Positions 1 through 64,000 of a stretch of DNA of 64,000 bases are shown here, in pieces. The stretch's first letter is position 1, and every line of letters starts with the position of its first letter. The translations under genes were made by a program, and so were the position numbers. The notes under the pieces are model-generated. The model worked only from the letters and a program-made list of their open reading frames with translations. It made no database searches and was not told the DNA's origin. Source of the stretch: Legionella micdadei. GTDB taxonomy: Bacteria > Pseudomonadota > Gammaproteobacteria > Legionellales > Legionellaceae. The stretch is from the NCBI RefSeq assembly GCF_000953635.1, contig NZ_LN614830.1, positions 1,727,001-1,791,000 on the forward strand. Reading direction: 5' to 3'.

Positions 1-1006
1 CCCGTTCAACCCTTGCTCGACGGCGTTTCTCAAATAGCATTAATGTGTGTGGTATAAATTCAACGCCCGTTCGAGAAAGCATATCATTTAATACCGCCGC
101 TGATTCCAATGCCATAGATGCACCAACGCCAGCTGTAGGTAAAAAAGCTGCCGCTGAATCTCCAAGCAAAACAACGCGATTTGAATGCCATGTCATTGAT
201 CGTTGATCATTTAAAGGCCAGAAGAAAATTGAGGCATCATCTGCCGGTAAATTTTCAAAAAAATGAGGGTATTTTTGTAAGAGAGTCGAGAATTTTTTCT
301 CAATGTAGCGTGCACGGCTAATTCCTTGCAATGCAACCTCAGCTGTTGGGCAATTAACTGCCGCAATCAGACCTACTTTCCCTTTAACTGGATAAGTACC
401 GAAAAAGCGGCCTGCTCCCCAAAATTCTTGAATCGTGTGGGTCGTTGCTGAATTTTCTTTAGACCACCATACCCAGCCACCCCAACCAGTATCGAAATAT
501 TGGTATTGATCATTCGTTAAGATAAGACTTCTGGTTTGCGAGTGTAATCCGTCGGCACCAACAACCAAATCAAAAGTTCCTTCAGTTTTGTTACTAAAGC
601 GAACAGTCACTTCGTGCTCGTTTTGATGCAAAGAGTCAATTTGAGTATTAAATTGGATTGCCAGATCACCACAGGATTTGTGAATAAGGTTCAGAAGTTC
701 ATAACGACTAATCAATTGATAGGGTCCATATTTCCTTACTATGGGCGAAAATGAAAACTGTTTAAGCAGTTTTCCCTCACTCGTGTAAGCCTGATACCAT
801 TCACCAGCTACCGAGCATTCAAGGTATTGATCATAACAGTCGAGGGCGCGTAATACATTGGCACCGGTAGGGTATAACCCCAGCATATAGCCTACATCAT
901 CAAGAGATGTTGCTCTGTCAATGACGAAAGGAGTGACACCTCTTTGTTTAAGTAGCCCAGCTAAAGACAACCCAGCGATTCCCGCCCCGATGATCAGTAC
1001 TCTCAT
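1..1006 (-). CDS. FAD-dependent monooxygenase, 3' end cut by window edge
   Basis: The gene reads leftward from an ATG at 1006 and stays open to base 1, so the C-terminus is missing. The first residues, MRVLIIGAGIAGLSLAGLLK, form a dinucleotide-binding Rossmann motif (GxGxxG), and a typical acidic residue follows shortly after (FVID). This pattern is that of the PHBH/UbiH-type flavoprotein hydroxylases, which use FAD and NAD(P)H to hydroxylate aromatic or related substrates in the cytosol. The substrate cannot be told from the sequence. It faces away from the Ku gene. The fold is secure; the specific reaction is unknown. Confidence 0.85.
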   Translation of the reverse strand, partial: MRVLIIGAGIAGLSLAGLLKQRGVTPFVIDRATSLDDVGYMLGLYPTGANVLRALDCYDQYLECSVAGEWYQAYTSEGKLLKQFSFSPIVRKYGPYQLISRYELLNLIHKSCGDLAIQFNTQIDSLHQNEHEVTVRFSNKTEGTFDLVVGADGLHSQTRSLILTNDQYQYFDTGWGGWVWWSKENSATTHTIQEFWGAGRFFGTYPVKGKVGLIAAVNCPTAEVALQGISRARYIEKKFSTLLQKYPHFFENLPADDASIFFWPLNDQRSMTWHSNRVVLLGDSAAAFLPTAGVGASMALESAAVLNDMLSRTGVEFIPHTLMLFEKRRRARVER

Positions 1007-1090
1007 GAATGGCATCCCTGTTATTTGCGCTCTTACAATTATTAATATACCTTTAAATAATAGGCAACACAGGGTTAAAGGATTAAAAAA

Positions 1091-1183
1091 ATGAATCAAA
1101 AATTAGTTGTCATTATCTCCTTACTCATAATCGTGGCTACGCTCTATTTATTTTTTCCAGACACAGCAAATGCAACTACATAA
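1091..1183 (+). CDS. Possible 30-aa single-pass membrane peptide
   Basis: A short reading frame of 30 codons starts with MNQKLVVIISLLIIVATLYL, which is one clear hydrophobic helix, and ends in a short polar tail. It lies between the divergent monooxygenase gene and ku. No strong ribosome binding site is visible, so it may be a chance frame. No function can be assigned. Confidence 0.35.
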   Translation: MNQKLVVIISLLIIVATLYLFFPDTANATT

Positions 1184-1228
1184 ACCCCTAAACTATACTT
1201 AAGGGATAAACTATCTCATTGAGGAATA

Positions 1229-2065
1229 ATGATGCGAGCCATCTGGAAAGGCGATATTTCTTTTGGATTAGTTACTATTCCTATACAAATTATACCTGTT
1301 GAAGAAAGGAATGAATTGAAATTCCATTTATTGGATTCCCGTGATCACGCTCGCATTCGCTATAAACGGGTTAATAGTGAAACTGACAAAGAAGTCCCTT
1401 GGGAAAATATTGTTAAAGGGTATGAATATGATAAGGGAGCCTATATTGTTATTGATGAGCAAGCTTTCGAAGACGCAAGTCCTGATTTGTATAAATCCAT
1501 CGATATAGAAGAATTTGTTGACCTTAATGAAATAGACAATTTGTATTTCGAAAAACCGTACTATGCACTTCCCGATTCAAAAAATCAAAAAGCATATGTT
1601 CTTTTAAGGGAAGCATTAAAAAAAACTCGAAAAGTAGGGGTGGCAAAAGCAATTATTCGGACAAAAGAGTACATCAGCCTAGTGATGGCTCACGATAAAG
1701 CCCTTGTCCTGTACCTTATCCATTTTGACGAAACGATACGTAAAGAAGATGATTTTAAGCTTCCAACCGAATCGCTTAATACTTACAAGATCAGTGCGCG
1801 TGAAATGGAAGTGGCAGTTAATCTTATTAATGACCTTAGCGCTAAATGGGAGCCTCAAAAATATCACGATGAATACCGTGAGGCCATGAATAAATGGCTC
1901 GAAAAAAAGGCAAAAGAAGTTCAAAAAGAGGCAGGAAAGAAAGTCACTGCCCGTCGCCGAACACCTGAAGATGTAGTGGATTTTATTACTTTACTAAAAA
2001 AAAGCATGGGCAAAAAAAAGAAGCTGGATTCCGAGAAAGATAATAAGAAACAATCTAAAAAATAA
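1229..2065 (+). CDS. ku: Ku protein, bacterial non-homologous end joining
   Basis: This 278-aa protein starts MMRAIWKGDISFGLVTIPIQ, the characteristic opening of bacterial Ku. The Ku core covers about residues 3-190 and the C-terminal 80 residues are rich in lysine, as in other bacterial Ku proteins. Ku is known to form a homodimeric ring that binds double-strand DNA ends and recruits the ligase LigD. A GAGG sequence lies just before two adjacent ATG codons, and either could be used. No ligD is present within this window, so the partner must be elsewhere or absent. The gene faces a CBS-domain gene, with a symmetrical hairpin between them. Confidence 0.95.
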   Translation: MMRAIWKGDISFGLVTIPIQIIPVEERNELKFHLLDSRDHARIRYKRVNSETDKEVPWENIVKGYEYDKGAYIVIDEQAFEDASPDLYKSIDIEEFVDLNEIDNLYFEKPYYALPDSKNQKAYVLLREALKKTRKVGVAKAIIRTKEYISLVMAHDKALVLYLIHFDETIRKEDDFKLPTESLNTYKISAREMEVAVNLINDLSAKWEPQKYHDEYREAMNKWLEKKAKEVQKEAGKKVTARRRTPEDVVDFITLLKKSMGKKKKLDSEKDNKKQSKK

Positions 2066-2102
2066 AGTAAAAAAAGCAAGTTAATATAATTAATTAAATA
2101 CC

Positions 2103-2145
2103 AAAATAGTATTGAATTTATCTTGCGTAATTTCAATACTATTTT
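2103..2145. terminator. Symmetrical hairpin between convergent ku and CBS genes
   Basis: A perfect 14-bp inverted repeat (AAAATAGTATTGAA at 2103-2116 and its complement at 2132-2145) encloses a 15-nt loop. It sits between two convergent genes, where it could end transcription from both sides. It is AT-rich and lacks a strong GC core, so termination efficiency is uncertain. Confidence 0.5.
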
Positions 2146-2163
2146 AGTATATCTAGTTGGATT

Positions 2164-2580
2164 TTAGTGCTTTGAAATTTCTCCTAATAAGCCAGCACTT
2201 AAATCTTTATCACAACGTAATGAAATATCACCCAAAGATAAGATGCCAGCTAATCGCTTATTTTTATTTAATACAACAAGGCGACGAATTTGCTTTTCTC
2301 TCATACATTTTGCAGCTTCATTTACATCATCGGTATCATAGCAATAATGTATCCCTTTATGCATTACATTACTTACTGGAGTGTCGAAGCCTTTATGAGA
2401 TGCAACTGCTGAGATGACAATATCTCGATCGGTTAATGCGCCAATAATTTTATCAGTTTTTTTGTCTCCTATTGGCAAAAAACCGGTGTTTAACTGTTGC
2501 ATTTTTCGTGCAGCTTCTTCAATGGTTGCCGTTGAGAACAAATATTCCGCATGAGGTGTCATAACGTCCCTGACTTGCAT
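2164..2580 (-). CDS. CBS-domain pair protein
   Basis: A 138-aa protein made almost entirely of two CBS domains, about residues 7-60 and 75-130. Visible CBS signatures include TGFLPIGDKKTDKIIGALTDRD in the first half and RRLVVLNKNKRLAGILSLGD in the second. Stand-alone CBS pairs bind adenine nucleotides and act as energy or stress sensors; the ligand and partner here are unknown. It has its own leader of about 290 bases before the next gene and is transcribed toward ku. Confidence 0.9.
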   Translation of the reverse strand: MQVRDVMTPHAEYLFSTATIEEAARKMQQLNTGFLPIGDKKTDKIIGALTDRDIVISAVASHKGFDTPVSNVMHKGIHYCYDTDDVNEAAKCMREKQIRRLVVLNKNKRLAGILSLGDISLRCDKDLSAGLLGEISKH

Positions 2581-2869
2581 GATAATCTCCTTGAAATTTT
2601 AAGTGTAGTTCTAATCCGTAAACCTTTCTAAAAAAGTGTAGTTTAAAAATAAAAAAATTCAATTTTTCACATATTAATTTTTTATAATATTTATCAAAAA
2701 TACTATAGAAAAGAAAGTTTGAGGATAAATTCGCCAAGACAGCTGAACAGATGAAAATCGCCTTGATTATTCAGAGGCTATGAGAATCTTAGACTCTTTT
2801 ATCGCAGGAAGGCTTTAGAACAATTATATATTTGACAATATAGTCTAATTTATATGAAAATATCTAAAT

Positions 2870-3499
2870 GTGTGTCTAATTAATCCTAAAATGAAAAAAG
2901 CAATCAAAGCCTTTCTTCCTACTGCAGAGGCAATCCAAAAATTGTTACATCCTTATGCTGAAGTAGTGGTGCATGACATTAAATTAAATCAAATAGTGGC
3001 CATTTTTCACCCTGTTTCAAAAAGAAAAGTGGGCGATTCATCCTTATTTAGTAGAGAAGAGGAGATGGCAATGTTGGAAGATTGCATAGGTCCTTATGAG
3101 AAGATGGGTTGGGATGGTAGAAAACTAAAATCCGTAAGCAGCATCATAAGGGACGATAAGAATAAACCGGTAGGAATGTTATGTATTAACCTTGATGTAT
3201 CACAGCTAGATAAAATAAACCGTTTCATTTCTGCATTCGTTGATAGTGAAAAATTTTCGCCACAACCAGCACCTTTATTTCAAGATGACTGGCAAGAGAG
3301 AATAAACAAATATGTCCACATTTATCTCAAAGAACATCATCTCACTTTAGAATCGTTAGCTCGTTCAGAAAAAAAGGAGCTTATTAAACATTTACATCGA
3401 ATAGGGGCGTTTACTGGTAAAAATGCGGCTTCCTACATTGCTCAGATCATCGGAGTATCCAGAGCAACAATTTACAACTATTTAGCAATTTCAGAATAA
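2870..3499 (+). CDS. DauR/YheO-type transcriptional regulator
   Basis: A 209-aa protein with a PAS_6 (YheO-like) sensor domain at about residues 15-125 and an HTH_22-type DNA-binding domain at about 145-207; the recognition helix region contains GVSRATIYNYL. Family members include DauR, which controls D-arginine catabolism in Pseudomonas. It lies 12 bases before the lyase gene and is almost certainly co-transcribed with it, so it probably controls this amino-acid operon. Two starts are possible (2870, or ATG at 2891 giving MKKAIKAF); neither has a good ribosome binding site. Confidence 0.85.
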   Translation: MCLINPKMKKAIKAFLPTAEAIQKLLHPYAEVVVHDIKLNQIVAIFHPVSKRKVGDSSLFSREEEMAMLEDCIGPYEKMGWDGRKLKSVSSIIRDDKNKPVGMLCINLDVSQLDKINRFISAFVDSEKFSPQPAPLFQDDWQERINKYVHIYLKEHHLTLESLARSEKKELIKHLHRIGAFTGKNAASYIAQIIGVSRATIYNYLAISE

Positions 3500-3511
3500 A
3501 GGTGAAAAAGT

Positions 3512-4486
3512 ATGCTTGATTTTAAAAAAGAAGTATTAGCTGCAGAGAGCAGAATCAGACAATATACCCGGGAAACCCCTTTAGATTACTCCATCGCATT
3601 AAGCCGTGAAACGAGAAGCAATGTGTTTTTAAAATGTGAAAATCTTCAGGTTACGGGCTCCTTTAAGGTTAGAGGGGCTATCAATAAATTATTAAGTTTG
3701 AGTCCAGCTCAGCGAGAGCAGGGAGTAGTCACGGCTTCATCGGGTAATCATGGCGCCGCAGTTGCATTTGGCTTAAATCGATTGAAAATAAAAGGGGTGG
3801 TTTTTGTTCCAGAAAATGTCTCGCCAACCAAAGTTGAAAATATTCGCAATTATACCCAGAATCTCCAGTTCTACGGGAAAGATTGTGTGCAAACTGAACT
3901 CCACGCACTCAACTATGCAAAACAACACGATATGGTTTACCTATCTCCCTATAATGATCTAAAGGTCATCGGCGGGCAAGGTACTGTAGGGCTCGAACTC
4001 ATGAGGCAACTCGATGTGATTGATGTCGTTTTTGTTCCTATCGGAGGTGGGGGATTGATTTCGGGTATTGCTTGGTATTTAAAATCAATAAATTCAAACA
4101 TCAAAATTATTGGATGTTTGCCAGAAAATTCGCCTGTTATGTCAGAGTCGATTAAAGCAGGTTGTGTTATAGAAAGAGAAACATTGCCGACCTTATCAGA
4201 TGCTACTGCTGGTGGAATTGAATCCGGGTCTATTACCTTCGATTTATGCGATCAATTTGTTGATGATTATGTTCTTGTATCTGAAGAAGAAATTAAAAGG
4301 GCTATAATCAGCTTGATAAATACCCAACACCTTTTAGTCGAAGGTGCTGCGGGTGTAGCTCTTGGAGCATTCTTAAAAACCGCGAAATCAAAGTATTCTA
4401 AACATTTTTATGGGGCAAATATTGTGGTCGTTTTAAGTGGGGCAAATATTAGTCTTGAAACATTAAAATTAGTTCTAGTACCGTAG
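3512..4486 (+). CDS. Serine/threonine dehydratase-like PLP enzyme
   Basis: A 324-aa fold-type II PLP enzyme. The PLP lysine is K52 in GSFKVRGA, the substrate loop SSGNHG is at 76-81, and a glycine-rich phosphate-binding loop (PIGGGGLISG) lies near residue 180. It lacks the C-terminal ACT regulatory domains of biosynthetic threonine deaminase, so a catabolic role is likely. Relatives include catabolic threonine deaminase, hydroxyaspartate dehydratase and the ectoine-utilisation protein EutB. The next gene begins 2 bases after its stop. Pairing with an ornithine-cyclodeaminase-like enzyme suggests a two-step amino or imino acid pathway, but the substrate is not known. Confidence 0.85.
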   Translation: MLDFKKEVLAAESRIRQYTRETPLDYSIALSRETRSNVFLKCENLQVTGSFKVRGAINKLLSLSPAQREQGVVTASSGNHGAAVAFGLNRLKIKGVVFVPENVSPTKVENIRNYTQNLQFYGKDCVQTELHALNYAKQHDMVYLSPYNDLKVIGGQGTVGLELMRQLDVIDVVFVPIGGGGLISGIAWYLKSINSNIKIIGCLPENSPVMSESIKAGCVIERETLPTLSDATAGGIESGSITFDLCDQFVDDYVLVSEEEIKRAIISLINTQHLLVEGAAGVALGAFLKTAKSKYSKHFYGANIVVVLSGANISLETLKLVLVP

Positions 4487-4487
4487 C

Positions 4488-5438
4488 ATGAAGATAATTA
4501 GCCTTGATCAAATCAAGAAATGTTTGGTTAAAATCGATATTATTTCTGAAATAGAAAAAGCATTTGTTGCCTATTCAAACGGAAAAGCCGTTGTTTCTCC
4601 CGTTGGCGAGCTCTTGTTTCAGGATCCTCCCGGTGATGTTCATATTAAATCAGGCTATATCTTGGGTGAGGAGTATTATGTCATTAAGATAGCTTCTGGA
4701 TTTTATGAAAACCCGAAATTGAATTTACCTTCTAGCAATGGTTTGATGTTGCTTTTTAGTCAGAATACCGGCGGACTTTGTAGTATCTTGCTTGATGAGG
4801 GATATCTTACTGATATAAGGACAGCAGTGGCCGGCGCTATTGTGGCCAAGTATCTTGCACCAAGAATAATCAATAAAATTGGAATGATTGGTACTGGCAC
4901 CCAAGCTAAATTGCAATTGCACTATTTGAAAAAAATAACTAGCTGTAGGGAAGTTATCGCTTTAGGGAGGAGTGATGAGAACCTTCAAAAATTTAAAATG
5001 GAAATGGAAATGGAAGGTTTTCAAGTAAATACCACAAAAGAAGTCGAAGAAATAACAACCTCGTGTAACCTTATTGTTACAACTACACCGTCTAATTTCC
5101 CCATTCTTTTTGCTAATCAAATCAAAAAGGGTACGCATATTACAGCAGTTGGAGCGGATAGTCCTAAAAAACAAGAGTTGGATGCGGACATATTTAAAAA
5201 TGCCGACGTGATTGTTGCAGATAGTATCATGCAGTGTACTAAGCACGGAGAGATTGCCCATGCGATACGTAAAAAAATAATCGATAAGTCTAAGTTGATT
5301 GAATTAGGGGATATCCTATCCGGAATGAGACAGGGCCGGAAAAATAATGAACAAGTTACTGTTGCAGATTTAACTGGCCTAGCTGTCCAAGATCTGCAAA
5401 TAGCTAAATCAGTTTTTGAATCAATTAGGAAAACCTAA
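4488..5438 (+). CDS. Ornithine cyclodeaminase / mu-crystallin family enzyme
   Basis: A 316-aa protein of the OCD/mu-crystallin family. A Rossmann NAD(P) loop, GTGTQA, is at 135-140, and the family lysine lies in IKIASGF (K67). Known members include ornithine and alanine cyclodeaminases or dehydrogenases, EutC and iminosuccinate reductase (BhcD). The gene is tightly coupled to the upstream dehydratase (2-base gap), and both are behind a DauR-like regulator. The pairing resembles eutB-eutC and the dehydratase/reductase pair of the hydroxyaspartate cycle; choosing between these needs a search. Confidence 0.85.
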   Translation: MKIISLDQIKKCLVKIDIISEIEKAFVAYSNGKAVVSPVGELLFQDPPGDVHIKSGYILGEEYYVIKIASGFYENPKLNLPSSNGLMLLFSQNTGGLCSILLDEGYLTDIRTAVAGAIVAKYLAPRIINKIGMIGTGTQAKLQLHYLKKITSCREVIALGRSDENLQKFKMEMEMEGFQVNTTKEVEEITTSCNLIVTTTPSNFPILFANQIKKGTHITAVGADSPKKQELDADIFKNADVIVADSIMQCTKHGEIAHAIRKKIIDKSKLIELGDILSGMRQGRKNNEQVTVADLTGLAVQDLQIAKSVFESIRKT

Positions 5439-5672
5439 TACTTTTTGCCCGTTAGTATGTTTTTGCACAGCTTTCGCGCTATTATCGATTTCCTTTTTTG
5501 ACTCCTTTTTCGGGTCAGCTTTAAAAAATTTATCTTTCGTTTTTGAGGGAAGTTGACTGTCATCAAAAGATCTCTTTTCACCCTTAATCCTCAACCAACT
5601 GTTTGCATACTCCACTGCATCGATTTCAGTAGCTTTCTCATAACCAAAGCCATATTGCTTGGTGTTGTACAA
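5421..5672 (-). CDS. Hypothetical 83-aa protein, possibly a fragment
   Basis: An 83-codon frame whose 3' end overlaps the end of the cyclodeaminase-like gene by 18 bases on the other strand. The product is hydrophilic and lysine-rich in its second half (a run near KADPKKESKKEI). No domain is recognised. Its position in a decayed stretch next to a pseudogene suggests that it may be the tail of a lost gene. Confidence 0.35.
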   Translation of the reverse strand: MYNTKQYGFGYEKATEIDAVEYANSWLRIKGEKRSFDDSQLPSKTKDKFFKADPKKESKKEIDNSAKAVQKHTNGQKVLGFPN

Positions 5673-5777
5673 TTTCCAAATTAATATTTTGAATAAGTTT
5701 ATTTCGTAAGTCTACCGAGACGGTATAACTTTTTGCCCAATTAATTAATATTTGAAATACCCGAACAAATATATTTT

Positions 5778-6084
5778 TTAATTGGTTGCTGATTCGCAAA
5801 TTTGAACTAGATCATCATCTTTAATTGGTCTACCAACCCAGACGTATTGAAATAGTGATGGAATAGATTGAATAGTTTCAATTCGTTCTTTCATTAATAA
5901 CCAAGAAATGGCATGGCTAATCTGTTCAAATATTATTCTATTTTTGTTAATGCAGAAAACATAATTTAGCTTGCATTCGATTCCGATTTGGAATGATTTG
6001 TCTCTAATAGAACTGACTAATCCAGTTAAGTGATGATAATGGCAGAATGGATTTAGAAGTTTTATTTAATTTGTAAATTTTCAT
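5778..6084 (-). pseudogene. Frameshifted remnant of a small protein gene
   Basis: On the minus strand an ATG at 6084 opens MKIYKLNKTSKSILP and soon stops. A neighbouring frame then carries about 90 protein-like codons (including HHLTGLVSSIRDKSFQIGIE and WLLMKERIETIQSIPSLFQY) to a stop at 5778. Both frames look coding, and joining them with one frameshift gives one protein of about 100 aa. The family is not recognised. The stretch 5673-6247 otherwise holds no gene, only a short GC-rich hairpin (TGCTCAC/GTGAGCA, 6226-6242) near the end of the next gene. Confidence 0.45.
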
Positions 6085-6247
6085 TTCGATCGATGTGTAA
6101 AGAAAAAGGAGTTCATTGTAGGGCGCAGCGGGATTTCAAGAAGTTGCACAATGCTAAATTACATATAATCCCTCGCTGTGCTCGTAAGTGAGGGAATCGG
6201 GCTGTTTCTAGGAGGGGCACCTCAATGCTCACCAAGTGAGCAGTCTA

Positions 6248-7738
6248 TTAATTGCTGTTTCTATAAGCTCTTGGCAAATCTTCTTCCACCTGACAAACTG
6301 ATGAAGGATTAAATGCGCTAAATAAGCGATATATTCCTGCAATAAAACTAGAGCCTCGAGAGCTAGGGGGATAGTCCTTTAGCTGTGATTGCCGATTGAT
6401 TTGCGCCGGTAATTCAGCCTGCTCAGTAGCGGCGGCTTCTAATGACACTTCCTGATAAAAAGCATTGGTATTGGAATATAGTGAAACTTCATCAATCTCT
6501 GCCTTTTCATCTTCTTCGGTTATGTGGTTGAAAGGGGGTTTTTCTTCACTTAGTTTCTTATAACTGTCTTCATCCAGTGAGATGAATTCATATTGTGAAA
6601 AAATTTCCTCGAGCTGCCCGGGCATTAAGCTGCTTTGAAATTCATCAAAAAAAGATTTTTTTACCTCAAACTGTATTTCATTTAAAATTAATTCAGGAAT
6701 ATTCCAGGTTGGCACTTTATCGAGTGTTTTTGAGTTATTGATTTGAGTTATTAACTCTTCTTTTTGGCTAGAGTTCTTTACGAAAGCCACTACCATTTCT
6801 TTCATCATGGCTTTTAACTTTTCACCTGCTGTTTCCTTGGTAATATAAATTATTTCCACATCCTCATGAATTCCAGCGTTTAGTGTGTCGGTTAGCTTGT
6901 TAATGGTGCCTCCTGCACAAATAGGTTTGTCCTCACCACCTAAATCGCAACCTAACAAATCTAAGTTATAACCCCTCTGTATTTCATACAAATGTTTAAC
7001 AAAACTTTCTTCTACGGTTTTTATATCACATTTAAGGGCACCGTTTTTTTGATCATGAGCTCCCTCCCAAACCAATGCCAAAATATGCTTGATTGTTAAT
7101 TTGGATCCTGCTTCCTTATTGCCAAACATCGTGTCCATTCGCGCTATAAAGCGAATCGCGGCTTCACGCTCCAACTGGGATGTCTCTGGTAAATTTTGAG
7201 CATTAATCTGTTGAGCAAACTTTTTAATAGCCGCTATATTTTTGTCAATATCCATTTGAGCATATCGACGATTTAGCCGCTGCAAGGACTCTGTTACCGA
7301 TTTATGGACACTTGCTGTATGAGTACTTTGAGCTTCATTAAGGAGTACAGGGGGAGCTACTACCCTAGTTGTCAATGCACCAGGAGCTAATTCTTGTCTT
7401 TCTGGACGCATCATTCTGGCGCCAATAATTTCACTATAAACAGATGGAAAACTAAACTGCTCCTGGAAAGCATAATGAGTTCCATCAAAAATATTAGTAA
7501 AACCTAAGATCTGATAGTTATCGTTATTAAGAAGTTCATAACGAACGATGAAGTATAAGCGGCTTGGGTGCATTGTCCATCTACTCAAGATCTCCAACGC
7601 GTCTACCTCTGTTGCAAAATCAATTGTCGGTTCATGTCTGAAATTGCCTGTACGAATGTGCTGTGCGATATCTGCAGGGGTAAGCGTGACTCTGTGATAA
7701 TTTGCATTAGTAATGAATATTGCGGTATATCTAGGCAT
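6248..7738 (-). CDS. Large orphan protein, candidate Dot/Icm effector
   Basis: A 496-aa protein of no recognised family. It has no signal peptide or transmembrane segment. Residues 140-175 are predicted helical and charged, a cysteine/glycine motif (ICAGGTINKL) lies near 273-282, and the last 110 residues include an acidic stretch (EEDEKAEIDE), a feature common near the C-terminus of Dot/Icm substrates. It is flanked by decayed sequence and other orphan genes, a usual setting for effector genes. The effector call is inference from size, composition and context only. Confidence 0.6.
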   Translation of the reverse strand: MPRYTAIFITNANYHRVTLTPADIAQHIRTGNFRHEPTIDFATEVDALEILSRWTMHPSRLYFIVRYELLNNDNYQILGFTNIFDGTHYAFQEQFSFPSVYSEIIGARMMRPERQELAPGALTTRVVAPPVLLNEAQSTHTASVHKSVTESLQRLNRRYAQMDIDKNIAAIKKFAQQINAQNLPETSQLEREAAIRFIARMDTMFGNKEAGSKLTIKHILALVWEGAHDQKNGALKCDIKTVEESFVKHLYEIQRGYNLDLLGCDLGGEDKPICAGGTINKLTDTLNAGIHEDVEIIYITKETAGEKLKAMMKEMVVAFVKNSSQKEELITQINNSKTLDKVPTWNIPELILNEIQFEVKKSFFDEFQSSLMPGQLEEIFSQYEFISLDEDSYKKLSEEKPPFNHITEEDEKAEIDEVSLYSNTNAFYQEVSLEAAATEQAELPAQINRQSQLKDYPPSSRGSSFIAGIYRLFSAFNPSSVCQVEEDLPRAYRNSN

Positions 7739-8419
7739 GATAATTTCCTCATCTGATTAAAACGTAATCAGTCTAAATACCACGTATTAAGACTTTGTTA
7801 ATCAAGAAGGAAATTTGGGAATGCGCATAATTCGCATGTGGAATATTTTGGAAGTAGTTACGTTGCCAGACAAAAAAATCCCTACCTAAGAGAGAAGGGC
7901 ATATTTAGAAGCACTAAAAAATCATTAATAGGAAGGACGTTTAGCTGTCCAAGCCTTTACTTTTGGTGCTAATTAATAGCGAGAGATTACCGGTTTTTTA
8001 GTTCGAATTTATCAATATGATTGTTGCTATACTAGGGTGATAGATAGTCACCAGATTGATAAGACAAACAAGCTGTATAAGAACATCAAAGAGGAACCAA
8101 TGTAAAAACGCCATTAAGTGCCTATCACTTGATACTTCACTAGATCTAGCAAGTTTAATGGCAATCTTGATGAATAACGGATGCAAATTCAAGGGATCAT
8201 ATCATTCAGTTACGAATTTTAAAGTATGTTCATAACCATCTGTTCTGAACAATATGGATACATTACTCGGCTTAATGCAGATAGTTCAAGAAATTTGAAT
8301 GCTGAGCTATTTGTCATTCCTTTTAAGAAAAAGAGATTGAAAATAATTCGTTCTGAATGATTTATATAGAAATGTACAATTGAATACTCAGTTCTCAATT
8401 CCTAAAGGAGAATTTTTGA
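7739..8419. other. Long intergenic region with remnants
   Basis: About 680 bases lie between divergent orphan genes. An imperfect 10-bp inverted repeat (7910-7919 with 7961-7970, one mismatch) encloses 41 bases. A 64-codon minus frame at 7998-8192 looks accidental. One short plus-strand frame at 8226-8360 has protein-like composition and is listed separately. The upstream regions of both flanking genes must be here, but no convincing promoter was recognised. Confidence 0.5.
8226..8360 (+). CDS. Possible 44-aa protein or gene remnant
   Basis: A 44-codon frame (begins MFITICSEQYGYITRLNADS, ends in a basic tail) lies just upstream of the 386-aa orphan gene. There is no ribosome binding site and a stop codon sits 6 bases before the ATG. 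The composition looks like real protein, so it may be the end of a lost gene. No family is recognised. Confidence 0.25.
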   Translation: MFITICSEQYGYITRLNADSSRNLNAELFVIPFKKKRLKIIRSE

Positions 8420-9580
8420 ATGGCCTTTTATCTGTTCCCGGGCGTTATGTATGAAAGATTTAGAAAAACAGATCGTGAACACACTAATTTCGCAAGACGT
8501 CACTCAAAGTCTACACCATCATTAGAAAATGCTTATAAAGTTTATGAGTTATCAATTAAACAATATTTAGGTTTTGGCTCAATATTGCAATTTGTACCTG
8601 GAACAATTGCAAATAGGGCTCGTCAACAGTTATCGAACGAATTAAAACCTGCTATGGAGGCACTGAAGAAGGAGTTTGCTGAACTTTCTGCAACGATTTC
8701 TTATCAATATGTCGGAGATATTGAGTTTTATTTTTTTAGGAAGTACTCTCTGCTTCTACCTCTTTATTCTTACTTAAATATCGGACCTCTTTTTAAATTA
8801 CTAGACGAAGTTGCAGACGGATTTGACAGCCCAGGTATTAATAGAAATAAAAAATTTCCTTTGCTTAGGATTGCTTTTATGTTTCCAATTCTAACAGATA
8901 TTTTTTATGTCCATAGAAATAGAAAAATTAGACTTCAAGAAAATGCATTAAAAAATGTTATACATACCGTTTTGAACCCAATTAGGCTTCTCGATAATGC
9001 TTTGAATTTCTTTCATTTAGGAGTTAACCGAATTTTAGATATTGGTTCAGAACAATCTGCACGATCATCTTTGCCAAGAACCCTTCTGAAAGGTTTGGCT
9101 GGACTGATTTTTGGACTTGTTAAGATACCTGTAAAAATACTTAAATTCCTCATAGACTTACCTCTTGAAACCATTAAAACTTTAATTGTTGACCCTCTCG
9201 TTCACATAGCAACTTGCATGAGAGAGGCATATGAAAATGATGGAAATGTGAAAGCGCTGATAGTAACGGCAAAAGAGCTTCAAGATGTTAAGGAGTTAAG
9301 ACGAACTGCTAAAGGGCGGGAAGATACTAGTTATAAGGCAATAACGAGGACAACACTCTACAATACAGCATACATCGGTATAACAAAGAGTGAATTATAT
9401 GGTGAAGATCCTGTTACACATGAAAGGTTGGTTGCTATAAAAGGCTCTAGTGACAAAATAACAAAAATAACTTCCTTGCTGTCAATCGTAAATCTCTTTT
9501 CGGCTCAGCAGAAAATTGCCAAAAATGAAGCTGAAGCTGTTGAAGAAGCAAAATCCATATTATCATCCCCTGTGCTATAA
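8420..9580 (+). CDS. Orphan 386-aa protein with hydrophobic helical core, candidate effector
   Basis: Start chosen by the AAAGGAG site ending 10 bases before the ATG. No family is recognised. The N-terminal 110 residues are mixed. Residues about 225-265 hold an amphipathic or hydrophobic stretch (GLAGLIFGLVKIPVKILKFL) that could insert into or lie on a membrane. The C-terminal 100 residues are helical and charged, ending NEAEAVEEAKSILSSPVL. A hairpin with a T-run follows at 9718. The effector role is inferred from the orphan status and neighbours only. Confidence 0.6.
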   Translation: MAFYLFPGVMYERFRKTDREHTNFARRHSKSTPSLENAYKVYELSIKQYLGFGSILQFVPGTIANRARQQLSNELKPAMEALKKEFAELSATISYQYVGDIEFYFFRKYSLLLPLYSYLNIGPLFKLLDEVADGFDSPGINRNKKFPLLRIAFMFPILTDIFYVHRNRKIRLQENALKNVIHTVLNPIRLLDNALNFFHLGVNRILDIGSEQSARSSLPRTLLKGLAGLIFGLVKIPVKILKFLIDLPLETIKTLIVDPLVHIATCMREAYENDGNVKALIVTAKELQDVKELRRTAKGREDTSYKAITRTTLYNTAYIGITKSELYGEDPVTHERLVAIKGSSDKITKITSLLSIVNLFSAQQKIAKNEAEAVEEAKSILSSPVL

Positions 9581-9717
9581 AATTGTTTTTCAAAGTCAAT
9601 TTCAAAAAGATCTTTGCTTGTAAACCTAGGAAGGATCTTTTAATAATTTCTTATCATTTTCTTCTCAATCTAAGGATGTAACTGAAAGATAAAACAGAAG
9701 TTATTCTGACCAATAAA

Positions 9718-9747
9718 GAGGCTCGTATCCTGCAAGCCTCCTTTTTT
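9718..9747 (+). terminator. Rho-independent terminator
   Basis: Stem GAGGCT (9718-9723) pairs with AGCCTC (9735-9740) around an 11-nt loop and is followed by C and six T residues. It would end plus-strand transcription from the 386-aa gene about 140 bases upstream. Confidence 0.7.
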
Positions 9748-9778
9748 CATCATATTCAGAAAAGTCTGGTTAATTTAA

Positions 9779-11191
9779 TTAGCGTGGTTTCAATTGTAAT
9801 AATTCATCATCCTCTGTAATGGGCTGTTGAAGACTCCATTGCTGCCAAATTGGTGGATTCATTTTCATTTGCTCCTTCTTCTGTTCAATTTCACGGGAAG
9901 ATAAATCAAGTAACCCATCTAGACTTGAAGAGCTTGAGGCATTTTTGAGGATTTTTTCTTCAACGGGGTAATTGTCATCTTTAGTTGGCTCTTGAACAGG
10001 GCTATGACACGCAATTTCTTCCATTTCCTTATTAAATTCTTCTCCTGTATGAACAAAATTAACGAGTAATTTAACTTTTTGATAAAGGTAATTAATAAAA
10101 ATGGCGAATACCAAAAATATTTCGTAAAAAACGCTGCCTAGTGATTTAATAATGGAATTGAGTATCACTTTCTTGGATTCTGATTTTAGTAATGCGTAAG
10201 AAATAATTTCGTAAGAACAGTATCTCTGATCATAACCCATTTTTTTAAAATAATAAGATAACCATTTTTGAAAATTATCTTTGTCTGCAAATAAATACCA
10301 TCCACTATTTGCATCTATAAAATGATAAGACCCATTCTCATCTTTGCCGAAGCCCATGGCATGTCCCGCAGACAAATTAGACATTGATAAATTAAAATAG
10401 CAACTAGGAAATTCAGTAAGATTTTTTATGATATCTTGAGCAACCATTTCTGTGCGGTAAAAAAACCTTTCGCTCACAACGACTTCGCTTTTAATTTCGA
10501 ATGATTTCGCAGTTTCGTTATTGATTCTTTTAGATAACTTACCCAAATCATAGTGTGTATTTTGCAGTTCAAAGATATTTAAATTAACGGGAATAGTATG
10601 ATTGAGGCTTATATATTTATTTGTCGACAGGCTGTATTTTAAAGGCTTAAAAAAAGGGGGATTAGTTGGATTAATCCCAAAAGGATTTTTATTAAGCAAA
10701 AGACATCTAATCCATTCAAGGACATACCCAGCGCAAGCACCGGGTAGATTGCCTAAGCGAAAATCCATTGATTGGTGTAAAGGCAAAATAATTTTGCCAA
10801 GAAAGCTATTTTCAGTATCAGAGTAAAGTTCATTAAAGGTTTTGAACCTTTGGGGTGTAAATAATCCGTTTTTATTCCTAATTTGTTTAAAATAATGAAT
10901 AACTGCATCAATGTCTTTTTCTACCTTATTCAAACAATTAATGAATGCTGTTGAATTATTCGTTGAATGAATTATTTCAGAGATGTTCTTTTTTATTTGA
11001 ATTAATTCATGAATGTCAGGACGATGCATTTGCTTGGTTAATCCATCAAAATTGACTTTCATAGAGGCTTGTTTGCCATGCAAAAGTATTCTTATGAACT
11101 TTTCTTCTCCCTTACAAGGAGATGCGTGTAAGTATTTTTGAAGTCTTCTGACAGCAGTAAACAAATTTCCATTTTTATCCGGGAATGACAT
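9779..11191 (-). CDS. YopT-like (C58-type) cysteine protease, candidate secreted effector
   Basis: A 470-aa protein with the three catalytic blocks expected of a YopT/papain-like protease: C153 in GACAGYVLEW, H277 in AGHAMGF and D293 in FIDANSGWYLF. Spacing C-124-H-16-D is typical of this clan. A hydrophobic helix (about 350-380) and a hydrophilic C-terminal tail with serine and acidic residues follow. Legionella Lem8 is a known effector with such a triad that acts on host proteins, so translocation by Dot/Icm and cleavage of a host target are plausible. There is no signal peptide. Protease fold is well supported by the three motifs; secretion and target are inference. Confidence 0.7.
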   Translation of the reverse strand: MSFPDKNGNLFTAVRRLQKYLHASPCKGEEKFIRILLHGKQASMKVNFDGLTKQMHRPDIHELIQIKKNISEIIHSTNNSTAFINCLNKVEKDIDAVIHYFKQIRNKNGLFTPQRFKTFNELYSDTENSFLGKIILPLHQSMDFRLGNLPGACAGYVLEWIRCLLLNKNPFGINPTNPPFFKPLKYSLSTNKYISLNHTIPVNLNIFELQNTHYDLGKLSKRINNETAKSFEIKSEVVVSERFFYRTEMVAQDIIKNLTEFPSCYFNLSMSNLSAGHAMGFGKDENGSYHFIDANSGWYLFADKDNFQKWLSYYFKKMGYDQRYCSYEIISYALLKSESKKVILNSIIKSLGSVFYEIFLVFAIFINYLYQKVKLLVNFVHTGEEFNKEMEEIACHSPVQEPTKDDNYPVEEKILKNASSSSSLDGLLDLSSREIEQKKEQMKMNPPIWQQWSLQQPITEDDELLQLKPR

Positions 11192-11540
11192 TGGCTGTTT
11201 TAGAATGAAAAAAATAAGTACATATTATACATTGATTTGTCAATTTTAACAGGGCATTAAATTATCTTGCTCTGATATATGTAAATTCTTTGTTCAAATG
11301 ATTCTAAATAAGCGAACTTTTTTGGCACTCATAGTTGTCACTTCAGTTTCTCACAGAAGTTCATTTACATTACACAAGCTTATTTTGTCTTGATATTGTT
11401 AACTGTAGCAGTTCGCTTTGATGATACATGCACCGACTCACACCTATGTGTTTATACAGCCAATTCACTTACAGTGAAAAATAATTTTTTCACCAAAAGA
11501 GGGATAATCTCTCAATGCTGTGAATCTCTAGCGTCTTTAA
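11192..11540. other. Chromosomal flank left of the prophage
   Basis: About 350 bases between the protease gene start and the left attachment site. No reading frame, tRNA or clear repeat is seen. It contains the promoter side of the divergent protease gene. In the uninfected chromosome this DNA would run directly into the sequence now at 47191. Confidence 0.6.
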
Positions 11541-11557
11541 AAGTCTGATTATTGTGA
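11541..11557 (+). repeat. attL core, 17-bp direct repeat
   Basis: AAGTCTGATTATTGTGA is identical to the copy at 47174-47190; the base on each side differs. Here the left half of the palindromic bacterial site is joined to phage sequence, so the right half-site of the palindrome is absent. The repeat begins exactly on a codon boundary of the frame that continues into the C-terminal part of the replication initiator. Confidence 0.85.
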
Positions 11558-11918
11558 AAACAAAGAGAGCAATAAAAATACAAAATGTGGCACAAAAACT
11601 GTTTTAACGCTTGAAGACTTAAGAGCTGACAATCCTTTCAATTTGCCGGTCGAGATGCTTGCTGACTGGTTAACTACTCGCAATAAGAAACGTGCTCCGA
11701 TAACTCCTACTGCATGGAATAAAATCAAGAAAGAGCTTTGGAAGTGTGAACAGCAAGGCATAAATCCCGTTGATTCTTTTGAAACCATGGTTGCAAGTGG
11801 CTGGCAATCTTTACGTTTCGAATGGTTTCAATTTACTAAACCTCAGTCATCATCGGGAATTAATAATTTAAGCACCGACTGGGGCAAGAATTTTTATGAA
11901 AATGAGTTAGGGTTTTAG
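11541..11918 (+). CDS. C-terminal half of split O-like replication initiator
   Basis: The frame is open from a stop codon at 11538-11540 through the att core and ends at 11918, giving 125 codons. The only internal starts are TTG 11643 and ATG 11655, but protein-like sequence (VLTLEDLRADNPFNLP) continues upstream of them, so this is the tail of a longer protein. The tail resembles the C-terminal module of phage replication proteins that contacts the helicase loader. Joined at the 17-bp repeat to the right-end gene, it completes a 320-aa protein in the same frame. It is 1 base from the P-like gene. In the prophage it is probably not expressed as a functional protein. Confidence 0.8.
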   Translation, partial: KSDYCENKESNKNTKCGTKTVLTLEDLRADNPFNLPVEMLADWLTTRNKKRAPITPTAWNKIKKELWKCEQQGINPVDSFETMVASGWQSLRFEWFQFTKPQSSSGINNLSTDWGKNFYENELGF

Positions 11919-11919
11919 C

Positions 11920-12633
11920 ATGGAAAAAATAAGTGATGTCATTGATTCGAAGACTTTTCTCGAGCGTCGTCAAGAGCAAGAAATAAAAAAAGATTTAGAT
12001 CCTTCGTCAGTTGCCGTGGTAAATCGTCTATTTGTATTTTTTGAAACGATATGCAGAGGATTTGAGAAACAATATCAGGGCAATCAGAAAAAAATTGATA
12101 ATGAAAAATCTCAATGGACTAGAGCGTTTATGGATTCAGGAATTAATCGCATTGAGCAAATTAGCATGGGCGTAAAACGCTGCAGACTTGAGAGTCCAAT
12201 CAACACGCCAACAATTGGTCAGTTTCTTAAATGGTGTAAGACTTCAGAAGAAGATTACGATCTGTTGCCTAAAGAAATAGCTTATATCAAAGCTTATGAT
12301 TTATTACGAAACGGTGAATTGCAAGGATTATCCACTGAGCAGTTTTCAGTAATTCATCATGCGCTTGAGCAAAGTGATAGATATTTCATGAAAACGAATA
12401 GTCGAGAAAAGACACAACTTGTTTTTTATCGTAATTATGAAATCGCAATTAGAGATTTTCTAAGCGGCAAGCTTAAGCCTATCCATCGTGCAATTGAAGA
12501 TAAACGAGATGAACAGAGTGAGAAAGAGAAACAGAATTATATTGCTAAATATTATCAGCACTGTAAGTCAAATGATCATTTCAGAACACAAATGCAACTA
12601 ATACTAGGAGATAGTTTGAAATGGCATTCTTAA
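11920..12633 (+). CDS. Lambda P-like replication protein (helicase loader)
   Basis: A 237-aa protein with the lambda gpP-type core. Visible matches are SQWTRAFMDSGINRIEQISM and NTPTIGQFLKWCK (95-107), which correspond to the region of gpP with the PSPGQFVAWC motif. In lambda, P brings the host DnaB helicase to O bound at the origin. The start follows the O-like stop by 1 base, showing translational coupling. In the integrated state it is cut off from the promoter region and the first half of the initiator at the other end of the prophage. Confidence 0.8.
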   Translation: MEKISDVIDSKTFLERRQEQEIKKDLDPSSVAVVNRLFVFFETICRGFEKQYQGNQKKIDNEKSQWTRAFMDSGINRIEQISMGVKRCRLESPINTPTIGQFLKWCKTSEEDYDLLPKEIAYIKAYDLLRNGELQGLSTEQFSVIHHALEQSDRYFMKTNSREKTQLVFYRNYEIAIRDFLSGKLKPIHRAIEDKRDEQSEKEKQNYIAKYYQHCKSNDHFRTQMQLILGDSLKWHS

Positions 12634-12827
12634 CAGATAGTGAGTGCAAAAAAATAATTTTTAATATTGGCAGAGAACTTAATTTGCCACCAAAGCTAAT
12701 TTCAACGCGTCTATTAGACGATTTTGATAAGGACGCTATGAGAGAAGGGTTGTTGGAGATCTCTATCCTAAAACGATTTGTGGAAGTTTGGCGAGATATG
12801 GGAATGCCAGACCAGGTTTTAAAATAA
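12621..12827 (+). CDS. Hypothetical phage protein, 68 aa
   Basis: The start overlaps the end of the P-like gene by 13 bases. The product is mixed helical, with no cysteines in clusters and no membrane segment. No family is recognised. Position corresponds to the nin region of lambdoid phages. Confidence 0.65.
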   Translation: MAFLTDSECKKIIFNIGRELNLPPKLISTRLLDDFDKDAMREGLLEISILKRFVEVWRDMGMPDQVLK

Positions 12828-12855
12828 TAAAATTTACCGCTGGGGATGGTAAGAG

Positions 12856-13062
12856 ATGGCTAAATATAAATCATATGAGTGTTATTTTTGTCATAGTGTT
12901 CGATTGCAACCAGGTCGTACATGTCAAAGCTGTGGGGCTAGGACTTTAGTTGCGGCGAACAAAAATAACAAGCGTTCGAAAGTTAATGGGAATTATGAAG
13001 AGAAGTATAGCAATTGGCGCAAGTACACGGATTTTTTAACGGAAGATAATTTAAGCGATTGA
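12856..13062 (+). CDS. Small zinc-ribbon phage protein
   Basis: A 68-aa protein with two CxxC pairs, C9/C12 and C23/C26, spaced as in a zinc ribbon, followed by a basic and then an acidic tail. It may bind DNA, RNA or RNA polymerase; a late-gene regulator is possible given its place between the replication and packaging genes, but that is a guess. Confidence 0.65.
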   Translation: MAKYKSYECYFCHSVRLQPGRTCQSCGARTLVAANKNNKRSKVNGNYEEKYSNWRKYTDFLTEDNLSD

Positions 13063-13122
13063 GTTTTTGTGTTATTTATGCGCTGTGTTATTATTTTCTA
13101 AACTCAAAGGCAGGGATTGTTT

Positions 13123-13371
13123 ATGCTTTGTTATCGATGTAAGGGAACGGGTAAATATTTTGGTAATGGGATGATACAAACTGATTGCGATAAATGTGAT
13201 GGTTATGGGAATAGTTGGAGTGAAAATGATAGCGATAATTTATCGCATCGTAGCATTGATAAACGTAGTAAAGCGTATAAAGATGCAATTAAAGACATTA
13301 TGAAATTAGATCCAAAAATATCTCGGCAGGAAGCTGAGAAAATGTTTCAAAAAACGTACGATAAAATTTGA
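13123..13371 (+). CDS. DnaJ-type zinc-finger small protein
   Basis: An 82-aa protein whose N-terminus carries two CxxCxGxG motifs, CYRCKGTG (C3, C6) and CDKCDGYG (C22, C25), together a minimal DnaJ cysteine-rich zinc site. The rest is charged and helical. The ATG at 13123 is preferred over an in-frame TTG at 13117 because AAAGGCAGGG lies at a suitable distance. No J domain is present. Function unknown; such small zinc proteins are common near the packaging genes of phages. Confidence 0.65.
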   Translation: MLCYRCKGTGKYFGNGMIQTDCDKCDGYGNSWSENDSDNLSHRSIDKRSKAYKDAIKDIMKLDPKISRQEAEKMFQKTYDKI

Positions 13372-13386
13372 TTTGAGAGGTTAAGG

Positions 13387-13857
13387 ATGACCGGTAAAGC
13401 AAAAATGGGAGCTCCTACAAAATATTCTAAAGAGCTTGCCGATAAGATTTGTAAATTAATAGCCACTAATCCAGTAGGATTGACAACTTTAATAAAATTG
13501 CACAATTTGCCTGATAGACAAACAATTTATAATTGGCTTAATCTATATGGTGACTTTTTCGACAATTATATGCAAGCAAAAAAACAACAAGCTCATGTAA
13601 TTGCTGATGAAATGCTTGAAGTACATAATGATATTCCGACTTATTTTGATAAAGATGGGAATGAGAAAATTGATAACGGAATGTTAGGAAGATCTAAATT
13701 AAAAATGGAAGCTTTGCGCTGGAGTGCTGCACGATTAAACCCAAAATGGTATTCTGAAAAAACAGTTAATACTGATGATGGAAAAGATGATGAAATGGAC
13801 AAAGATTTAGAGCAGCGCCGTAAAGAATTAGATCAAGAATATAAGCGAGAATGTTGA
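13387..13857 (+). CDS. Terminase small subunit
   Basis: A 156-aa protein. The N-terminal part (GAPTKYSKELADKICKLI, then DRQTIYNWL) is a helix-turn-helix typical of small terminase subunits of this type, which recognise packaging sites in the genome. A middle helical oligomerisation segment and an acidic/basic C-terminal tail follow. Its partner, the large subunit, is about 3 kb downstream, separated by an unusual insert of an RNA-like element, leftward genes and a recombinase. Confidence 0.75.
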   Translation: MTGKAKMGAPTKYSKELADKICKLIATNPVGLTTLIKLHNLPDRQTIYNWLNLYGDFFDNYMQAKKQQAHVIADEMLEVHNDIPTYFDKDGNEKIDNGMLGRSKLKMEALRWSAARLNPKWYSEKTVNTDDGKDDEMDKDLEQRRKELDQEYKREC

Positions 13858-13987
13858 TTTAATATTGCTAAACGAACAAATCTGCCAAGCTTCTGTTTAC
13901 CACTCCATGAGCAGACTGCAGGTTTTAGCGCTAATCCTTTGCTTCCAGCCCTGAAGCGCGCGAATGGGCATTTATAAGGATTTTTTA

Positions 13988-14113
13988 ATGACTATAAATG
14001 ATTTTATTCAAAATGTTTTTGGTTTCTTTTTTGTATTGATATTTTTTCTATTATTTATTGCTCCAGCTGCATTTCTCGGATTGTTGTCGCCGTTTTATAG
14101 CAAAGATAAATGA
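13988..14113 (+). CDS. 41-aa single-pass membrane peptide
   Basis: MTINDFIQNVFGFFFVLIFF opens a 41-codon frame with one long hydrophobic helix and a short charged tail. AAGGA lies 8-9 bases before the ATG; the same AAGGATTTTTTAA leader precedes other genes of this prophage. It could be a small holin or an accessory membrane protein. Its stop overlaps the first stem of the RNA-like element that follows. Confidence 0.5.
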   Translation: MTINDFIQNVFGFFFVLIFFLLFIAPAAFLGLLSPFYSKDK

Positions 14114-14308
14114 AAGTAGCGGCGTGGTTTAGGGACACGCGAAAAGAGTGAGTGATAGCAACCCCTTGCATTGATGACGGTCGTTAAACACCTGGATTGT
14201 AGGCCACGAATTCCATTACGGCAACATGACTTAGTTGCTTTGAGAAATGCAAGTGTTACTGGCACCAGGCCACGCTATGAGCAGGTGCAATTCCTGCCTA
14301 CTTTCACC
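14112..14308 (+). ncRNA. Structured RNA candidate with tRNA-like ends
   Basis: The ends pair as an 8-bp acceptor-like stem: GAAAGTAG (14112-14119) with CTACTTTC (14298-14305). Directly inside the 3' strand is a T-arm-like hairpin, GCAGG-TGCAATT-CCTGC (14281-14297), a 5-bp stem with a 7-nt loop. Further stems: GCGTG/CACGC (14122-14140), alternatively GCGTGG/CCACGC (14122-14127 with 14270-14275), CTTGCATT/AATGCAAG (14165-14172 with 14246-14253), CCTGG/CCAGG (14191-14195 with 14265-14269) and GCAAC/GTTGC (14221-14238). A T-run follows at 14312. There is no recognisable anticodon arm and it is too long for a tRNA, so it is called only as a structured RNA. Confidence 0.55.
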
Positions 14309-14334
14309 TAATTTTTTTTATATTGAGGTGTATT

Positions 14335-14718
14335 TTGGAAATTAAAATTACAAATAAGATTCAACAGCAAGTTCAACACGTTTTAAGAGAATATAAAGAA
14401 AATGAATTAGAAGACGAATTGATAAGCCTTGTTCTGCAATGGTGTAGTGAAGCTTTGATTATGGGTTCTACACATTCAGAAAAAATAGATTCTGCTATAC
14501 AAGTAAATGACATTGTTCAATTAGACCCAGAAAAAACACGTAATAAAATGTTTGCCGGCTGCTTTATGGTTGTAAGTGAAATAAAATCCTGGGGTGTCCA
14601 AGGATATGTACAAGCTTTAGGAGAAAACGGGAAACAAGGTGGGCAAGCTTATTATCGAGCAAAATATGAAGAAATTGTCAAGGTAGGAAAAGCCGAATGG
14701 GTTGTTAACAATTTTTAG
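14335..14718 (+). CDS. Hypothetical phage protein, 127 aa
   Basis: Translation most likely begins at TTG 14335, with GAGGTG 5 bases before it; an in-frame TTG at 14323 would add four residues but lacks a site. The N-terminal 50 residues are helical, and the C-terminal half (from about 65) looks like a small beta domain of the kind seen in many phage structural or regulatory proteins (AGCFMVVSEIKSWGVQGYVQ). No family name can be given. Confidence 0.6.
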   Translation: MEIKITNKIQQQVQHVLREYKENELEDELISLVLQWCSEALIMGSTHSEKIDSAIQVNDIVQLDPEKTRNKMFAGCFMVVSEIKSWGVQGYVQALGENGKQGGQAYYRAKYEEIVKVGKAEWVVNNF

Positions 14719-14729
14719 GATTGCGGACG

Positions 14730-14828
14730 TCAATAAAAGGCTCTCTCTTGCCTCAGGAAGGCCGATTGCTTAATTTGTATTAGTTGACCGAACGTTAAAA
14801 GTTTAGTTTCTTCTTCTTCATTATGCAT
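14730..14828 (-). CDS. Possible 32-aa peptide
   Basis: Frame MHNEEEETKLLTFGQLIQIK continues to 32 codons. AAGGATG precedes the ATG, and the frame begins 17 bases after the stop of the 115-aa gene, so it looks like the last member of a short leftward operon. Acidic N-terminus, basic C-terminus; no family. Confidence 0.45.
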   Translation of the reverse strand: MHNEEEETKLLTFGQLIQIKQSAFLRQERAFY

Positions 14829-14845
14829 TTTACATCCTTAATTCA

Positions 14846-15193
14846 TTAATGTTTTTCACCGCAACAACTGCCGCATTCGCCATGCAAATGATGGCTTTCT
14901 ATTTCATTAGCCATTGTGCGCATTAATTTAATTGCGGATTCAACAGCTTGTCCAGATGTATATTCGTTGGCTCCTGATTTCACTGCTTTTTCAATTTCAT
15001 GGCTTAAACCACCGCCGATCGAAGAAACAAATTTTGCCGTCAAATGAACAATCAAATTATCTACAGGAGATTCAAAATCAAAAAGTTCTAACCATCTTTT
15101 AATAAATAGATAATGCGCTTTACTGTTTTCTATAAGTAAAGATTTTGCAGCTTTTATCTTTTCATCTTCGTTTAAGTCGTCTAGCATATTCAA
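14846..15193 (-). CDS. Hypothetical phage protein with C-terminal cysteine cluster
   Basis: A 115-aa protein, mostly helical and acidic at the N-terminus, ending in HLHGECGSCCGEKH, a histidine/cysteine cluster that might bind metal. It belongs to a leftward cluster (14730-15712) inserted between the terminase subunits. No family recognised. Confidence 0.6.
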   Translation of the reverse strand: MNMLDDLNEDEKIKAAKSLLIENSKAHYLFIKRWLELFDFESPVDNLIVHLTAKFVSSIGGGLSHEIEKAVKSGANEYTSGQAVESAIKLMRTMANEIESHHLHGECGSCCGEKH

Positions 15194-15272
15194 TTCCTTA
15201 ATTTAATTTAACGAGATAACTGGATACGAACACAACGCGTTTATTAACATTCTAAATATCTACTATAAAATT

Positions 15273-15614
15273 TTAATAATGAGATATTGGGTTATACCAA
15301 ACCCCGTTCGGATGTCTTCGACTTGCTTCTAATAATATGTTTAAAAAAATAACAAATGTGTAAAAAGCGCGCTCTAAATCATCATGAATTGATTGAGTAA
15401 AATTGTTCGTTTTCAAACTGAGTATTTCAATTGCATGGCTCAATACTTCTACCGCTTCTTTACCCGTCAAGCCCTCTAAATTGAAATTTTTAGTAGAATC
15501 TGGATAAATTGATAGCCAAATTTTTTCAACATCAAAGTCATAATGATAACGTTCTATGATTTCAAAATGACCCCATTCTGTGACGCACTTATCAGCGATG
15601 TATAAATCAATCAT
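15273..15614 (-). CDS. Hypothetical phage protein, 113 aa
   Basis: Start at 15614 is preferred because its ATG overlaps the stop of the upstream 33-aa frame (ATGA), a sign of translational coupling; an upstream start at 15650 is possible. The product is mixed alpha/beta with a hydrophobic segment near the C-terminus (FYTFVIFLNILLEASRR). No family recognised. Confidence 0.55.
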   Translation of the reverse strand: MIDLYIADKCVTEWGHFEIIERYHYDFDVEKIWLSIYPDSTKNFNLEGLTGKEAVEVLSHAIEILSLKTNNFTQSIHDDLERAFYTFVIFLNILLEASRRHPNGVWYNPISHY

Positions 15615-15712
15615 AATGAAGATAAATAATAATCGTACAATGATTGACATAATACAAAAAGCATAGTTATTACTAAAGCAATAATAGTAATGTTATCAAT
15701 AATATTTTTCAT
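15611..15712 (-). CDS. 33-aa single-pass membrane peptide
   Basis: MKNIIDNITIIALVITMLFV opens a 33-codon frame made largely of one hydrophobic helix. Its stop overlaps the ATG of the next leftward gene by ATGA. No good ribosome binding site is seen. It might be a small lysis or membrane accessory peptide. Confidence 0.4.
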   Translation of the reverse strand: MKNIIDNITIIALVITMLFVLCQSLYDYYLSSL

Positions 15713-15780
15713 AAGTGTCATTAAGACTTAAATGAAAGCATTTAATCATCATTGAGATTAATTATCCATCGCCTTTCTCA

Positions 15781-15894
15781 TTATTCTGTCTCCTGTGTTG
15801 AATTAGAACGTTCTTTCAACCATTGGTGAACCTCGTCGCTGAGCCAGCCAACACTATTTTCAGCAAGCTTAATACGTTTTAAAAAAGGTACACG
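15781..15894 (-). pseudogene. Truncated AlpA-like regulator remnant
   Basis: A 37-codon open frame bounded by stops and without a start codon reads RVPFLKRIKLAENSVGWLSD and then EVHQWLKERSNS. This matches the C-terminal half of AlpA-type regulators, including the intact copy at 44410 (PKRVRISPNHVGWRSDEIYQWLEERSNER). The N-terminal helix-turn-helix half is missing, so it is a decayed duplicate. Confidence 0.6.
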
Positions 15895-15947
15895 TTATCT
15901 TAGAAAATCTAATTTTGCATTTTAATATAAAAATAATCACAAAATAG

Positions 15948-15974
15948 ACCTTTTTTTATATTTTAAAAAAAGGT
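15948..15974. promoter_or_regulatory. AT-rich palindrome upstream of the 69-aa coiled-coil gene
   Basis: ACCTTTTTTTA (15948-15958) and its exact complement (15964-15974) form an 11-bp inverted repeat with a 5-nt spacer, 30 bases before the ATG at 16005. It could be an operator or a weak bidirectional terminator for the leftward cluster's upstream side. Confidence 0.35.
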
Positions 15975-16004
15975 ATGCTGCGCTCATAAAAAAATGAGAC
16001 GTAA

Positions 16005-16214
16005 ATGAGCAGTTTTACAAAAGCAGAAGAAAATTATATTGATTATGAAGTTAAACTAAGGGTTCATGACGCTTTGTTTAAGCATATTGATTATAAATTT
16101 GACAAACTTGAACAGAAAGTTAATAAAATAGATCACAAATTTAATTTGGCTATTGGACTAATAATAACTTCTATTATTATACCTGTCGTTCTACATTATT
16201 ATGTATTGCTTTAA
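16005..16214 (+). CDS. Small coiled-coil protein with C-terminal membrane anchor
   Basis: A 69-aa protein: charged helical N-terminus, a heptad-like segment (KFDKLEQKVNKIDHKFN) and a C-terminal hydrophobic helix (LAIGLIITSIIIPVVL). The layout is shared with small proteins at 27709, 41987, 43106 and 43512. Function unknown; a tail-anchored membrane protein is likely. It sits just before the recombinase gene. Confidence 0.6.
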   Translation: MSSFTKAEENYIDYEVKLRVHDALFKHIDYKFDKLEQKVNKIDHKFNLAIGLIITSIIIPVVLHYYVLL

Positions 16215-16226
16215 TTAGGTTAGCTT

Positions 16227-16784
16227 ATGAATCATCAAACAGTGGGGTATATTCGTGTATCATCTCAGAGTCAAAATACTGCAAGGCAATTAGCAGGTAT
16301 CAAGTTAGATAAAGAGTTTGTCGATGTGGTCACAGGAAGTATCAAAGAAAGAACTAACTTGCAAGCATGCATTGATTATATCAGAGAAGGCGACACGCTA
16401 GTTGTTGATAGTATCGATAGGCTTGCTAGAAATTTGCGCGATTTGCAAGAAATAATTCAAACAATTGTAAAAAAGGGCGTTGCTGTAAAATTTATCAAAG
16501 AAAATCTTACCTTTACATCACAGCAAGACCCGATTGCAACTTTAATGCTGCATATGATGGGTGCTTTTGCAGAATTTGAGCGAAATATGATTCGTAATCG
16601 CCAAAGAGAAGGCATAGATCTCGCAAAGAAAAAAGGAAAACACTTAGGTCGTCCTCCCGTTGACATGAAGCTAAGCGCAAAAGTAAAGGAATTGAAGAAA
16701 AAAGGGCTAAGTATTGCATCAATTGGTCAAGCGATAGAAAAATCTGCACCAACTGTCTATAAATTGTTGCGACATAATGATTAA
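16227..16784 (+). CDS. Small serine recombinase (resolvase/invertase type), candidate integrase
   Basis: A 185-aa protein of the resolvase/invertase class. The catalytic serine is S12 in GYIRVSSQSQN, with R10 beside it; DSIDRLARNLRDL and AEFERNMIRNRQREG hold other active-site arginines and the dimer helix. A C-terminal helix-turn-helix covers about 148-183. It lies 42 bases before the large terminase gene. No other recombinase is found in the prophage, and the attachment core has resolvase-like half-sites, so it may carry out integration. Alternatively it could be a multimer resolvase or a DNA invertase, but no inverted pair near the tail genes was noticed. Confidence 0.85.
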   Translation: MNHQTVGYIRVSSQSQNTARQLAGIKLDKEFVDVVTGSIKERTNLQACIDYIREGDTLVVDSIDRLARNLRDLQEIIQTIVKKGVAVKFIKENLTFTSQQDPIATLMLHMMGAFAEFERNMIRNRQREGIDLAKKKGKHLGRPPVDMKLSAKVKELKKKGLSIASIGQAIEKSAPTVYKLLRHND

Positions 16785-16826
16785 ATAGCGACAAAGCGAT
16801 TGATTGTTAAAAGGATTTAATAAAAG

Positions 16827-18365
16827 ATGTTCAAAGAGGATAATGAACGCCTCGCCGCACGTTTAAAAGGCAGTTTGCTCGAATTCACTAAATTCTTTTA
16901 CCCTATCTTAACAGGGCGTAAATTTATTATCTCATTACCTACAGGCCGAGAGTCTCATCATATCATTATTGCTAAAGCATTAACTCAAGCTGCAAGGCTT
17001 GAAATTCCTAATCATCGATTAATCATTAACGTAAGCCCAGGCTCAGGAAAATCAACATTACTTTGTTTTTGGGTTGCATGGACAATGGCAAACAATCCAG
17101 ATTCAAGATTTTTATATATCTCATATTCTAAAGTGCTCGCCGCAAAACATACCGAAACTATCAAACGTATTATGCAACTTGCACAGTATCAATACTTATT
17201 TAATGTGAGAATTAGACATGACTCAAAAGCAAAAGAATATTTCCAAACTACAAAAGGAGGAGCTGTTGCAGCTTTCGGCTCGGGTGGCGCGATTACTGGT
17301 CAAGATGCAGGATTGCCTGGATTGGAACGATTTTCTGGGGCGGTCATCATTGATGACGCTCATAAACCAGATGAAGTTCATTCAGACACAATTAGACAAT
17401 CAGTTATTGATAACTACAGAGAAACTATCCAACAGCGTGCCCGCGGAATCAGCGTGCCTATTATCTTCATCGGCCAGAGACTCCATGAAGACGACTTAGC
17501 GGCCTACTTATTATCTGGCAAAGACGGCTATGAATGGAGCAAAGTCATTATCAAAAGTATTGATGAAGCAGGAAATGCAATGTATCCGGAAGCGCAACCT
17601 TTAGAAATGTTACTTAAAAAGAAAGAACACGACTCTTATGTTTTTGCAAGTCAATATCAACAAGACCCAATCCCTGCAGGTGGGGCACTATTTAAACCGG
17701 AATGGTTTGTCATGCTGAATGAAGAACCGAACGTATTATGCACATTCATTACTTGTGATACGGCCGAAACGTCTAAAAGTTACAATGATGCTACTGCCTT
17801 TAGTTTCTGGGGATTATATGAAATCGAATCATTTGGCATTAAGACAGGTCAATATGGCTTACACTGGATTGATACGCTTGAATGCCGTATAGAACCCAAA
17901 GATTTAAAACCAACTTTTTTGGACTTTTGGCAAGAATGCATGCGCTATAAAAAGCCACCGCAATTAGTAGCGATTGAGAAAAAATCAACTGGCGGTACAC
18001 TGCTTAGTCTATTAGATGAAATTCGGGCAATTCGTTTGATGGATATTCCAAGAACAAGGGAGCAGGGTAATAAAACCAAGCGCTTTTTGGAAGTTCAGCC
18101 CTATATTGCAGAAAGACGAGTTTCATTTCCAGAGTATGGAAGACATGTCAAAGCGTGTATTGACCATATGTCTAAGATTACAGCAAATGAAACCCACCGA
18201 TGGGATGATATCGCAGACACAGCAGCAGATGCAATTAAAATAGCTTTAATAGATAAGACTTTAATTTATACAACAAATGCGCCAGACTATGAAAAAATTG
18301 GGCAGAATATCAATTTAAATCAAACTCACATTAATCGATTGAGAAGGAATGCTTTTGGGAGATAG
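16827..18365 (+). CDS. Terminase large subunit
   Basis: A 512-aa packaging motor. Walker A is VSPGSGKST (69-77), Walker B is AVIIDDAHK (around 172-180), and the C-terminal half carries the nuclease region with acidic residues such as TCDTAETS (about 312) and the late DDIADTAADAIKIAL helix. It cuts concatemers and pumps DNA through the portal. It is directly followed by a hairpin and then the portal gene, the usual order for this phage group. Confidence 0.9.
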   Translation: MFKEDNERLAARLKGSLLEFTKFFYPILTGRKFIISLPTGRESHHIIIAKALTQAARLEIPNHRLIINVSPGSGKSTLLCFWVAWTMANNPDSRFLYISYSKVLAAKHTETIKRIMQLAQYQYLFNVRIRHDSKAKEYFQTTKGGAVAAFGSGGAITGQDAGLPGLERFSGAVIIDDAHKPDEVHSDTIRQSVIDNYRETIQQRARGISVPIIFIGQRLHEDDLAAYLLSGKDGYEWSKVIIKSIDEAGNAMYPEAQPLEMLLKKKEHDSYVFASQYQQDPIPAGGALFKPEWFVMLNEEPNVLCTFITCDTAETSKSYNDATAFSFWGLYEIESFGIKTGQYGLHWIDTLECRIEPKDLKPTFLDFWQECMRYKKPPQLVAIEKKSTGGTLLSLLDEIRAIRLMDIPRTREQGNKTKRFLEVQPYIAERRVSFPEYGRHVKACIDHMSKITANETHRWDDIADTAADAIKIALIDKTLIYTTNAPDYEKIGQNINLNQTHINRLRRNAFGR

Positions 18366-18407
18366 CTCCATCAGCTATATAGGAGACATTGATAGAGCTA
18401 TCAATTT
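18361..18407 (+). terminator. Hairpin at the end of the terminase gene
   Basis: GATAGCTC (18361-18368) pairs with GAGCTATC (18395-18402) and is followed by AATTTTT. The stem includes the terminase stop codon. It may end or attenuate transcription before the portal gene, which has its own 160-base leader. Confidence 0.55.
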
Positions 18408-18529
18408 TTGCAGTTCACAAGGGATTTTTACTTCTAGTTCTAAATAAAGCAAAAATATTATAAATCTTAATCAAATAAGATACAATAAGGGCTTAAAAGC
18501 AAAGGATTTGCTAAAGGAGCTACAGGGTA

Positions 18530-20623
18530 ATGAAGGACGTAGCAAAGCGCTATCAAGATAATCTTGCGCGTATTAAGAAAAAAGTTAAAAACGCGCATGA
18601 TTATTTCAAGCATAACTATGACAGTTTTAACGAATTTCGTAAGTTTGTTTTTGAATCATCATTAACGAATGATGAAATTACGTTGCTTATGACAATAAAT
18701 AGACCGCAACTTGAATTCAATGTGCTTGAAGCTTACATTAGTCGATTGCTTGGCGAATTTTCAAAACAAGAACCTGATATTGAAGTCAATGCTTATGATG
18801 AAAACAAAGCTGATCCTGTTACTATTAAAGTTGTTGAACAACATCTAAAACATGTCTTCATGGACTCAGATAATGAGCATTTGAGATATGAAGTATATAA
18901 AGATTTGTTGTCCGGCGGTTTTAGTGTTGTAAAAGTTTATACTGATTATGAACACGCCATGTCCATGAATCAGGTTATTAAATTTACCCGTTGTGAACCC
19001 ACTTTATCCGGTTTTGATAAAATTGCTCGCTTTAGCCATAAAGGGGATGGCAATTTTTGTTTTGAACTTTTCCCCAAAGACAAAGACGAATTTTTAGAAG
19101 AATATCCCGACACGCCAATTAACACTTTAAACTTTAGACGTGATTTTGCAGGGTTTAACTGGTCATATCTTAACGATAACAGTCAAATCATTGTTGTTGC
19201 CGATTATTACGAAAAGGTTCGTAAAGAGGAAACGATTGTGCAGGTCAGAGATGGCCGTGTCATGACGATGAAACAATACCGTAAAATTGTCGATGAATGG
19301 AATGATATTACGGTGCCACCCACCATTGTCGGCAAACCAAGAAAAACATTTTTAGATAGAATCGTACGGTATCGATTAATTGAAAATCAAGTCATTGAGT
19401 ATGAGGAAACTGATTTCTCTCATCTGCCATTGGTCTTTATTGACGGCAATTCAATGATGATTAAAACACCTAAAAATGGCAACGTCAGGCAAGTTACTAG
19501 ACCGTATGTATATCATGCAAAGGATGCGCAACGGCTTAAAAACTGGGCTGGTATTTCTCTTGCTAATGAAATTGAAAACACAGTTCAGCATAAATTTATG
19601 ATAGCAAAAGAAGCTATTCCTAAAGAAGATATTTATCAAGAGGCATTGAAAGATGTTCAAAAAGCTAACGTGGTGGTTTACAACTCGGTATATGAAAACG
19701 ATCCAAGCATGCCAATCAATAATCCAATCCGAGAAGTACAAAGGGTTCCGGCTCCGCCGGAGATTGCGCAAGCTTTTACGGGCACTGATTCTTTAATACA
19801 AAACGTACTAGGTTCATACGATGCAAGTTTAGGAATAAACAATAACCAATTGTCTGGGATCGCAATTGTTGAAGCGGCTAGTCAATCGAATGCAACAGCA
19901 ATGCCGTATATCGTTGGATGCTTGCAAGGATTCCAAAGGCTTGCAGAAATTTATGTTGATTTAATGCCCAAATATTTCACAACCCCAAGGACAATCCCAA
20001 TTCGCGATGATGACGGCAAGCGTCAATATGTAAAAATCAATCAAGAAGATGGGTTTCCAATTGACTTTGAAAGTCATTTGCTCAATGTTTCTGTAAAAGC
20101 GGGTGCATCCTTCCAAGTTCAAAAATCACGAACAATTATGATGATCAAAGAAATGATGGGTATGTCACCCTTATTTGCACAATTTATAGCCGAAAAAGGA
20201 CTTAATTTTGTGCTCGATAACATGGAAGGCAGAGGCATTGAACAGCTTAAAGCTTTAACTGATGAATGGCTGCAGGAATATCAGCAGCAAAAACAAGCTG
20301 CAATGCAAGCAGAACAACAAAACCCCGCGGTAATGAAACAACAAATTGAGATGACGAAACTAGAACAACAACAAGCGCAAAATCAACAAAAATTTGCTGT
20401 TGATATGGCAAAATTACAACAAGATGAGCGCAAAGTTTTAGCAGATTTAAGATTGGGTCAACAGTCTGCTAATATACAGCTCGTAAAAGCCATGACGGAA
20501 CGTTTTGCCAAACAAGTTGACTTGGAAATTAAACGCCATGACATGACACACAAGCATATTATGTCGGCGTTTGATAGGCATCATAAATTAGCTGATGAAG
20601 GAAAAGAAAGGCATGCACACTGA
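18530..20623 (+). CDS. Portal protein, P22 gp1 type
   Basis: A 697-aa protein close in length to P22 portal gp1 (725 aa). The opening region (NRPQLEFNVLEAYISRLLGE) and the long middle section match the P22-type portal family. The last 120 residues are a glutamine-rich coiled coil (about 580-650) that would form the portal barrel. Twelve copies form the vertex through which DNA enters and leaves. AAAGGAG precedes the ATG. The first of a run of small overlapping genes starts 11 bases before its end. Confidence 0.88.
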   Translation: MKDVAKRYQDNLARIKKKVKNAHDYFKHNYDSFNEFRKFVFESSLTNDEITLLMTINRPQLEFNVLEAYISRLLGEFSKQEPDIEVNAYDENKADPVTIKVVEQHLKHVFMDSDNEHLRYEVYKDLLSGGFSVVKVYTDYEHAMSMNQVIKFTRCEPTLSGFDKIARFSHKGDGNFCFELFPKDKDEFLEEYPDTPINTLNFRRDFAGFNWSYLNDNSQIIVVADYYEKVRKEETIVQVRDGRVMTMKQYRKIVDEWNDITVPPTIVGKPRKTFLDRIVRYRLIENQVIEYEETDFSHLPLVFIDGNSMMIKTPKNGNVRQVTRPYVYHAKDAQRLKNWAGISLANEIENTVQHKFMIAKEAIPKEDIYQEALKDVQKANVVVYNSVYENDPSMPINNPIREVQRVPAPPEIAQAFTGTDSLIQNVLGSYDASLGINNNQLSGIAIVEAASQSNATAMPYIVGCLQGFQRLAEIYVDLMPKYFTTPRTIPIRDDDGKRQYVKINQEDGFPIDFESHLLNVSVKAGASFQVQKSRTIMMIKEMMGMSPLFAQFIAEKGLNFVLDNMEGRGIEQLKALTDEWLQEYQQQKQAAMQAEQQNPAVMKQQIEMTKLEQQQAQNQQKFAVDMAKLQQDERKVLADLRLGQQSANIQLVKAMTERFAKQVDLEIKRHDMTHKHIMSAFDRHHKLADEGKERHAH

Positions 20624-20771
20624 TTTAATTGAAGAGAATATGAGCTTAAAAGAGTTTATTGAAAACATTGTCGGAATGTCTTTTGAAGATTATCAAAATA
20701 AAGTTAATTATTTAGACAAAATATTACAAGGAGAAATAAATGTCGAAAGTGACCTGGCAAGACTTACATAA
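20613..20771 (+). CDS. Small phage protein, 52 aa
   Basis: The frame MHTDLIEENMSLKEFIENIV overlaps the portal end and the next gene, with GAAAAGAAAGG before its ATG. Acidic, helical; no family. It belongs to a tightly packed run of small genes between portal and scaffold. Confidence 0.5.
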   Translation: MHTDLIEENMSLKEFIENIVGMSFEDYQNKVNYLDKILQGEINVESDLARLT

Positions 20772-20910
20772 TGCCACCTTTAAAGAGCTAAAAAAGACTT
20801 ACAAACTTAATGATAGACAGCTTGAAAATGCGGTGAGAAATCACATGGATGGTGCAAATCCTGAAGAACGCAGAAATCTTTATGAAACCGTATGGGCTAA
20901 GAAATCATGA
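20740..20910 (+). CDS. Small phage protein, 56 aa
   Basis: CAAGGAG lies 7 bases before the ATG and the stop overlaps the next start by ATGA. The product begins MSKVTWQDLHNATFKELKKT and is charged and helical. No family recognised; the ribosome site and coupling make it a likely real gene. Confidence 0.6.
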   Translation: MSKVTWQDLHNATFKELKKTYKLNDRQLENAVRNHMDGANPEERRNLYETVWAKKS

Positions 20911-21113
20911 TTTTACAATTAAACCCACCTATTCCAATCCTGACTCCGAAAGGTGAAGGATTAGCCCATTTTTTAATTGATTACGGCCCAGAAGATAATC
21001 TTTACTGGGTTACTTTCATTAAAGAAACTGGCGAATGTTGGACTTATGGCAATCCTGAAATTAGGGCTTGCAAAAACATAACCTTAGGGCGACTCAATCA
21101 TGCCACTTCTTAA
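20907..21113 (+). CDS. Small phage protein, 68 aa, beta-rich
   Basis: Begins MILQLNPPIPILTPKGEGLA and contains a cluster of aromatic residues (NLYWVTFIKETGECWTYGNP). This is a common short protein next to portal genes in related podoviruses, of unknown function. Its start overlaps the previous stop (ATGA) and its end overlaps the following gene by 14 bases. Confidence 0.65.
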   Translation: MILQLNPPIPILTPKGEGLAHFLIDYGPEDNLYWVTFIKETGECWTYGNPEIRACKNITLGRLNHATS

Positions 21114-21447
21114 AGGAAAGTCCAAAAAAATAATTAGTGAGAATATAAAAGAGATGATTGACGCAGGTCATCCAAGAAATCAGGCTATTGCTGCAAGCCT
21201 TAATCAAGCACGTAAATCAGGAGCTAAGATTCCTGTTCAATCACAAAAGGAGAAAGTCGTGAAAAAACATCATTCCCACATGAAGAAAGCAGAAAACCAT
21301 ATGAAACATGCTGAGCATCATCATGGTAAAGCCGAACATCACCATAAAAAAGCCAAAGAACATTTAGAGCATGCTAAAAAACATGCTGACATAAAAGAAG
21401 ATAAAGCGTTAGTTAAAAAAATGGTTAAGAAGAGTTCTTTAAAATGA
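21100..21447 (+). CDS. His/Lys-rich phage protein with DUF6496-like N-terminus
   Basis: A 115-aa basic protein. Residues 1-37 (PLLKGKSKKIISENIKEMID, then HPRNQAIAASLNQARKSG) match a short motif widespread in phage structural gene clusters. Residues 58-95 repeat histidine and lysine (HMKHAEHHHGKAEHHHKKAK), a possible metal- or DNA-binding tract. Likely packaged or involved in assembly, but this is inference. Confidence 0.6.
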   Translation: MPLLKGKSKKIISENIKEMIDAGHPRNQAIAASLNQARKSGAKIPVQSQKEKVVKKHHSHMKKAENHMKHAEHHHGKAEHHHKKAKEHLEHAKKHADIKEDKALVKKMVKKSSLK

Positions 21448-21650
21448 CAGATTTAGAAAAACGTCTTGATGCGGTTTGTGAATCATTAGAATCTCAGCGG
21501 CAAGAATTCGAAGAAGCTTGTCACCTTGTAGTCGAAGCAATTAACAACATGAGTCAACGTGTAGAAAGGATAGAAAAATGGATGCTAAACAAAGAAAGAA
21601 GAAAACAACAATTAGCGTTAGTCCGTACGACCAACGAGAAGAAAAAGTAA
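21444..21650 (+). CDS. Small coiled-coil phage protein, 68 aa
   Basis: Its start overlaps the previous stop by ATGA. The protein is one long charged helix with heptad spacing (LEKRLDAVCESLESQRQEFE) and a basic tail. No family recognised. Confidence 0.6.
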   Translation: MTDLEKRLDAVCESLESQRQEFEEACHLVVEAINNMSQRVERIEKWMLNKERRKQQLALVRTTNEKKK

Positions 21651-21745
21651 AAAAGAAAGCGTTTAAGTCTGTTGCTAAATCAGTAAAACCAGTGGCCAAG
21701 GACACCAATAAAACTAGGCGTCCTATGAAAAAGCCAATATGCTAA
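21578..21745 (+). CDS. Small basic phage protein, 55 aa
   Basis: Reads in a different frame from the previous gene, which it overlaps by 73 bases. Starts MDAKQRKKKTTISVSPYDQR and stays lysine-rich, ending RRPMKKPIC. AAAGGA precedes the ATG. It is probably a nucleic-acid-binding or structural minor protein. Confidence 0.5.
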   Translation: MDAKQRKKKTTISVSPYDQREEKVKKKAFKSVAKSVKPVAKDTNKTRRPMKKPIC

Positions 21746-21754
21746 GGAGAAGAA

Positions 21755-21907
21755 ATGCTGAGTTTAATCACTAATGGCTTGATTGCAATTTTAGAAAGAG
21801 AGCTTGTTGCATATGAGCCTCTAATACAGCAATTTTTAATTCATGAACTCGACAAGGCTATACAACTTCTTGTGCAGTTTGTTGAAAATAAGAAACAAGG
21901 GCAATAA
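21755..21907 (+). CDS. Small phage protein, 50 aa
   Basis: AAGGAGAAGAA stands directly before the ATG. The product (MLSLITNGLIAILERELVAY...) is a helical, amphipathic protein of 50 residues. The stop is just before the next ATG. No family recognised. Confidence 0.55.
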   Translation: MLSLITNGLIAILERELVAYEPLIQQFLIHELDKAIQLLVQFVENKKQGQ

Positions 21908-21908
21908 A

Positions 21909-22094
21909 ATGGCTGATAAAAAATGGATACAAAAAGCCATCAAGCACCCAGGAAAACTTCATAGAGAACTTGGCGTTCCTGAAGGAAAAAAAATTCCTGC
22001 AAAAAAATTAGCTAAAGCTGAACACGGTAAAAACCCAACTATTCGGCGTCAGGCTAATCTAGCTAAAACACTTTCAAAGCTTCGTAAAAAATAA
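21909..22094 (+). CDS. Small basic phage protein, 61 aa
   Basis: The ATG at 21909 follows the previous stop by one base; a longer in-frame start at 21843 would overlap that gene fully and is less likely. The sequence MADKKWIQKAIKHPGKLHRE resembles a short basic protein found in many head-gene clusters. Function unknown; DNA or scaffold contact is possible. Confidence 0.65.
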   Translation: MADKKWIQKAIKHPGKLHRELGVPEGKKIPAKKLAKAEHGKNPTIRRQANLAKTLSKLRKK

Positions 22095-22105
22095 GGATAT
22101 TCACC

Positions 22106-22351
22106 ATGACACATAATAAGCATCATTCTAGTCATAAAAAACCCATGCATCATTCCTCTCATGAATATAAGCCTAAAGAGGGGTTTATTGATAATCGTAT
22201 GGTTCATGATACTCATCAAGAAGGAATTTCAAGAGTCATTCAAAGACGGCATGAGCGAAATGACGTTGAAGGTCATCATGGCAAAATGGGAAAAGGCGAT
22301 AAAGCAAACTGGAGTAGAAGAGGCGATTCATTAACCCCAAGAAAAGCTTAA
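22106..22351 (+). CDS. His-rich small phage protein, 81 aa
   Basis: Basic protein with histidine clusters (MTHNKHHSSHKKPMHHSSHE) and a conserved-looking C-terminus (GKGDKANWSRRGDSLTPRKA). It is the last of the run of small genes before a large structural gene. No family recognised. Confidence 0.6.
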   Translation: MTHNKHHSSHKKPMHHSSHEYKPKEGFIDNRMVHDTHQEGISRVIQRRHERNDVEGHHGKMGKGDKANWSRRGDSLTPRKA

Positions 22352-22357
22352 AATAAT

Positions 22358-22377
22358 TTAGCTTATGGACAAGCTAA
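22358..22377 (+). other. Short hairpin before the 304-aa structural gene
   Basis: TTAGCTT (22358-22364) pairs with AAGCTAA (22371-22377) around ATGGAC, in the gap before the gene at 22398. It could be a processing site; there is no T-run. Confidence 0.3.
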
Positions 22378-22397
22378 TCAATTAATAAGGATATAAA

Positions 22398-23312
22398 ATG
22401 ACTAGTGTAATTCAGTTTCCTACTCCCATTCCTATGACAAATGGGAATTACCCAAATCTTAAATTTGCAGTGTTTGGCGATAATTTAAGTACTGTTACAA
22501 CAGCGGGGTATTTGAATCAAAGCAATATTAATTCAGCAACGCCATTATCTGATGCCGATATTATTATGGCACTTTATAGTTATAATCAGCAAACCCAGTC
22601 TGGAAGTTTTGGGATTTTCACAGTAAGCATTGCTGCTTCAAATGGGCAAATTACACTGTCATCCTGGGCAAACCCTGGGGAAGTTACTCTCCCGACTACT
22701 GCCAATTATTTAGCTCATTTCACCAATACAACGGGTACTATTTCTTCAGCAGCGGCCAACGTTACTAATCCAGGTAATATTTCTGCAGGTCTTTCAGGTA
22801 CGGCAGGTACATTGTCTTCTTTTCCATCTGCTGCTAATAAAGGGTCGTTAGTTTTAGCGGCTGTTGCTAATACAGGTAATACAACGACCACTATAAGTAA
22901 TGCTTCGATGGGGCAAGCATCGGTGATTAGTATTCCAGATCCCGCCGCTGCAACAGCTAATTTCTTATTAGACCACGGCACAAATACCCTTGCAGCAGGT
23001 GCAAGCATTGTTGCTAATAAAGTAAATGGCACCGAAGCGGCTAATGCTGTAACCGCCGATGGAATGGCTGGAGCTATAACCACTTCATCACTAACCACCG
23101 CAGGTGGGGCAAGTTATGCCATAACCTGGACAAATACTTTCATCACCGCATCTTCATCAGTGCAAATTACATTAGCAGGTGGTACAAATACTGTTAAAAA
23201 TATCACTGTTGAATGCGTGCCTGGCGCTGGAACTGCAACATTGACAATTTATAACAATACAGCAGCAACCGCATTAGACGGCACTATAATTATGTCTTAT
23301 CTCGTTATGTAG
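22398..23312 (+). CDS. Phage structural protein, possible head decoration or fibre
   Basis: A 304-aa protein. Residues about 1-90 hold a domain (FAVFGDNLSTVTTAGYLNQS ... IFTVSIAASNGQITL) that is also seen, shortened, in the 82-aa protein at 37607. Residues 100-300 are rich in Ala, Thr, Gly and Ser with beta-strand pattern and few charges, as in capsid decoration or fibre proteins. A terminator hairpin follows. It sits between portal and scaffold, so a head location is likely. Confidence 0.55.
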   Translation: MTSVIQFPTPIPMTNGNYPNLKFAVFGDNLSTVTTAGYLNQSNINSATPLSDADIIMALYSYNQQTQSGSFGIFTVSIAASNGQITLSSWANPGEVTLPTTANYLAHFTNTTGTISSAAANVTNPGNISAGLSGTAGTLSSFPSAANKGSLVLAAVANTGNTTTTISNASMGQASVISIPDPAAATANFLLDHGTNTLAAGASIVANKVNGTEAANAVTADGMAGAITTSSLTTAGGASYAITWTNTFITASSSVQITLAGGTNTVKNITVECVPGAGTATLTIYNNTAATALDGTIIMSYLVM

Positions 23313-23318
23313 CCTTAT

Positions 23319-23362
23319 AGGTCTGAGCTTTTACCTCTTTTGTTCAGACCTACATTTTTTTA
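23319..23362 (+). terminator. Rho-independent terminator
   Basis: AGGTCTGA (23319-23326) pairs with TCAGACCT (23344-23351), followed by ACA and a run of eight T. It closes the portal-to-decoration segment and overlaps the 3' end of the leftward HTH gene. Confidence 0.7.
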
Positions 23363-23540
23363 AGTTCTCTTTAAACCAATTGTTCACGGTTTCTTCTGTG
23401 TAATAGATTTTACCATTCAGTTTATAATAAGGCGGACTATTACCTTGATAACGCGCATTTTTAAACCAAGAACGTGAAAGCCCAAATTTAGCCGCAGTTT
23501 GTTTATCGCTTAAATACTCTATCCCATCAATTTTAAGCAT
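23331..23540 (-). CDS. AlpA/excisionase-type HTH protein inside the head operon
   Basis: A 69-aa protein of the MerR/AlpA-like helix-turn-helix type: LSDKQTAAKFGLSRSWFKNA is the DNA-binding helix pair and KIYYTEETVNNWFKENL the second part of the fold. It is transcribed against the head genes and has its own leader with repeated GAACA/TGTTC motifs, so it looks like an independently controlled accessory gene (moron). Target unknown; self-regulation is plausible. Confidence 0.65.
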   Translation of the reverse strand: MLKIDGIEYLSDKQTAAKFGLSRSWFKNARYQGNSPPYYKLNGKIYYTEETVNNWFKENLKKCRSEQKR

Positions 23541-23853
23541 AGCTATCCTTTTTGTTCTTTATAACTTTATTGCAATGATATTAATAACTTATCTTTCCAT
23601 CAATGTATTAAAACGAACATTTTAATCTTAAAAAGAACAATCTATTCTTATCAAGCACATAACAACTTGTTCACTATTTAGACTTTATTTAAAGTTCACT
23701 TCATGGATGCTTCATCTTGCAAAGGACTGCAACCCATCCATCGAGACTCGTGCGATATGCGAGGTAAGTTTTTAGCGTGATGGCGTAATAATCCGAGACC
23801 TGTTCGTAAGGCAGAGGTATTACCGTGGCGGGGAAATAGCTAGAAGGGAATGT
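23541..23853. other. Leader region: HTH promoter side and structured scaffold leader
   Basis: The left part (23541-23700) is AT-rich with several GAACA or TGTTC motifs, for example GAACA near 23614 and GAACA near 23636, likely the control region of the leftward HTH gene. The right part (about 23703-23845) is less AT-rich and foldable: ATGGATG/CATCCAT (23703-23709 with the copy near 23734), TTGCA/TGCAA nested inside, and GTAATA/TATTAC near 23785 and 23819. This part would be the 5' leader of the scaffold-coat transcript. Confidence 0.45.
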
Positions 23854-24549
23854 ATGGATAATAGTGTTATGGATAACGCGTCTGATATGAATCAGCCGCC
23901 AGTTGAACCTGTTGTTCAGCAACAAGCTGAACGATTGTTTAAGCAATCAGAATTAAATGAAATTGTTGGACGTGCTAAACATGAAGCTGTTGAAAGTTTT
24001 AAAAGGCAACAACAACAAGTTCAGCAACCACAACAAGCCGCTAATTCGCAGCGTTATTTATCAGAGGAAGATATTAAACGCGTTGCAGCGGAAGAGCTCA
24101 GCAGGCAAAAAAGCGAATGGGAAAAAGAAAGCCTAGAGCGTGCCTATGCTGAAGCAGCTCAACGTATCGTGGATACGTATAAACAAAAAATTGCGACTGG
24201 CAAAGATAAATATCAAGATTTTGACACAGTAACGAATAGTGTAGATATGCGTTATTATCCGAATGTTGTTCAACTATTAGCTGAATACGTGGATAACGCA
24301 TCAGATGTGCTTTATGACTTAGCTAAAAACAGGTCTAAGCTCTATCAACTTGAGTCTGCTTGTCAACATAATCCACAAGATGCTATTTACGAGATGAAAC
24401 GTCTTTCGGAGTCTATTAAATCCAATGAGACAGCCTCGCAAATAAAACATGCCAATACACCATTATCACAACAAAGACCTTCTAACACCGGAATGGATTC
24501 AGGATTGCCTTTGTCAGTGAGAGATTATAAACGCAAATATCCAGGCTAA
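23854..24549 (+). CDS. Scaffolding protein
   Basis: A 231-aa acidic/Gln-rich protein immediately before the coat gene. It is strongly helical, with a Gln-rich stretch (residues 45-65) and a coiled coil (about 68-115), and ends in a basic tail (VRDYKRKYPG), matching the known layout of podovirus scaffolds whose C-terminal basic helix binds coat. AGAAGGG stands before the ATG. It directs procapsid assembly and is then removed. Confidence 0.8.
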   Translation: MDNSVMDNASDMNQPPVEPVVQQQAERLFKQSELNEIVGRAKHEAVESFKRQQQQVQQPQQAANSQRYLSEEDIKRVAAEELSRQKSEWEKESLERAYAEAAQRIVDTYKQKIATGKDKYQDFDTVTNSVDMRYYPNVVQLLAEYVDNASDVLYDLAKNRSKLYQLESACQHNPQDAIYEMKRLSESIKSNETASQIKHANTPLSQQRPSNTGMDSGLPLSVRDYKRKYPG

Positions 24550-24559
24550 TCACCTGAAT

Positions 24560-24583
24560 CCTAACTTGATATTTAGTTAGGAG
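24560..24583 (+). promoter_or_regulatory. Hairpin covering the coat gene ribosome binding site
   Basis: CCTAACT (24560-24566) pairs with AGTTAGG (24575-24581) around an 8-nt loop. The second strand contains most of the Shine-Dalgarno sequence TAGGAG (24578-24583) of the coat gene at 24590, so the hairpin could limit ribosome access until it is opened. Confidence 0.45.
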
Positions 24584-24589
24584 ATACCA

Positions 24590-25906
24590 ATGGCTGTTTT
24601 CCCCAATAACATTTTACAACAGGTACAAACCTATCAACGCTCAGGTTTGGCTTTATTGCAAAACTTATGCTGTCATGTAGCTACAGCAAATACCAAATTT
24701 ATAGATTTTGACAAAATTCAGGCTAACTTAGGTTCCTCAATTACTTTTGATAAGCCTCCACGTTTTAGTACAGTCGCTGGTCTAGTTGCTTCATTCCAGC
24801 CAGCGGTTCAGCAGGTACAAACTTTGGTATGTGACCAAGCCAACAACACCAGCTTTAGTGTAACAAGCCAACAACGCATCTTTAATTTAGAAAAAGGTGA
24901 AGAAGATTACATGCGTGTGTTTGGTAAATCAGCTATTGCTGAATTAGCGACCAAAGTTGAAGGCAATGTCGCACTTAACTGGGCATCTGCTGTTAGAAGT
25001 CAATTAGACAATACTCTTAACACGTTTTCCGGACCATATCGTTATTATGGTAACGGAACAACGGCGTTAACTTCCTACCAACAACTTGCACAAGCCATTA
25101 TGTTTTTCAAAAACTACGGCTCTGTTGCAGAAGGCATTAAAGTTTATCTCCCTGATACGGTAGTGCCTTCAATTGTTGGTAATGGTCTTAACCAATTTGT
25201 TCCACATCGTAACGATGAAATCGCGATGTCCTGGGAAGTCGGTGACTTTGGAACTCCGCTTGTTAGTTATTACCAGTCAAACTTAATGCCTATTCATGTT
25301 TCAGGTAATACTGGGGTGAATCAGCAAGTTTTAACTGTTGTTTCTACTAACGACCCAACAGGCCAAAACGTGACGCAAATTACTGTAAGTGGTGCTACTG
25401 CAAGTGATGCAAATGCGGTATTTGCTGGTGATTTATTTAGTTTCCAAGATGGGGTTGTCGGTTTTGATAACATGCGTTATTTAACTTATATTGGTCACTT
25501 TCCAAGTGCTAACCCTGTTCAATTTAGAGCGACTGCTAACGCTGCTGCTAACGCTGCTGGTGTTGTAACTATCAATATTACTCCGGCGCTGAACTGGGCA
25601 GGTGGTCAGAATCAAAACCTAAATAATCCGATTCAAGCGGGCATGCAAATTTTAGGATTGCCATCGCATCGTTGTGGCGGGATTTTAGGTGGTGACGCAT
25701 TTTATCTTGCAATGCCGCAGTTGCCAGAGCAAAGCCCTTACGATACTGCAAATGAATATGATGAGGATACTGGTGTTTCATTGCGACTCACTTATGGTTC
25801 TTTGTTCGGTCAAAACGAGACGGGAATGATTTATGATGAAACACATGGCTCCGTGATCGTTCCTGAATATTCGATGCGGTTTATCGTACCGTTATCGCAA
25901 GGTTAA
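24590..25906 (+). CDS. Major capsid (coat) protein, P22 gp5 type
   Basis: A 438-aa protein with the length (P22 coat: 430) and overall pattern of P22-type coat proteins: N-terminal NNILQQVQTYQRSGLALLQN, a long HK97-like core, and an inserted beta-rich region between about 225 and 345 as in the P22 I-domain. It follows the scaffold gene and precedes tail accessory genes, as in P22. A perfect 10-bp hairpin follows the stop codon. Confidence 0.88.
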   Translation: MAVFPNNILQQVQTYQRSGLALLQNLCCHVATANTKFIDFDKIQANLGSSITFDKPPRFSTVAGLVASFQPAVQQVQTLVCDQANNTSFSVTSQQRIFNLEKGEEDYMRVFGKSAIAELATKVEGNVALNWASAVRSQLDNTLNTFSGPYRYYGNGTTALTSYQQLAQAIMFFKNYGSVAEGIKVYLPDTVVPSIVGNGLNQFVPHRNDEIAMSWEVGDFGTPLVSYYQSNLMPIHVSGNTGVNQQVLTVVSTNDPTGQNVTQITVSGATASDANAVFAGDLFSFQDGVVGFDNMRYLTYIGHFPSANPVQFRATANAAANAAGVVTINITPALNWAGGQNQNLNNPIQAGMQILGLPSHRCGGILGGDAFYLAMPQLPEQSPYDTANEYDEDTGVSLRLTYGSLFGQNETGMIYDETHGSVIVPEYSMRFIVPLSQG

Positions 25907-25911
25907 TCGGC

Positions 25912-25935
25912 TAATTCCCTCGAATGAGGGAATTA
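25912..25935 (+). terminator. Strong hairpin after the coat gene
   Basis: TAATTCCCTC (25912-25921) and GAGGGAATTA (25926-25935) form a perfect 10-bp stem with a GAAT loop, seven bases after the stop codon. No T-run follows, so it more likely stabilises the coat mRNA or attenuates than fully terminates. Confidence 0.5.
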
Positions 25936-25961
25936 CTACTAACTTATTAAGGAATTTAAAA

Positions 25962-26828
25962 ATGGCAACTTTTTCGCAACCACAAATACAAAACGATCCA
26001 ATCTATCAATTACCTCATTTGTATATCTCAGGGCTTAATATCTCTTATGCATCTACGACAGTAATTGCAATTGCGCCTGGACAAGCAAGAGATGGTAATG
26101 ATGTGATTGATATGCCCGTTTCTTGGCCTGATTCTAACAATGTTATTAATCCTGCAATTTTATTTCAAAATTACCAACAACCGATTTTGATTAATTCAGA
26201 GGTTAATGGAGCGAATGGATTAGATACTGGAAGTATTGCAGCAAGTACCCAATATGCTATTTATTTAATTGGTGACTCAAGTGGTTATAACCAAGTAGCG
26301 GGGCTTTTGTCATTGACTTCAAATGCAAGTCCTATTATGCCTCAGGGCTATGATTCATTTAGGTTGTTAGGTTTTGCAAAAACTGATGGTTCTAAACATT
26401 TCGTTTATGCAACAAGCAAACCACAGAATATGGTTAACGCATTAACTTATATTAATAGCCCTGCAATCACTGTATTAACTGGTGGTACAGCAACATCTTT
26501 TACAGCAATTGACTTAACAACAAGTTCAGCAGTTCCTACAACAACATTGCCTAACGTTATTTGTTGGCTTTTTGTAACTTTTACCCCCGCTGCTGCTGGC
26601 GACACAGTGCAGTTTAGACCAACTGGCTCAAGTGCTACGGGTAATTTGGTAACTATTACTGGCGCTGCCGCAGGAGTTGCACAAACTCAATATGTTCAAG
26701 TTATTGCAGGAGTTGGGGCTTCAAAACCTGAAATTGATTATGCAGTTACATCTGGTTCTGATGCTGTAACTGTAGCTGTGGCTTCATGGACAGGGGTTTC
26801 TAATACTGCATACCCTGCTTTAGTGTAA
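25962..26828 (+). CDS. Phage structural protein downstream of coat
   Basis: A 288-aa protein with beta-strand pattern throughout and few charged residues. The N-terminal half (LYISGLNISYASTTVIAIAP) resembles a phage collar or fibre base domain, and the C-terminal half (FTAIDLTTSSAVPT ... QFRPTGSSATGNLV) is like a decoration or fibre domain. AAGGA precedes the ATG. Exact role is not known. Confidence 0.55.
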   Translation: MATFSQPQIQNDPIYQLPHLYISGLNISYASTTVIAIAPGQARDGNDVIDMPVSWPDSNNVINPAILFQNYQQPILINSEVNGANGLDTGSIAASTQYAIYLIGDSSGYNQVAGLLSLTSNASPIMPQGYDSFRLLGFAKTDGSKHFVYATSKPQNMVNALTYINSPAITVLTGGTATSFTAIDLTTSSAVPTTTLPNVICWLFVTFTPAAAGDTVQFRPTGSSATGNLVTITGAAAGVAQTQYVQVIAGVGASKPEIDYAVTSGSDAVTVAVASWTGVSNTAYPALV

Positions 26829-26854
26829 TTTGTCTCTTTAAAGGGAGCGATAAT

Positions 26855-27637
26855 ATGGCTTATACAGCGCAACAACTTATTAGTCGCTCCTGGTTTTTAT
26901 CTGGAATTGTAGCAAGAAACTTACAAGTTCCTACGGGCGATCAAATCTATGACGGTCTTCAAATGCTCAATGATTTGCTTAATTTTAAGCAGATTGAGAC
27001 TGATTTAATTCCATATTGGCAATACATTACTTTTAATGCGACACCGACACAAGAGTTTTATTTTTTGCCTAATGTGGCTGACATAGAAACTTCTACTTTT
27101 AATATCGGTGTTGTCCGTTATCCAATGGTAACAACAAGTCGAACTAATTATTTTGGTTCGTCTCGCGTTGATAATATCTATACCTTACCTTTCTCATGGA
27201 ACTTTGACAGGGGTGTTGGCGGTGGAACCTTTGGGATGTACTTTATTCCTGACCAGGCTTACCCAATAAAGATGAAAGTTAAGATTTTCTTAGTTGATGT
27301 TGATTTAAACACCGATTTACAAAATGTAACTGAGACATTCACTAACCCCTATAACATACCGAACTATACAACTTATACATTTATTAATAACGGCATACAA
27401 GGCTATGACGCTGCCTATCTTGAATACTTAAGATATGCACTTGCTCAATATATGTGCAGCGAATATGGTGTTTTATTTAACCCTGAATCAGAAAAGATTT
27501 TAGCAAGTTACAAGCGAAAGTTAATGTATATAAGTCCGCCTGATATGTCAATGAAGAAGCTTACGATTCTAAATGCTAATAGAGAGCCAGGATATAATTG
27601 GGGAGATGTAAATATTGGTATGGGCTGGCGTCCGTGA
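26855..27637 (+). CDS. Head-completion / tail accessory protein, P22 gp4-like
   Basis: A 260-aa protein. The first 50 residues (AQQLISRSWFLSGIVARNLQ, LNDLLNFKQIE) match the helical bundle of P22 gp4-type proteins, which bind under the portal and seal the head after packaging. It is longer than P22 gp4 (166 aa), the extra part being a beta-rich middle. Position before the gp10-like gene supports the call. Confidence 0.7.
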   Translation: MAYTAQQLISRSWFLSGIVARNLQVPTGDQIYDGLQMLNDLLNFKQIETDLIPYWQYITFNATPTQEFYFLPNVADIETSTFNIGVVRYPMVTTSRTNYFGSSRVDNIYTLPFSWNFDRGVGGGTFGMYFIPDQAYPIKMKVKIFLVDVDLNTDLQNVTETFTNPYNIPNYTTYTFINNGIQGYDAAYLEYLRYALAQYMCSEYGVLFNPESEKILASYKRKLMYISPPDMSMKKLTILNANREPGYNWGDVNIGMGWRP

Positions 27638-27708
27638 CTTATTATAGCAATACAATATTTAGAAGAACATAAACATCAAGAATAAACAATTAACCAAGGA
27701 CGGTTAAT

Positions 27709-27891
27709 ATGAAAGAAAACATAAATAAAAATTTTGTTTCTTATGATACTAGGCTAACACATGCTGAATTAAGCATTTTGTCTATTCAAGATGATTTAAA
27801 AGAATTGAAGCGCAATGTTCGTTACATAATGGGGCTTGTGTTTACGCTTAATATTACTTTGTTAGGGCTTTTAATAAAAGGGATTTATTAA
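27709..27891 (+). CDS. Small coiled-coil protein with C-terminal membrane anchor
   Basis: A 60-aa protein: a helical segment (LSILSIQDDLKELKRNV) then a hydrophobic C-terminal helix (YIMGLVFTLNITLLGLLIKG). Same layout as the proteins at 16005, 41987, 43106 and 43512. It is wedged between two tail genes and the next start directly follows its stop. Function unknown. Confidence 0.6.
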   Translation: MKENINKNFVSYDTRLTHAELSILSIQDDLKELKRNVRYIMGLVFTLNITLLGLLIKGIY

Positions 27892-29607
27892 GTGATTGTT
27901 AGGGGTCAAAATTTTAGACAATTTCCTTTGAATATTGTGGGTTCAAGTACGTTTGGACGTTATCCAAAAATCAGTATTGAAAAAACCTACAACATGTTTG
28001 TTTCTGATAGTTTTATGGTGCCTTATGCAGGTTATAAAAGAGCCATTTCATCTGCTGAATTTTTAAATGGTAAGGAAGGGCGCGCGGTTTTTACTAGTAC
28101 TAAATTTAATAGGTTAGTAATTGTGATTGGCGCTCATGTATTTTTAGTGAACATTGTTTATTCACAAAAAAAAGAAAAAGTGATTTATGATCAGGTTATT
28201 CGTATTGGCACGTTACAGACTCAAACAGGCGTGGTTTACATTGCCGAAAACAATAAGCCACAAATCGGATTTTCTGATGGAACGGCGTTTTATATTTACG
28301 ATCCTACTCTAACCCCATCATTTCAATCGATACCCCTTGATTTTGTGCCAGGTTACCTAACCTTTCATGATACGTACTTTATATTGGCTGCTTCTGATGA
28401 TACTTACAATGGTGCTCCTGTTAATAATACTTGGCGTTTATCATCTAGCAACGATGGGACATCATGGCCATCTACTTCCTCAAGTGTGGGTCTATTGCAA
28501 ACAAAACCGGATAATACGCAAGCCGTGGTACGCTTCCCATCAAAAGGAAACATGATTTTTGTAATGGGTTCAATCGTAACTGAGGCATGGTTTGATACTG
28601 GCGCCCAGCTTTTTCCTTATCAACGCAACAATCAATTTAATATTGATTATGGTTGCTTACAGCCTGCAACGGTAGCTTACATGGATGAGTTTGTTGTATG
28701 GCTTGCAAAAAATGAAAAGTCAGGGCCGATCATCATGTATTCTGATGGGGGGATGCCTCGAAAGATTACAACGGATGGCATTGATTATTTGTTTTCAACC
28801 TTACAAAACCCTGAGGATTCTCAGGCTTTTTTATATCGTCAAGACGGTCATTTGTTTTATCACATCAATTTTTATTCAGATAATTTATCATTATTTTATG
28901 ACTTTATGACAGATAAGTTTTATCATGCTTGCGATCAAAACTTAAATTATTTTATCGCTGCAGAAGTGGCATTTTTTAACAATCAGTATTATTTTGTAAC
29001 AAAAAACAATGGAAATCTGTTTGCTTTTGATACCTCTATTACTACTTATGATGATGTTGATTCCTTAGGTAATTTAACAACACACGAAATTCCCCGTATT
29101 AGGACATGCAAAAACATAAGAACCCCTGAACAAGACTATCAAATTATTAATGATATTGGCTTTACTATTGAAAGTGGCGAGACTGATTATCAGCAACAAT
29201 CATTAGGTAACATTTTATTAATAACCCAAGATAAAAAAATATTAGGGACACAAGGTGATTTCCAAGGATTGGCTACGCAAGATGCGCAATTATTAAAAAC
29301 ACAAGATAATAAATACATTGTGACCCAACAAACCAATTTGGCAACCTCAGTGCCATTTATAGCCCAACAAGAAGCCAATACGGGTACATCAAATCTTTCG
29401 TTACCGCATGTTGATTTGTCTATTTCCACAGATGGTGGCGCCACATTCGGTAATGAATGGGCTTACTATTTGCCGCCCATTGGAGTGAGAAAAAATCGTT
29501 TAATGTGGTGGCAAGCAGGCATTGCGAATGATTTTGTCCCGCAATTTAAATTTTGGGGAATGGGGCGTTTTGTAGCCACGGATGGAATAGTTAATACGAG
29601 GACATAA
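27892..29607 (+). CDS. Packaged-DNA stabilisation / tail protein, P22 gp10-like
   Basis: A 571-aa protein starting at GTG 27892. The N-terminal part (FPLNIVGSSTFGRYPKISIE) and repeating beta pattern match the P22 gp10 family, which forms the tail hub plugging the portal. A stretch of short Q-rich repeats (ITQDKKILGTQGDFQGLATQ) lies near 460-500. Its end overlaps the next start (TAATGG). Confidence 0.8.
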   Translation: MIVRGQNFRQFPLNIVGSSTFGRYPKISIEKTYNMFVSDSFMVPYAGYKRAISSAEFLNGKEGRAVFTSTKFNRLVIVIGAHVFLVNIVYSQKKEKVIYDQVIRIGTLQTQTGVVYIAENNKPQIGFSDGTAFYIYDPTLTPSFQSIPLDFVPGYLTFHDTYFILAASDDTYNGAPVNNTWRLSSSNDGTSWPSTSSSVGLLQTKPDNTQAVVRFPSKGNMIFVMGSIVTEAWFDTGAQLFPYQRNNQFNIDYGCLQPATVAYMDEFVVWLAKNEKSGPIIMYSDGGMPRKITTDGIDYLFSTLQNPEDSQAFLYRQDGHLFYHINFYSDNLSLFYDFMTDKFYHACDQNLNYFIAAEVAFFNNQYYFVTKNNGNLFAFDTSITTYDDVDSLGNLTTHEIPRIRTCKNIRTPEQDYQIINDIGFTIESGETDYQQQSLGNILLITQDKKILGTQGDFQGLATQDAQLLKTQDNKYIVTQQTNLATSVPFIAQQEANTGTSNLSLPHVDLSISTDGGATFGNEWAYYLPPIGVRKNRLMWWQAGIANDFVPQFKFWGMGRFVATDGIVNTRT

Positions 29608-30110
29608 TGGCAGCAGAACCCTTACAATTACAAGCAATATTTCCAGACCTGCCAAGAGAAGTTCCCGTTATCAATAAAGACGGGGATTTCAGCCCATTGT
29701 GGAGTCTTGGTTTATCTTCATTGTTTCAAGCGCTTCAAGAAAATTTTTCAAATGAAGGTATTTTATTTCCGCGATTAAGTGCAACGAATATAGCCAATAT
29801 CCAGACTATTTATACTCCCTTGATTGGTTCTCCATTACCACAAAATATACCTGATATAAGTGGCAAGACAGTTTTTGATACAACCAATCGTGTCTCGAAG
29901 CAATTTGTTATAACATATGACAATGCGAATCCGCCGAATATAGTGGCAGCACAGTGGAATATTTTAAGTTATTTGGTTTTGGGTTCTGGTAATCCGAATG
30001 GAGCTCAAGCAGGACAAGTATCTTGGTTTTATTATGATTTAACAGGTCATGCATTATACATTTGCACGACATCTGGCAGCACAGGAGGTGCTGTCTGGAC
30101 AGCGATTTAA
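29607..30110 (+). CDS. Phage structural protein sharing a C-terminal module with the fibre at 35560
   Basis: A 167-aa protein. The C-terminal 60 residues (GSGNPNGAQAGQVSWFYYDL, then HALYICTTSGSTGGAVWTAI) match residues 55-105 of the 413-aa fibre at 35560 (NPNGSLAGTTYQFCWD ... LLWICTTSGTSSTAVW). This module is common in fibre and collar proteins of podoviruses. Probably a tail or collar component. Confidence 0.6.
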   Translation: MAAEPLQLQAIFPDLPREVPVINKDGDFSPLWSLGLSSLFQALQENFSNEGILFPRLSATNIANIQTIYTPLIGSPLPQNIPDISGKTVFDTTNRVSKQFVITYDNANPPNIVAAQWNILSYLVLGSGNPNGAQAGQVSWFYYDLTGHALYICTTSGSTGGAVWTAI

Positions 30111-30122
30111 GGACAAATCATC

Positions 30123-30740
30123 ATGGCTTATACCAATCCGGCAACTAACGCAATGCCTTATTTAACGCAAATACCATCTGCAACAGTGCCTTTTATGGCG
30201 CCTTATTATTCAGAAGGTATTAATGCAATTCCGACTCTTAGAGGAGAATACGGTGCATTGTTGCAAAATCCTGGTGGTAAAGTTAATGAGATTGGGGCGT
30301 CTTTTCATGAGTCCCCTGGATTTAAATTTGCTTTACAGCAAGCTTTGCAAGGCGCAGGTCATAAAGCGGCTGCCGAAGGAATGTATGGCAGTCCTGAGCA
30401 TGAACAACGAGCTATGGAACTTGCAATTAATTTAGCTAATCAAGACTATTACAATTGGATAGATAGAGCGCTGCCTTTATATAATCAAGGGCTTGGCGGT
30501 GAACAGGGGTTTTACACTGGAGGTTTGCAATCAGGGACTAACATAGCCGATATGATTGCCCAAACACTAGCCCAACAAGGTCAATTATCTTATGCAGGAC
30601 AACAAAATCTAAATCAATTAAACGCTGCAAGACAGAATGCAAAATGGAATGCTATAGGACAAGGATTAGGGACATTGTCTGCATTTATTCCTTTTAAAAC
30701 CATTAGTGACAAAATCGGCGGATTATTAGGAGGTGAATAA
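30123..30740 (+). CDS. DNA ejection protein, first of three
   Basis: A 205-aa, helical, Gly/Ala/Gln-rich protein (NIADMIAQTLAQQGQLSYAG). Three consecutive genes with this position and composition correspond to the ejection proteins gp7, gp20 and gp16 of P22, which leave the virion with the DNA and cross the cell envelope. Assignment is by position and composition rather than by a clear motif. Confidence 0.55.
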   Translation: MAYTNPATNAMPYLTQIPSATVPFMAPYYSEGINAIPTLRGEYGALLQNPGGKVNEIGASFHESPGFKFALQQALQGAGHKAAAEGMYGSPEHEQRAMELAINLANQDYYNWIDRALPLYNQGLGGEQGFYTGGLQSGTNIADMIAQTLAQQGQLSYAGQQNLNQLNAARQNAKWNAIGQGLGTLSAFIPFKTISDKIGGLLGGE

Positions 30741-31948
30741 TGGCTTTTACATTTTATGGTTATCAACCAGAAAGGCCAATGGAGCAGCCTCTTAATAATG
30801 TAATAAAAAACATTTTAGGTGGTTACACAGAAGCTTCTAAAGCACGATATTTACAGCCTACACTTGAAGAAGAGTTGCAAAAAGCCAAGCTATTTAATAA
30901 GTGGTATGAGCCTAATATTAAATCCGAGATTGGGTTGCGAGGAGCTCATGCGGGTTTATTAGGAGAGCAAAAACGTGGGGCTCAAATTGAGAATCAATTT
31001 TTGCCTGAATTTAAGAAAGCCCAAATTGAGCAGCTAAAAGCAACTGCTGATAAAGCGCGTTTATTGCAAATGATTCGAGAGCAATTATTAGGTGGTGGTT
31101 CTGGGAATATTTTAAATAGTCCATCTCAACCAATAAAGATGTATCAAGGCCAAGGAATGCCCGCATTTTCTGAAGCACCTCAGTCAAATGAAGTTAACAG
31201 GCCATCAATTAATTCAAATGCCCCAGGCTATGCTCAAGCGGCAATTGCTCAGCAAGCATTAGGTTTAGGAATGCCAAAAATTGTTGATGTTAATGGTAAA
31301 CAAATGGCAATTTCTCCATTTGGAATATTTGATACAGGCATACAAGGATTAACGGCGGAAGAAAAAGCATTTCAATCGGGATTAGGTAAAGCAAGGTCTG
31401 AATTTTATCAAAACTCAGTAAATGCCTTTAACACATTAGGAAATCAAGATTTGGCTTTAAATGAATTAAAAAATTCTGTTGAAAATAATCCAGAGTTTAG
31501 AAATGTTACAGGTAAAATTCAAAAACCATTATCTGAATGGTTTGGTACGCCTGCTCAAAAACAACTGTTAGGAGTATTGCAAACAGCATCAGGAGAAATT
31601 ACATTGCAGATAGCGTCTTCTCTTAAAGGGGCGTGGACAGGTCGCGATCAAAATCTCGTTAACTCAATTAAACCAAACCCCCAAGACTTTCCAGATGTTC
31701 TTATAGGAAAATTAAGAGCACAGCTCTTGATCAATAGCGCTTTAAAAGAAAGGGCTAAATTACAAGCTCAGTTAGTTGAACAAGGCATGTCAACTTTAAA
31801 AGCCTCCGAACTTGCGGCAAAAGCGACTCCATTAGATAAATTTGAGCCAGTTATTAAGGGTTTGATTAAACATAAACCTCCAATCACTTTTGATGAAGCT
31901 AAGCAAGAATATCGAAGGCGACTTACTGCGAGAAAATTAAATGGCTAA
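30740..31948 (+). CDS. DNA ejection protein, second of three
   Basis: A 402-aa helical protein that starts at the last base of the previous stop (TAATGG). Rich in Ala, Gln and Lys, with long helices at 30-115 and 210-300. No membrane helix. Position matches P22 gp20. Its end overlaps the next gene by 8 bases. Confidence 0.55.
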   Translation: MAFTFYGYQPERPMEQPLNNVIKNILGGYTEASKARYLQPTLEEELQKAKLFNKWYEPNIKSEIGLRGAHAGLLGEQKRGAQIENQFLPEFKKAQIEQLKATADKARLLQMIREQLLGGGSGNILNSPSQPIKMYQGQGMPAFSEAPQSNEVNRPSINSNAPGYAQAAIAQQALGLGMPKIVDVNGKQMAISPFGIFDTGIQGLTAEEKAFQSGLGKARSEFYQNSVNAFNTLGNQDLALNELKNSVENNPEFRNVTGKIQKPLSEWFGTPAQKQLLGVLQTASGEITLQIASSLKGAWTGRDQNLVNSIKPNPQDFPDVLIGKLRAQLLINSALKERAKLQAQLVEQGMSTLKASELAAKATPLDKFEPVIKGLIKHKPPITFDEAKQEYRRRLTARKLNG

Positions 31949-33128
31949 AAAAGATTTTTCACAATATAGCGATGAAGAGCTATTGCAAATAATAGGCCAA
32001 AAACAGCCAAGTTTGATCGAGAAAGCTGGAAATGTTGCTGAAAAATTCAATAATTTTATTGAAGGAACACGACTTCCTGCTTTTGCCGGCGGTTTATTGC
32101 AAGGTGTTGGAGACATTGGAGCATCATTGGGTAATGTAGTTGCCAACCCTTTAGGCTATGAAATTCCACACCCTAATTTAGGCCAATATATAGATAATTC
32201 ATTGCTATCAAGATTGGCTTTTGGTGCTGGAGAAATTAGCAGCCAAATTCCTTTATATTCTTCTGGTGCTGGTTTAATAGGTAAAACCACAGGAATAGGA
32301 ACAAAAGCCGGATTAAGTGGTAAGTCGCTTCAAGGTGCTATTAGTGGCGCATTATTGGGTGAATCGGACGAAGGTGATCGCCTTTTAGGAGCCGCAACAG
32401 GCGCAGCATTACCAATAGCAGGTCAAGCAATAGAAAAAATTTCTCAATTGCGTTCTAAAAATATTGCTTCAAATGTTATTAATTCAATGAAAAATACTGA
32501 AAAAAAATATTCCAATCAATTTAATCATATCATTCAAGAAGCTGAAAATAGGGGATATGCAGGCAATTATAATCCTATCAAATTTGATAAAGAATTATTG
32601 CAAAAAGGCGGCAATAGCAAATTAGTATATGCTTTAAAACAATACAATAAAAAACCTTCTCTTGAAGCAGCTCATGAGGTTCAAAGTGATTTGGGTAAAT
32701 TTGTGTACTCAATAGGAAGGCCAGCAGACTCCATAGAAAGGAAGGCTAAAGAAGAAGCAAAAGAGATAAGTGAAGCATTAAGAAAGCATATCATTACGCA
32801 ATTAAATAGAAGTGGTAATCCTGATTTAGCTTTGAATTATATTAATGCTCGACATGGATATAAATCTGAATTTGTGCCCTATTTAAAAAGTAAATCAGTT
32901 CAAAAATTATTAAAAGATGAGCTGACCCCACGTGACTTTGCTAAAGCAATCGCTCAAGAAAAAAAATTCAAAGCTAAAATTGGCAGATATTCTCATCCAG
33001 AAATACAGCAGCGTGAATTAATTAGAAAATTAGCTACATCTAAAGCTGGTCAATATGCAATAGGTTCAGCGACCGGAACAATTTTAGGTGGCGCTGGTCT
33101 TTATGGTTTATCTAAATTATTTAAATAA
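31941..33128 (+). CDS. DNA ejection protein, third of three
   Basis: A 395-aa protein with Gly/Ala-rich hydrophobic stretches (AFAGGLLQGVGDIGASLGNV near 50 and a C-terminal GSATGTILGGAGLYGLSKL) that could insert into membranes, and a charged helical middle. This suits an ejection protein that forms part of a channel, as P22 gp16 does. Family not certain. Confidence 0.55.
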   Translation: MAKKDFSQYSDEELLQIIGQKQPSLIEKAGNVAEKFNNFIEGTRLPAFAGGLLQGVGDIGASLGNVVANPLGYEIPHPNLGQYIDNSLLSRLAFGAGEISSQIPLYSSGAGLIGKTTGIGTKAGLSGKSLQGAISGALLGESDEGDRLLGAATGAALPIAGQAIEKISQLRSKNIASNVINSMKNTEKKYSNQFNHIIQEAENRGYAGNYNPIKFDKELLQKGGNSKLVYALKQYNKKPSLEAAHEVQSDLGKFVYSIGRPADSIERKAKEEAKEISEALRKHIITQLNRSGNPDLALNYINARHGYKSEFVPYLKSKSVQKLLKDELTPRDFAKAIAQEKKFKAKIGRYSHPEIQQRELIRKLATSKAGQYAIGSATGTILGGAGLYGLSKLFK

Positions 33129-33137
33129 AGGATTATC

Positions 33138-35123
33138 ATGTCAGCAAATATAAACACGGCTTTGCTAATAGCAGCACCCATGCTACAAGATTATTTGGTT
33201 GATAAAGACGGTACACCGATGGCAGCAGGAACTATCACTTGTTATCATGATAATAACCGTACTACCTTAAAAAATTGGTATTACCAATCAGGAAAGCCTG
33301 GAAATTACACTTATGTGCCACTTCCAAACCCTTTAACTTTAAGCGGTGCAGGCACAATTTGTGATATCAACGGGGTTGATACTATTCCTTTTTTTTATCC
33401 TTATGACGAAACTGATGAAACAAAAAAAGATCCTTACTATATAACCATCGTTAATCATGCTCAAACTAACCAAATCACTAGAGCTAATTTTCCATTTTTA
33501 GGTAACATTAGAAATAATGCTACAAGTGCTGGTGTTAATAATTTAATCGTAAACAATGGATTCTGGCGAAATATTCAGCCTAATTATCCTAATTTTTCTT
33601 TCACTAGTGTGAATTTAAATACAGTTACCAATCTTGTTGTATCACCAAGCCAACATGATGGGTTTAGCATGCCTGATGTTCAATTTTTTAAAAGCAATAA
33701 AACTGCAAATGATAATCTAACATTTATGCCTTTTTTGGCTTCAACTACAACAGTTATTAGTAATTATGTAACACCGGAATATTATATTAATCATCAATGC
33801 ACTTCGGCAGGTACAGGAGAAAATTACAAATACTATCAATTTCCAATTGCATTGCATTTGCAAAATTTGGCCAATCAACCTTTTACTTTTTCTATACAAG
33901 CTCAAAATGCTGGAGGTACTGCAGCAGGTCAAAATGTTATTGATATAAGGTTATTAACTTTTACAGGTACTGGAACATCATCACCTGCTACGGTTAGTAT
34001 AGGTACAATAACTTTGAATCCCGAATGGAGTTCATATACTATTACTGATGTTTTTCCAGACATTGTGGGTTTAACACTTGGAAATGGTCAAGACGATGCA
34101 TTTTATATTCAAATTCAAATGCCTCTGAATTTAGTATGTGATATCAATTTCACGAAGCCTTCTATATATTTAACTTCTACAACTATTCCAGCAAATGAAT
34201 TCCAAACATATGATTATGTTAATTCAATTATAAGCAGCCCAAGAACTGGCGATATAAGAATCAGTTTTAACCCTTTTTACAATTCAACAAATAAATGGTG
34301 TTTGGGGTGGTTGCCAATGAACAATGGAACGATTGGTAATGCGTCATCAAATGCAACAACAAGACAAAATCCTGATGTATGGCAGCTTTATAATATGCTT
34401 TGGTCTTTTGCTCAACCTTATGATACGGGATCTAATTTTAATGCTATAGCTCAGATTTATTCGAGTGCAGGAGCCGCAACAAATTACGGATCAACAGCAA
34501 TAGCTGATTTTAACGCCAATAAGCAATTAGCTTTAACTCAAGCTATGGGCAATGTATTAATGGGTACAGTACCCATTTCAGCAATTATTGGCGGCTCGTA
34601 CACCCAAGGGATTACCTTTACTAATTCCGGTGGCAAAATGGTTGTCAACGCAACAAATGGTACATTTTTTTTCGTTGGTCAACCAATTACTTTTGTAGCT
34701 TTAACTGGTTCTTTACCGACAGGTATTGTTGCTAATGCAGTTTATTATGTAACTAATTTAAATATACCTGCGCTAACATTTAATATTGCGACAACCTATG
34801 CGAATGCCTTAGCAGGCACTCCAGTTGTTGCTTATTCAGCACCATCAGGAACTTTTGAAGTCAGAACAAATACTACTGGCGTTTCGATTGGCGAGCATGC
34901 TCATACTCAATTATTAAATGAATTAGTAGATCATACGCACGATCCGTTATCACCTGGAACTGGTTATATCAATAGTATTGCGGCAGGTGGCACAGCAAAC
35001 TTATCGGCACCTCCTGGAGTGATTTCTACTTTGACTACGGGATCAGTCACTAGAACAGGCTCACAAACTCCTTTTAATATCACACAATCCGGCACTTTTT
35101 ATAACATGTTTATAAAACTTTGA
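33138..35123 (+). CDS. Large tail fibre/spike protein
   Basis: A 661-aa protein. The N-terminus (YLVDKDGTPMAAGTITCYHD) is a particle-binding domain common to fibre proteins, followed by long beta-rich regions. The C-terminus has a His-rich metal-binding-like turn (GEHAHTQLLNELVDHTHDPL) and ends SGTFYNMFIKL, like phage collar/fibre tips (for example T4 gp12-type HxH motifs). Likely receptor binding. AAAGGA precedes the ATG. Confidence 0.65.
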   Translation: MSANINTALLIAAPMLQDYLVDKDGTPMAAGTITCYHDNNRTTLKNWYYQSGKPGNYTYVPLPNPLTLSGAGTICDINGVDTIPFFYPYDETDETKKDPYYITIVNHAQTNQITRANFPFLGNIRNNATSAGVNNLIVNNGFWRNIQPNYPNFSFTSVNLNTVTNLVVSPSQHDGFSMPDVQFFKSNKTANDNLTFMPFLASTTTVISNYVTPEYYINHQCTSAGTGENYKYYQFPIALHLQNLANQPFTFSIQAQNAGGTAAGQNVIDIRLLTFTGTGTSSPATVSIGTITLNPEWSSYTITDVFPDIVGLTLGNGQDDAFYIQIQMPLNLVCDINFTKPSIYLTSTTIPANEFQTYDYVNSIISSPRTGDIRISFNPFYNSTNKWCLGWLPMNNGTIGNASSNATTRQNPDVWQLYNMLWSFAQPYDTGSNFNAIAQIYSSAGAATNYGSTAIADFNANKQLALTQAMGNVLMGTVPISAIIGGSYTQGITFTNSGGKMVVNATNGTFFFVGQPITFVALTGSLPTGIVANAVYYVTNLNIPALTFNIATTYANALAGTPVVAYSAPSGTFEVRTNTTGVSIGEHAHTQLLNELVDHTHDPLSPGTGYINSIAAGGTANLSAPPGVISTLTTGSVTRTGSQTPFNITQSGTFYNMFIKL

Positions 35124-35160
35124 TATAATAGAACATAATTTTAAACATAAGGATGTGTTT

Positions 35161-35523
35161 ATGTCGGTAGATCTAATTTTTGGCCGAGATTTGCAAGGGT
35201 ATAATGCTTACGCCCCTCAATTTCCTACGGATATTTTCACAGCAACTTTAGCAGCTAATACAGCTGAATCAGTAACAGTACCTTCTAATTTTCCTATTTG
35301 GATTATGTACGTTCGTGTCCAGCCAAACGGATGGGTGTGGTGTTCACGAACTGATACTGCAGCAGTTCCCGCAGGTGGAACATTAACATCTTCTAAATCT
35401 GAACTAATTGCTGGAACTATTGAATATAAACGTACTGTATATGCAGGGGATACGATTAGCTTTCTTACTCCTAATACAACTTGTGATATTGAAGTCGCAT
35501 TTTTTAGTAGCAGTATCGCTTAA
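35161..35523 (+). CDS. Small tail protein, 120 aa
   Basis: ATG at 35161 preceded by AAGGATG. Beta-rich, low-charge protein (SVDLIFGRDLQGYNAYAPQF) of unknown family. A TATAAT hexamer at 35124-35129 in the gap before it may be a -10 element, without a clear -35. Confidence 0.55.
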   Translation: MSVDLIFGRDLQGYNAYAPQFPTDIFTATLAANTAESVTVPSNFPIWIMYVRVQPNGWVWCSRTDTAAVPAGGTLTSSKSELIAGTIEYKRTVYAGDTISFLTPNTTCDIEVAFFSSSIA

Positions 35524-35559
35524 TTGATTTAACGCTGTCTGTAAAAAAGGATTTTTTAA

Positions 35560-36801
35560 ATGGCCGCAACAACTGAAGAAATGTTCACGGAACTACCCAC
35601 CGTATCAAACGCTACAATGTCGGATATTATTTGCGCAGTTCAAGGGTATGTAAGTCCATCTAATCTTGGTTTATCTGTTCAAGAATCATTGCAGCAAGTT
35701 TATAACTTATTTCAATCGAATATTATTCTATTTAATTCGGGAAATCCAAACGGTTCTTTGGCTGGCACTACGTATCAATTTTGTTGGGATACATTAAACG
35801 ATCTATTGTGGATTTGCACGACATCTGGAACTTCATCTACCGCAGTATGGACACGCGCAAACGTCAATAGCGGATATACAACAACAGCAACCGCTAACGG
35901 AACAACAACATTAACCATTGAAAGTAACTACTGGCAATTTTTTACTGGCACATTAAACCAAACGGTTGTTATGCCGGTTACAAGTACATTAGCACAGGGA
36001 ATAACTTGGTCTATAGTTAACGAATCAACTGGAACAGTAACTATACAATCATCAGGTTTAAATACAATTACGACATTAGCGTCAGGCCAACGTGCATTAA
36101 TAACTTGTATTTTAAATTCTGGAACAAGTGCATCGTCTTGGTATGCTGCTCTTTCTGCATCAGGAGGCGGCGTAGCATCGATTACAGGCACAGCAAACCA
36201 AGTTATTGCTTCATCATCCACAGGGGCAGTAACTTTAAGTACTCCGCAGGATATTGCTACGACAAGCTCGCCAACTTTTAATGCATTAACATTAACCAAT
36301 CCATTAACTCAAGCAAATGGCGGCACTGAAAATAGCACGCCTTTGACCAATGGTGAGTTATGGGTAGGTAATACAGGCAACCCTCCATCTAGAACAACTT
36401 TAACGGCTGGCTCTAATATTTCAATTTCAAACGGGGCTGGTTCTATAACTATTTCAGCGACAGGGCTGGCTGGTTTTAGCTGGACAACAGTTACTGGAAC
36501 TTCACAGGCCATGCTTTCAAACAACGGGTATATTGCAAATAATGCAGGTCTTGTTACTTTAACTTTACCAGCCACAAGCGCTGTAGGTGATGAAATAGAC
36601 ATTATTGGTAAAGGCGCAGGTGGCTGGAAGGTTCAGTGTGGCGTAGGTCAGACTATCGTAGTAGGCAGTTCAACAACAACATCTGGCGGCTCTGTAGCTT
36701 CAACCAATGCCAAAGATTCATTTTATATGATTTGCACTACAGCAAATACAGAATGGACTGTAGCATCAGCTCCTCAATCTTCAGGACTTACAATAGCATA
36801 A
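35560..36801 (+). CDS. Tail fibre-like protein with repeated Thr/Ala/Gly sequence
   Basis: A 413-aa, low-charge protein. Residues 55-105 carry the module shared with the protein at 29607. Later parts (TLTNPLTQANGGTENSTPLT, NISISNGAGSITISATGLAG) are typical of fibre shafts of proteobacterial phages. C-terminal domain (TATSAVGDEIDIIGKG-like) resembles a receptor-binding tip. AAGGATTTTTTAA precedes the ATG. Confidence 0.6.
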   Translation: MAATTEEMFTELPTVSNATMSDIICAVQGYVSPSNLGLSVQESLQQVYNLFQSNIILFNSGNPNGSLAGTTYQFCWDTLNDLLWICTTSGTSSTAVWTRANVNSGYTTTATANGTTTLTIESNYWQFFTGTLNQTVVMPVTSTLAQGITWSIVNESTGTVTIQSSGLNTITTLASGQRALITCILNSGTSASSWYAALSASGGGVASITGTANQVIASSSTGAVTLSTPQDIATTSSPTFNALTLTNPLTQANGGTENSTPLTNGELWVGNTGNPPSRTTLTAGSNISISNGAGSITISATGLAGFSWTTVTGTSQAMLSNNGYIANNAGLVTLTLPATSAVGDEIDIIGKGAGGWKVQCGVGQTIVVGSSTTTSGGSVASTNAKDSFYMICTTANTEWTVASAPQSSGLTIA

Positions 36802-36814
36802 GGATTTTAATATT

Positions 36815-37597
36815 ATGGCAACTAATAACGCAGTTAATACTAGTTTGTCAGGTCAAACAGGAACTGGTTCTTTTGTAGGTTCAACAAGCGCAAATTTAGT
36901 TACACCATTACTCGGAACACCAACCAGCGGCAATTTAACTAATTGCACCCATACTGGAGGCCTAAGAAGCGTCCAAATTTTTACTACAGGAACAGCAGCA
37001 ACTTATACTAAACCTGCCAATGTAACATCAATAGTTGTTGAATGTGTGGGCGGCGGTGGCGGTGGTGGTGGAATAACTGCAGGTTCTACAACGATAGCTG
37101 TAGCTAGTGGTGGCGGCGGTGGCGGTTATTGTCGCAAATATTATTCCTCAGCGGCTGCTAGTTATACTTATACAGTCGGTACGGGAGGTGCTGGCGGTGT
37201 TGGAGCTAATAATGGCACAAACGGGGGAAATACAACATTTGATGTTATGACAGCCAATGGCGGTGTTGGCGGAAATTTAGCAGGCGGTATATCTACAAGT
37301 TCTACTGGTATTACATTTGGACGACAGGGCGGCAGTGCTTCCGGTGGTGATATTAATATAACAGGTGGGGCAGGTGGTAATGGTTTTAATATTACAGGCG
37401 TAACGGCAGCCGGGGCTGGCGGTAGTTCGATGTATGGACGGGGGTCTACAAGTCAAGGAAATACAACAGCAAATGGTACGGCTGGACAAAGTTACGGGTC
37501 AGGTGGTGGTGGTGCGTTAGGTGGACTAGCAACAAGTACCAGTCAAAATGGCGGTAATGGTGCAGATGGTTTAATTATAGTTTGGGAATATTCTTAA
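36815..37597 (+). CDS. Glycine-rich tail fibre protein
   Basis: A 260-aa protein. N-terminal 50 residues (TPLLGTPTSGNLTNCTHTGG) are a fibre linker shared with many phage fibres. Residues 75-255 contain many GGGG and GGxG runs (VECVGGGGGGGGITAGST), as in polyglycine-rich fibre tips that form receptor-binding loops. No chaperone domain is seen. Confidence 0.65.
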   Translation: MATNNAVNTSLSGQTGTGSFVGSTSANLVTPLLGTPTSGNLTNCTHTGGLRSVQIFTTGTAATYTKPANVTSIVVECVGGGGGGGGITAGSTTIAVASGGGGGGYCRKYYSSAAASYTYTVGTGGAGGVGANNGTNGGNTTFDVMTANGGVGGNLAGGISTSSTGITFGRQGGSASGGDINITGGAGGNGFNITGVTAAGAGGSSMYGRGSTSQGNTTANGTAGQSYGSGGGGALGGLATSTSQNGGNGADGLIIVWEYS

Positions 37598-37606
37598 GGA
37601 AATTAT

Positions 37607-37855
37607 ATGGCAATTATTTCTGTTAATGCATCAGGTGAATATTGGAACATTGGCAATATTAGACCTTGTTGGATTTATATTAAAACGGATGATTCTTTAG
37701 CAACTGTGATGACTCAAGGCTATTTAGATAATGAAACAACTTTAAATTATACAGATGAATTAATGGCATTAGTTAAAGTCACGGAAGGATTAGTAATCCT
37801 TGCAGTTTCCACAGCGAATAATCATATTAGTTTAATAGCGCCGGTTGTTGCATGA
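37607..37855 (+). CDS. Small fibre-associated protein, 82 aa
   Basis: Short beta-rich protein whose sequence pattern (DDSLATVMTQGYLDNETTLN ... LVILAVSTANNHISL) is the same as the N-terminal domain of the 304-aa protein at 22398. The stop overlaps the endolysin start by ATGA. Possibly a fibre cap or trimerisation factor; function not known. Confidence 0.5.
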   Translation: MAIISVNASGEYWNIGNIRPCWIYIKTDDSLATVMTQGYLDNETTLNYTDELMALVKVTEGLVILAVSTANNHISLIAPVVA

Positions 37856-38382
37856 CAGTAAATAATTTTGATTATGCATTTCATTATGTCTTAAAAAATG
37901 AAGGCGGTTATAGTGATGATTTAGACGATCCAGGCGGTGCAACAAATTATGGCATTACACAAAAAGAATTAGAATCTTGCCATAAATCATTAAGGGTGCC
38001 AAAAGATGTCAAAAATTTGACTATTGAAGATGCCTATAAATATTATAAATACAAATGGGATAGCAATCATTATGATGATATAAATAGCCAAAAAATAGCT
38101 ATTAAGTTGTTTGATTTATGCGTGAATCTTGGAACTTACGAATCAACCATTATTTTACAACGAGCAATTAATGCTTGCGCTTATGGTTTTAATTTAAAAG
38201 AAGATGGGATTTTAGGCCAAAAAACGATTTATGCAGTAAACTCATTACATATTGATAATAAAGACGAACTTTTGCTTAATAATATAAGAAAACAAGCAGT
38301 ACATGTTTATGAATTGATTATTAAAAATAAACCTCAATTAAAAAAATTTGAAAAAGGGTGGTTAAAAAGAGCGAATGAGTAA
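37852..38382 (+). CDS. Endolysin, GH108-type muramidase
   Basis: A 176-aa lytic enzyme. The N-terminus has the GH108 signature KNEGGYSDDLDDPGGATNYG followed by GIT, with the likely catalytic glutamate E17. The C-terminal part resembles a small peptidoglycan-binding region. It cleaves the glycan backbone of peptidoglycan at the end of infection. No signal peptide, so it depends on a holin that has not been identified with certainty. Confidence 0.85.
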   Translation: MTVNNFDYAFHYVLKNEGGYSDDLDDPGGATNYGITQKELESCHKSLRVPKDVKNLTIEDAYKYYKYKWDSNHYDDINSQKIAIKLFDLCVNLGTYESTIILQRAINACAYGFNLKEDGILGQKTIYAVNSLHIDNKDELLLNNIRKQAVHVYELIIKNKPQLKKFEKGWLKRANE

Positions 38383-38743
38383 AGTTCTTAAATCAGGTGA
38401 TATTTCAGAAGAACATATTCATAAAACAGTCATCCAATGGATCAACCTACATCCTTCAATTAAAAATTTAATTATGCATTTTCCGAACGAAGGAAAGCGC
38501 ACATGGTATTTCGGAAAACTTTTAAAAGACTTAGGATTAAAACGGGGTGTTTTTGATTTATTTATTGCAATGCCTCGCCATGGATTCCATGGAGCTTGGA
38601 TTGAACTTAAAAGCAAAAATGGAAAATTAAGCTGTCATCAACGTTCATTTATGAATGACATGAGGCAGCAAAATTATTATGCTGCCGTTTGTTATTCTAT
38701 TGATGAAGCCATTGAACAAATAAAGTGGTATTGTTTTGAATAA
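38375..38743 (+). CDS. VRR-NUC domain nuclease
   Basis: A 122-aa protein with the PD-(D/E)XK-type VRR-NUC pattern: D61 in RGVFDLF and E77/K79 in AWIELKSK, followed by GKLSCHQRSFMNDMR. Phage VRR-NUC proteins are thought to resolve branched DNA during replication or packaging. It overlaps the endolysin end by 8 bases and ends the plus-strand block, facing the leftward early genes. Confidence 0.8.
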   Translation: MSKVLKSGDISEEHIHKTVIQWINLHPSIKNLIMHFPNEGKRTWYFGKLLKDLGLKRGVFDLFIAMPRHGFHGAWIELKSKNGKLSCHQRSFMNDMRQQNYYAAVCYSIDEAIEQIKWYCFE

Positions 38744-38797
38744 TTAACCATATCCAAAACCATGACTATCAATATCATTATGGACATTGACCGAGTC

Positions 38798-39127
38798 TTA
38801 GCCATAGCCCGAGCCATCACCCGAGCCAAAGCCATCGCCAGAGCCAAAGCCCGAGCCAAAGCCATCGTCCCAGCCAAAGCCCGAGCCAAAGCCATCGTCC
38901 CAGCCAAAGCCCGAGCCAAAGCCATCGTCCCAGCCAAAGCTCAAGCCAAAGCCATCGTCCCAGCCAAAACCCAAGCCAAAGCCATCTTCCGAGCCAAAGC
39001 CATCGCCAGAGCCATAGCCCCAGCCAAAGCCATCTTCCGAGCCAAAGCCCGAGCCATCACCCGAGCCATCGCTCGAGATCGAGCCCGAGCCATAGAAATT
39101 AATTAAATTATTATTTTTTTTCATCAT
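38798..39127 (-). CDS. Gly/Asp/Phe repeat protein
   Basis: Minus-strand frame of 109 aa whose ATG overlaps the stop of the upstream gene by ATGA, so this strand is preferred over the Ala/Lys-rich frame on the plus strand. After MMKKNNNLINFYGSG the product is made of short repeats such as SGFGWDDGFG. Similar repeat proteins follow DUF6948 genes in other phages. The repeats suggest an unfolded or beta-roll, acidic protein; function unknown. Confidence 0.55.
   Translation of the reverse strand: MMKKNNNLINFYGSGSISSDGSGDGSGFGSEDGFGWGYGSGDGFGSEDGFGLGFGWDDGFGLSFGWDDGFGSGFGWDDGFGSGFGWDDGFGSGFGSGDGFGSGDGSGYG
38821..39000. repeat. Six 30-bp tandem repeat units
   Basis: Units of 30 bp start at 38821, 38851, 38881, 38911, 38941 and 38971; the three at 38851-38940 are identical and the others differ at a few positions. 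Each encodes ten residues (for example SGFGWDDGFG) on the minus strand. The units also share shorter GCCAAAGCC and CCATCG parts, so they grew by duplication. Copy number may vary between isolates. Confidence 0.85.
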
Positions 39128-39426
39128 AAATTTACTTTCCAAATGGGCACTTCATCAATTGATTTTTTTGCCTGTACAGTTGTATTTATTATTTCTATAG
39201 CTTCTAGCAATTCGATACGATCTACAGCGCAAGGAAACTTGCAATTTTGAGGTCTTTTAACACCCTCCATGGCCAATTGACTTAATGATGCTGCTCCGTC
39301 CCAATACCACAATCTTCTTGCATTTTTCAAAACAACTTCTTGTCCATCTCTTGATTCAATTTGACCAAAAAATACTCCAGCACTATAAGTTCTTACAATT
39401 ACCCATTCATGATTGTATGATTTCAT
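39124..39426 (-). CDS. DUF6948-type phage protein
   Basis: A 100-aa protein with the conserved pattern VIVRTYSAGVFFGQIESRDG and ARRLWYWDGAASLSQLAMEG, a small beta-rich phage domain of unknown function. It stands in a leftward operon behind the DUF669 protein and is coupled to the repeat protein by ATGA. Confidence 0.75.
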   Translation of the reverse strand: MKSYNHEWVIVRTYSAGVFFGQIESRDGQEVVLKNARRLWYWDGAASLSQLAMEGVKRPQNCKFPCAVDRIELLEAIEIINTTVQAKKSIDEVPIWKVNL

Positions 39427-39460
39427 TTTTATTTCCTAAGTAATAAAATAATAAATTTAT

Positions 39461-39889
39461 TTAAAATGGTATATCATCATTTAAATCATTAGCCGATTCG
39501 ACCTTTGATTTTTTAATATAATCTTTGACTGAATTTCGACTTGGGTAGCGTTCGCCATTGTCTTTCAATTTCCCTTCTTGAATTGCTAATTCAACATAGC
39601 CCTGACGATTGATACAATCAGTTACATTTATTTCTCCGTGATCATATTTATCAATAAGTCCTGTTGTTTCGCAAAAATGTCTTAACTTATATCCCATCGC
39701 CTCAAGTAAATAATCATAGATAAAATGCAGTCTTCCGTCTTTATCCCAAATGTTAAGCGTTAATTTAATCATTTCATTGCCACTTTTTGACATTTCGTTA
39801 GTAGCTGTTGAAACCTGGAATTGATAAATTCCAGGCTCTAATAACGTCATTAATTGCAATTCCTCTTCTGTTTTTGGCGTAAATCTCAT
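39461..39889 (-). CDS. DUF669 protein, probable ssDNA-binding partner
   Basis: A 142-aa beta-rich protein of the DUF669 type. It ends in NDLNDDIPF, an acidic tip like that of single-strand DNA-binding proteins. In other phages DUF669 genes stand next to Sak4-like recombinases as here, and are thought to act as their ssDNA-binding partner. Its start overlaps the ATPase stop by 4 bases. Confidence 0.7.
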   Translation of the reverse strand: MRFTPKTEEELQLMTLLEPGIYQFQVSTATNEMSKSGNEMIKLTLNIWDKDGRLHFIYDYLLEAMGYKLRHFCETTGLIDKYDHGEINVTDCINRQGYVELAIQEGKLKDNGERYPSRNSVKDYIKKSKVESANDLNDDIPF

Positions 39890-40737
39890 GCAGCTTCTCC
39901 TTTAATAAGCTCTTGTAAATAATCAATCACTTTTTCCATGGCATCAAACGGCATTTCGTCAAATGTTTCAGCATTAGCTTTATCAAGCCATTTCTGATAT
40001 TTCTCTTCAGGCACTTTAAGTAAATCAATTAAGCGCTTAACTTCGATAATTTGTTCTTTATCTGCTAATTTTTGCGCTATAGCATCACGTTCTAGCACTT
40101 CTTTGCCATAACGCTTAGCAATTTCATTATAAGAAAATGGAAATTGTTCTCCATCTGGAAAAGCTTCTATACGTGATTTTTTAATTATTCCGATCCTATC
40201 TTTACCGCGTTTTTGAATTTCAAAAACTAAGTCAAAGAGATAATCTAATTTTTTGTAGCAATCAAAAGTTTGTCCTAAAACCGCCATATTTTGCCCATAC
40301 TCATTTTTAGCATGACTTGTTATGATTACGTTCATATCAAGACGAAGAAGCAAATTGAGCAAATGTTTTATTTGTTTATTGGCATCTGAATAATGTCTAC
40401 CAAACTCTGTGCCATTTTTTAATGCTGATTTATCGAGCAAATCATTATATAAAGTAGTTAGCGGGTCAATGATTAATGTTTTGTATTCGTGTTTTTCTGT
40501 AAGAAGTGCTTTGACTTCGGTCATGAGTTCTGAAAAATCATTAGTTTGAAACACCACGCCGCCTGATTTTTGAAGCAACCTTGTGTATTGATCGTTTTCA
40601 GCACCTTTCTCTGTGTCAATAAGATAAGGTTTTGGAAATTGGATTGCTGCGGTTGTTTTACCAACGCCGGCAGATCCGTAAAATAACGCTTTTAAACGTT
40701 TTTGTATTGCTTCGGGTTTTTTTGCTCGTAAAGCCAT
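39886..40737 (-). CDS. Sak4-like RecA-fold ATPase (recombination)
   Basis: A 283-aa ATPase. Walker A is GSAGVGKTT (about residues 21-29 from the chosen start) and Walker B is TLIIDPLTTLYND near 95. This matches the Sak4 group of phage single-strand annealing/RecA-like proteins. The ATG at 40737 is preferred over 40758 since CTTAGGAG lies 7-8 bases before it. Works with the DUF669 protein in phage DNA recombination. Confidence 0.75.
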   Translation of the reverse strand: MALRAKKPEAIQKRLKALFYGSAGVGKTTAAIQFPKPYLIDTEKGAENDQYTRLLQKSGGVVFQTNDFSELMTEVKALLTEKHEYKTLIIDPLTTLYNDLLDKSALKNGTEFGRHYSDANKQIKHLLNLLLRLDMNVIITSHAKNEYGQNMAVLGQTFDCYKKLDYLFDLVFEIQKRGKDRIGIIKKSRIEAFPDGEQFPFSYNEIAKRYGKEVLERDAIAQKLADKEQIIEVKRLIDLLKVPEEKYQKWLDKANAETFDEMPFDAMEKVIDYLQELIKGEAA

Positions 40738-40825
40738 GATAGTACTCCTAAGTTTCAAATAATGTGATCATTTAAGATCTGCTAAATAAATTCCCGATGC
40801 GCACAGCGCTATACGCATGAGGTAT

Positions 40826-40903
40826 TTATCTTTTAAACAATTTGAAAATCCGATATTTTTTAAAATTTAGCCTTTCCTTGGCTGTAACAAAGTCATATTT
40901 CAT
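40826..40903 (-). CDS. Possible 25-aa peptide
   Basis: An ATG overlapping the stop of the 158-aa gene (TAATG) opens MKYDFVTAKERLNFKKYRIF and stops after 25 codons. Basic peptide with no family; could be a chance frame. Confidence 0.25.
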   Translation of the reverse strand: MKYDFVTAKERLNFKKYRIFKLFKR

Positions 40904-41379
40904 TATCTACTCCAAATTAGATCGCCATTTTCCAGATCATAACGAGCGTATAAACCTTGCTCATTCATCATGTTGTTGAGATAAAATTGACAAGCTTCAT
41001 CAAGAACTTTTTGTAAGGATTCTTTGTAATAAGTAAGAATATTTTTCCGTGTTACTTCTGCGAAACGTTCACGATTTTCTTGTGAATCGTCTTGAAGCAT
41101 TGCGAGCAAAGCGCATGTAAAATCGTTATTTATTGAGAAATCATCGCCATTGATGCACTCATTAACTTCTCTATTTGTATGTTCAATATAAAGTCTTGCT
41201 AATTCATTTAGGCTTGATTCGGGAAGATCAGATAAGCTCAATTCATATTGGTCATATCTGTATTTTGCGTAGTGAGCAACAAGCTCTTCTGCATAATTAA
41301 AAATATTTATTTTATGATTCATGAACGTCAATCCTTTGACACTTATGCACATGTTATCGTATTTATATTTGTTAGTCAT
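40903..41379 (-). CDS. Hypothetical early phage protein, 158 aa
   Basis: Start at 41379 is supported by AAGGTGTAAAA before the ATG, a leader also found before the 64-aa gene upstream. Mostly helical and acidic (NFYAEELVAHYAKYRYDQYE-like region near 25-45). No family recognised. Confidence 0.55.
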   Translation of the reverse strand: MTNKYKYDNMCISVKGLTFMNHKINIFNYAEELVAHYAKYRYDQYELSLSDLPESSLNELARLYIEHTNREVNECINGDDFSINNDFTCALLAMLQDDSQENRERFAEVTRKNILTYYKESLQKVLDEACQFYLNNMMNEQGLYARYDLENGDLIWSR

Positions 41380-41404
41380 TTTTACACCTTGACTTTAAAT
41401 TTAA

Positions 41405-41599
41405 TTAATTACTTTCTTGATTTAATAAATCGTCAATTGCTTCGTCTGGAGTATTTCCTATCCCAATCGCATATGAAGAAACCCAAGAATCATCAATGAA
41501 CTCTGCATCGTAATTCTCACAAACAGCAGCCCATTCGCTGCTGTAAGGATTGTATTGACTTACATAAAATTTTCTTTCATTTCGTATCATCACAGTCAT
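41405..41599 (-). CDS. Hypothetical early phage protein, 64 aa
   Basis: First gene of the leftward early operon. GAGGTGTAAAA stands before the ATG, nearly identical to the leader of the next gene. The product looks like a small alpha/beta domain similar in style to HicB-type antitoxin folds (FYVSQYNPYSSEWAAVCENY ... GNTPDEAIDDLLNQ), but there is no HicA partner. Confidence 0.5.
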   Translation of the reverse strand: MTVMIRNERKFYVSQYNPYSSEWAAVCENYDAEFIDDSWVSSYAIGIGNTPDEAIDDLLNQESN

Positions 41600-41745
41600 T
41601 TTTACACCTCACTGTTAGTTGATGAGGATATTAAATAATAAGCATATGTTACATGTCAATATATGTTTATTAAATTTTTATTTGCTATTGTTGTATTTAT
41701 TAAATATATGTATATTTCGTCTATAAAAACGAACATAAAAATGAA
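41600..41745. promoter_or_regulatory. Divergent early control region
   Basis: About 145 very AT-rich bases separate the leftward recombination operon from the rightward Cro-like gene at 41746. Repeats of TATATGT, TTTATTAAAT and ATATATG are present and may hold promoters and operators on both strands; no single site is certain. Confidence 0.35.
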
Positions 41746-41946
41746 ATGACAATAGACGAATCAATAAAAAAATATGGAAGTGCCTATGGAGTATGTAAGG
41801 CTCTAGGAGTATCTCCTCAAAATTTTACACGTTGGAAAAAACAAGGATGGATCCCCCAAGCGCAACAATTAAGATTAGAAAAAATAACTAATGGCGAATT
41901 AAAAGCCGATGAGTTTGGTCCAGATAGGAGACCGATTAAGAAGTAA
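41746..41946 (+). CDS. Cro-like HTH repressor, copy 1
   Basis: A 66-aa protein with a Cro/YdaS-type helix-turn-helix: GSAYGVCKALGVSPQNFTRW, then KKQGWIPQAQQLRLEKITNG. Paralogues are at 42789 and 45816. Divergent from the recombination operon, so it probably represses one or both directions. Confidence 0.75.
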   Translation: MTIDESIKKYGSAYGVCKALGVSPQNFTRWKKQGWIPQAQQLRLEKITNGELKADEFGPDRRPIKK

Positions 41947-41986
41947 AGAACTATAATAAAAATATCTATATTGTGAGCGAGAAATT

Positions 41987-42313
41987 ATGATGTCTAAAAA
42001 AAATTATGATGCAGTCAATGAAGAAACACGAATAGCATTACTTGAGCAGTCTATCGGTTATATCTATGAATCATTACGTGATCTTAAGGATTCAATTAAA
42101 TCTCTTGATTCTAAAATGGAAAGTAGATTTGATAAAGTTGATGATAAATTTGATAAAGTTGATGATGAATTTGATAAAGTTGATGATGAATTCAAGAGTA
42201 TTCGACAAGAATTTAAAGACGTTCATAAAGAGATTAAACATAATCTTTTTTGGACTATTACGGCTTTTGCAGGGGTTCTAGGGCTTATTGCCCATGCGGT
42301 AAAGTGGATTTAA
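41987..42313 (+). CDS. Coiled-coil protein with C-terminal membrane anchor, heptad repeats
   Basis: A 108-aa protein. Residues 5-25 (TRIALLEQSIGYIYESLRDL) are shared with the proteins at 43106 and 43512. Then follow three nearly exact 7-residue units FDKVDDK/E, matching 21-base DNA repeats near 42130-42190, and a C-terminal hydrophobic helix (LFWTITAFAGVLGLIAHAV). Such proteins might tether to the inner membrane; function unknown. Confidence 0.6.
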   Translation: MMSKKNYDAVNEETRIALLEQSIGYIYESLRDLKDSIKSLDSKMESRFDKVDDKFDKVDDEFDKVDDEFKSIRQEFKDVHKEIKHNLFWTITAFAGVLGLIAHAVKWI

Positions 42314-42365
42314 TTATGACTTTCGTTTCAAATTAAAAAATCATCTTTTGAATAGAAGGCCATCA

Positions 42366-42485
42366 ATGAATTTAGATAATAAGGAAAAATCAAATATTTC
42401 TCATTCTGAAATAATTCCACCAAAATTAGGAAGCAAACATTTTGGAAAAATACTGGTTCATTACAAAATTCCTCTTTATAAGTAA
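42366..42485 (+). CDS. Possible 39-aa protein
   Basis: A 39-codon frame (MNLDNKEKSNISHSEIIPPK ...) in the gap between two small genes; the stop is 5 bases before the next ATG. No clear ribosome binding site. No family. Confidence 0.35.
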   Translation: MNLDNKEKSNISHSEIIPPKLGSKHFGKILVHYKIPLYK

Positions 42486-42490
42486 ACAAA

Positions 42491-42706
42491 ATGAACGACA
42501 ATAACAATAATAAACATCCTAATCCTGCATTACTTGAAAGGTTTCTTTCAGTACAAGAGAAAGAATTAGTAATGCGTGGTAAAGAATTAGAAATCCAACA
42601 GCAGAATGAAAATAATGCTCACGAATATGCTAAAGCATCTTTACAGGCTAATAAAGAAGATAGGGAATTGTTAGTTGATGAGGTAATAATAGCAAACCTT
42701 AGTTAG
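42491..42706 (+). CDS. Small helical phage protein, 71 aa
   Basis: Begins MNDNNNNKHPNPALLERFLS and continues as a charged helix (QEKELVMRGKELEIQQQNEN). It looks like the N-terminal part of longer phage membrane proteins (DUF2335-like) that end in two hydrophobic helices, which are missing here, so it may be truncated. Confidence 0.5.
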   Translation: MNDNNNNKHPNPALLERFLSVQEKELVMRGKELEIQQQNENNAHEYAKASLQANKEDRELLVDEVIIANLS

Positions 42707-42788
42707 CTGTCAATTGCTAGCTAATTTATTTATTGCTTTACCAGAATAGCTAATGTTTATATACTTCACGAATATTAACTAATACGTA

Positions 42789-43016
42789 TTGAATATGACT
42801 ATTGATGAGGCTTTAAAACATTTTAGAAGTGGATATGAGCTTTGCAAAAAAATAGGGGCTCATACTGCTGCATTCACAAGATGGAAAAAGCAAAATTTTA
42901 TTCCAGTTACGCAACAGTTAAAGATCAACGAAATAACTGGCGCTAACATGCCTATTGATTTAGATAGGGAAGCAATGGAAAAAAGATTAGAAAACATTGA
43001 GAGAAAACGATGTTAG
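42789..43016 (+). CDS. Cro-like HTH repressor, copy 2
   Basis: A 75-aa paralogue of the 41746 protein (RSGYELCKKIGAHTAAFTRW, KKQNFIPVTQQLKINEITGA) with a longer basic C-terminus. Three such genes in one phage are unusual; each is followed by coiled-coil/membrane genes here, as if the unit had duplicated. Confidence 0.7.
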   Translation: MNMTIDEALKHFRSGYELCKKIGAHTAAFTRWKKQNFIPVTQQLKINEITGANMPIDLDREAMEKRLENIERKRC

Positions 43017-43078
43017 ATTGGTTGTTAAAAGGAAAAATAAGAAGTATAGAGCAGCGGTTTACTGAAAAAGTCATATAA
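43010..43078 (+). CDS. Possible 22-aa peptide overlapping the Cro-like gene
   Basis: ATG at 43010 overlaps the end of the Cro-like gene and opens MLDWLLKGKIRSIEQRFTEK, ending after 22 codons. Translational coupling is possible. Too short to support further. Confidence 0.2.
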   Translation: MLDWLLKGKIRSIEQRFTEKVI

Positions 43079-43105
43079 TTTAATTAAGCTGTAAAGTGAG
43101 GGTAT

Positions 43106-43450
43106 ATGGCCATGACAAATAAAAAGGGCAGCACAGAAGTCAGCTATAGTGGAGACACTAGGTTGGCTCTCCTTGAGCATACTATTAATGATATCAATAA
43201 GACATTAGAGCGTTTTGAAAAGCGGTTTGATCGACTTGAAGAAAAAATTGACTCGCAGTGGGGAGCTATGAATTCTAAAATAGATTCTCAAAGTTCTTCC
43301 ATAAATTCTAAAATAGATGGTCAAAATTCTTCTATAAATTCTAAAATAGACTCTCATTATCGCACTACAATAAACATGCTTCTTGGTCTTTACGGCGGCG
43401 TAATAGCTGTTCTAGTAACTGCAATAGGAAAGGCTTATCATTGGTTTTAA
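43106..43450 (+). CDS. Coiled-coil protein with membrane anchor, paralogue
   Basis: A 114-aa protein; residues 14-40 (DTRLALLEHTINDINKTLER) are almost identical to the protein at 43512. A repeated segment (SSINSKIDGQN / SSINSKIDSHY) follows, then a C-terminal hydrophobic helix (LLGLYGGVIAVLVTAIG). Member of the five-protein tail-anchored family of this prophage. Confidence 0.6.
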   Translation: MAMTNKKGSTEVSYSGDTRLALLEHTINDINKTLERFEKRFDRLEEKIDSQWGAMNSKIDSQSSSINSKIDGQNSSINSKIDSHYRTTINMLLGLYGGVIAVLVTAIGKAYHWF

Positions 43451-43511
43451 GGTGTATCATGACCATGAATTATCGCTTGAGTAAAGAATAATGTATTAGA
43501 AAGAGGTAATC

Positions 43512-43742
43512 ATGATGACTAAAAAGACAAAGCAAGAATCAAGTTATAGTGATGACACAAGATTGGCATTGCTTGAACATACAATTAGTGACATCAATAA
43601 AACTTTGGAGCGTTTTGAAAAGCGTTTCGATAAACTCGATGATAAAACCGATTCGCATTTTAAATGGACGTTAATTTTATTTTTTGGTTTATATGTCAGT
43701 ATTGTTGGCGCGATTATAAAGGCATCTCACCTATTCGGTTAG
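43512..43742 (+). CDS. Coiled-coil protein with membrane anchor, paralogue
   Basis: A 76-aa shorter paralogue of the 43106 protein lacking its repeat segment: the shared part DTRLALLEHTISDINKTLER leads to a short linker and a hydrophobic helix (WTLILFFGLYVSIVGAIIKA). AGAGGT precedes the start. The pair arose by tandem duplication. Confidence 0.6.
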   Translation: MMTKKTKQESSYSDDTRLALLEHTISDINKTLERFEKRFDKLDDKTDSHFKWTLILFFGLYVSIVGAIIKASHLFG

Positions 43743-43816
43743 ATTACTTTAAAAACATTTTCAGGAAATAATAAAAATAAAAGTGTAGGGACGTTAAATA
43801 TTTAATGAGATTCATA

Positions 43817-44074
43817 ATGAAAAAAACAATATTTATAGCATGTTTGGCAGCAAGTTCCTTGGCAATGGCAAATTCCACAACTTTTAATTCCAATGGAAGT
43901 ATTTCTAGCACGGTCGATAATAATAATCCCTATGGTAGAAGCTCTACGACATTTAATTCCAATGGGCAAAGTTCTAGTACCTTTTCTGCAGGAAATGGTG
44001 GCTCGATAACATTCAACTCTGATGGAAGTTCCTCTAGTACTTATGCGACTAACAATCCATATGGACGAAGATAA
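43817..44074 (+). CDS. Small secreted Ser/Asn-rich repeat protein
   Basis: An 85-aa protein with a clear signal peptide (MKKTIFIACLAASSLAMA, cleavage probably after AMA or AMANS). The mature part repeats STTFNSNG and SSST motifs and NNPYGR. An in-frame ATG at 43805 would add MRFI and is less likely. Its presence in a lysogen points to a conversion (moron) gene acting in the periplasm or outside. Function unknown. Confidence 0.6.
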   Translation: MKKTIFIACLAASSLAMANSTTFNSNGSISSTVDNNNPYGRSSTTFNSNGQSSSTFSAGNGGSITFNSDGSSSSTYATNNPYGRR

Positions 44075-44131
44075 TTCATAATGGACTGCTATTTATAAAT
44101 AAAAATGATCCATCCTAAATTATAAACACCT

Positions 44132-44154
44132 TTATCCCCAGAAATTGGGGATAA
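44132..44154. other. Perfect hairpin downstream of the secreted-protein gene
   Basis: TTATCCCCA (44132-44140) and TGGGGATAA (44146-44154) form a 9-bp stem with GAAAT loop. No T-run follows. It may protect the mRNA end or act with the terminator at 44212. Confidence 0.45.
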
Positions 44155-44211
44155 GTCTGTAAAAGAGAGGAAAGGCTTGTTAAACTTCATTTTTCCAGCT
44201 TATAAAAAAGT

Positions 44212-44262
44212 AACCCACCGGTTTGAGGATGCTCATTGAACATAGCCTTGGTGGGTTTTCTT
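44212..44262. terminator. Bidirectional terminator
   Basis: AACCCACC (44212-44219) pairs with GGTGGGTT (44250-44257); the plus strand continues into TTCTT, and the minus strand continues into a T-run (complement of AAAAAAG at 44204-44210). It lies between the rightward secreted-protein gene and the leftward AlpA gene group. Confidence 0.65.
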
Positions 44263-44276
44263 AATTACATTATCGT

Positions 44277-44402
44277 TTATTTTAACATTTTTTTATTAGA
44301 ATTATCTCTACTGCTTTGAGCAGTAAACTTCCATAACAAGTCTTTGTTATTTTTAGAGGCCATCGGCTCTAACGGTGGCCTTCTATTACTTCCACTCATC
44401 AT
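44277..44402 (-). CDS. Small basic protein downstream of AlpA, 41 aa
   Basis: Starts MMSGSNRRPPLEPMASKNNK, with AGGAG 5 bases before the first ATG. It directly follows the AlpA-like gene in the same direction and ends near the bidirectional terminator, so it looks like the second gene of a two-gene operon. Basic; no family. Confidence 0.5.
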   Translation of the reverse strand: MMSGSNRRPPLEPMASKNNKDLLWKFTAQSSRDNSNKKMLK

Positions 44403-44409
44403 TTGTCTC

Positions 44410-44601
44410 CTATCTTTCATTTGAACGCTCTTCTAACCACTGATATATCTCGTCACTTCTCCATCCAACATGGTTTGGTGAAATACGCACTCGTTTAGGG
44501 AAGAGACCTTTAGATTCCCAACGAGCCAATGAAGAGCGTGAAGGTAACGGTTTAATAGGTAGTTCTTCATAGCCAAAAACTAAAAGGGGTTTTTGCAGCA
44601 T
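44410..44601 (-). CDS. AlpA-family regulator / excisionase-like protein
   Basis: A 63-aa AlpA-type protein: PLPSRSSLARWESKGLFPKR is the helix-turn-helix and wing, and VGWRSDEIYQWLEERSNER the conserved C-terminal half. The ATG at 44601 has AAAGGA before it; a TTG upstream at 44628 is less likely. AlpA proteins activate or assist prophage excision in other systems. Decayed copies are at 15781 and 44728. Confidence 0.75.
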   Translation of the reverse strand: MLQKPLLVFGYEELPIKPLPSRSSLARWESKGLFPKRVRISPNHVGWRSDEIYQWLEERSNER

Positions 44602-44910
44602 GTTTTTTCCTTTAACTTTATTAACCAAGCTAAAGTATGGCGCCGCATAAGTAATGAAGTCACGTGAAGCTATGCCCGCGAAACGTATCTAAAAATTTAC
44701 TTCACTTTCAATGGTAGAAGCCAATTTTCAATAATGTGGCTTAATCCTTTGGTGAACCTCGTCTGAAAATATAAAATGTTTTTGGACTTGCATATTTTAC
44801 ATTTCCTACATAACATCAATTTTTTAATTAAAAAAGTTGTCTTTTAAACTATGTATTATTCAGCGAAGCTAGTTAATAGTCGTTGAGCTCTTAGATCTTA
44901 TGTCTTACAC
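44602..44910. other. Intergenic region with AlpA fragment
   Basis: About 310 bases without an intact gene. On the minus strand at 44728-44766 a 12-codon piece reads SDEVHQRIKPHY, matching the AlpA C-terminal signature and sharing the DNA GTGAACCTCGTC with the remnant at 15781. The rest is AT-rich and should hold the promoters of the two flanking genes. Confidence 0.45.
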
Positions 44911-45111
44911 TTGAAAAACAAGAAGCTTATAAAAAATACAAACATGACGGATCAAAATAACATCAAGATAAACAAGGATATACTATCATCAGTGATTAAA
45001 GGTAATCTTAGTGATTACTATAATCAACCTCTTACCCCCGATAATATCAATGTAATTGCGCAACAGCTTATTGAATCAATTGATAACTTTATAAACAAAA
45101 AGGAAGGCTAA
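44911..45111 (+). CDS. Small hypothetical protein, 66 aa (or 55 aa)
   Basis: Open from TTG 44911; ATG 44944 gives MTDQNNIKINKDILSSVIKG. Neither start has a strong ribosome site. Helical; its end overlaps the end of the leftward gene by 4 bases. No family. Confidence 0.4.
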   Translation: MKNKKLIKNTNMTDQNNIKINKDILSSVIKGNLSDYYNQPLTPDNINVIAQQLIESIDNFINKKEG

Positions 45112-45566
45112 TCTTTTTTAGAAAACAACTTTGACCATTTTGATTTTTTGATTTTTTGCTCTTGAGAGGACGTTTCGACCTTTTCTTTGTGTTCTAGTAA
45201 CCGTGCATGACTATTGATAGCATCAAGCATTTTCGATTTCTCTTCCGAAAAATTGTTCAATTGGTCTTTTAAAAACTCAATTTGTTTGGTTTTCTCTTTA
45301 ATCATATCTAACAGATAATTATTTTTTTCTTCGAGTAGCTTTGTTGTAATTTTCTCGTCAAAATTCTCTATTTTTCCTTCGCGTTCTTGGTCTGGCAATG
45401 TCCATGGGAACACTCTAAAAAACTCTGCCTTTTCGATAAAATACTTCTTATTTTCAAGTGTTGCCGAGAGTTTGCCTGCTGTAATCATTTTAACGATTGC
45501 ACGTTGCGTACATTTTAGAAGCTTTGCGGCTTCGGCAGTTGTTATCCAAGTTCTTTGATCATACAT
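45108..45566 (-). CDS. HTH–coiled-coil DNA-binding protein, candidate repressor
   Basis: A 152-aa protein. Residues 5-50 (TWITTAEAAKLLKCTQRAIV, KMITAGKLSATLENKKYFIE) form an excisionase/MerR-like HTH; residues 75-130 are a long coiled coil, and the C-terminus is lysine-rich. It diverges from a Cro-like gene across an operator-like region, the position of cI in lambdoid phages, although it is not a CI/LexA-type protein. It may be the lysogeny repressor or a partition/excision factor. Confidence 0.6.
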   Translation of the reverse strand: MYDQRTWITTAEAAKLLKCTQRAIVKMITAGKLSATLENKKYFIEKAEFFRVFPWTLPDQEREGKIENFDEKITTKLLEEKNNYLLDMIKEKTKQIEFLKDQLNNFSEEKSKMLDAINSHARLLEHKEKVETSSQEQKIKKSKWSKLFSKKD

Positions 45567-45815
45567 AGATTTTATTCCTCATCGTTCTTACATGTTCTTT
45601 GCAAAATTTTAATAAAAAGTTTATTTTTTGCACTTTGTATTATTAATCTTATCTTTGTTTACAAAAACTACATGATAAGAAATAAAAAATTGACAAATTC
45701 AAAAAAAAGGTTTTTATTACCTAAAAATAATATTACGAATTTATTAATTGAATTAACTATCAATATTAACTTTACTAGTTAATTATCAAAGTTAGTTTCA
45801 TAAGGCAATCTTTTT
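45567..45815. promoter_or_regulatory. Operator region between candidate repressor and Cro-like gene
   Basis: A 7-bp inverted repeat ATTAACT-TTACT-AGTTAAT (45765-45783) lies about 33 bases before the Cro-like ATG, with another AATTAACT half-site at 45751-45758 and an AAGTTAGTT near 45790. Such a cluster of TTAACT/AGTTAA half-sites suggests a shared operator controlling both divergent genes. No experimental support. Confidence 0.5.
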
Positions 45816-46013
45816 ATGTTACTTGATGAACTATACGCATATTATAAATCATGGACAGCATTAACTCGCGATCTTAAATTCGGGTTCAATACTTATCAGG
45901 GTTGGAGAAAGAAGGGGTATATTCCCTATGCAACGCAATTATTAATTGAAAAAAAGACGAATGGTCGTTTTAAAGCAAACGAACGTCATGCAAAGCCCCA
46001 AAGCGATTCATAA
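45816..46013 (+). CDS. Cro-like HTH repressor, copy 3
   Basis: A 65-aa Cro-like protein (KSWTALTRDLKFGFNTYQGW, RKKGYIPYATQLLIEKKTNG) placed like cro: divergent from the candidate repressor and upstream of the replication genes. ATAAGG precedes the ATG region. Third paralogue in the prophage. Confidence 0.7.
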   Translation: MLLDELYAYYKSWTALTRDLKFGFNTYQGWRKKGYIPYATQLLIEKKTNGRFKANERHAKPQSDS

Positions 46014-46170
46014 TTCAATTCTATTACAAATCAATCTTGCTTAGCTGGAGATGGAGAGGTATATTGATCTCATTTCTAGCTCGCAGTTCCTTGAATGTTT
46101 AAAATCAAGTCAGCTACTAGAATTTTCTGAGTAGAGTAGAGGCATCCCAGCCCCTCTATAAAGAAACCAC

Positions 46171-46210
46171 CGCTTGAATGCACATCCGGCAAGATCACTC
46201 ATTCAAAGCG
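46171..46210 (+). promoter_or_regulatory. Hairpin in the leader of the Ash-like gene
   Basis: CGCTTGAATG (46171-46180) pairs with CATTCAAAGCG (46200-46210) with one bulged base around a 19-nt loop. It is 15 bases before the Ash-like ORF. In P4-like elements the ash/icd region carries regulatory RNA hairpins (CI RNA), so this may be a comparable leader element. Confidence 0.4.
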
Positions 46211-46224
46211 TTTATTAACTTAGG

Positions 46225-46599
46225 ATGTGTTACGCGAATCCTCACATAACAGGCGCCACACATTCAAACCTAGTAAGGGCTTTTATGCATAACGCACACG
46301 GCAAACGCAAAAACTCCAAAGGAGGCTTTCATGTTTGGCGACAACGCATTAACCAAAAATCCAAGGAAGCTTTTATGATTAACGCAAACGCATTATACAA
46401 TGAATGTGTAGTAAATCAAAATATAACTATAACACATTCATATTTCAAATCTTTATTTTCATTGTTTTTCAAATTTATTCAAACTTCATCCATTAAACCG
46501 ATTCAATCCACATGCGCCAAAATTTTTACCTTTGGTATTTCTCTATTTTTTTCACTTAAGTTTTATGCCGTAAGGAAGGATTTTTTAAATGACAATTAA
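46225..46599 (+). CDS. Ash / Icd-like phage protein
   Basis: A 124-aa frame with the pattern ANPHITGATHSNLVRAFMHN and AHGKRKNSKGGFHV, which is the hallmark of the Ash/Icd-like proteins of P4-type and lambdoid elements in enterobacteria. The C-terminal half is divergent. The end overlaps the O-like start by 11 bases. In P4 this region combines coding sequence and regulatory RNA; here the DNA contains three related GCTTT(T/C)ATG segments (46277, 46326, 46371). Whether the protein is made is uncertain. Confidence 0.55.
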   Translation: MCYANPHITGATHSNLVRAFMHNAHGKRKNSKGGFHVWRQRINQKSKEAFMINANALYNECVVNQNITITHSYFKSLFSLFFKFIQTSSIKPIQSTCAKIFTFGISLFFSLKFYAVRKDFLNDN

Positions 46600-47206
46600 A
46601 AAAAATACGCCCCAATTTTTGAGGCAATCAGGTTTATCCTTTACAACTATAATTAATCAAACTATGGATATTATTGACGATCCCGCTTCACTCGGAATTT
46701 ATTGTTATCTCGCATCAAAACCAGATAACTGGGAAATTAATAACAAAGAACTTCAATCGCGTTTTAATAAAGGCTTTGATTTTATTAAAAAACGTTTAGC
46801 CGACTTGAGGGAAAAAGGACTAATAAAAAAATCGGCTGTTCGAAATGAGACCACAGGTCAAATTATGAGATGGGAGATTATTCTTGTTAATTACCAGGAG
46901 GCGGAAAATCCACCTTCTAGTGAATCCAGAAAGGGTAAAACCCAGAAGGTGGATTTTCCACCCGGTGGAAAAACCGAATCTAATAATAATATAAATATAA
47001 AAATAAAAGATAATATTAATAATATAAGCGCAACTAATGCTGCACACCATTTTGTCGATAATGATTATGAGGTTCTTGATTGTGATTCCACTGATAATGC
47101 TGATTACTCCAATAATCAGACCAATGACCAAGGAACAGAGCTTAAAACCCATACGGGTAAAACAATCCCAAATAAGTCTGATTATTGTGATAATCAGACA
47201 AAATAA
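46589..47206 (+). CDS. N-terminal half of split O-like replication initiator
   Basis: AAGGA precedes the ATG. Residues 1-105 are a phage winged-helix replication domain (FTTIINQTMDIIDDPASLGI, YCYLASKPDNWEINNKELQS, DFIKKRLADLREKGLIKKS). Residues 106-195 are a polar linker whose DNA holds origin-like repeats and the att region. In the prophage the frame runs 10 codons past the attR core start, giving an abnormal end (KSDYCDNQTK, 205 aa). In the excised circle the frame passes instead through attP into the sequence at 11541 and gives 320 aa. The truncated form keeps the DNA-binding domain and might act as an origin-blocking protein. Confidence 0.8.
   Translation: MTIKKNTPQFLRQSGLSFTTIINQTMDIIDDPASLGIYCYLASKPDNWEINNKELQSRFNKGFDFIKKRLADLREKGLIKKSAVRNETTGQIMRWEIILVNYQEAENPPSSESRKGKTQKVDFPPGGKTESNNNINIKIKDNINNISATNAAHHFVDNDYEVLDCDSTDNADYSNNQTNDQGTELKTHTGKTIPNKSDYCDNQTK
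46900..47035. other. Candidate replication origin inside the initiator gene
   Basis: A 16-bp inverted repeat (GGAAAATCCACCTTCT at 46903-46918, complement at 46944-46959) is followed by an overlapping palindrome TTTTCCACC-C-GGTGGAAAA (46954-46972), giving three to four copies of a GGTGGAAAA/TTTTCCACC iteron. Right after it, 46981-47030 is almost pure A and T. Iterons followed by an AT-rich unwinding tract within the initiator gene is the layout of lambda ori. Confidence 0.6.
47099..47199. other. Two resolvase-like inverted sites, att core and accessory site
   Basis: Core: GTCTGATTA (47176-47184), 6-base spacer TTGTGA, TAATCAGAC (47191-47199). Accessory: CTGATTA (47100-47106), 6-base spacer CTCCAA, TAATCAG (47113-47119). 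Centres are 78 bp apart. Half-sites are close to the TGTCTGATAAT half-site of Tn3-type res sites. Extra half-site-like sequences (CTGATAAT at 47091, GTCGATAAT at 47054) lie to the left. The central dinucleotide of the core, GT, is not self-complementary, which would give the crossover a direction. Confidence 0.55.
47174..47190 (+). repeat. attR core, 17-bp direct repeat
   Basis: Second copy of AAGTCTGATTATTGTGA. Here the palindrome is complete because the bacterial right half-site (TAATCAGAC) follows. Starts on a codon boundary (codon 196) of the initiator gene, the same phase as attL. Confidence 0.85.
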
Positions 47207-47276
47207 ATCAATCGTTCAGAACGCTCATAACGTTGATTAAATACTTTATATTTGGCAACTATTATGGAGCGTTAGC

Positions 47277-47381
47277 ATGAAAGCCCAGAAAGTCCTTGTT
47301 AATCCTTATGAAGAAAGCTGGCCTGTATTAGATAATGAATATAAACCGATTAAACCCATTACTGAATTTAACGTGTTTTAA
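47277..47381 (+). pseudogene. N-terminal remnant of a tyrosine recombinase
   Basis: A 34-codon frame, MKAQKVLVNPYEESWPVLDN then EYKPIKPITEFNVF, resembles the first residues of XerD-like site-specific recombinases, in which the sequence would continue into the SAM-like domain. The frame ends in TAA directly after. It lies 87 bases outside attR, so the prophage attB is upstream of an old recombinase gene, likely a remnant of an earlier mobile element. Confidence 0.5.
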
Positions 47382-47721
47382 TTTAACACCAGATGGATCG
47401 GATTTTAAACGACTCTGTTTTAACATCATCGGTATCCGCATCATGCAAAAGATTCTTATTGCGTCAGGAGATAATTGTTTGGAAATAGTTGCAAAAAATT
47501 GCTTTTCAAAGCGAGCGTTGCTGAACGAACATAATGATCAATTTTTCATGGTGAATTAACGAACGTTTCCTAAGATACCCTAAAATAAAGAGATGGAGCC
47601 TTAGATGAGATTTGATGCAGCCAAGGAAGCGAGAGGCACGAGCGAGGCTGGCAGTCCATGGTCAGAACCCAGATTGGGAGCTCCGAATTATCAAAAGACT
47701 TGCCCCTGCTTCTTTCTGTAA
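47382..47721. other. Intergenic region without recognisable genes
   Basis: About 340 bases. A 74-codon frame (47335-47559) that overlaps the recombinase remnant has no family resemblance and no ribosome site, so it is not called. No tRNA or repeat is evident. Confidence 0.5.
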
Positions 47722-48585
47722 TTACGGGTGGGGTGGTTTCTCATCATCCTTTTCGTCAGGAGATTCTAATAATTTTTTTAGATCACTCAAATTCTTCTTA
47801 AACTGATTTATTTGAAGTACATTGACATTACTGCTTTCGGTAGCCACACGCTGTGGCTTTGCTAATTGCCTAGCCTCTTCCTCAGAAATAGGTGAGATGC
47901 AATCGATAGGTGCTGTGTATATAGTAGGGGTTTCGGTTTTTATTCTACTAAAGTCATGCCCGCCACCAAAGACTAATAAGACATCATTCATTCCCGCATC
48001 TTGAGCTGCTTTGATACAGTGATCAACCGCTTGTGCTTCCCGCAGAGGTCTCCATTTTTGTTCAGTTTCTTTAAGCTGCTCCATATTATTCTTTGCTGCC
48101 TCTATGTCCTCATGAAGTTGGGACCATGTATCAGGGTCTATGGAGGGATAAACTTTGGGTATTAATCCGAGAGAACATAGAATAGGTGCAGCATGATGTT
48201 TCACCAACACTTCCCTTTGCTGAGAAGTTAATTTTGCAAAATCATTGTCAAAAGTCTCCTTGCTAAAGAGACTAAGTTCTTCTTCACCAATTTCATCGTT
48301 TCCATAAGAGCGCTCATGATCAAGCCCTTCCTGAACGACAACCGCTTGAGGGTGCTTAAGAATCTCTTGCGCGACCGCGAATTGTGAAGCAGCTATTTTG
48401 GTTTTTAGGACTTGAGATGAATCAGTAAACATTGAATCTGTATGCTTATACATATCTTCTTTCGGCGCTCCATGGAGCATCTTTATATGAGTAATTACAA
48501 CAGTTCGTGGATCCATAGTATTTTTCAATAATGAATTAATTTTAAATTGTATAGGTAAAATAAGATTTGTTGTCAATGTGTGCAT
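47722..48585 (-). CDS. Orphan protein, weak resemblance to ChaN/TraB (Tiki) superfamily; effector candidate
   Basis: 287 aa from 48585, or 264 aa from ATG 48516 (MDPRTVVITHIKMLHG), which looks the more natural start. Three spaced motifs, THIKMLHG near the start, AVVVQEGLDHERS about 60 residues later and VLLVFGGGHDF near 215, recall the metal-binding motifs of the ChaN/TraB/Tiki group. C-terminal 50 residues are a charged helix with an acidic end. Assignment is tentative; it may instead be a translocated effector. Confidence 0.5.
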   Translation of the reverse strand: MHTLTTNLILPIQFKINSLLKNTMDPRTVVITHIKMLHGAPKEDMYKHTDSMFTDSSQVLKTKIAASQFAVAQEILKHPQAVVVQEGLDHERSYGNDEIGEEELSLFSKETFDNDFAKLTSQQREVLVKHHAAPILCSLGLIPKVYPSIDPDTWSQLHEDIEAAKNNMEQLKETEQKWRPLREAQAVDHCIKAAQDAGMNDVLLVFGGGHDFSRIKTETPTIYTAPIDCISPISEEEARQLAKPQRVATESSNVNVLQINQFKKNLSDLKKLLESPDEKDDEKPPHP

Positions 48586-49004
48586 CGAGCAGAAGATGAT
48601 CGATGGTCGCGCTATCTCATGAGAGATTCCGGGACCTCCCAGTCCCCGAAATCAGCTAGGACTCCTTTAACATAGATAATCCGCTTTAAATTTTGTTTAT
48701 GCTATATTTTTTGGGGAGGAATATCCGTAAAAAGAAACCATTATTTACGGGTCGAAGAGTATTATAAGAACAATTGGCATTTTAATTGCCAATCATAATT
48801 TAGATAAATCAGGGATTAGATTAGCATTTAACTTGTTTCGGGTTCATTGCAGATAATAATAAACAATTTAAAGCAATCTTATTTATTGAATAAACTCCGA
48901 TAGATCCGTTTTTAAACTAAAGCGATGCTACACTAATTTAACATTTATCATCAGGACTAGATTAATAATGGGAATTATGGTTTACATCTACTCTGAAATT
49001 AAAT
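48586..49004. other. Intergenic region with one GC-rich hairpin
   Basis: About 420 bases with no gene. A stem-loop at 48625-48653 (GATTCCGGGAC against GTCCCCGAAATC, one mismatch and one bulge, loop CTCCCA) is the only clear structure; it is less AT-rich than its surroundings. It has no T-run. Confidence 0.45.
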
Positions 49005-49172
49005 TTACTTTATCCAGAAAACACGAACTACGATATATAAGATTGTCATCCCTATGATAGGTATAACAATAAAGGCCAAAAAGTTAAAAAAACCTATTCG
49101 ATTTTCCGGAGATTGGTTATAAAATTTTTTAAAAATTTTCCATTCTCGTTTAAAAAAATTGTTTTTAGCCAT
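49005..49172 (-). CDS. 55-aa single-pass membrane protein
   Basis: MAKNNFFKREWKIFKKFYNQ leads into a hydrophobic helix (FLAFIVIPIIGMTILYIVV) and a short tail. AAGGA precedes the ATG at 49172. The basic N-terminus would stay in the cytosol. It diverges from the flippase gene. No family recognised. Confidence 0.55.
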   Translation of the reverse strand: MAKNNFFKREWKIFKKFYNQSPENRIGFFNFLAFIVIPIIGMTILYIVVRVFWIK

Positions 49173-49346
49173 TATCAAAGATCCTTAATCTTATTAATTT
49201 TAATCACTAAGAGTATACCAACCCGTGCGAAGAACTGACTAGCATAGTTTAGGAATATTCAAGTTGATAAGTTTAAAGGATACAATTTAAACTTATCATT
49301 CCCATCTTTGCTATATTAAACGTAACTCAAGTATTTTAGAGAACAA

Positions 49347-50666
49347 ATGATCTTTGCATTTAATTTGTTCCTGCTAATAGCCGATCAGTTCATGCTATTT
49401 CTGATCAACTTAATGGTGGCAAGACATGCTGGGACATCGGCCTTTGGAGACTTTACCGTTGCGGTAAACGCCCTATTTTTAATTGGTACATTAATGACGA
49501 TGGGACTGGATTCTATCGTTGCCCATTTTATACCCAAATACTATGTCAAAAAAAAGCATCTCGAAATTCACGCGCTGGCTATATCAATTAGAAACTTTCT
49601 TCAACCGATCTACTTATCGTTTTTTGTTGGTAGCCTTCTTTTAAGTTCAGCAATTATTGCACTCGGCTATTCACTTGAAGATATCCAACAATTTAATATT
49701 AGTCATCTTATAACCTTATTTCTTTGGGGCGCTATCGTTGTTTCAATTTATAACATTTATATCCAACTGTTTCGTGCGGTAGGCTTCATGCGAACGGCTG
49801 TTATCTTAAATATGTTACAAACCATCCTCTACTTTCTATTTACTGTATTTACTTACCTCTATTTCAATGACATTTTATTTCACAATAATTCTCAGTATTT
49901 TGCGCATATAATGCTGATAATTATTATTCTTAGTTATATAGTTATCGGGATATTATTTATCATAATTCACCAGAAAACAAAATTAAAGCTTCATGTTGGT
50001 CATAGGGATGATATTAAGATTAAAACAACTGCTTGGAAGAATAAAATAGTTGGCTATACCATACAAAATCTCGATCGATATGCTTTTACAGTAACACCAT
50101 TATTACTTACTGAATGGTTAAAGAAAGATACCTATATTGTTGGTTTATTTTCTGCCGTAATTACAATTATTTCTTTAGGATTTGCAGCATTAAGCCCTAT
50201 CAATATTTTAATAAAACCTGAAATTTCAGCTTCTTTTGCTCAGGGGAGAGAATGTCTACTAAACACTACAAAAAAATACATTTATATTTGCCTGGCAATT
50301 GCTTGTTTAATTGTGACTGTTATCGGTATTTTCGCCGAACAAATTTTATATTTATTTAAATCAAATTTTATTGAGGTATTACCTTATATCTACATCTCAT
50401 TAATTAATTTAATTTGTTATGCTGTATCTATGCCTTTAACACTCATGATTCAATACTCGAGTGAAGGAAGCAAAATTGGAGCACAGTTTACAATTTATAT
50501 TCTGTTGGCACAAATTGCCGCTTGCATCATTTTCATTTCTTGGCTTGGTTTAATGGGCACAATGATTTGCTACGTTGGAATTAATATTATCTACCTGATA
50601 ACAGCTTTTCTCATTGCTTATAATATCTATCAACAAGAACCATTGGAAGGTCATGAAATTGTGTAG
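49347..50666 (+). CDS. Polysaccharide flippase (Wzx/MATE-like)
   Basis: A 439-aa membrane protein with 12 or so hydrophobic helices. The opening (NLFLLIADQFMLFLINLMVA, ARHAGTSAFGDFTV) and the motif MGLDSIVAHFIPKYY are typical of oligosaccharide/polysaccharide flippases of the MVF group, which move lipid-linked glycans across the inner membrane. It stands alone, without a glycan gene cluster, so the substrate is unknown. Confidence 0.8.
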   Translation: MIFAFNLFLLIADQFMLFLINLMVARHAGTSAFGDFTVAVNALFLIGTLMTMGLDSIVAHFIPKYYVKKKHLEIHALAISIRNFLQPIYLSFFVGSLLLSSAIIALGYSLEDIQQFNISHLITLFLWGAIVVSIYNIYIQLFRAVGFMRTAVILNMLQTILYFLFTVFTYLYFNDILFHNNSQYFAHIMLIIIILSYIVIGILFIIIHQKTKLKLHVGHRDDIKIKTTAWKNKIVGYTIQNLDRYAFTVTPLLLTEWLKKDTYIVGLFSAVITIISLGFAALSPINILIKPEISASFAQGRECLLNTTKKYIYICLAIACLIVTVIGIFAEQILYLFKSNFIEVLPYIYISLINLICYAVSMPLTLMIQYSSEGSKIGAQFTIYILLAQIAACIIFISWLGLMGTMICYVGINIIYLITAFLIAYNIYQQEPLEGHEIV

Positions 50667-50766
50667 CTCATACGCTTCTTGGTACAATGAGATCTTCCTT
50701 TCTTTGGAAAAATTGTTTTATTATTAGAACGTTAATCTATTTTAATTAACCAAAGAGTATCGATAG

Positions 50767-51072
50767 ATGAAATTTAGATCATTTGCTTTTATTTTTTTAA
50801 CTCCAGGTTTTTCTTCTGAAACAAATACGATTCTTACTGAAAAGGATGGCTACCGATTTAAAGCTGTGGGTATAGACATGGGTAAAAAAGAACAAGTTAT
50901 TGAGATTGCAAAGGAACTTGTTAAAGACGATTATCAGATGATTGAACTATGTGGCGGATTTGGCCCCGAATGGATACATAAAGTATCAGCAGCGTTAGAT
51001 CAAAAAGTACCTGTTGGCGGTGTATTTTACGGACCGCAATTTCGCCAGCAACTAGCCGATTTATTTAAATAA
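50767..51072 (+). CDS. DUF6506 family protein
   Basis: A 101-aa protein: FRSFAFIFLTPGFSSETNTI, then ELCGGFGPEWIHKVSAALDQ and PVGGVFYGPQ, which is the pattern of the DUF6506 family, cytosolic small alpha/beta proteins of unknown function. Single gene; its neighbours give no clue. Confidence 0.75.
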   Translation: MKFRSFAFIFLTPGFSSETNTILTEKDGYRFKAVGIDMGKKEQVIEIAKELVKDDYQMIELCGGFGPEWIHKVSAALDQKVPVGGVFYGPQFRQQLADLFK

Positions 51073-51170
51073 TTTTTGTAGTATCTTTCCTCTATCAAAA
51101 GTTTAAGTAATCTTATCTTAAGCTTTTCAATCTATAATTAATTTGTAGATCTTAATATGAGGCCTTAAAA

Positions 51171-53105
51171 ATGGCGCTGCCTTTCTGGCCTACTATCACA
51201 CTGAGTGGTTTAGATAGTATTGATGAATCAATTCAACAAGAGCATTTGGCTTGGGTGAAGAAGAATGTTCCTGTGTGTATTGATCCTCAATTAGAAAATG
51301 AACATTATTCTATCCTAAATTATCCAGAATTATGGTCTGGTGCCCGCTTTTTTGAAACTGAAATAACCACCACTGTAGATAAAAAGTCAGCTTCAGAAGA
51401 GATAACCCAGTTAATTGCAAAAGCCAAAAAGGATCATCCTGAACAAGAAGAAGAAATTAAGGCTTTTGAGAAAAAATACACAAAATACCTTACTACTTTA
51501 AAAGAGCGCTCTTTATTAAAAGCGATTCATCAAACGCTGGATAGCATTGATTGTCCCGAGGAAAGTGAGAAAGATTTTGCTTTAATTAGAGCCGAATTTC
51601 GTAAAGTTTTAGATACCTCCTCCCTGCTTAATATGCAAACCCGCTATGAGTGCTTGCAAGCGCATAAAGACATCACGTTGCAATGCTATGCCTTGCGTGA
51701 TAAAGCTAACTCTGATCCACATACCAAAGAAAAAGTACAGCAACTCGAAATTCTTTCAAAGCGCCTTCTTGATATCCATTATGAAGGTGCAAAAAAAATG
51801 ACTATCACAGATGCAATTGCTCAGGATGTAGCAACCACAACCTCTTTTATAGGGCTAGCTACAGCCATTCCTGCAGCGATATTAGGTATAATGGGGTTTG
51901 CCTTTCCGCCGCTACTTGTCCCTGCAGGAATTTTAGGTTCTATTAGTTTTGTTTCTTATACTTCCACTGTTATTTCAGCAATAAAAATGGCCCATGAAGC
52001 AATTGGATACGGACGTGGGCCTAATCCGAGTGATGTTAAATGGTTTGTTGCGGATGTTCTACTTTCTCCCTTAAATCTTGCTGGCGGTCTTATTTTTGCA
52101 AAGCTAGCCAATTCATTTCGCTCCCTAAAGGCAAAATCAATAATCAACACGGTGAGTGATGTTTGGAATAATGTTGTTAGTAATATTTTTCCAGATACTG
52201 TAGAAACGAAAGAAGTAGCAAGCGACATGCTCGAAGTGGGTTCGGTATTCACAGCGAAAGGACAATTAAAAAATACAGTCACGGCCACCTCATGGCAAAA
52301 AATGAGAAGTATTTTGGCTGCCTCAGATGGTGAGGCAGTAACTAAGGTAATGGATACAAAAGAAAAAATCACACTCTTAAATCAAGGAAAACAAAGACTT
52401 TCCCGAAGCAAAGAATATCGAGAAAATTATGAAGAATTAAGGACTCTTTTATCCAAGGTCGACGATGAGCCACTGTTGGAAGCACTAGAAGCTTATATCA
52501 ACCTTGAAGAAGTCCAAACCAGTGTAGATAAAAACCGGTATGCCCTAGAGGCTCAAGCTAAAATCTTAGCTTTAGAAAAAATTGTAACTCTTTGCGATTC
52601 ACAGCAGACCAATCCAGTGAACAATACGATTAAGAAGCTTGCAGTTAAATTGGATGAACATATCATCAAGAATTACTCTGGCTTTGAAAGTTTAAGAGAA
52701 ACTGTTGCTTATGGTCGTGATTTTGCCTATGTCAGGCCAAATGGAAAAGAGCAAGAAAATAGTTTACCAGTAACAAAAAGCTACCATGGTCATATTCTTC
52801 TTTGGGATCTTGGTTTTAAAGGGTTACAAACCTCAGATCAGGCAAAAAAAATTAAAAATGCAATTATGGATTATAAACAATTGAAGCCAGACTGCGGCAT
52901 TACCGATAGAATTAAGGCCTTGGAAACTATCCATTTGTATTGCCAGGAGTACCTTGATCCCTGTAACGGCAACCAAGCGAAAGGAAGATATCGTTATGTG
53001 CAAGATCTTTCCACAAACGTGACAAAAGAACTCGATAATTTAAGAGAGCTTGCAGCGGAAAGCGATCCAGAATCTCCAGTTTTAGTTGGGTTTAAAGCCC
53101 GTTGA
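51171..53105 (+). CDS. Orphan 644-aa protein with membrane segments, candidate effector
   Basis: No family recognised. N-terminal 200 residues are charged and helical with coiled-coil character (about 65-130). Two adjacent hydrophobic segments at about 222-265 (FIGLATAIPAAILGIMGFAF and PPLLVPAGILGSISFV) form a likely membrane hairpin, followed by a third weaker one near 300. The C-terminal 250 residues are helical. Large, orphan and membrane-inserting fits a Dot/Icm effector acting at host membranes; this is inference. Confidence 0.6.
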   Translation: MALPFWPTITLSGLDSIDESIQQEHLAWVKKNVPVCIDPQLENEHYSILNYPELWSGARFFETEITTTVDKKSASEEITQLIAKAKKDHPEQEEEIKAFEKKYTKYLTTLKERSLLKAIHQTLDSIDCPEESEKDFALIRAEFRKVLDTSSLLNMQTRYECLQAHKDITLQCYALRDKANSDPHTKEKVQQLEILSKRLLDIHYEGAKKMTITDAIAQDVATTTSFIGLATAIPAAILGIMGFAFPPLLVPAGILGSISFVSYTSTVISAIKMAHEAIGYGRGPNPSDVKWFVADVLLSPLNLAGGLIFAKLANSFRSLKAKSIINTVSDVWNNVVSNIFPDTVETKEVASDMLEVGSVFTAKGQLKNTVTATSWQKMRSILAASDGEAVTKVMDTKEKITLLNQGKQRLSRSKEYRENYEELRTLLSKVDDEPLLEALEAYINLEEVQTSVDKNRYALEAQAKILALEKIVTLCDSQQTNPVNNTIKKLAVKLDEHIIKNYSGFESLRETVAYGRDFAYVRPNGKEQENSLPVTKSYHGHILLWDLGFKGLQTSDQAKKIKNAIMDYKQLKPDCGITDRIKALETIHLYCQEYLDPCNGNQAKGRYRYVQDLSTNVTKELDNLRELAAESDPESPVLVGFKAR

Positions 53106-53248
53106 TGAATGTAAAATAATAGTTAGCCTCTTTAATCAATTGTTGAGTATAACATTTTGTGAGAAAATTTGTGCTCAAATTATAACCTTAGTCAATATAA
53201 GCGTGGAGATTTGAGCTATTTCCTCTAACATATTGATAATTAATCATT

Positions 53249-53524
53249 TCAAATTAATTTATTGTAATTTTTGATCAAATTAAAAAAAGTAAGAAAACCG
53301 TATTTACTCAATTGTTTGAATCGACTACCTTTTCGAGCTAGCTTGCCACTTTGCCAGCCACCGAGAAAAGCAGGAAGAAGCATTGCAACTAAAAAATACT
53401 GGTTTTTGGCAATAAGTTGTGCAAAATAATACCTGTGCTTAGTTTCATTTTTTTTAGCTAACTTAACCTTCGCCTCTAGTTCGGCTATGGATTTCAAGAG
53501 CTCTTTCCTCTGATTCACTTTCAT
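53249..53524 (-). CDS. YqjK-like small membrane-associated protein
   Basis: 91 aa from the ATG at 53524 (MKVNQRKELLKSIAELEAKV), with AGAAGGGG before it; an earlier start at 53566 is possible. A helical N-terminus and a weak hydrophobic segment (FLVAMLLPAFLGGWQ) follow. It overlaps the YqjE-like gene by 62 bases and completes the yqjD-yqjE-yqjK order known in enterobacteria. Confidence 0.6.
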   Translation of the reverse strand: MKVNQRKELLKSIAELEAKVKLAKKNETKHRYYFAQLIAKNQYFLVAMLLPAFLGGWQSGKLARKGSRFKQLSKYGFLTFFNLIKNYNKLI

Positions 53525-53873
53525 CCCCTTCTTCAGGCGTTCTAAGGCAATCTCTTGTACGTGCAAAACTCATTTGCTTTAAGCGTTGCTTAACATCATT
53601 GATGAAATAAAAGGTTAAAGCCAAATTGAGCAATAATATTGTAATCATAGCAGTTAAAGGTTGTTTAGTTAGATGGATTATTACATAACCGATCAAGACC
53701 ATTAGTGTTAGCCAAATTGTAATTGTTAGAGCTAAAAGAACAATCAAGCCAAAAAGAAAGGGTAAAAAGTTTAATCCAGCTAGTTTAGCTTCCAACTTAA
53801 ATAGAGCATATATTCCTTTAGCATAATCCGTTTTACTCGAAATAAGCCCTTTAAAGTGTTCAAAAAATTTCAT
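53463..53873 (-). CDS. YqjE-like membrane protein (phage-holin-superfamily III fold)
   Basis: A 136-aa protein with two transmembrane helices (FLPFLFGLIVLLALTITIWL and the following segment to about 85) in the pattern of YqjE/DUF1469 proteins, and a hydrophilic, acidic C-terminal tail. The start overlaps the stop of the DUF883 gene (TAATG). Such proteins are associated with the inner membrane and stress growth; exact role unknown. Confidence 0.65.
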   Translation of the reverse strand: MKFFEHFKGLISSKTDYAKGIYALFKLEAKLAGLNFLPFLFGLIVLLALTITIWLTLMVLIGYVIIHLTKQPLTAMITILLLNLALTFYFINDVKQRLKQMSFARTRDCLRTPEEGDESESEERALEIHSRTRGEG

Positions 53874-54148
53874 TATTTTTTAAGTAAAGACGATATAATA
53901 AAGCCTATACAACCTGCGATCAGTAATGAAGTGAGCGGTTTTTCTTTCACGTGTTGTACAAGATTATCTGTGCATTCTTTTACGCTATCTTGCGCATGAC
54001 AGACCGTTTTTTTACTTTCCTCGTAAAATTCATTAGCCTTTTCTTTTACATGTTTATATAGCGCATCAGCGTGCTCCAGGCTTTCTTCAGCTTCTTTTTT
54101 TATTTTGTCGCCATCCACATTTAATTTAGGTGTGTTTTTTTTATCCAT
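53873..54148 (-). CDS. DUF883 (ElaB/YqjD) family membrane-anchored protein
   Basis: A 91-aa protein. AAAGGAG lies 8 bases before the ATG at 54148, which is preferred over a longer frame starting at 54226. A helical amphipathic body (EESLEHADALYKHVKEKANE) ends in a C-terminal helix (PLTSLLIAGCIGFIISSLLK), the layout of ElaB/YqjD proteins that tether ribosomes to the inner membrane in E. coli. First gene of the three-gene operon. Confidence 0.8.
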   Translation of the reverse strand: MDKKNTPKLNVDGDKIKKEAEESLEHADALYKHVKEKANEFYEESKKTVCHAQDSVKECTDNLVQHVKEKPLTSLLIAGCIGFIISSLLKK

Positions 54149-54278
54149 AGCTAAACTCCTTTGGAAGTGAATAATTGAGTAGGTTAGTGCGGCTCGATAT
54201 TTGGTTCTATCTATGCCAAATAACACAACCTACTCAGAAATTGCCTCGTTGCGTTTTGAACTTGATAATATTAATTAC

Positions 54279-55568
54279 TTAATTCTTACCAAATTGTTCA
54301 CGCTCTGTGCTTCCACCTAAGGCAGTGGTAGAAGTTTCCCCTTGCATAATAGTATTCTGCACAGCATCAAAATAACCTGTACCAACAAAAGCCTGATGTT
54401 TAGTGGCTCTAAAACCAAAGGCCTCTTGAGACATCTCCTTTTGCTGCATGCGTGAGTATGCGAACATTCCCTCTTCTTTATATGCTTTAGCAATTTCAAA
54501 CATACCTAAATTCAGACTATGCCAACCTGCTAGGGTAATAAACTGATATTTATATCCCATCTCAAAAAGTTGTTCTCTAAACGTCCTAAGATCTTGCTCT
54601 TTTAAATTTGCCTGCCAATTGAAAGAAGGTGAGCAATTGTAGCAAAGTATTTTTTTAGGAAATTTTTGACGGATAGCCTCCGCAAATTGACGTGCTTGTT
54701 GGATATTTGGTTTTGAGGTTTCACACCAAATCATATCCGCATACGGTGCATAAGCTAAACCTCGACTAATTGCTTGCTCAATACCGTTTTTTACATAATA
54801 AAATCCTTCAGAAGAACGTTTACCCGTCAAAAAAACACGATCGTTTTCATCAAAGTCACTAGTTATTAATGTAGCGGAATCGGCATCTGTACGCGCTATA
54901 ATGAGTGTTGGGACGGCACAAATATCAGCAGCTAGTCGAGCAGCGATCAACTTTTGGATGGCCTCAGAAGTTGGGATCAAAACCTTGCCTCCCATATGTC
55001 CACATTTTTTAGCCGACGAAAGCTGGTCTTCAAAATGAACTGCTGATGCCCCTGCTCTAATCATGTGCTTCATTAATTCAAAAGCATTTAAATTACCACC
55101 AAAACCGGCTTCAGCATCAGCAATGATGGGAGCATACCATTTTGTTGAACGATCCCCATCAAGGCTATGAATTTCGTCAGTACGTACTAAAGCATTGTTG
55201 ATTGACTCAACTAATTTAGGCACTGAATCTACAGGATATAAACTTTGATCAGGATACATCTGCCCTGCTGAGTTGTTATCTCCGGCAACCTGCCATCCTG
55301 AACAATAGATTGCTTTAAGACCAGCTTGCACAGCTTGGACAGCCTGGTTCCCTGTAAGGCAACCTAAAGCGGTAACAGGCGTATTCTCTTGTAACATAGA
55401 CCATAACTTTTCAGCACCATATTTTGCTAAGCTATATTCTATTTTCACGGATGGCCTTAGTTTAACAACTTCTTCGGTACTGTAAGGACGCTGAATTCCT
55501 GCCCAGCGAAGATTCGATTTCCAATCTTTATTTAACTGATTAATTTGTTCTTGCTGGTTCATGTTCAT
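54279..55568 (-). CDS. aceA: Isocitrate lyase
   Basis: A 429-aa enzyme cleaving isocitrate to succinate and glyoxylate. The signature [14 protein letters not shown] contains the catalytic cysteine C189, and metal-binding acidic residues are in [11 protein letters not shown]. Length fits the short bacterial ICL (about 430 aa). GGAAGGA precedes the ATG. It overlaps the end of aceB by 29 bases, so the two glyoxylate shunt genes form one operon with aceB first. Confidence 0.95.
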
Positions 55569-57174
55569 GGTATTCCTTCCTTTGGTTGTTAACTAACATT
55601 GGGTATGCAGGTAGGGTTAGAAACTCATCAAAATTATCTTTTGTTATCATCCCAACAAATAATTTAAATGCATTTCCTAGTTCTGGGTCCGTCAATCCTT
55701 TTTTTGTTATTTTAGTTTTAATCTTTTCTAACTCATCTGCTGCCAAAATATCGAACAAATCTTTGTCAAATTTTCGTCCATCAGACAGACGGACGGCAAA
55801 CTTTAGCCATTGCCATAATTGCGAGCGGCAAATTTCGGCAGTTGCTGCGTCTTCCATTAGATTATTGATAGGAACACAGCCATTTCCCTTAAGCCAAGAA
55901 TACAGGTATTGAATACCTACGCTGATATTGTTTCTTATACCTTGCTCTGTAACTTTCCCTTCTGGAACCTTTAGTAAATCACTTTGAGTGACGTTAGGGA
56001 TGGGCTGATGTTTGTGAATTTGATTTGCATCTGGCATTAACTCCTCGAATGCTTTAAGCGCAATCGGAATTAATCCTGGATGCGCAACCCAAGTTCCATC
56101 GTGGCCAGCACTGGCTTCACGTTTTTTATCAGCAAGAACCTTCTCCATAGCCTCATCGTTTGCTTTTTCATCTCCTTTAATGGGAATTTGTGCAGCCATT
56201 CCACCCATTGCATGGACACCTCTTCGATGGCAGGTTGCGATAAGTAAATGAACATAGGATTGAAGGAAATGAGTAGTCATTGTGACTTCCTGACGATCAG
56301 GCAAAACAAATTCGGAATGATTTCTGAATTTTTTAATAAAACTAAAAATATAATCCCAACGTCCACAATTTAAACCGGCTGAATGCTCTTTTAATTCATA
56401 CAAAATCTCATCCATTTCAAATGCGGCACTGATAGTTTCGATTAATACCGTTGCTCTAATCGTACCGCGTGAAATATTAAGCAGTTGCTGGGCACGGCAA
56501 AATATGTCATTCCATAGTCTGGCTTCTAAATGGGATTCTATTTTTGGTAGATAAAAATAAGGCCCGCTGCCCTGCGCTATTAGTTTTCTTGCGTTGTGAT
56601 AAAAAAATAGGCTGAAATCAAAAATTGATGCTGATACTGGTTGATTGTTAATCAGAACATGCGCTTCATCAAGATGCCAGCCCCGCGGTCTAACCATTAA
56701 TGTTGCCGTTATCGGGTTAAGTTTATATTCTTTATCGTTTTCTGGATTTCGAAAAGCAATTGTTTTATCAACTGCATCACACAGATTAAGTTGACCTTGG
56801 ATACAATTATCCCAAGTTGGCGAATTAGAATCTTCAAAATCAGCCATGAACACCTTTGCACCGCTGTTTAACGCATTGATAATCATTTTGCGATCGACAG
56901 GGCCAGTAATCTCGACACGCCTGTCGAGTAAATCATAAGGGATTTCTGCAGCTTGCCAATTTCCGGCGCGTACATGCTCCGTTTCTTTAAGGAAATTAGG
57001 ATAGAGTCCTTGATCAAATTGTTTTTGTTTTTCTTGCCTTAACTTAAGAAGCTCTTTGCGGCGTGGTCCAAACTCAACCTCAAGTGTCTTAAAAAAAGCC
57101 AATGCCTCGGGAGTTAACATCCTGGCAAAATTATCATTAAGTTTTGGTATTATTGTTACATCCTGTATGATCAT
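55540..57174 (-). CDS. aceB: Malate synthase A
   Basis: A 544-aa enzyme condensing glyoxylate with acetyl-CoA to malate. Recognisable segments include [31 protein letters not shown], and [15 protein letters not shown], and later the GRWDYIFSF block. Length and sequence are those of isoform A (about 530-540 aa), not the long isoform G. First gene of the aceBA operon; control regions upstream (57175-57288) show no clear operator. Confidence 0.95.
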
Positions 57175-57288
57175 TATTTGACCTTATTGAGTAATATTAG
57201 TTACGCATATCATTTGCAAACACTTTAAAGGCAAGAAATATGCCATGAGTATTTATTTGAACATAGTTAAGGCAGAATGCTATCGATG

Positions 57289-57609
57289 TTAAGCATTTTG
57301 TCCTGGCGATGCATGTCCATTGTGATCAAAATTCACTGTGCATGCATAACGGCATGAAGCATGTTTGGGAACTTTTTTTCCATTTTTGGTCATGTCAACA
57401 TCAGTATACCGACAAAGTATACTTGTTCCACGTCGATATAAATGACCAGCAGCTCCCTCTTGCTGAACCGATGAACCTGTCAAGTAATTATACAAACGTT
57501 TTGCTTCTTTACCTTTAAGAAGGAGACTGGTGGTAGTTGAGGCATGGATCGTGAAAGCAGTTAAAAGACCCACTGTAAATAAAGAAATTAATACTCGTGA
57601 TTTCATCAT
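57289..57609 (-). CDS. Secreted hypothetical protein, 106 aa
   Basis: Signal peptide at the N-terminus (MKSRVLISLFTVGLLTAFTI, cleavage probably after HAS). The mature part has four cysteines (LCRYTDVD, SCRYACTV) that could form disulphides. AGGAG precedes the double ATG. Located between aceB and the TPR gene. No family recognised. Confidence 0.6.
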   Translation of the reverse strand: MMKSRVLISLFTVGLLTAFTIHASTTTSLLLKGKEAKRLYNYLTGSSVQQEGAAGHLYRRGTSILCRYTDVDMTKNGKKVPKHASCRYACTVNFDHNGHASPGQNA

Positions 57610-57655
57610 TTGCTCCTGCAGTTAAGGAATCCTCACAAGTAATATTACATTGCTT

Positions 57656-58963
57656 TTACGAAAACCAATAGTCTGCTAAAGCAGTATTTTTATAATAAGA
57701 TAAATGGTTATCAAAAAATGCTTTTGCTTTATCTTTTTGTTTATTGCGTGACAAACTCATGACATACGTTTGAAGGAATAACTCATCTTGGGCGTCACTT
57801 CCCCCGACTTGAAAGCATCGATCGATTATTGGCTCCATTAATTTGCAGGAAGCTCCATAGTCTTCTTGTGCAAAAGCGCCGACTGCTTTGCAGAGAGGGA
57901 GATTAACTTCACACCATAATTTTTTTGTTAACCCCGTAGGAAGGGAATGACAATATTTTGTAATTGATTCGAGTGATTGATTAACCTGCCTGTTCTCCCC
58001 TGCTTTTGCCAGGCAATAAATAAAATGAATATTATTAAATCCTGTGTATTGCTCATAGGGATGAATACCAAGATAAGGAATTATAGAGCGAAGGATTTGC
58101 ATTTGTGGCAAACCAGCTATATCCATACGCCACAATAGCGAAATTGCATCAATTTGCTCACCACATGACTCTGGTAAAGTCCCGAAGATTCCATTAAATA
58201 ACTGAATTGTTGCTTCCTCATTACGATTTGCTAAATAAAACAACGCCAAATGCCAAGTGTTATGGCTTTTTAATAAGGATAAGATATTATCCCAACTTGC
58301 TTTAAATTGGTTTAGGGAAGTTATTCCTTCTGCTATTGCATTCTCTAAAAGTAATACGTGAGCCAAGGTATGGTGAGCCCAAGGCGTGTTTTCATTCATT
58401 GCAATAGCTTTTTCAGCCATCGCCTTAGCTTCTGGCCTTTTTCTGCATAGCTCAAGTGCAAAGGAGTGGGTCGCTAAAAAATGAGATTCATCTTGATTCA
58501 CCTGAGCTACAGACTCACATAAGCTCAAGAACCATTTCCCTTGAAAAGCCTGCCCGCTGCAATAAAAAAGCCATTCTGCAAATTTTACTGCTAAAGTATC
58601 GCGTGGAAAAAGCTTGGCAATAGCAGTAAAGATACTGAGAGCGGCTTCATAATCCAACTTAAGCCATGCAGTTATTGCTTGGTACAGTAATTTTTCACGC
58701 AAATTTGCCGATCTTAGTTGTTTTTCTGCTTTGACGAGATAGGTTGAAGCAATACTTGTCGCCTGATTTTCTTGGGCATACAAATAAAATGCTGCGGCAT
58801 AAATCTGAATAAGCAAATTGTCAGGGAATTGTTTTGCAGCATTGATAATCTCTGCGGCTGATTGCCCATAGCCCAAAATTTGTTGATGAAAATGATTAAT
58901 ACAGTCAATAACTTCAGCTGAATTTGTGGTTACAGCTAAACCTCTTTGCGTGTCCATAGGCAT
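57656..58963 (-). CDS. TTC38-like tetratricopeptide repeat protein
   Basis: A 435-aa cytosolic protein built of helical repeats. The segments NTPWAHHTLAHVLLLENAIA and HNTWHLALFYLANRNEEATI, with the histidine-containing motifs, are characteristic of the TTC38 family, found in bacteria and animals with an unknown enzymatic or scaffold role. Start MPMDTQRG; either methionine could be first. No partner gene. Confidence 0.75.
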   Translation of the reverse strand: MPMDTQRGLAVTTNSAEVIDCINHFHQQILGYGQSAAEIINAAKQFPDNLLIQIYAAAFYLYAQENQATSIASTYLVKAEKQLRSANLREKLLYQAITAWLKLDYEAALSIFTAIAKLFPRDTLAVKFAEWLFYCSGQAFQGKWFLSLCESVAQVNQDESHFLATHSFALELCRKRPEAKAMAEKAIAMNENTPWAHHTLAHVLLLENAIAEGITSLNQFKASWDNILSLLKSHNTWHLALFYLANRNEEATIQLFNGIFGTLPESCGEQIDAISLLWRMDIAGLPQMQILRSIIPYLGIHPYEQYTGFNNIHFIYCLAKAGENRQVNQSLESITKYCHSLPTGLTKKLWCEVNLPLCKAVGAFAQEDYGASCKLMEPIIDRCFQVGGSDAQDELFLQTYVMSLSRNKQKDKAKAFFDNHLSYYKNTALADYWFS

Positions 58964-59013
58964 GTTCGGCTAAATGTTTAAATAAATACTAGCATAGATG
59001 TTATTTACGGTTG

Positions 59014-60705
59014 TTAAATCATAGGGATATTCGTTTCGTCTGACCGTTTTGAATCATTACCTGCAAAAAATGTTTGATACAATTTTTTTAGCTTGCTAAC
59101 TAATTGTGTATTGCCAGATGGAATGTGGGTAAAGCTCTTTAGGAAGCTGTTTGATTTGCTGTCTCTTATTAAGCGCGAATAATTTCCCCCCACGGTTAAA
59201 TTTTTTATGGGCTCAATATGCGAAAATTTTTCCCCAACATGGGTTTCGATTGTGTGCAGAATTTTACTCAGTAAAAGAGGTTCAAAAGGTTTATATTTAG
59301 CGTAGTAACGAGCTATTTCAGTCGCTATGAGAAATGCCGTGTATTTTTCATTCTTCAGTGAATTTGTATATTTTGATAACTCTTTGATAAATAATCTATT
59401 ATATTCAGATATCTTAGTTTGTAGCTCTTTCGAAAATTCCAAATTTAATTGATATTCTAAAGCGTTATATAAATTTGCTTCTTCTTGAATTTTACTAATT
59501 ACTGTTGCTACCTCTTGTCGGTTGCCATGTATTATTTTTCCTGCTTTTACCCATAAAACAATATCACTTTCCCTTTGCTTTCTCCATGTATGGTTATACA
59601 CTGCAGCCATAACTGTTTTATTGTAATAATTTGTTGCAATTTGGTCAATAATGTTGATTTGACTATGCCATTCTTCAGGAATAGGAATTGCGCCTAATGA
59701 AATGGCTTCTGTTAAGGATTGATCCCCTGCTACACCGCACATATCGGATAAACGCATAAGATTGAGTGCTAAATCATGCGAAAATCTTTTCCGATGAAAT
59801 ACTCTAAACTCCCTGGCATCAGGATTAAGTTTATTAAGTAAAACAGTATCTGTGGGAACTTCGGAATCTCCGGTATAAAATGAAATTTTGGAGTACCCGA
59901 GTTTTGCTAGTTCTTCTCTAAACGAATCGTCACTTAGCATTTCAAAAATAACTTTATCTTTATTATTTTTATCTGAAGCACTGACAAAATAGTTAGCATG
60001 TTGTTTGTCATTACTCGCAGCATACACGACTGCGGCCCGTTTATAACTAATTGGAAAATTATAATAAGAATAGGCGAAACTATTTTGGTTAATAAATTCA
60101 AGCTCACTTCCATCTCGTCCGGCTAAAATCTGTGATTGCAGTAAAGGATCGTTCATATCTGTAATTATTTTTCTTCTCAATTTACCTTTTTCAGATGGCT
60201 TAAGGCAGGAAAATTGTTTTAAATCTGGCTCAATCAATATACCTGGATAATCCTTACCGATATTTCCACTAAGACAAATAATTGGAGGATTGTATGGCGA
60301 TTTCTCATATAAACCATACTCTCCGATGAAAATTTGAGGATGCGGCGTGCTGGGTTTGCTATAGGCTAACGAATTATCAAAAATGGCGGTTTCAATTTCT
60401 AACCAGGCTTCATTATAGAAATCTTGAGACAATTGCCAGGTACTACCCCTATCGATAAAATTGATGTTCGAATAAAGTTTGTTAGTCCAAAAATCAGAAT
60501 CGATTTCCGCTATTTTTTTAAATGAACTTCCTTCACCTATAATATGTAGCGTTGCATGGGGGTATTTTTTAATTAAAAACTTAGCTATTTTGATGGCAAG
60601 ACTAACATCACCATAGCCATTTTGATCAATCATGTACAAAATAATTGGACCAGCGAAATCCATTTCGATATTCCCACTATTTAAAACTTCGCTGGAATTA
60701 ATCAT
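59014..60705 (-). CDS. GT-B glycosyltransferase-like protein, candidate effector
   Basis: A 563-aa protein. The N-terminus has a GT-B style opening with a glycine-rich loop after the first strand (QNGYGDVSLAIKIAKFLIKK, 28-47) and second strand HIIGEG. The second half has CGVAGDQSLTEAISLGAIPI (324-341), the type of acidic/GDQS loop that binds nucleotide-sugar in GT-B enzymes. No secretion signal. It could modify host or own targets; the substrate is unknown. Confidence 0.5.
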   Translation of the reverse strand: MINSSEVLNSGNIEMDFAGPIILYMIDQNGYGDVSLAIKIAKFLIKKYPHATLHIIGEGSSFKKIAEIDSDFWTNKLYSNINFIDRGSTWQLSQDFYNEAWLEIETAIFDNSLAYSKPSTPHPQIFIGEYGLYEKSPYNPPIICLSGNIGKDYPGILIEPDLKQFSCLKPSEKGKLRRKIITDMNDPLLQSQILAGRDGSELEFINQNSFAYSYYNFPISYKRAAVVYAASNDKQHANYFVSASDKNNKDKVIFEMLSDDSFREELAKLGYSKISFYTGDSEVPTDTVLLNKLNPDAREFRVFHRKRFSHDLALNLMRLSDMCGVAGDQSLTEAISLGAIPIPEEWHSQINIIDQIATNYYNKTVMAAVYNHTWRKQRESDIVLWVKAGKIIHGNRQEVATVISKIQEEANLYNALEYQLNLEFSKELQTKISEYNRLFIKELSKYTNSLKNEKYTAFLIATEIARYYAKYKPFEPLLLSKILHTIETHVGEKFSHIEPIKNLTVGGNYSRLIRDSKSNSFLKSFTHIPSGNTQLVSKLKKLYQTFFAGNDSKRSDETNIPMI

Positions 60706-60746
60706 TTGTTTAAAAAATAAATCACACTATTATTAGTGTAGACGAA

Positions 60747-61805
60747 CTAAATTGCCTTGTTTTTGAATTTGTTTTCATGCTCGATTAGCCATTTTTTTCT
60801 TGTAAGCCCTCCTCCATACCCACCTAGGTCACCATTATGGTTAATAACACGATGACAAGGGATGATAAGGCAGAGCTGATTTGCACCGTTTGCTTTAGCG
60901 ACAGCACGATAGGCTTTCGGCTTTCCTACAGAGTTGGCGAGATTTGAATAAGACTGTGTTTCTCCATAGGGTATTTCATTGAGAGCATCCCATACTTGTT
61001 CCTGGAAAGGAGAGCCGAGGGTTTTTATCGGTGTTTTAAATTGTTGTAAGGTTCCTTGAAAATAGGATTTTAATTCACTATCGATTGACATCAATGGTTT
61101 AGATAGTCCAGGAATGATTGCACAACTTGTTTTTTTACGTAACCGCTCAACCTCTAGCTCCAATCCCCGGCGATCGACAAATTCAAGTAAATATAATTCG
61201 GTTTCACTTGCAATAGCGATCATTGGGCCTAACATGGTATCCAGCCATGCTGCTTTCAGGAGAGCACTGTTACCCGATTTGGCAGGAGCAACGCCCATAA
61301 TCTGACTAAATGCATCTCTAAAACCGCTTCCTGAGCCATATCCCGTTTCAATCTGTGCTTCAATCACTGACATACCATTTCTAATTTTATTCATTGCTAA
61401 ACCTATTCGTCTTGCTCGTGCATATTCCACAAAAGTCATTCCAAATCTTTTTTTAAATTGACGCCGCGCAGTAGCTGCATGTGCTGAAAATTGCTGGAAA
61501 TCTTCATTTTTCCAGCGTTTCTCTGGGTTTTTTTCAATTGCTTCTACGAGTTGTTTAACTAGTTGTGAAACTTGGCTTGGATGAGAAAGCGGTTGGCAGC
61601 GCTTGCAGGGTCTAAACGAAGCAAGAAGGGCTTGTTGTGCTGTCTCAAAAAATTCACAATTTTCAAATTTAGGCTTTCTTGCTGGACAAATTGATCGGCA
61701 AAAAACACCGGTTGTCTTTACGCCTACATAAAATATTCCGTCATACTCTAAGTTTTTATCCAACATCGCTCGATAATATTCATTTTTAAGTATTTCACTA
61801 AACAT
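60747..61805 (-). CDS. ada: Ada: DNA alkylation repair and AraC-type activator
   Basis: A 352-aa protein with all Ada parts. N-terminal zinc domain with C36, C40, C67 and C70 (VFCRSICPARKPKF, RPCKRCQP), of which C36 accepts methyl groups from phosphotriesters; AraC-type HTH at about 95-175; C-terminal methyltransferase domain with C317 in IIPCHRV accepting methyl from O6-methylguanine. Methylated Ada activates repair genes, usually including its own. No alkB follows it here. Confidence 0.95.
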   Translation of the reverse strand: MFSEILKNEYYRAMLDKNLEYDGIFYVGVKTTGVFCRSICPARKPKFENCEFFETAQQALLASFRPCKRCQPLSHPSQVSQLVKQLVEAIEKNPEKRWKNEDFQQFSAHAATARRQFKKRFGMTFVEYARARRIGLAMNKIRNGMSVIEAQIETGYGSGSGFRDAFSQIMGVAPAKSGNSALLKAAWLDTMLGPMIAIASETELYLLEFVDRRGLELEVERLRKKTSCAIIPGLSKPLMSIDSELKSYFQGTLQQFKTPIKTLGSPFQEQVWDALNEIPYGETQSYSNLANSVGKPKAYRAVAKANGANQLCLIIPCHRVINHNGDLGGYGGGLTRKKWLIEHENKFKNKAI

Positions 61806-62004
61806 AGCCTACTCTAGTTGCAAAATTTTACTTCATTAATAAAATTGTACTGCGGTTTAAAAATTACGCCGCCGAAAAAGAAACATCAATTTTTTTTTCG
61901 AAGCTCGTGTGAGAATAAGCCGATTACGAAGTGGATTAAAAGATAAAAGCATTCTTTTTCATTTATACTACTATGTATTAAACACAATATGAGTTAGAGT
62001 TTTT

Positions 62005-62358
62005 ATGAAACGTAATTGGGATATGATCAGGGATATTCTTTTAAAAGTAGAAGCCCTAGAACCAAATGCTTTATTAACTTTAGACAGTTTTCCGCTCAAT
62101 GAGCATAATGAAGTTTCTTATCATTTAGAAATATTAGAAGAAGCAGGACTGCTACGTGGTAAAATTCATAAAACTCCTGGGGGTTCACCACATAATTTTC
62201 ATTTAATTCATCTCACTTGGCTTGGACATGATTTTTTAGAGTCAATTCGCTCTGAAGCCATTTGGACTGAAATTAAAGATCGACTAAGTTCTAAAAAAAT
62301 AAGGCTGAATATCGAGAATATAATGGCAGTGGCCCAAGCACTGCAAGCAAACCACTGA
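62005..62358 (+). CDS. DUF2513 family protein
   Basis: A 117-aa protein: MKRNWDMIRDILLKVEALEP, YHLEILEEAGLLRGKIHKTP and LTWLGHDFLESIRSEAIWTE are the conserved blocks of the DUF2513 family, a winged-helix-like domain often found near mobile elements. Possibly a DNA-binding regulator. Single gene. Confidence 0.8.
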   Translation: MKRNWDMIRDILLKVEALEPNALLTLDSFPLNEHNEVSYHLEILEEAGLLRGKIHKTPGGSPHNFHLIHLTWLGHDFLESIRSEAIWTEIKDRLSSKKIRLNIENIMAVAQALQANH

Positions 62359-62540
62359 CATAAATTGCTACCTAGTCTGAATTTTGGAAAGGATAGTTAG
62401 AAAGTTTTTTTGTTTACCACCATGCAAATTGTGCTTAGACTTTGCCTCATACACAAAGATTTTTCTATCTTTTAAAGCTTCCATATCGGAATTTTCATTT
62501 TATTGTCTGCTCTCTGCTAATAAGTGATTTTTTTGTTTTT

Positions 62541-63299
62541 TTATCGTAGAGTGTGAATGTGATACTTGTGCATTAGTGCAGTCCAAAAAAATGATGAATA
62601 AAAAATACTAATGAAACAAAAAACTAAACTCAGTGTTTTAAACAGTAAGCGAAGGTTTAGACCTGGCGTGGGTTTAAGATAAAAACTATAGGCCCCTATT
62701 AAACCACATGCTGTACCGAGTAAAATACCACCTATAACATCCGTTAACCAATGTACACCAAGTAAAAGACGTGACAAAGACTCCAAGACAAGGAGTACAG
62801 CGATGATGACTATTTTTAGCCAGTTAAAGCATTTCATTTTAGGGACAAGAGTGGATAAAAAAATTAAATATGAAGAAAATAAGACCATATGAAAGCTAGG
62901 AAAAGCAAATTTATTCGGGTCATAGGCAAACATTCCAGGACGAGGTACCACCAAAGTATTTTTTAAAGAATATGCTAAAACGGCAGCCAAAACAATGAGT
63001 GAAAATAAATGTACTGCCAACCGTTTTTGTTGTTTAAAAAACAAAAAAAAGCTCGTTATTATAATCGTTGGAATAATAACAAACTTATCACCAAAAAGAG
63101 AAATTATAATGGCAATATAACTTAAGAGAAGGGTATGAAATTTATTCCCAATGACTTGATGCAAATACACATTTAAATAGAGATTTGAACCATTCCACTT
63201 AACAATAATAGCTAAAAAGATAAATAAGATAAAAAAGACGATGCTTCCAACCAAATATAGAGATGTCTGATGTTTGATTTTTTTAGTCGCATGGCTCAT
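62541..63299 (-). CDS. PAP2-superfamily membrane phosphatase
   Basis: A 252-aa protein with about six hydrophobic helices and the three PAP2 catalytic motifs: K113-RP (KNTLVVPRPG, 113-122), PSFHM (134-138, with H137) and SRLLLGVHWLTD (176-187, with R177, H183 and D187). Family members remove phosphates from membrane lipids or undecaprenyl pyrophosphate at the periplasmic face. Could be an LpxE-, PgpB- or BacA-like activity; the substrate is unresolved. Confidence 0.85.
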   Translation of the reverse strand: MSHATKKIKHQTSLYLVGSIVFFILFIFLAIIVKWNGSNLYLNVYLHQVIGNKFHTLLLSYIAIIISLFGDKFVIIPTIIITSFFLFFKQQKRLAVHLFSLIVLAAVLAYSLKNTLVVPRPGMFAYDPNKFAFPSFHMVLFSSYLIFLSTLVPKMKCFNWLKIVIIAVLLVLESLSRLLLGVHWLTDVIGGILLGTACGLIGAYSFYLKPTPGLNLRLLFKTLSLVFCFISIFYSSFFWTALMHKYHIHTLR

Positions 63300-63562
63300 A
63301 AAAATCCCTTTGCATATGATTTGACTGTGAGATAGAGTACTTCGCTCATAACTTTTTCAATTAGTAGTAATCTCCTATCTTAAATGAAGATCGAACAAAC
63401 AGAGGTTAGGCACAAGCTTGAGAAAAAAGGGAAAACGAATAGTAAGCGCTGCAAACAATGTTTTTTTTACCCAATTTTCTTTCAAGATGTGCCGAAACAG
63501 TTTTTCCGAAAAAAAGCATCATTGCAATTATTCACCTATCTTAGGTTAAATTAATTTATCTC
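63300..63562. other. Intergenic region between PAP2 and MFS genes
   Basis: About 260 bases with no gene; contains the PAP2 promoter side and the downstream region of the MFS gene. No clear terminator or repeat. Confidence 0.5.
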
Positions 63563-64000
63563 CTAGACTAAACTGCTTTTAAATCTAATTGGATTCCATT
63601 TTTTGTTTGAAGCCTCGTTGCTTCCTGGGTGAGATTCTTTAAGAATAAACATAGCGATAATTAGACTAATAAAATAACAACAAGGTAATACAAAAAGTGC
63701 GTAATTATAGCTTTGAACTGTGTAAACTGGCACATCGTTGACCATACTCCATCCAGAACTGTGTTTAAGAAAAATACCTACGAGTGGCTGGAATATAGCA
63801 CCTCCCACTAATACTGAAAGGTTATTAAAACCTGAGGCCGTTCCTACCAGCTCAGCTGGATTATTATCCTTGACTACAGCAAAACTGACTGTTTGGCCTC
63901 CAGCACCGAAGCCAAACATAAATAACACCAGATACATCCAATTAATAGAAACATTGGGCATATACAGTAAAATTAGCGTTGCCCCTAATCCAAAAATTGA
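63563..64000 (-). CDS. MFS transporter, C-terminal part
   Basis: The frame reads in from the right window edge (SIFGLGATLILLYMPN...), so the N-terminal part is missing. It has several hydrophobic helices with MFS-style loops (FMFGFGAGGQTVSFAVVKDN; GTASGFNNLSVLVGGAIFQP), the second being like the helix-11 region of drug/sugar-phosphate type MFS carriers. Substrate cannot be told. Confidence 0.8.
   Translation of the reverse strand, partial: SIFGLGATLILLYMPNVSINWMYLVLFMFGFGAGGQTVSFAVVKDNNPAELVGTASGFNNLSVLVGGAIFQPLVGIFLKHSSGWSMVNDVPVYTVQSYNYALFVLPCCYFISLIIAMFILKESHPGSNEASNKKWNPIRFKSSLV

What the first reader, a model, noticed from the sequence alone, without database searches (positions are those of the whole stretch)
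11541..47206. Prophage attachment site splits a replication initiator gene: excision restores it
Seen: the 17-bp repeat AAGTCTGATTATTGTGA occurs at 11541-11557 and 47174-47190. At 47174 it starts at codon 196 of a winged-helix initiator gene; at 11541 it starts on a codon boundary of a frame that is open from a stop at 11538-11540 and has protein-like sequence upstream of any start codon. Both copies are in the same reading phase. Joining them in the excised circle gives 195 + 125 = 320 codons, followed 1 base later by a lambda-P-like gene, which is lambda O-P order. Inference: integration disables the initiator and also separates the early promoter region from P and the late genes, so lysogeny is enforced physically. 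Some mycobacteriophages (BPs group) place attP inside the repressor gene; placing it inside the initiator gene is, as far as I know, not described.
Basis: partly seen in the sequence, partly recalled or inferred. Interest (0 to 1): 0.95.

Follow-up and report, generated by a model that had tools for sequence, protein, structure and literature searches.

The report
Prophage insertion splits its replication gene
A bacterial virus in a Legionella-type chromosome sits at the site the cell uses to separate its copied chromosomes, and the insertion point lies inside the virus's own replication-starter gene, so dormancy appears to cut that gene in two; a related virus in another species shows the same layout.

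Summary
The 17-bp repeat flanks a tailed prophage (about 11541-47190) in a Legionellaceae chromosome. The right end carries the N-terminal half of an O-like initiator, the left end the C-terminal half followed by a lambda-P gene; both copies are in the same codon phase. No tyrosine-integrase match lies in the prophage, so host XerL probably inserts and excises it. Strongest support: a second prophage in relative G020. One natural full-length initiator from another viral contig matches its two ends, 40 kb apart (residues 1-160 and 148-273), each beside a dif core in the same codon phase. Viral contig L120 shows the N-terminal end alone. That this split controls lysogeny is inference; excision was not seen. 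It is not universal: 12 of 16 dif-bearing viral stretches show no initiator across dif. Close precedents: LME-1 (same site), BPs (attP in the repressor), archaeal SNJ2 (replication operon formed on excision).

The parts
11541..47190 (.). Tailed prophage at dif, from the left core to the right core
   Evidence: 17-bp direct repeat; terminase small and large subunits, portal, head protein, head closure, ejection, endolysin, Sak4, lambda-P families
11541..11557 (+). Left att core: one dif arm plus the 6-bp centre; the second arm is replaced by phage sequence
11541..11918 (+). C-terminal piece of the O-like initiator, without a start codon before residue 35
   Evidence: phrog_678 positions 192-316 of 346, E 9e-19; 39% identity to residues 165-267 of PAJU2 O; start codon
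11920..12633 (+). Lambda-P-like helicase loader
   Evidence: PF06992 E 2.5e-15; phrog_109 E 6.1e-21
16227..16784 (+). Small serine recombinase, DNA-invertase type; considered as a rival integrase
   Evidence: PF00239 E 5.6e-38; phrog_125 E 1.2e-53
44410..44628 (-). AlpA/excisionase-like protein, possible directionality factor (inferred)
   Evidence: PF05930; phrog_2790 E 5.3e-6
46589..47206 (+). N-terminal piece of the initiator; its last codons and stop lie in the dif and the DNA beyond it
   Evidence: phrog_186 E 7.5e-10 and phrog_270 E 1.7e-9, N-terminal parts of both profiles; weak HTH_36
47096..47123 (+). Second dif-like site with another centre, 78 bp upstream of the core and in the same codon phase
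   Evidence: 18 of 22 arm bases; spacing and phase; left-arm repeat at the same distance in G020 and L120
47174..47201 (+). Right att site: nearly complete chromosomal dif
   Evidence: 20 of 22 consensus arm bases; the site in relatives

Best explanation
A temperate tailed phage carries a mimic of the chromosomal dif site in the linker of its replication initiator gene (O). The host's dimer-resolution recombinase, XerL, recombines this attP with dif. Integration leaves a nearly complete dif at the right end and a site with only one good arm at the left end, which should make excision rare. It cuts the initiator into an N-terminal DNA-binding stub and a C-terminal piece without its start, and puts the helicase loader and late genes at the far end of the prophage, about 35 kb from the early region. 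Excision would make the gene and its operon continuous again, so initiator-driven replication would be possible only in the circle. Shown by sequence: the split, the dif identity, the shared codon phase, and the same design in a second phage with a different helicase module. Inferred: XerL catalysis for this phage, excision, and control of lysogeny.
For: Halves match N- and C-terminal parts of initiator families; U7 O unites both family types in one natural protein. Same codon phase at both ends. The core equals one dif arm plus centre, and identity between the ends stops at the end of the centre. The dif arm pattern is in 42 of 85 family genomes, once in 41, with 0 control matches. dif/XerL recombination was shown in L. 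pneumophila (PMC9765430). Six tyrosine-recombinase matches in the genome, none in the prophage; an XerL candidate in 55 of 57 family-f1 genomes listed. G020: split initiator at dif in the same phase, and natural full-length L122 matches its two ends. L122's linker is predicted disordered.
Against: No excised circle or free form was seen. No natural full-length relative of the window's own initiator was found: the right piece has no match in phage records and none to PAJU2 O, and the left piece occurs in 1 of 142 genomes, its own. 12 of 16 dif-bearing viral stretches show no initiator across dif. The XerL candidate was not compared with a named XerL. No promoter excess supports the operon model.
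Confidence: 0.8

Rival explanations
1. Grounded remnant: the split arose by integration at dif as described, but the prophage can no longer excise, so there is no switch today.
For: The left site keeps only one good arm; no free form was found; the two IMG/VR contigs with this prophage are integrated copies, identical to the window over the stretches compared. L. londiniensis keeps a 163-codon ORF ending in dif, weakly initiator-like, with no phage genes recognised by eye beside it.
Against: Long packaging, head, ejection and lysis ORFs are open and match phage families. LME-1, also flanked by one intact and one modified dif, is excised in about 1% of cells (PMC9765430).
Confidence: 0.25
2. 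The phage's own small serine recombinase (16227-16784), not host XerL, inserts the phage.
For: It is a clear resolvase/invertase-family protein; G020's prophage has one 41% identical, and L122 has one of the same family.
Against: The site is dif, with a 6-bp centre between arms, used by XerL in L. pneumophila (PMC9765430). L122 has the recombinase family but no dif core in its initiator linker. G020's prophage carries a relative of the XerL candidate, 56% identical. The best family is DNA invertase.
Confidence: 0.06
3. Coincidence: the right-end ORF is a complete short winged-helix regulator and the left-end frame a decayed fragment; the repeat merely lies beside both.
For: Window halves have no shared full-length relative close enough for BLAST. 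In G147 an unrelated ORF of about 500 codons also ends in dif, so long frames can run into dif by chance.
Against: Halves fall on the N- and C-terminal sides of initiator profiles; the phase agrees; frames related to the right piece are mostly longer; G020 repeats the design and a full-length protein matches both of its ends.
Confidence: 0.04

Closest known systems
LME-1 of Legionella pneumophila and other IMEXs (integrative mobile elements exploiting Xer); PMC9765430, PMC5071653
   Same: Integration at the Legionella dif with a partial dif mimic; one end keeps an intact dif, the other a modified one.
   Different: LME-1's 22-bp att has both arms partly; the window's core is 17 bp with one arm. 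I found no statement in the passages read that LME-1's att lies in a gene, and its record was not held. The window element is a tailed phage with its att inside the initiator.
Integration-dependent immunity of mycobacteriophage BPs and relatives; PMC4557955, PMC9934374
   Same: attP lies inside a phage regulatory gene, so integration truncates the product and couples it to the phage's state.
   Different: There the gene is the repressor, the truncated form is the active one, and the phage encodes its integrase. Here the gene is the initiator and truncation should inactivate it.
Archaeal provirus SNJ2; PMC13107129
   Same: Circularisation creates an operon and an ORF across attP that are needed for replication, so excision licenses replication.
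   Different: An archaeal pleolipovirus with its own integrase and a rolling-circle Rep; the Rep gene itself (orf19) is not described there as split by attP.
Lambda-type O-P replication modules, for example Pseudomonas phage PAJU2 (AP009624)
   Same: Repressor, Cro, O, P order; the C-terminal piece is 39% identical to PAJU2 O.
   Different: PAJU2's O gene is annotated as one continuous gene of 269 codons.

Membership tests
IMEX (element exploiting Xer) | Carries a mimic of the host dif | tested here: met
   Core identical to one dif arm plus centre, 17 of 17
IMEX (element exploiting Xer) | Sits at the chromosomal dif | tested here: met
   47174-47201 is the only match of the arm pattern in the genome
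IMEX (element exploiting Xer) | Has no integrase of its own | tested here: inconclusive
   No tyrosine-recombinase match inside the prophage, but a small serine recombinase is present
IMEX (element exploiting Xer) | Integration catalysed by host Xer | not testable with these tools
   Inferred from the site; a candidate XerL gene is present
BPs-type integration-dependent immunity | attP lies inside the repressor gene | tested here: not met
   The split gene matches initiator families
BPs-type integration-dependent immunity | The integrated, truncated product is the active form | not testable with these tools
   No expression data
Lambda-type O-P module | O-like gene directly followed by a P-like gene | tested here: met
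   C-terminal O piece then PF06992, one base apart
Lambda-type O-P module | O is one continuous gene in the replicating form | not tested
   The halves are in the same codon phase; they were not joined and no free form was seen

The most novel reading that the evidence does not exclude
A group of Legionella tailed phages uses the host's chromosome-dimer-resolution enzyme as a replication switch: recombination at dif opens and closes the initiator gene itself, so the phage cannot fire its origin while it is part of the chromosome, and the N-terminal stub left in the lysogen may occupy that origin and block it. Excision would then be tied to the host's terminus and cell division.
Probability: 0.4. 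Interest if true: 0.85.

Novelty: new variant of a known kind. Interest (0 to 1): 0.74.

Why it matters
If true, integration itself would switch off a phage's replication initiator, beside the known cases in which it alters the repressor (BPs) or builds a replication operon on excision (SNJ2). It would tie lysogeny of tailed phages to the dif/XerL system of Legionellales. It also gives a signature, an initiator frame that runs across a dif core in one codon phase, by which further such phages can be found.

Tried and rejected
Rejected: a canonical XerCD dif; the gammaproteobacterial consensus, recalled from memory, has no match within 3 mismatches in the genome. Rejected as a rule for all dif phages: attP in the initiator. 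Of 16 dif-bearing viral stretches, two are the window's and G020's prophages (L110, L109), one is L120, one (L115) has dif at the 3' end of a DnaB-N-like gene, and 12 show no initiator across dif; of these 12, four have frames of 40 or more codons into dif, and none of the four matches a PHROG at E 0.05. Where I looked at gene order by eye (L108, L114, L116, L118, L119), dif lies beside lysozyme- and VRR-NUC-like genes (families checked for L116 and L119 only). L107, L112 and L117 were not inspected for genes. Rejected as initiator cases: the frames at G047 (L084, 82 codons) and G147 (L157, 500); these two were judged by eye. Left open: L. londiniensis, 163 codons, phrog_186 at E 0.0013 only. 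My notebook guess that the small dif contigs are Microviridae was wrong (one search shows tailed-phage genes), and its remark on L107 and L112 was not checked.

Led nowhere: P0002 in genome contigs and in relatives; P0001 in phages and, only weakly, in 4 plasmid records; Rfam; promoter scans, not above shuffles; LME-1 record not held; left flank in relatives, best 80% in G020 on another contig than its dif, so no syntenic empty site. Terminase relatives in phages are all under 60% identity.
Full report
The repeat and the frames. The 17-bp core occurs twice and no shuffle gave two copies. The right copy begins at codon 196 of a 205-codon ORF. The left copy begins right after a stop codon in a frame of 125 codons whose first possible start codon is residue 35, although similarity to phage initiators begins at residue 9 (profile) or 21-24 (tblastn). 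Both cores are in the same codon phase. The left piece is followed, one base after its stop, by a lambda-P-like gene. The halves were searched apart and never joined.

What the halves are. The right piece matches N-terminal parts of initiator and DnaD-like families (phrog_186 positions 25-169 of 308, phrog_270 positions 46-171 of 383); the left piece matches the C-terminal part of the O-like family phrog_678 (192-316 of 346). The 282-residue O protein of Pseudomonas phage vB_Pae_U7 matches phrog_270 with residues 1-105 and phrog_678 with 1-281, so these two kinds of part occur together in one natural protein. In 142 genomes, own included, the right piece matches 8 frames in 7 other genomes, of 357, 351, 376, 244, 244, 342, 351 and 153 codons; relatives thus mostly do not end near 205. 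Against this: the right piece has no match in phage records and none of note to PAJU2 O, and the left piece was found in no other of the 142 genomes. For the window alone the case rests on profiles, phase and gene order.

The site is dif. A 1531-bp query from the right flank matched 43 of 142 genomes, in many only over window 47173-47199. The arm pattern TCTGATTAT-N4-ATAATCAGA occurs in 42 of 85 family genomes, once in 41 and twice in one, with no match for the reversed control; 43 genomes have no exact match. The exact 26-mer is in 6 stretches of genome contigs, among them L. londiniensis, L. shakespearei and L. gresilensis. Nicholson et al. (PMC9765430; abstract, text parts 1-3 of 7, Discussion and passages read) showed that this is the Legionella dif, recombined by one tyrosine recombinase, XerL, and that LME-1 integrates there. 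In the window attR (47174-47201) has 20 of 22 consensus arm bases, while attL keeps one arm and the 6-bp centre. Identity between the two ends stops at the end of the centre, as expected for a tyrosine recombinase (established knowledge).

The recombinase. The genome has six PF00589 matches, none in the prophage. The XerL candidate, G000:C1:2747548-2748762, is similar to XerC/XerD models but far below their cut-offs and has matches in 55 of the 57 family-f1 genomes (63 of 92 genomes in all), sometimes several. I had no named XerL to compare it with, so the name is inferred. G020 has a second copy inside its prophage, 56% identical.

The second phage. G020, same genus, has a prophage on contig C26 at about 48219-89174, with a terminase 58% and a portal 43-46% identical to the window's. 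Its dif lies inside a 256-codon initiator ORF (phrog_11233, E 2.4e-17), in the same codon phase as in the window but with the centre in the opposite orientation. At the far end a related core, sharing 16 bases, opens a frame that runs into a C-terminal piece, followed by a DnaB helicase instead of P. IMG/VR contig L122 has a full-length 273-residue homologue followed by such a helicase, without a dif core in its linker, and L124 a second one. Searching 142 genomes with the L122 protein found G020 only, in two places: residues 1-160 at C26:48364-48840 and 148-273 at C26:88731-89108 (75% and 56% identity; 77% and 66% by BLASTP on the ORFs). The AlphaFold2 model of L122, from five sequences, is modest (mean pLDDT 63.9, pTM 0.41), with residues 119-163 below 50 between two more ordered parts; the G020 halves align to 1-156 and 174-273, so the core sits in that linker. 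Contig L120 has an N-terminal piece 46% identical to G020's that ends in dif; its far end is not on the contig, so the split is not shown there.

How common it is. Among 56 distinct dif-like contexts (matches up to 2 mismatches in fetched relatives' loci; one is the window's second site; contexts under 120 bp and duplicates were dropped), ORFs with 150 or more codons before the site, in this phase, are the window's (196; 170 for the second site), G020's (199), L. londiniensis' (155) and an unrelated ORF in G147 (500). The L. londiniensis ORF matches phrog_186 only at E 0.0013. Among the 16 viral stretches only the window's, G020's and L120 have a clear initiator across dif. So this position is one of several.

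A second dif-like site lies 78 bp upstream of the core (47096-47123; 18 of 22 arm bases, another centre). G020 and L120 repeat the left arm at the same 78-bp distance; L. londiniensis shows none in the 90 bp printed. It may be an accessory recombinase site or a trace of a duplicated linker; untested.

Mechanism (inferred). XerL joins attP to dif; the lysogen keeps a nearly complete dif at one end and a weak site at the other. For LME-1 three substitutions in the downstream site lowered excision of a reporter (PMC9765430). Integration leaves an N-terminal stub and a C-terminal piece without its start, and moves P, or the helicase, and the late genes away from the early region; excision would undo this. 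An AlpA/excisionase-like protein (44410-44628) could give direction.

Precedents and novelty. BPs and relatives place attP in the repressor (PMC4557955 and PMC9934374, passages). SNJ2 forms its replication operon, with an ORF across attP, on circularisation (PMC13107129, passages and section 24). LME-1: PMC5071653 (passages). PMC11472951 (passages) reports no intact prophages in its L. pneumophila strains; PMC5025774 (passages) mentions LME-1. The ten paper searches listed none whose title or abstract start describes attP inside a phage initiator; most listed papers were not opened, and the library is limited to open licences, so this is weak evidence of novelty.

Noticed in passing
window 47202-47370; L038 1501-1760 (own genome near 940874); L068, L067, L027, L069: A partly conserved block of roughly 100-190 bp follows dif or a dif-like site at six places in five genomes and one named species record, including a second, degenerate copy in the window's own genome; it may be the end of another dif-targeting element.
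   Followed up: partly
G025, G029, G115, G020: Several matches to the XerL candidate in one genome (7, 4, 3 and 2; some are fragments) suggest that mobile elements carry XerL relatives.
   Followed up: no
L115 3834-4493 and dif at 4467: A DnaB-N-like gene that also matches the RNA polymerase alpha C-terminal domain ends in dif in the same codon phase.
   Followed up: partly
window 16227-16784; L063 3813-4451; L122 11031-11603: A small invertase-type serine recombinase recurs in this phage group; its role is unknown.
   Followed up: partly
window 38692-39142: Low-complexity repeats read as overlapping repetitive ORFs on both strands.
   Followed up: no
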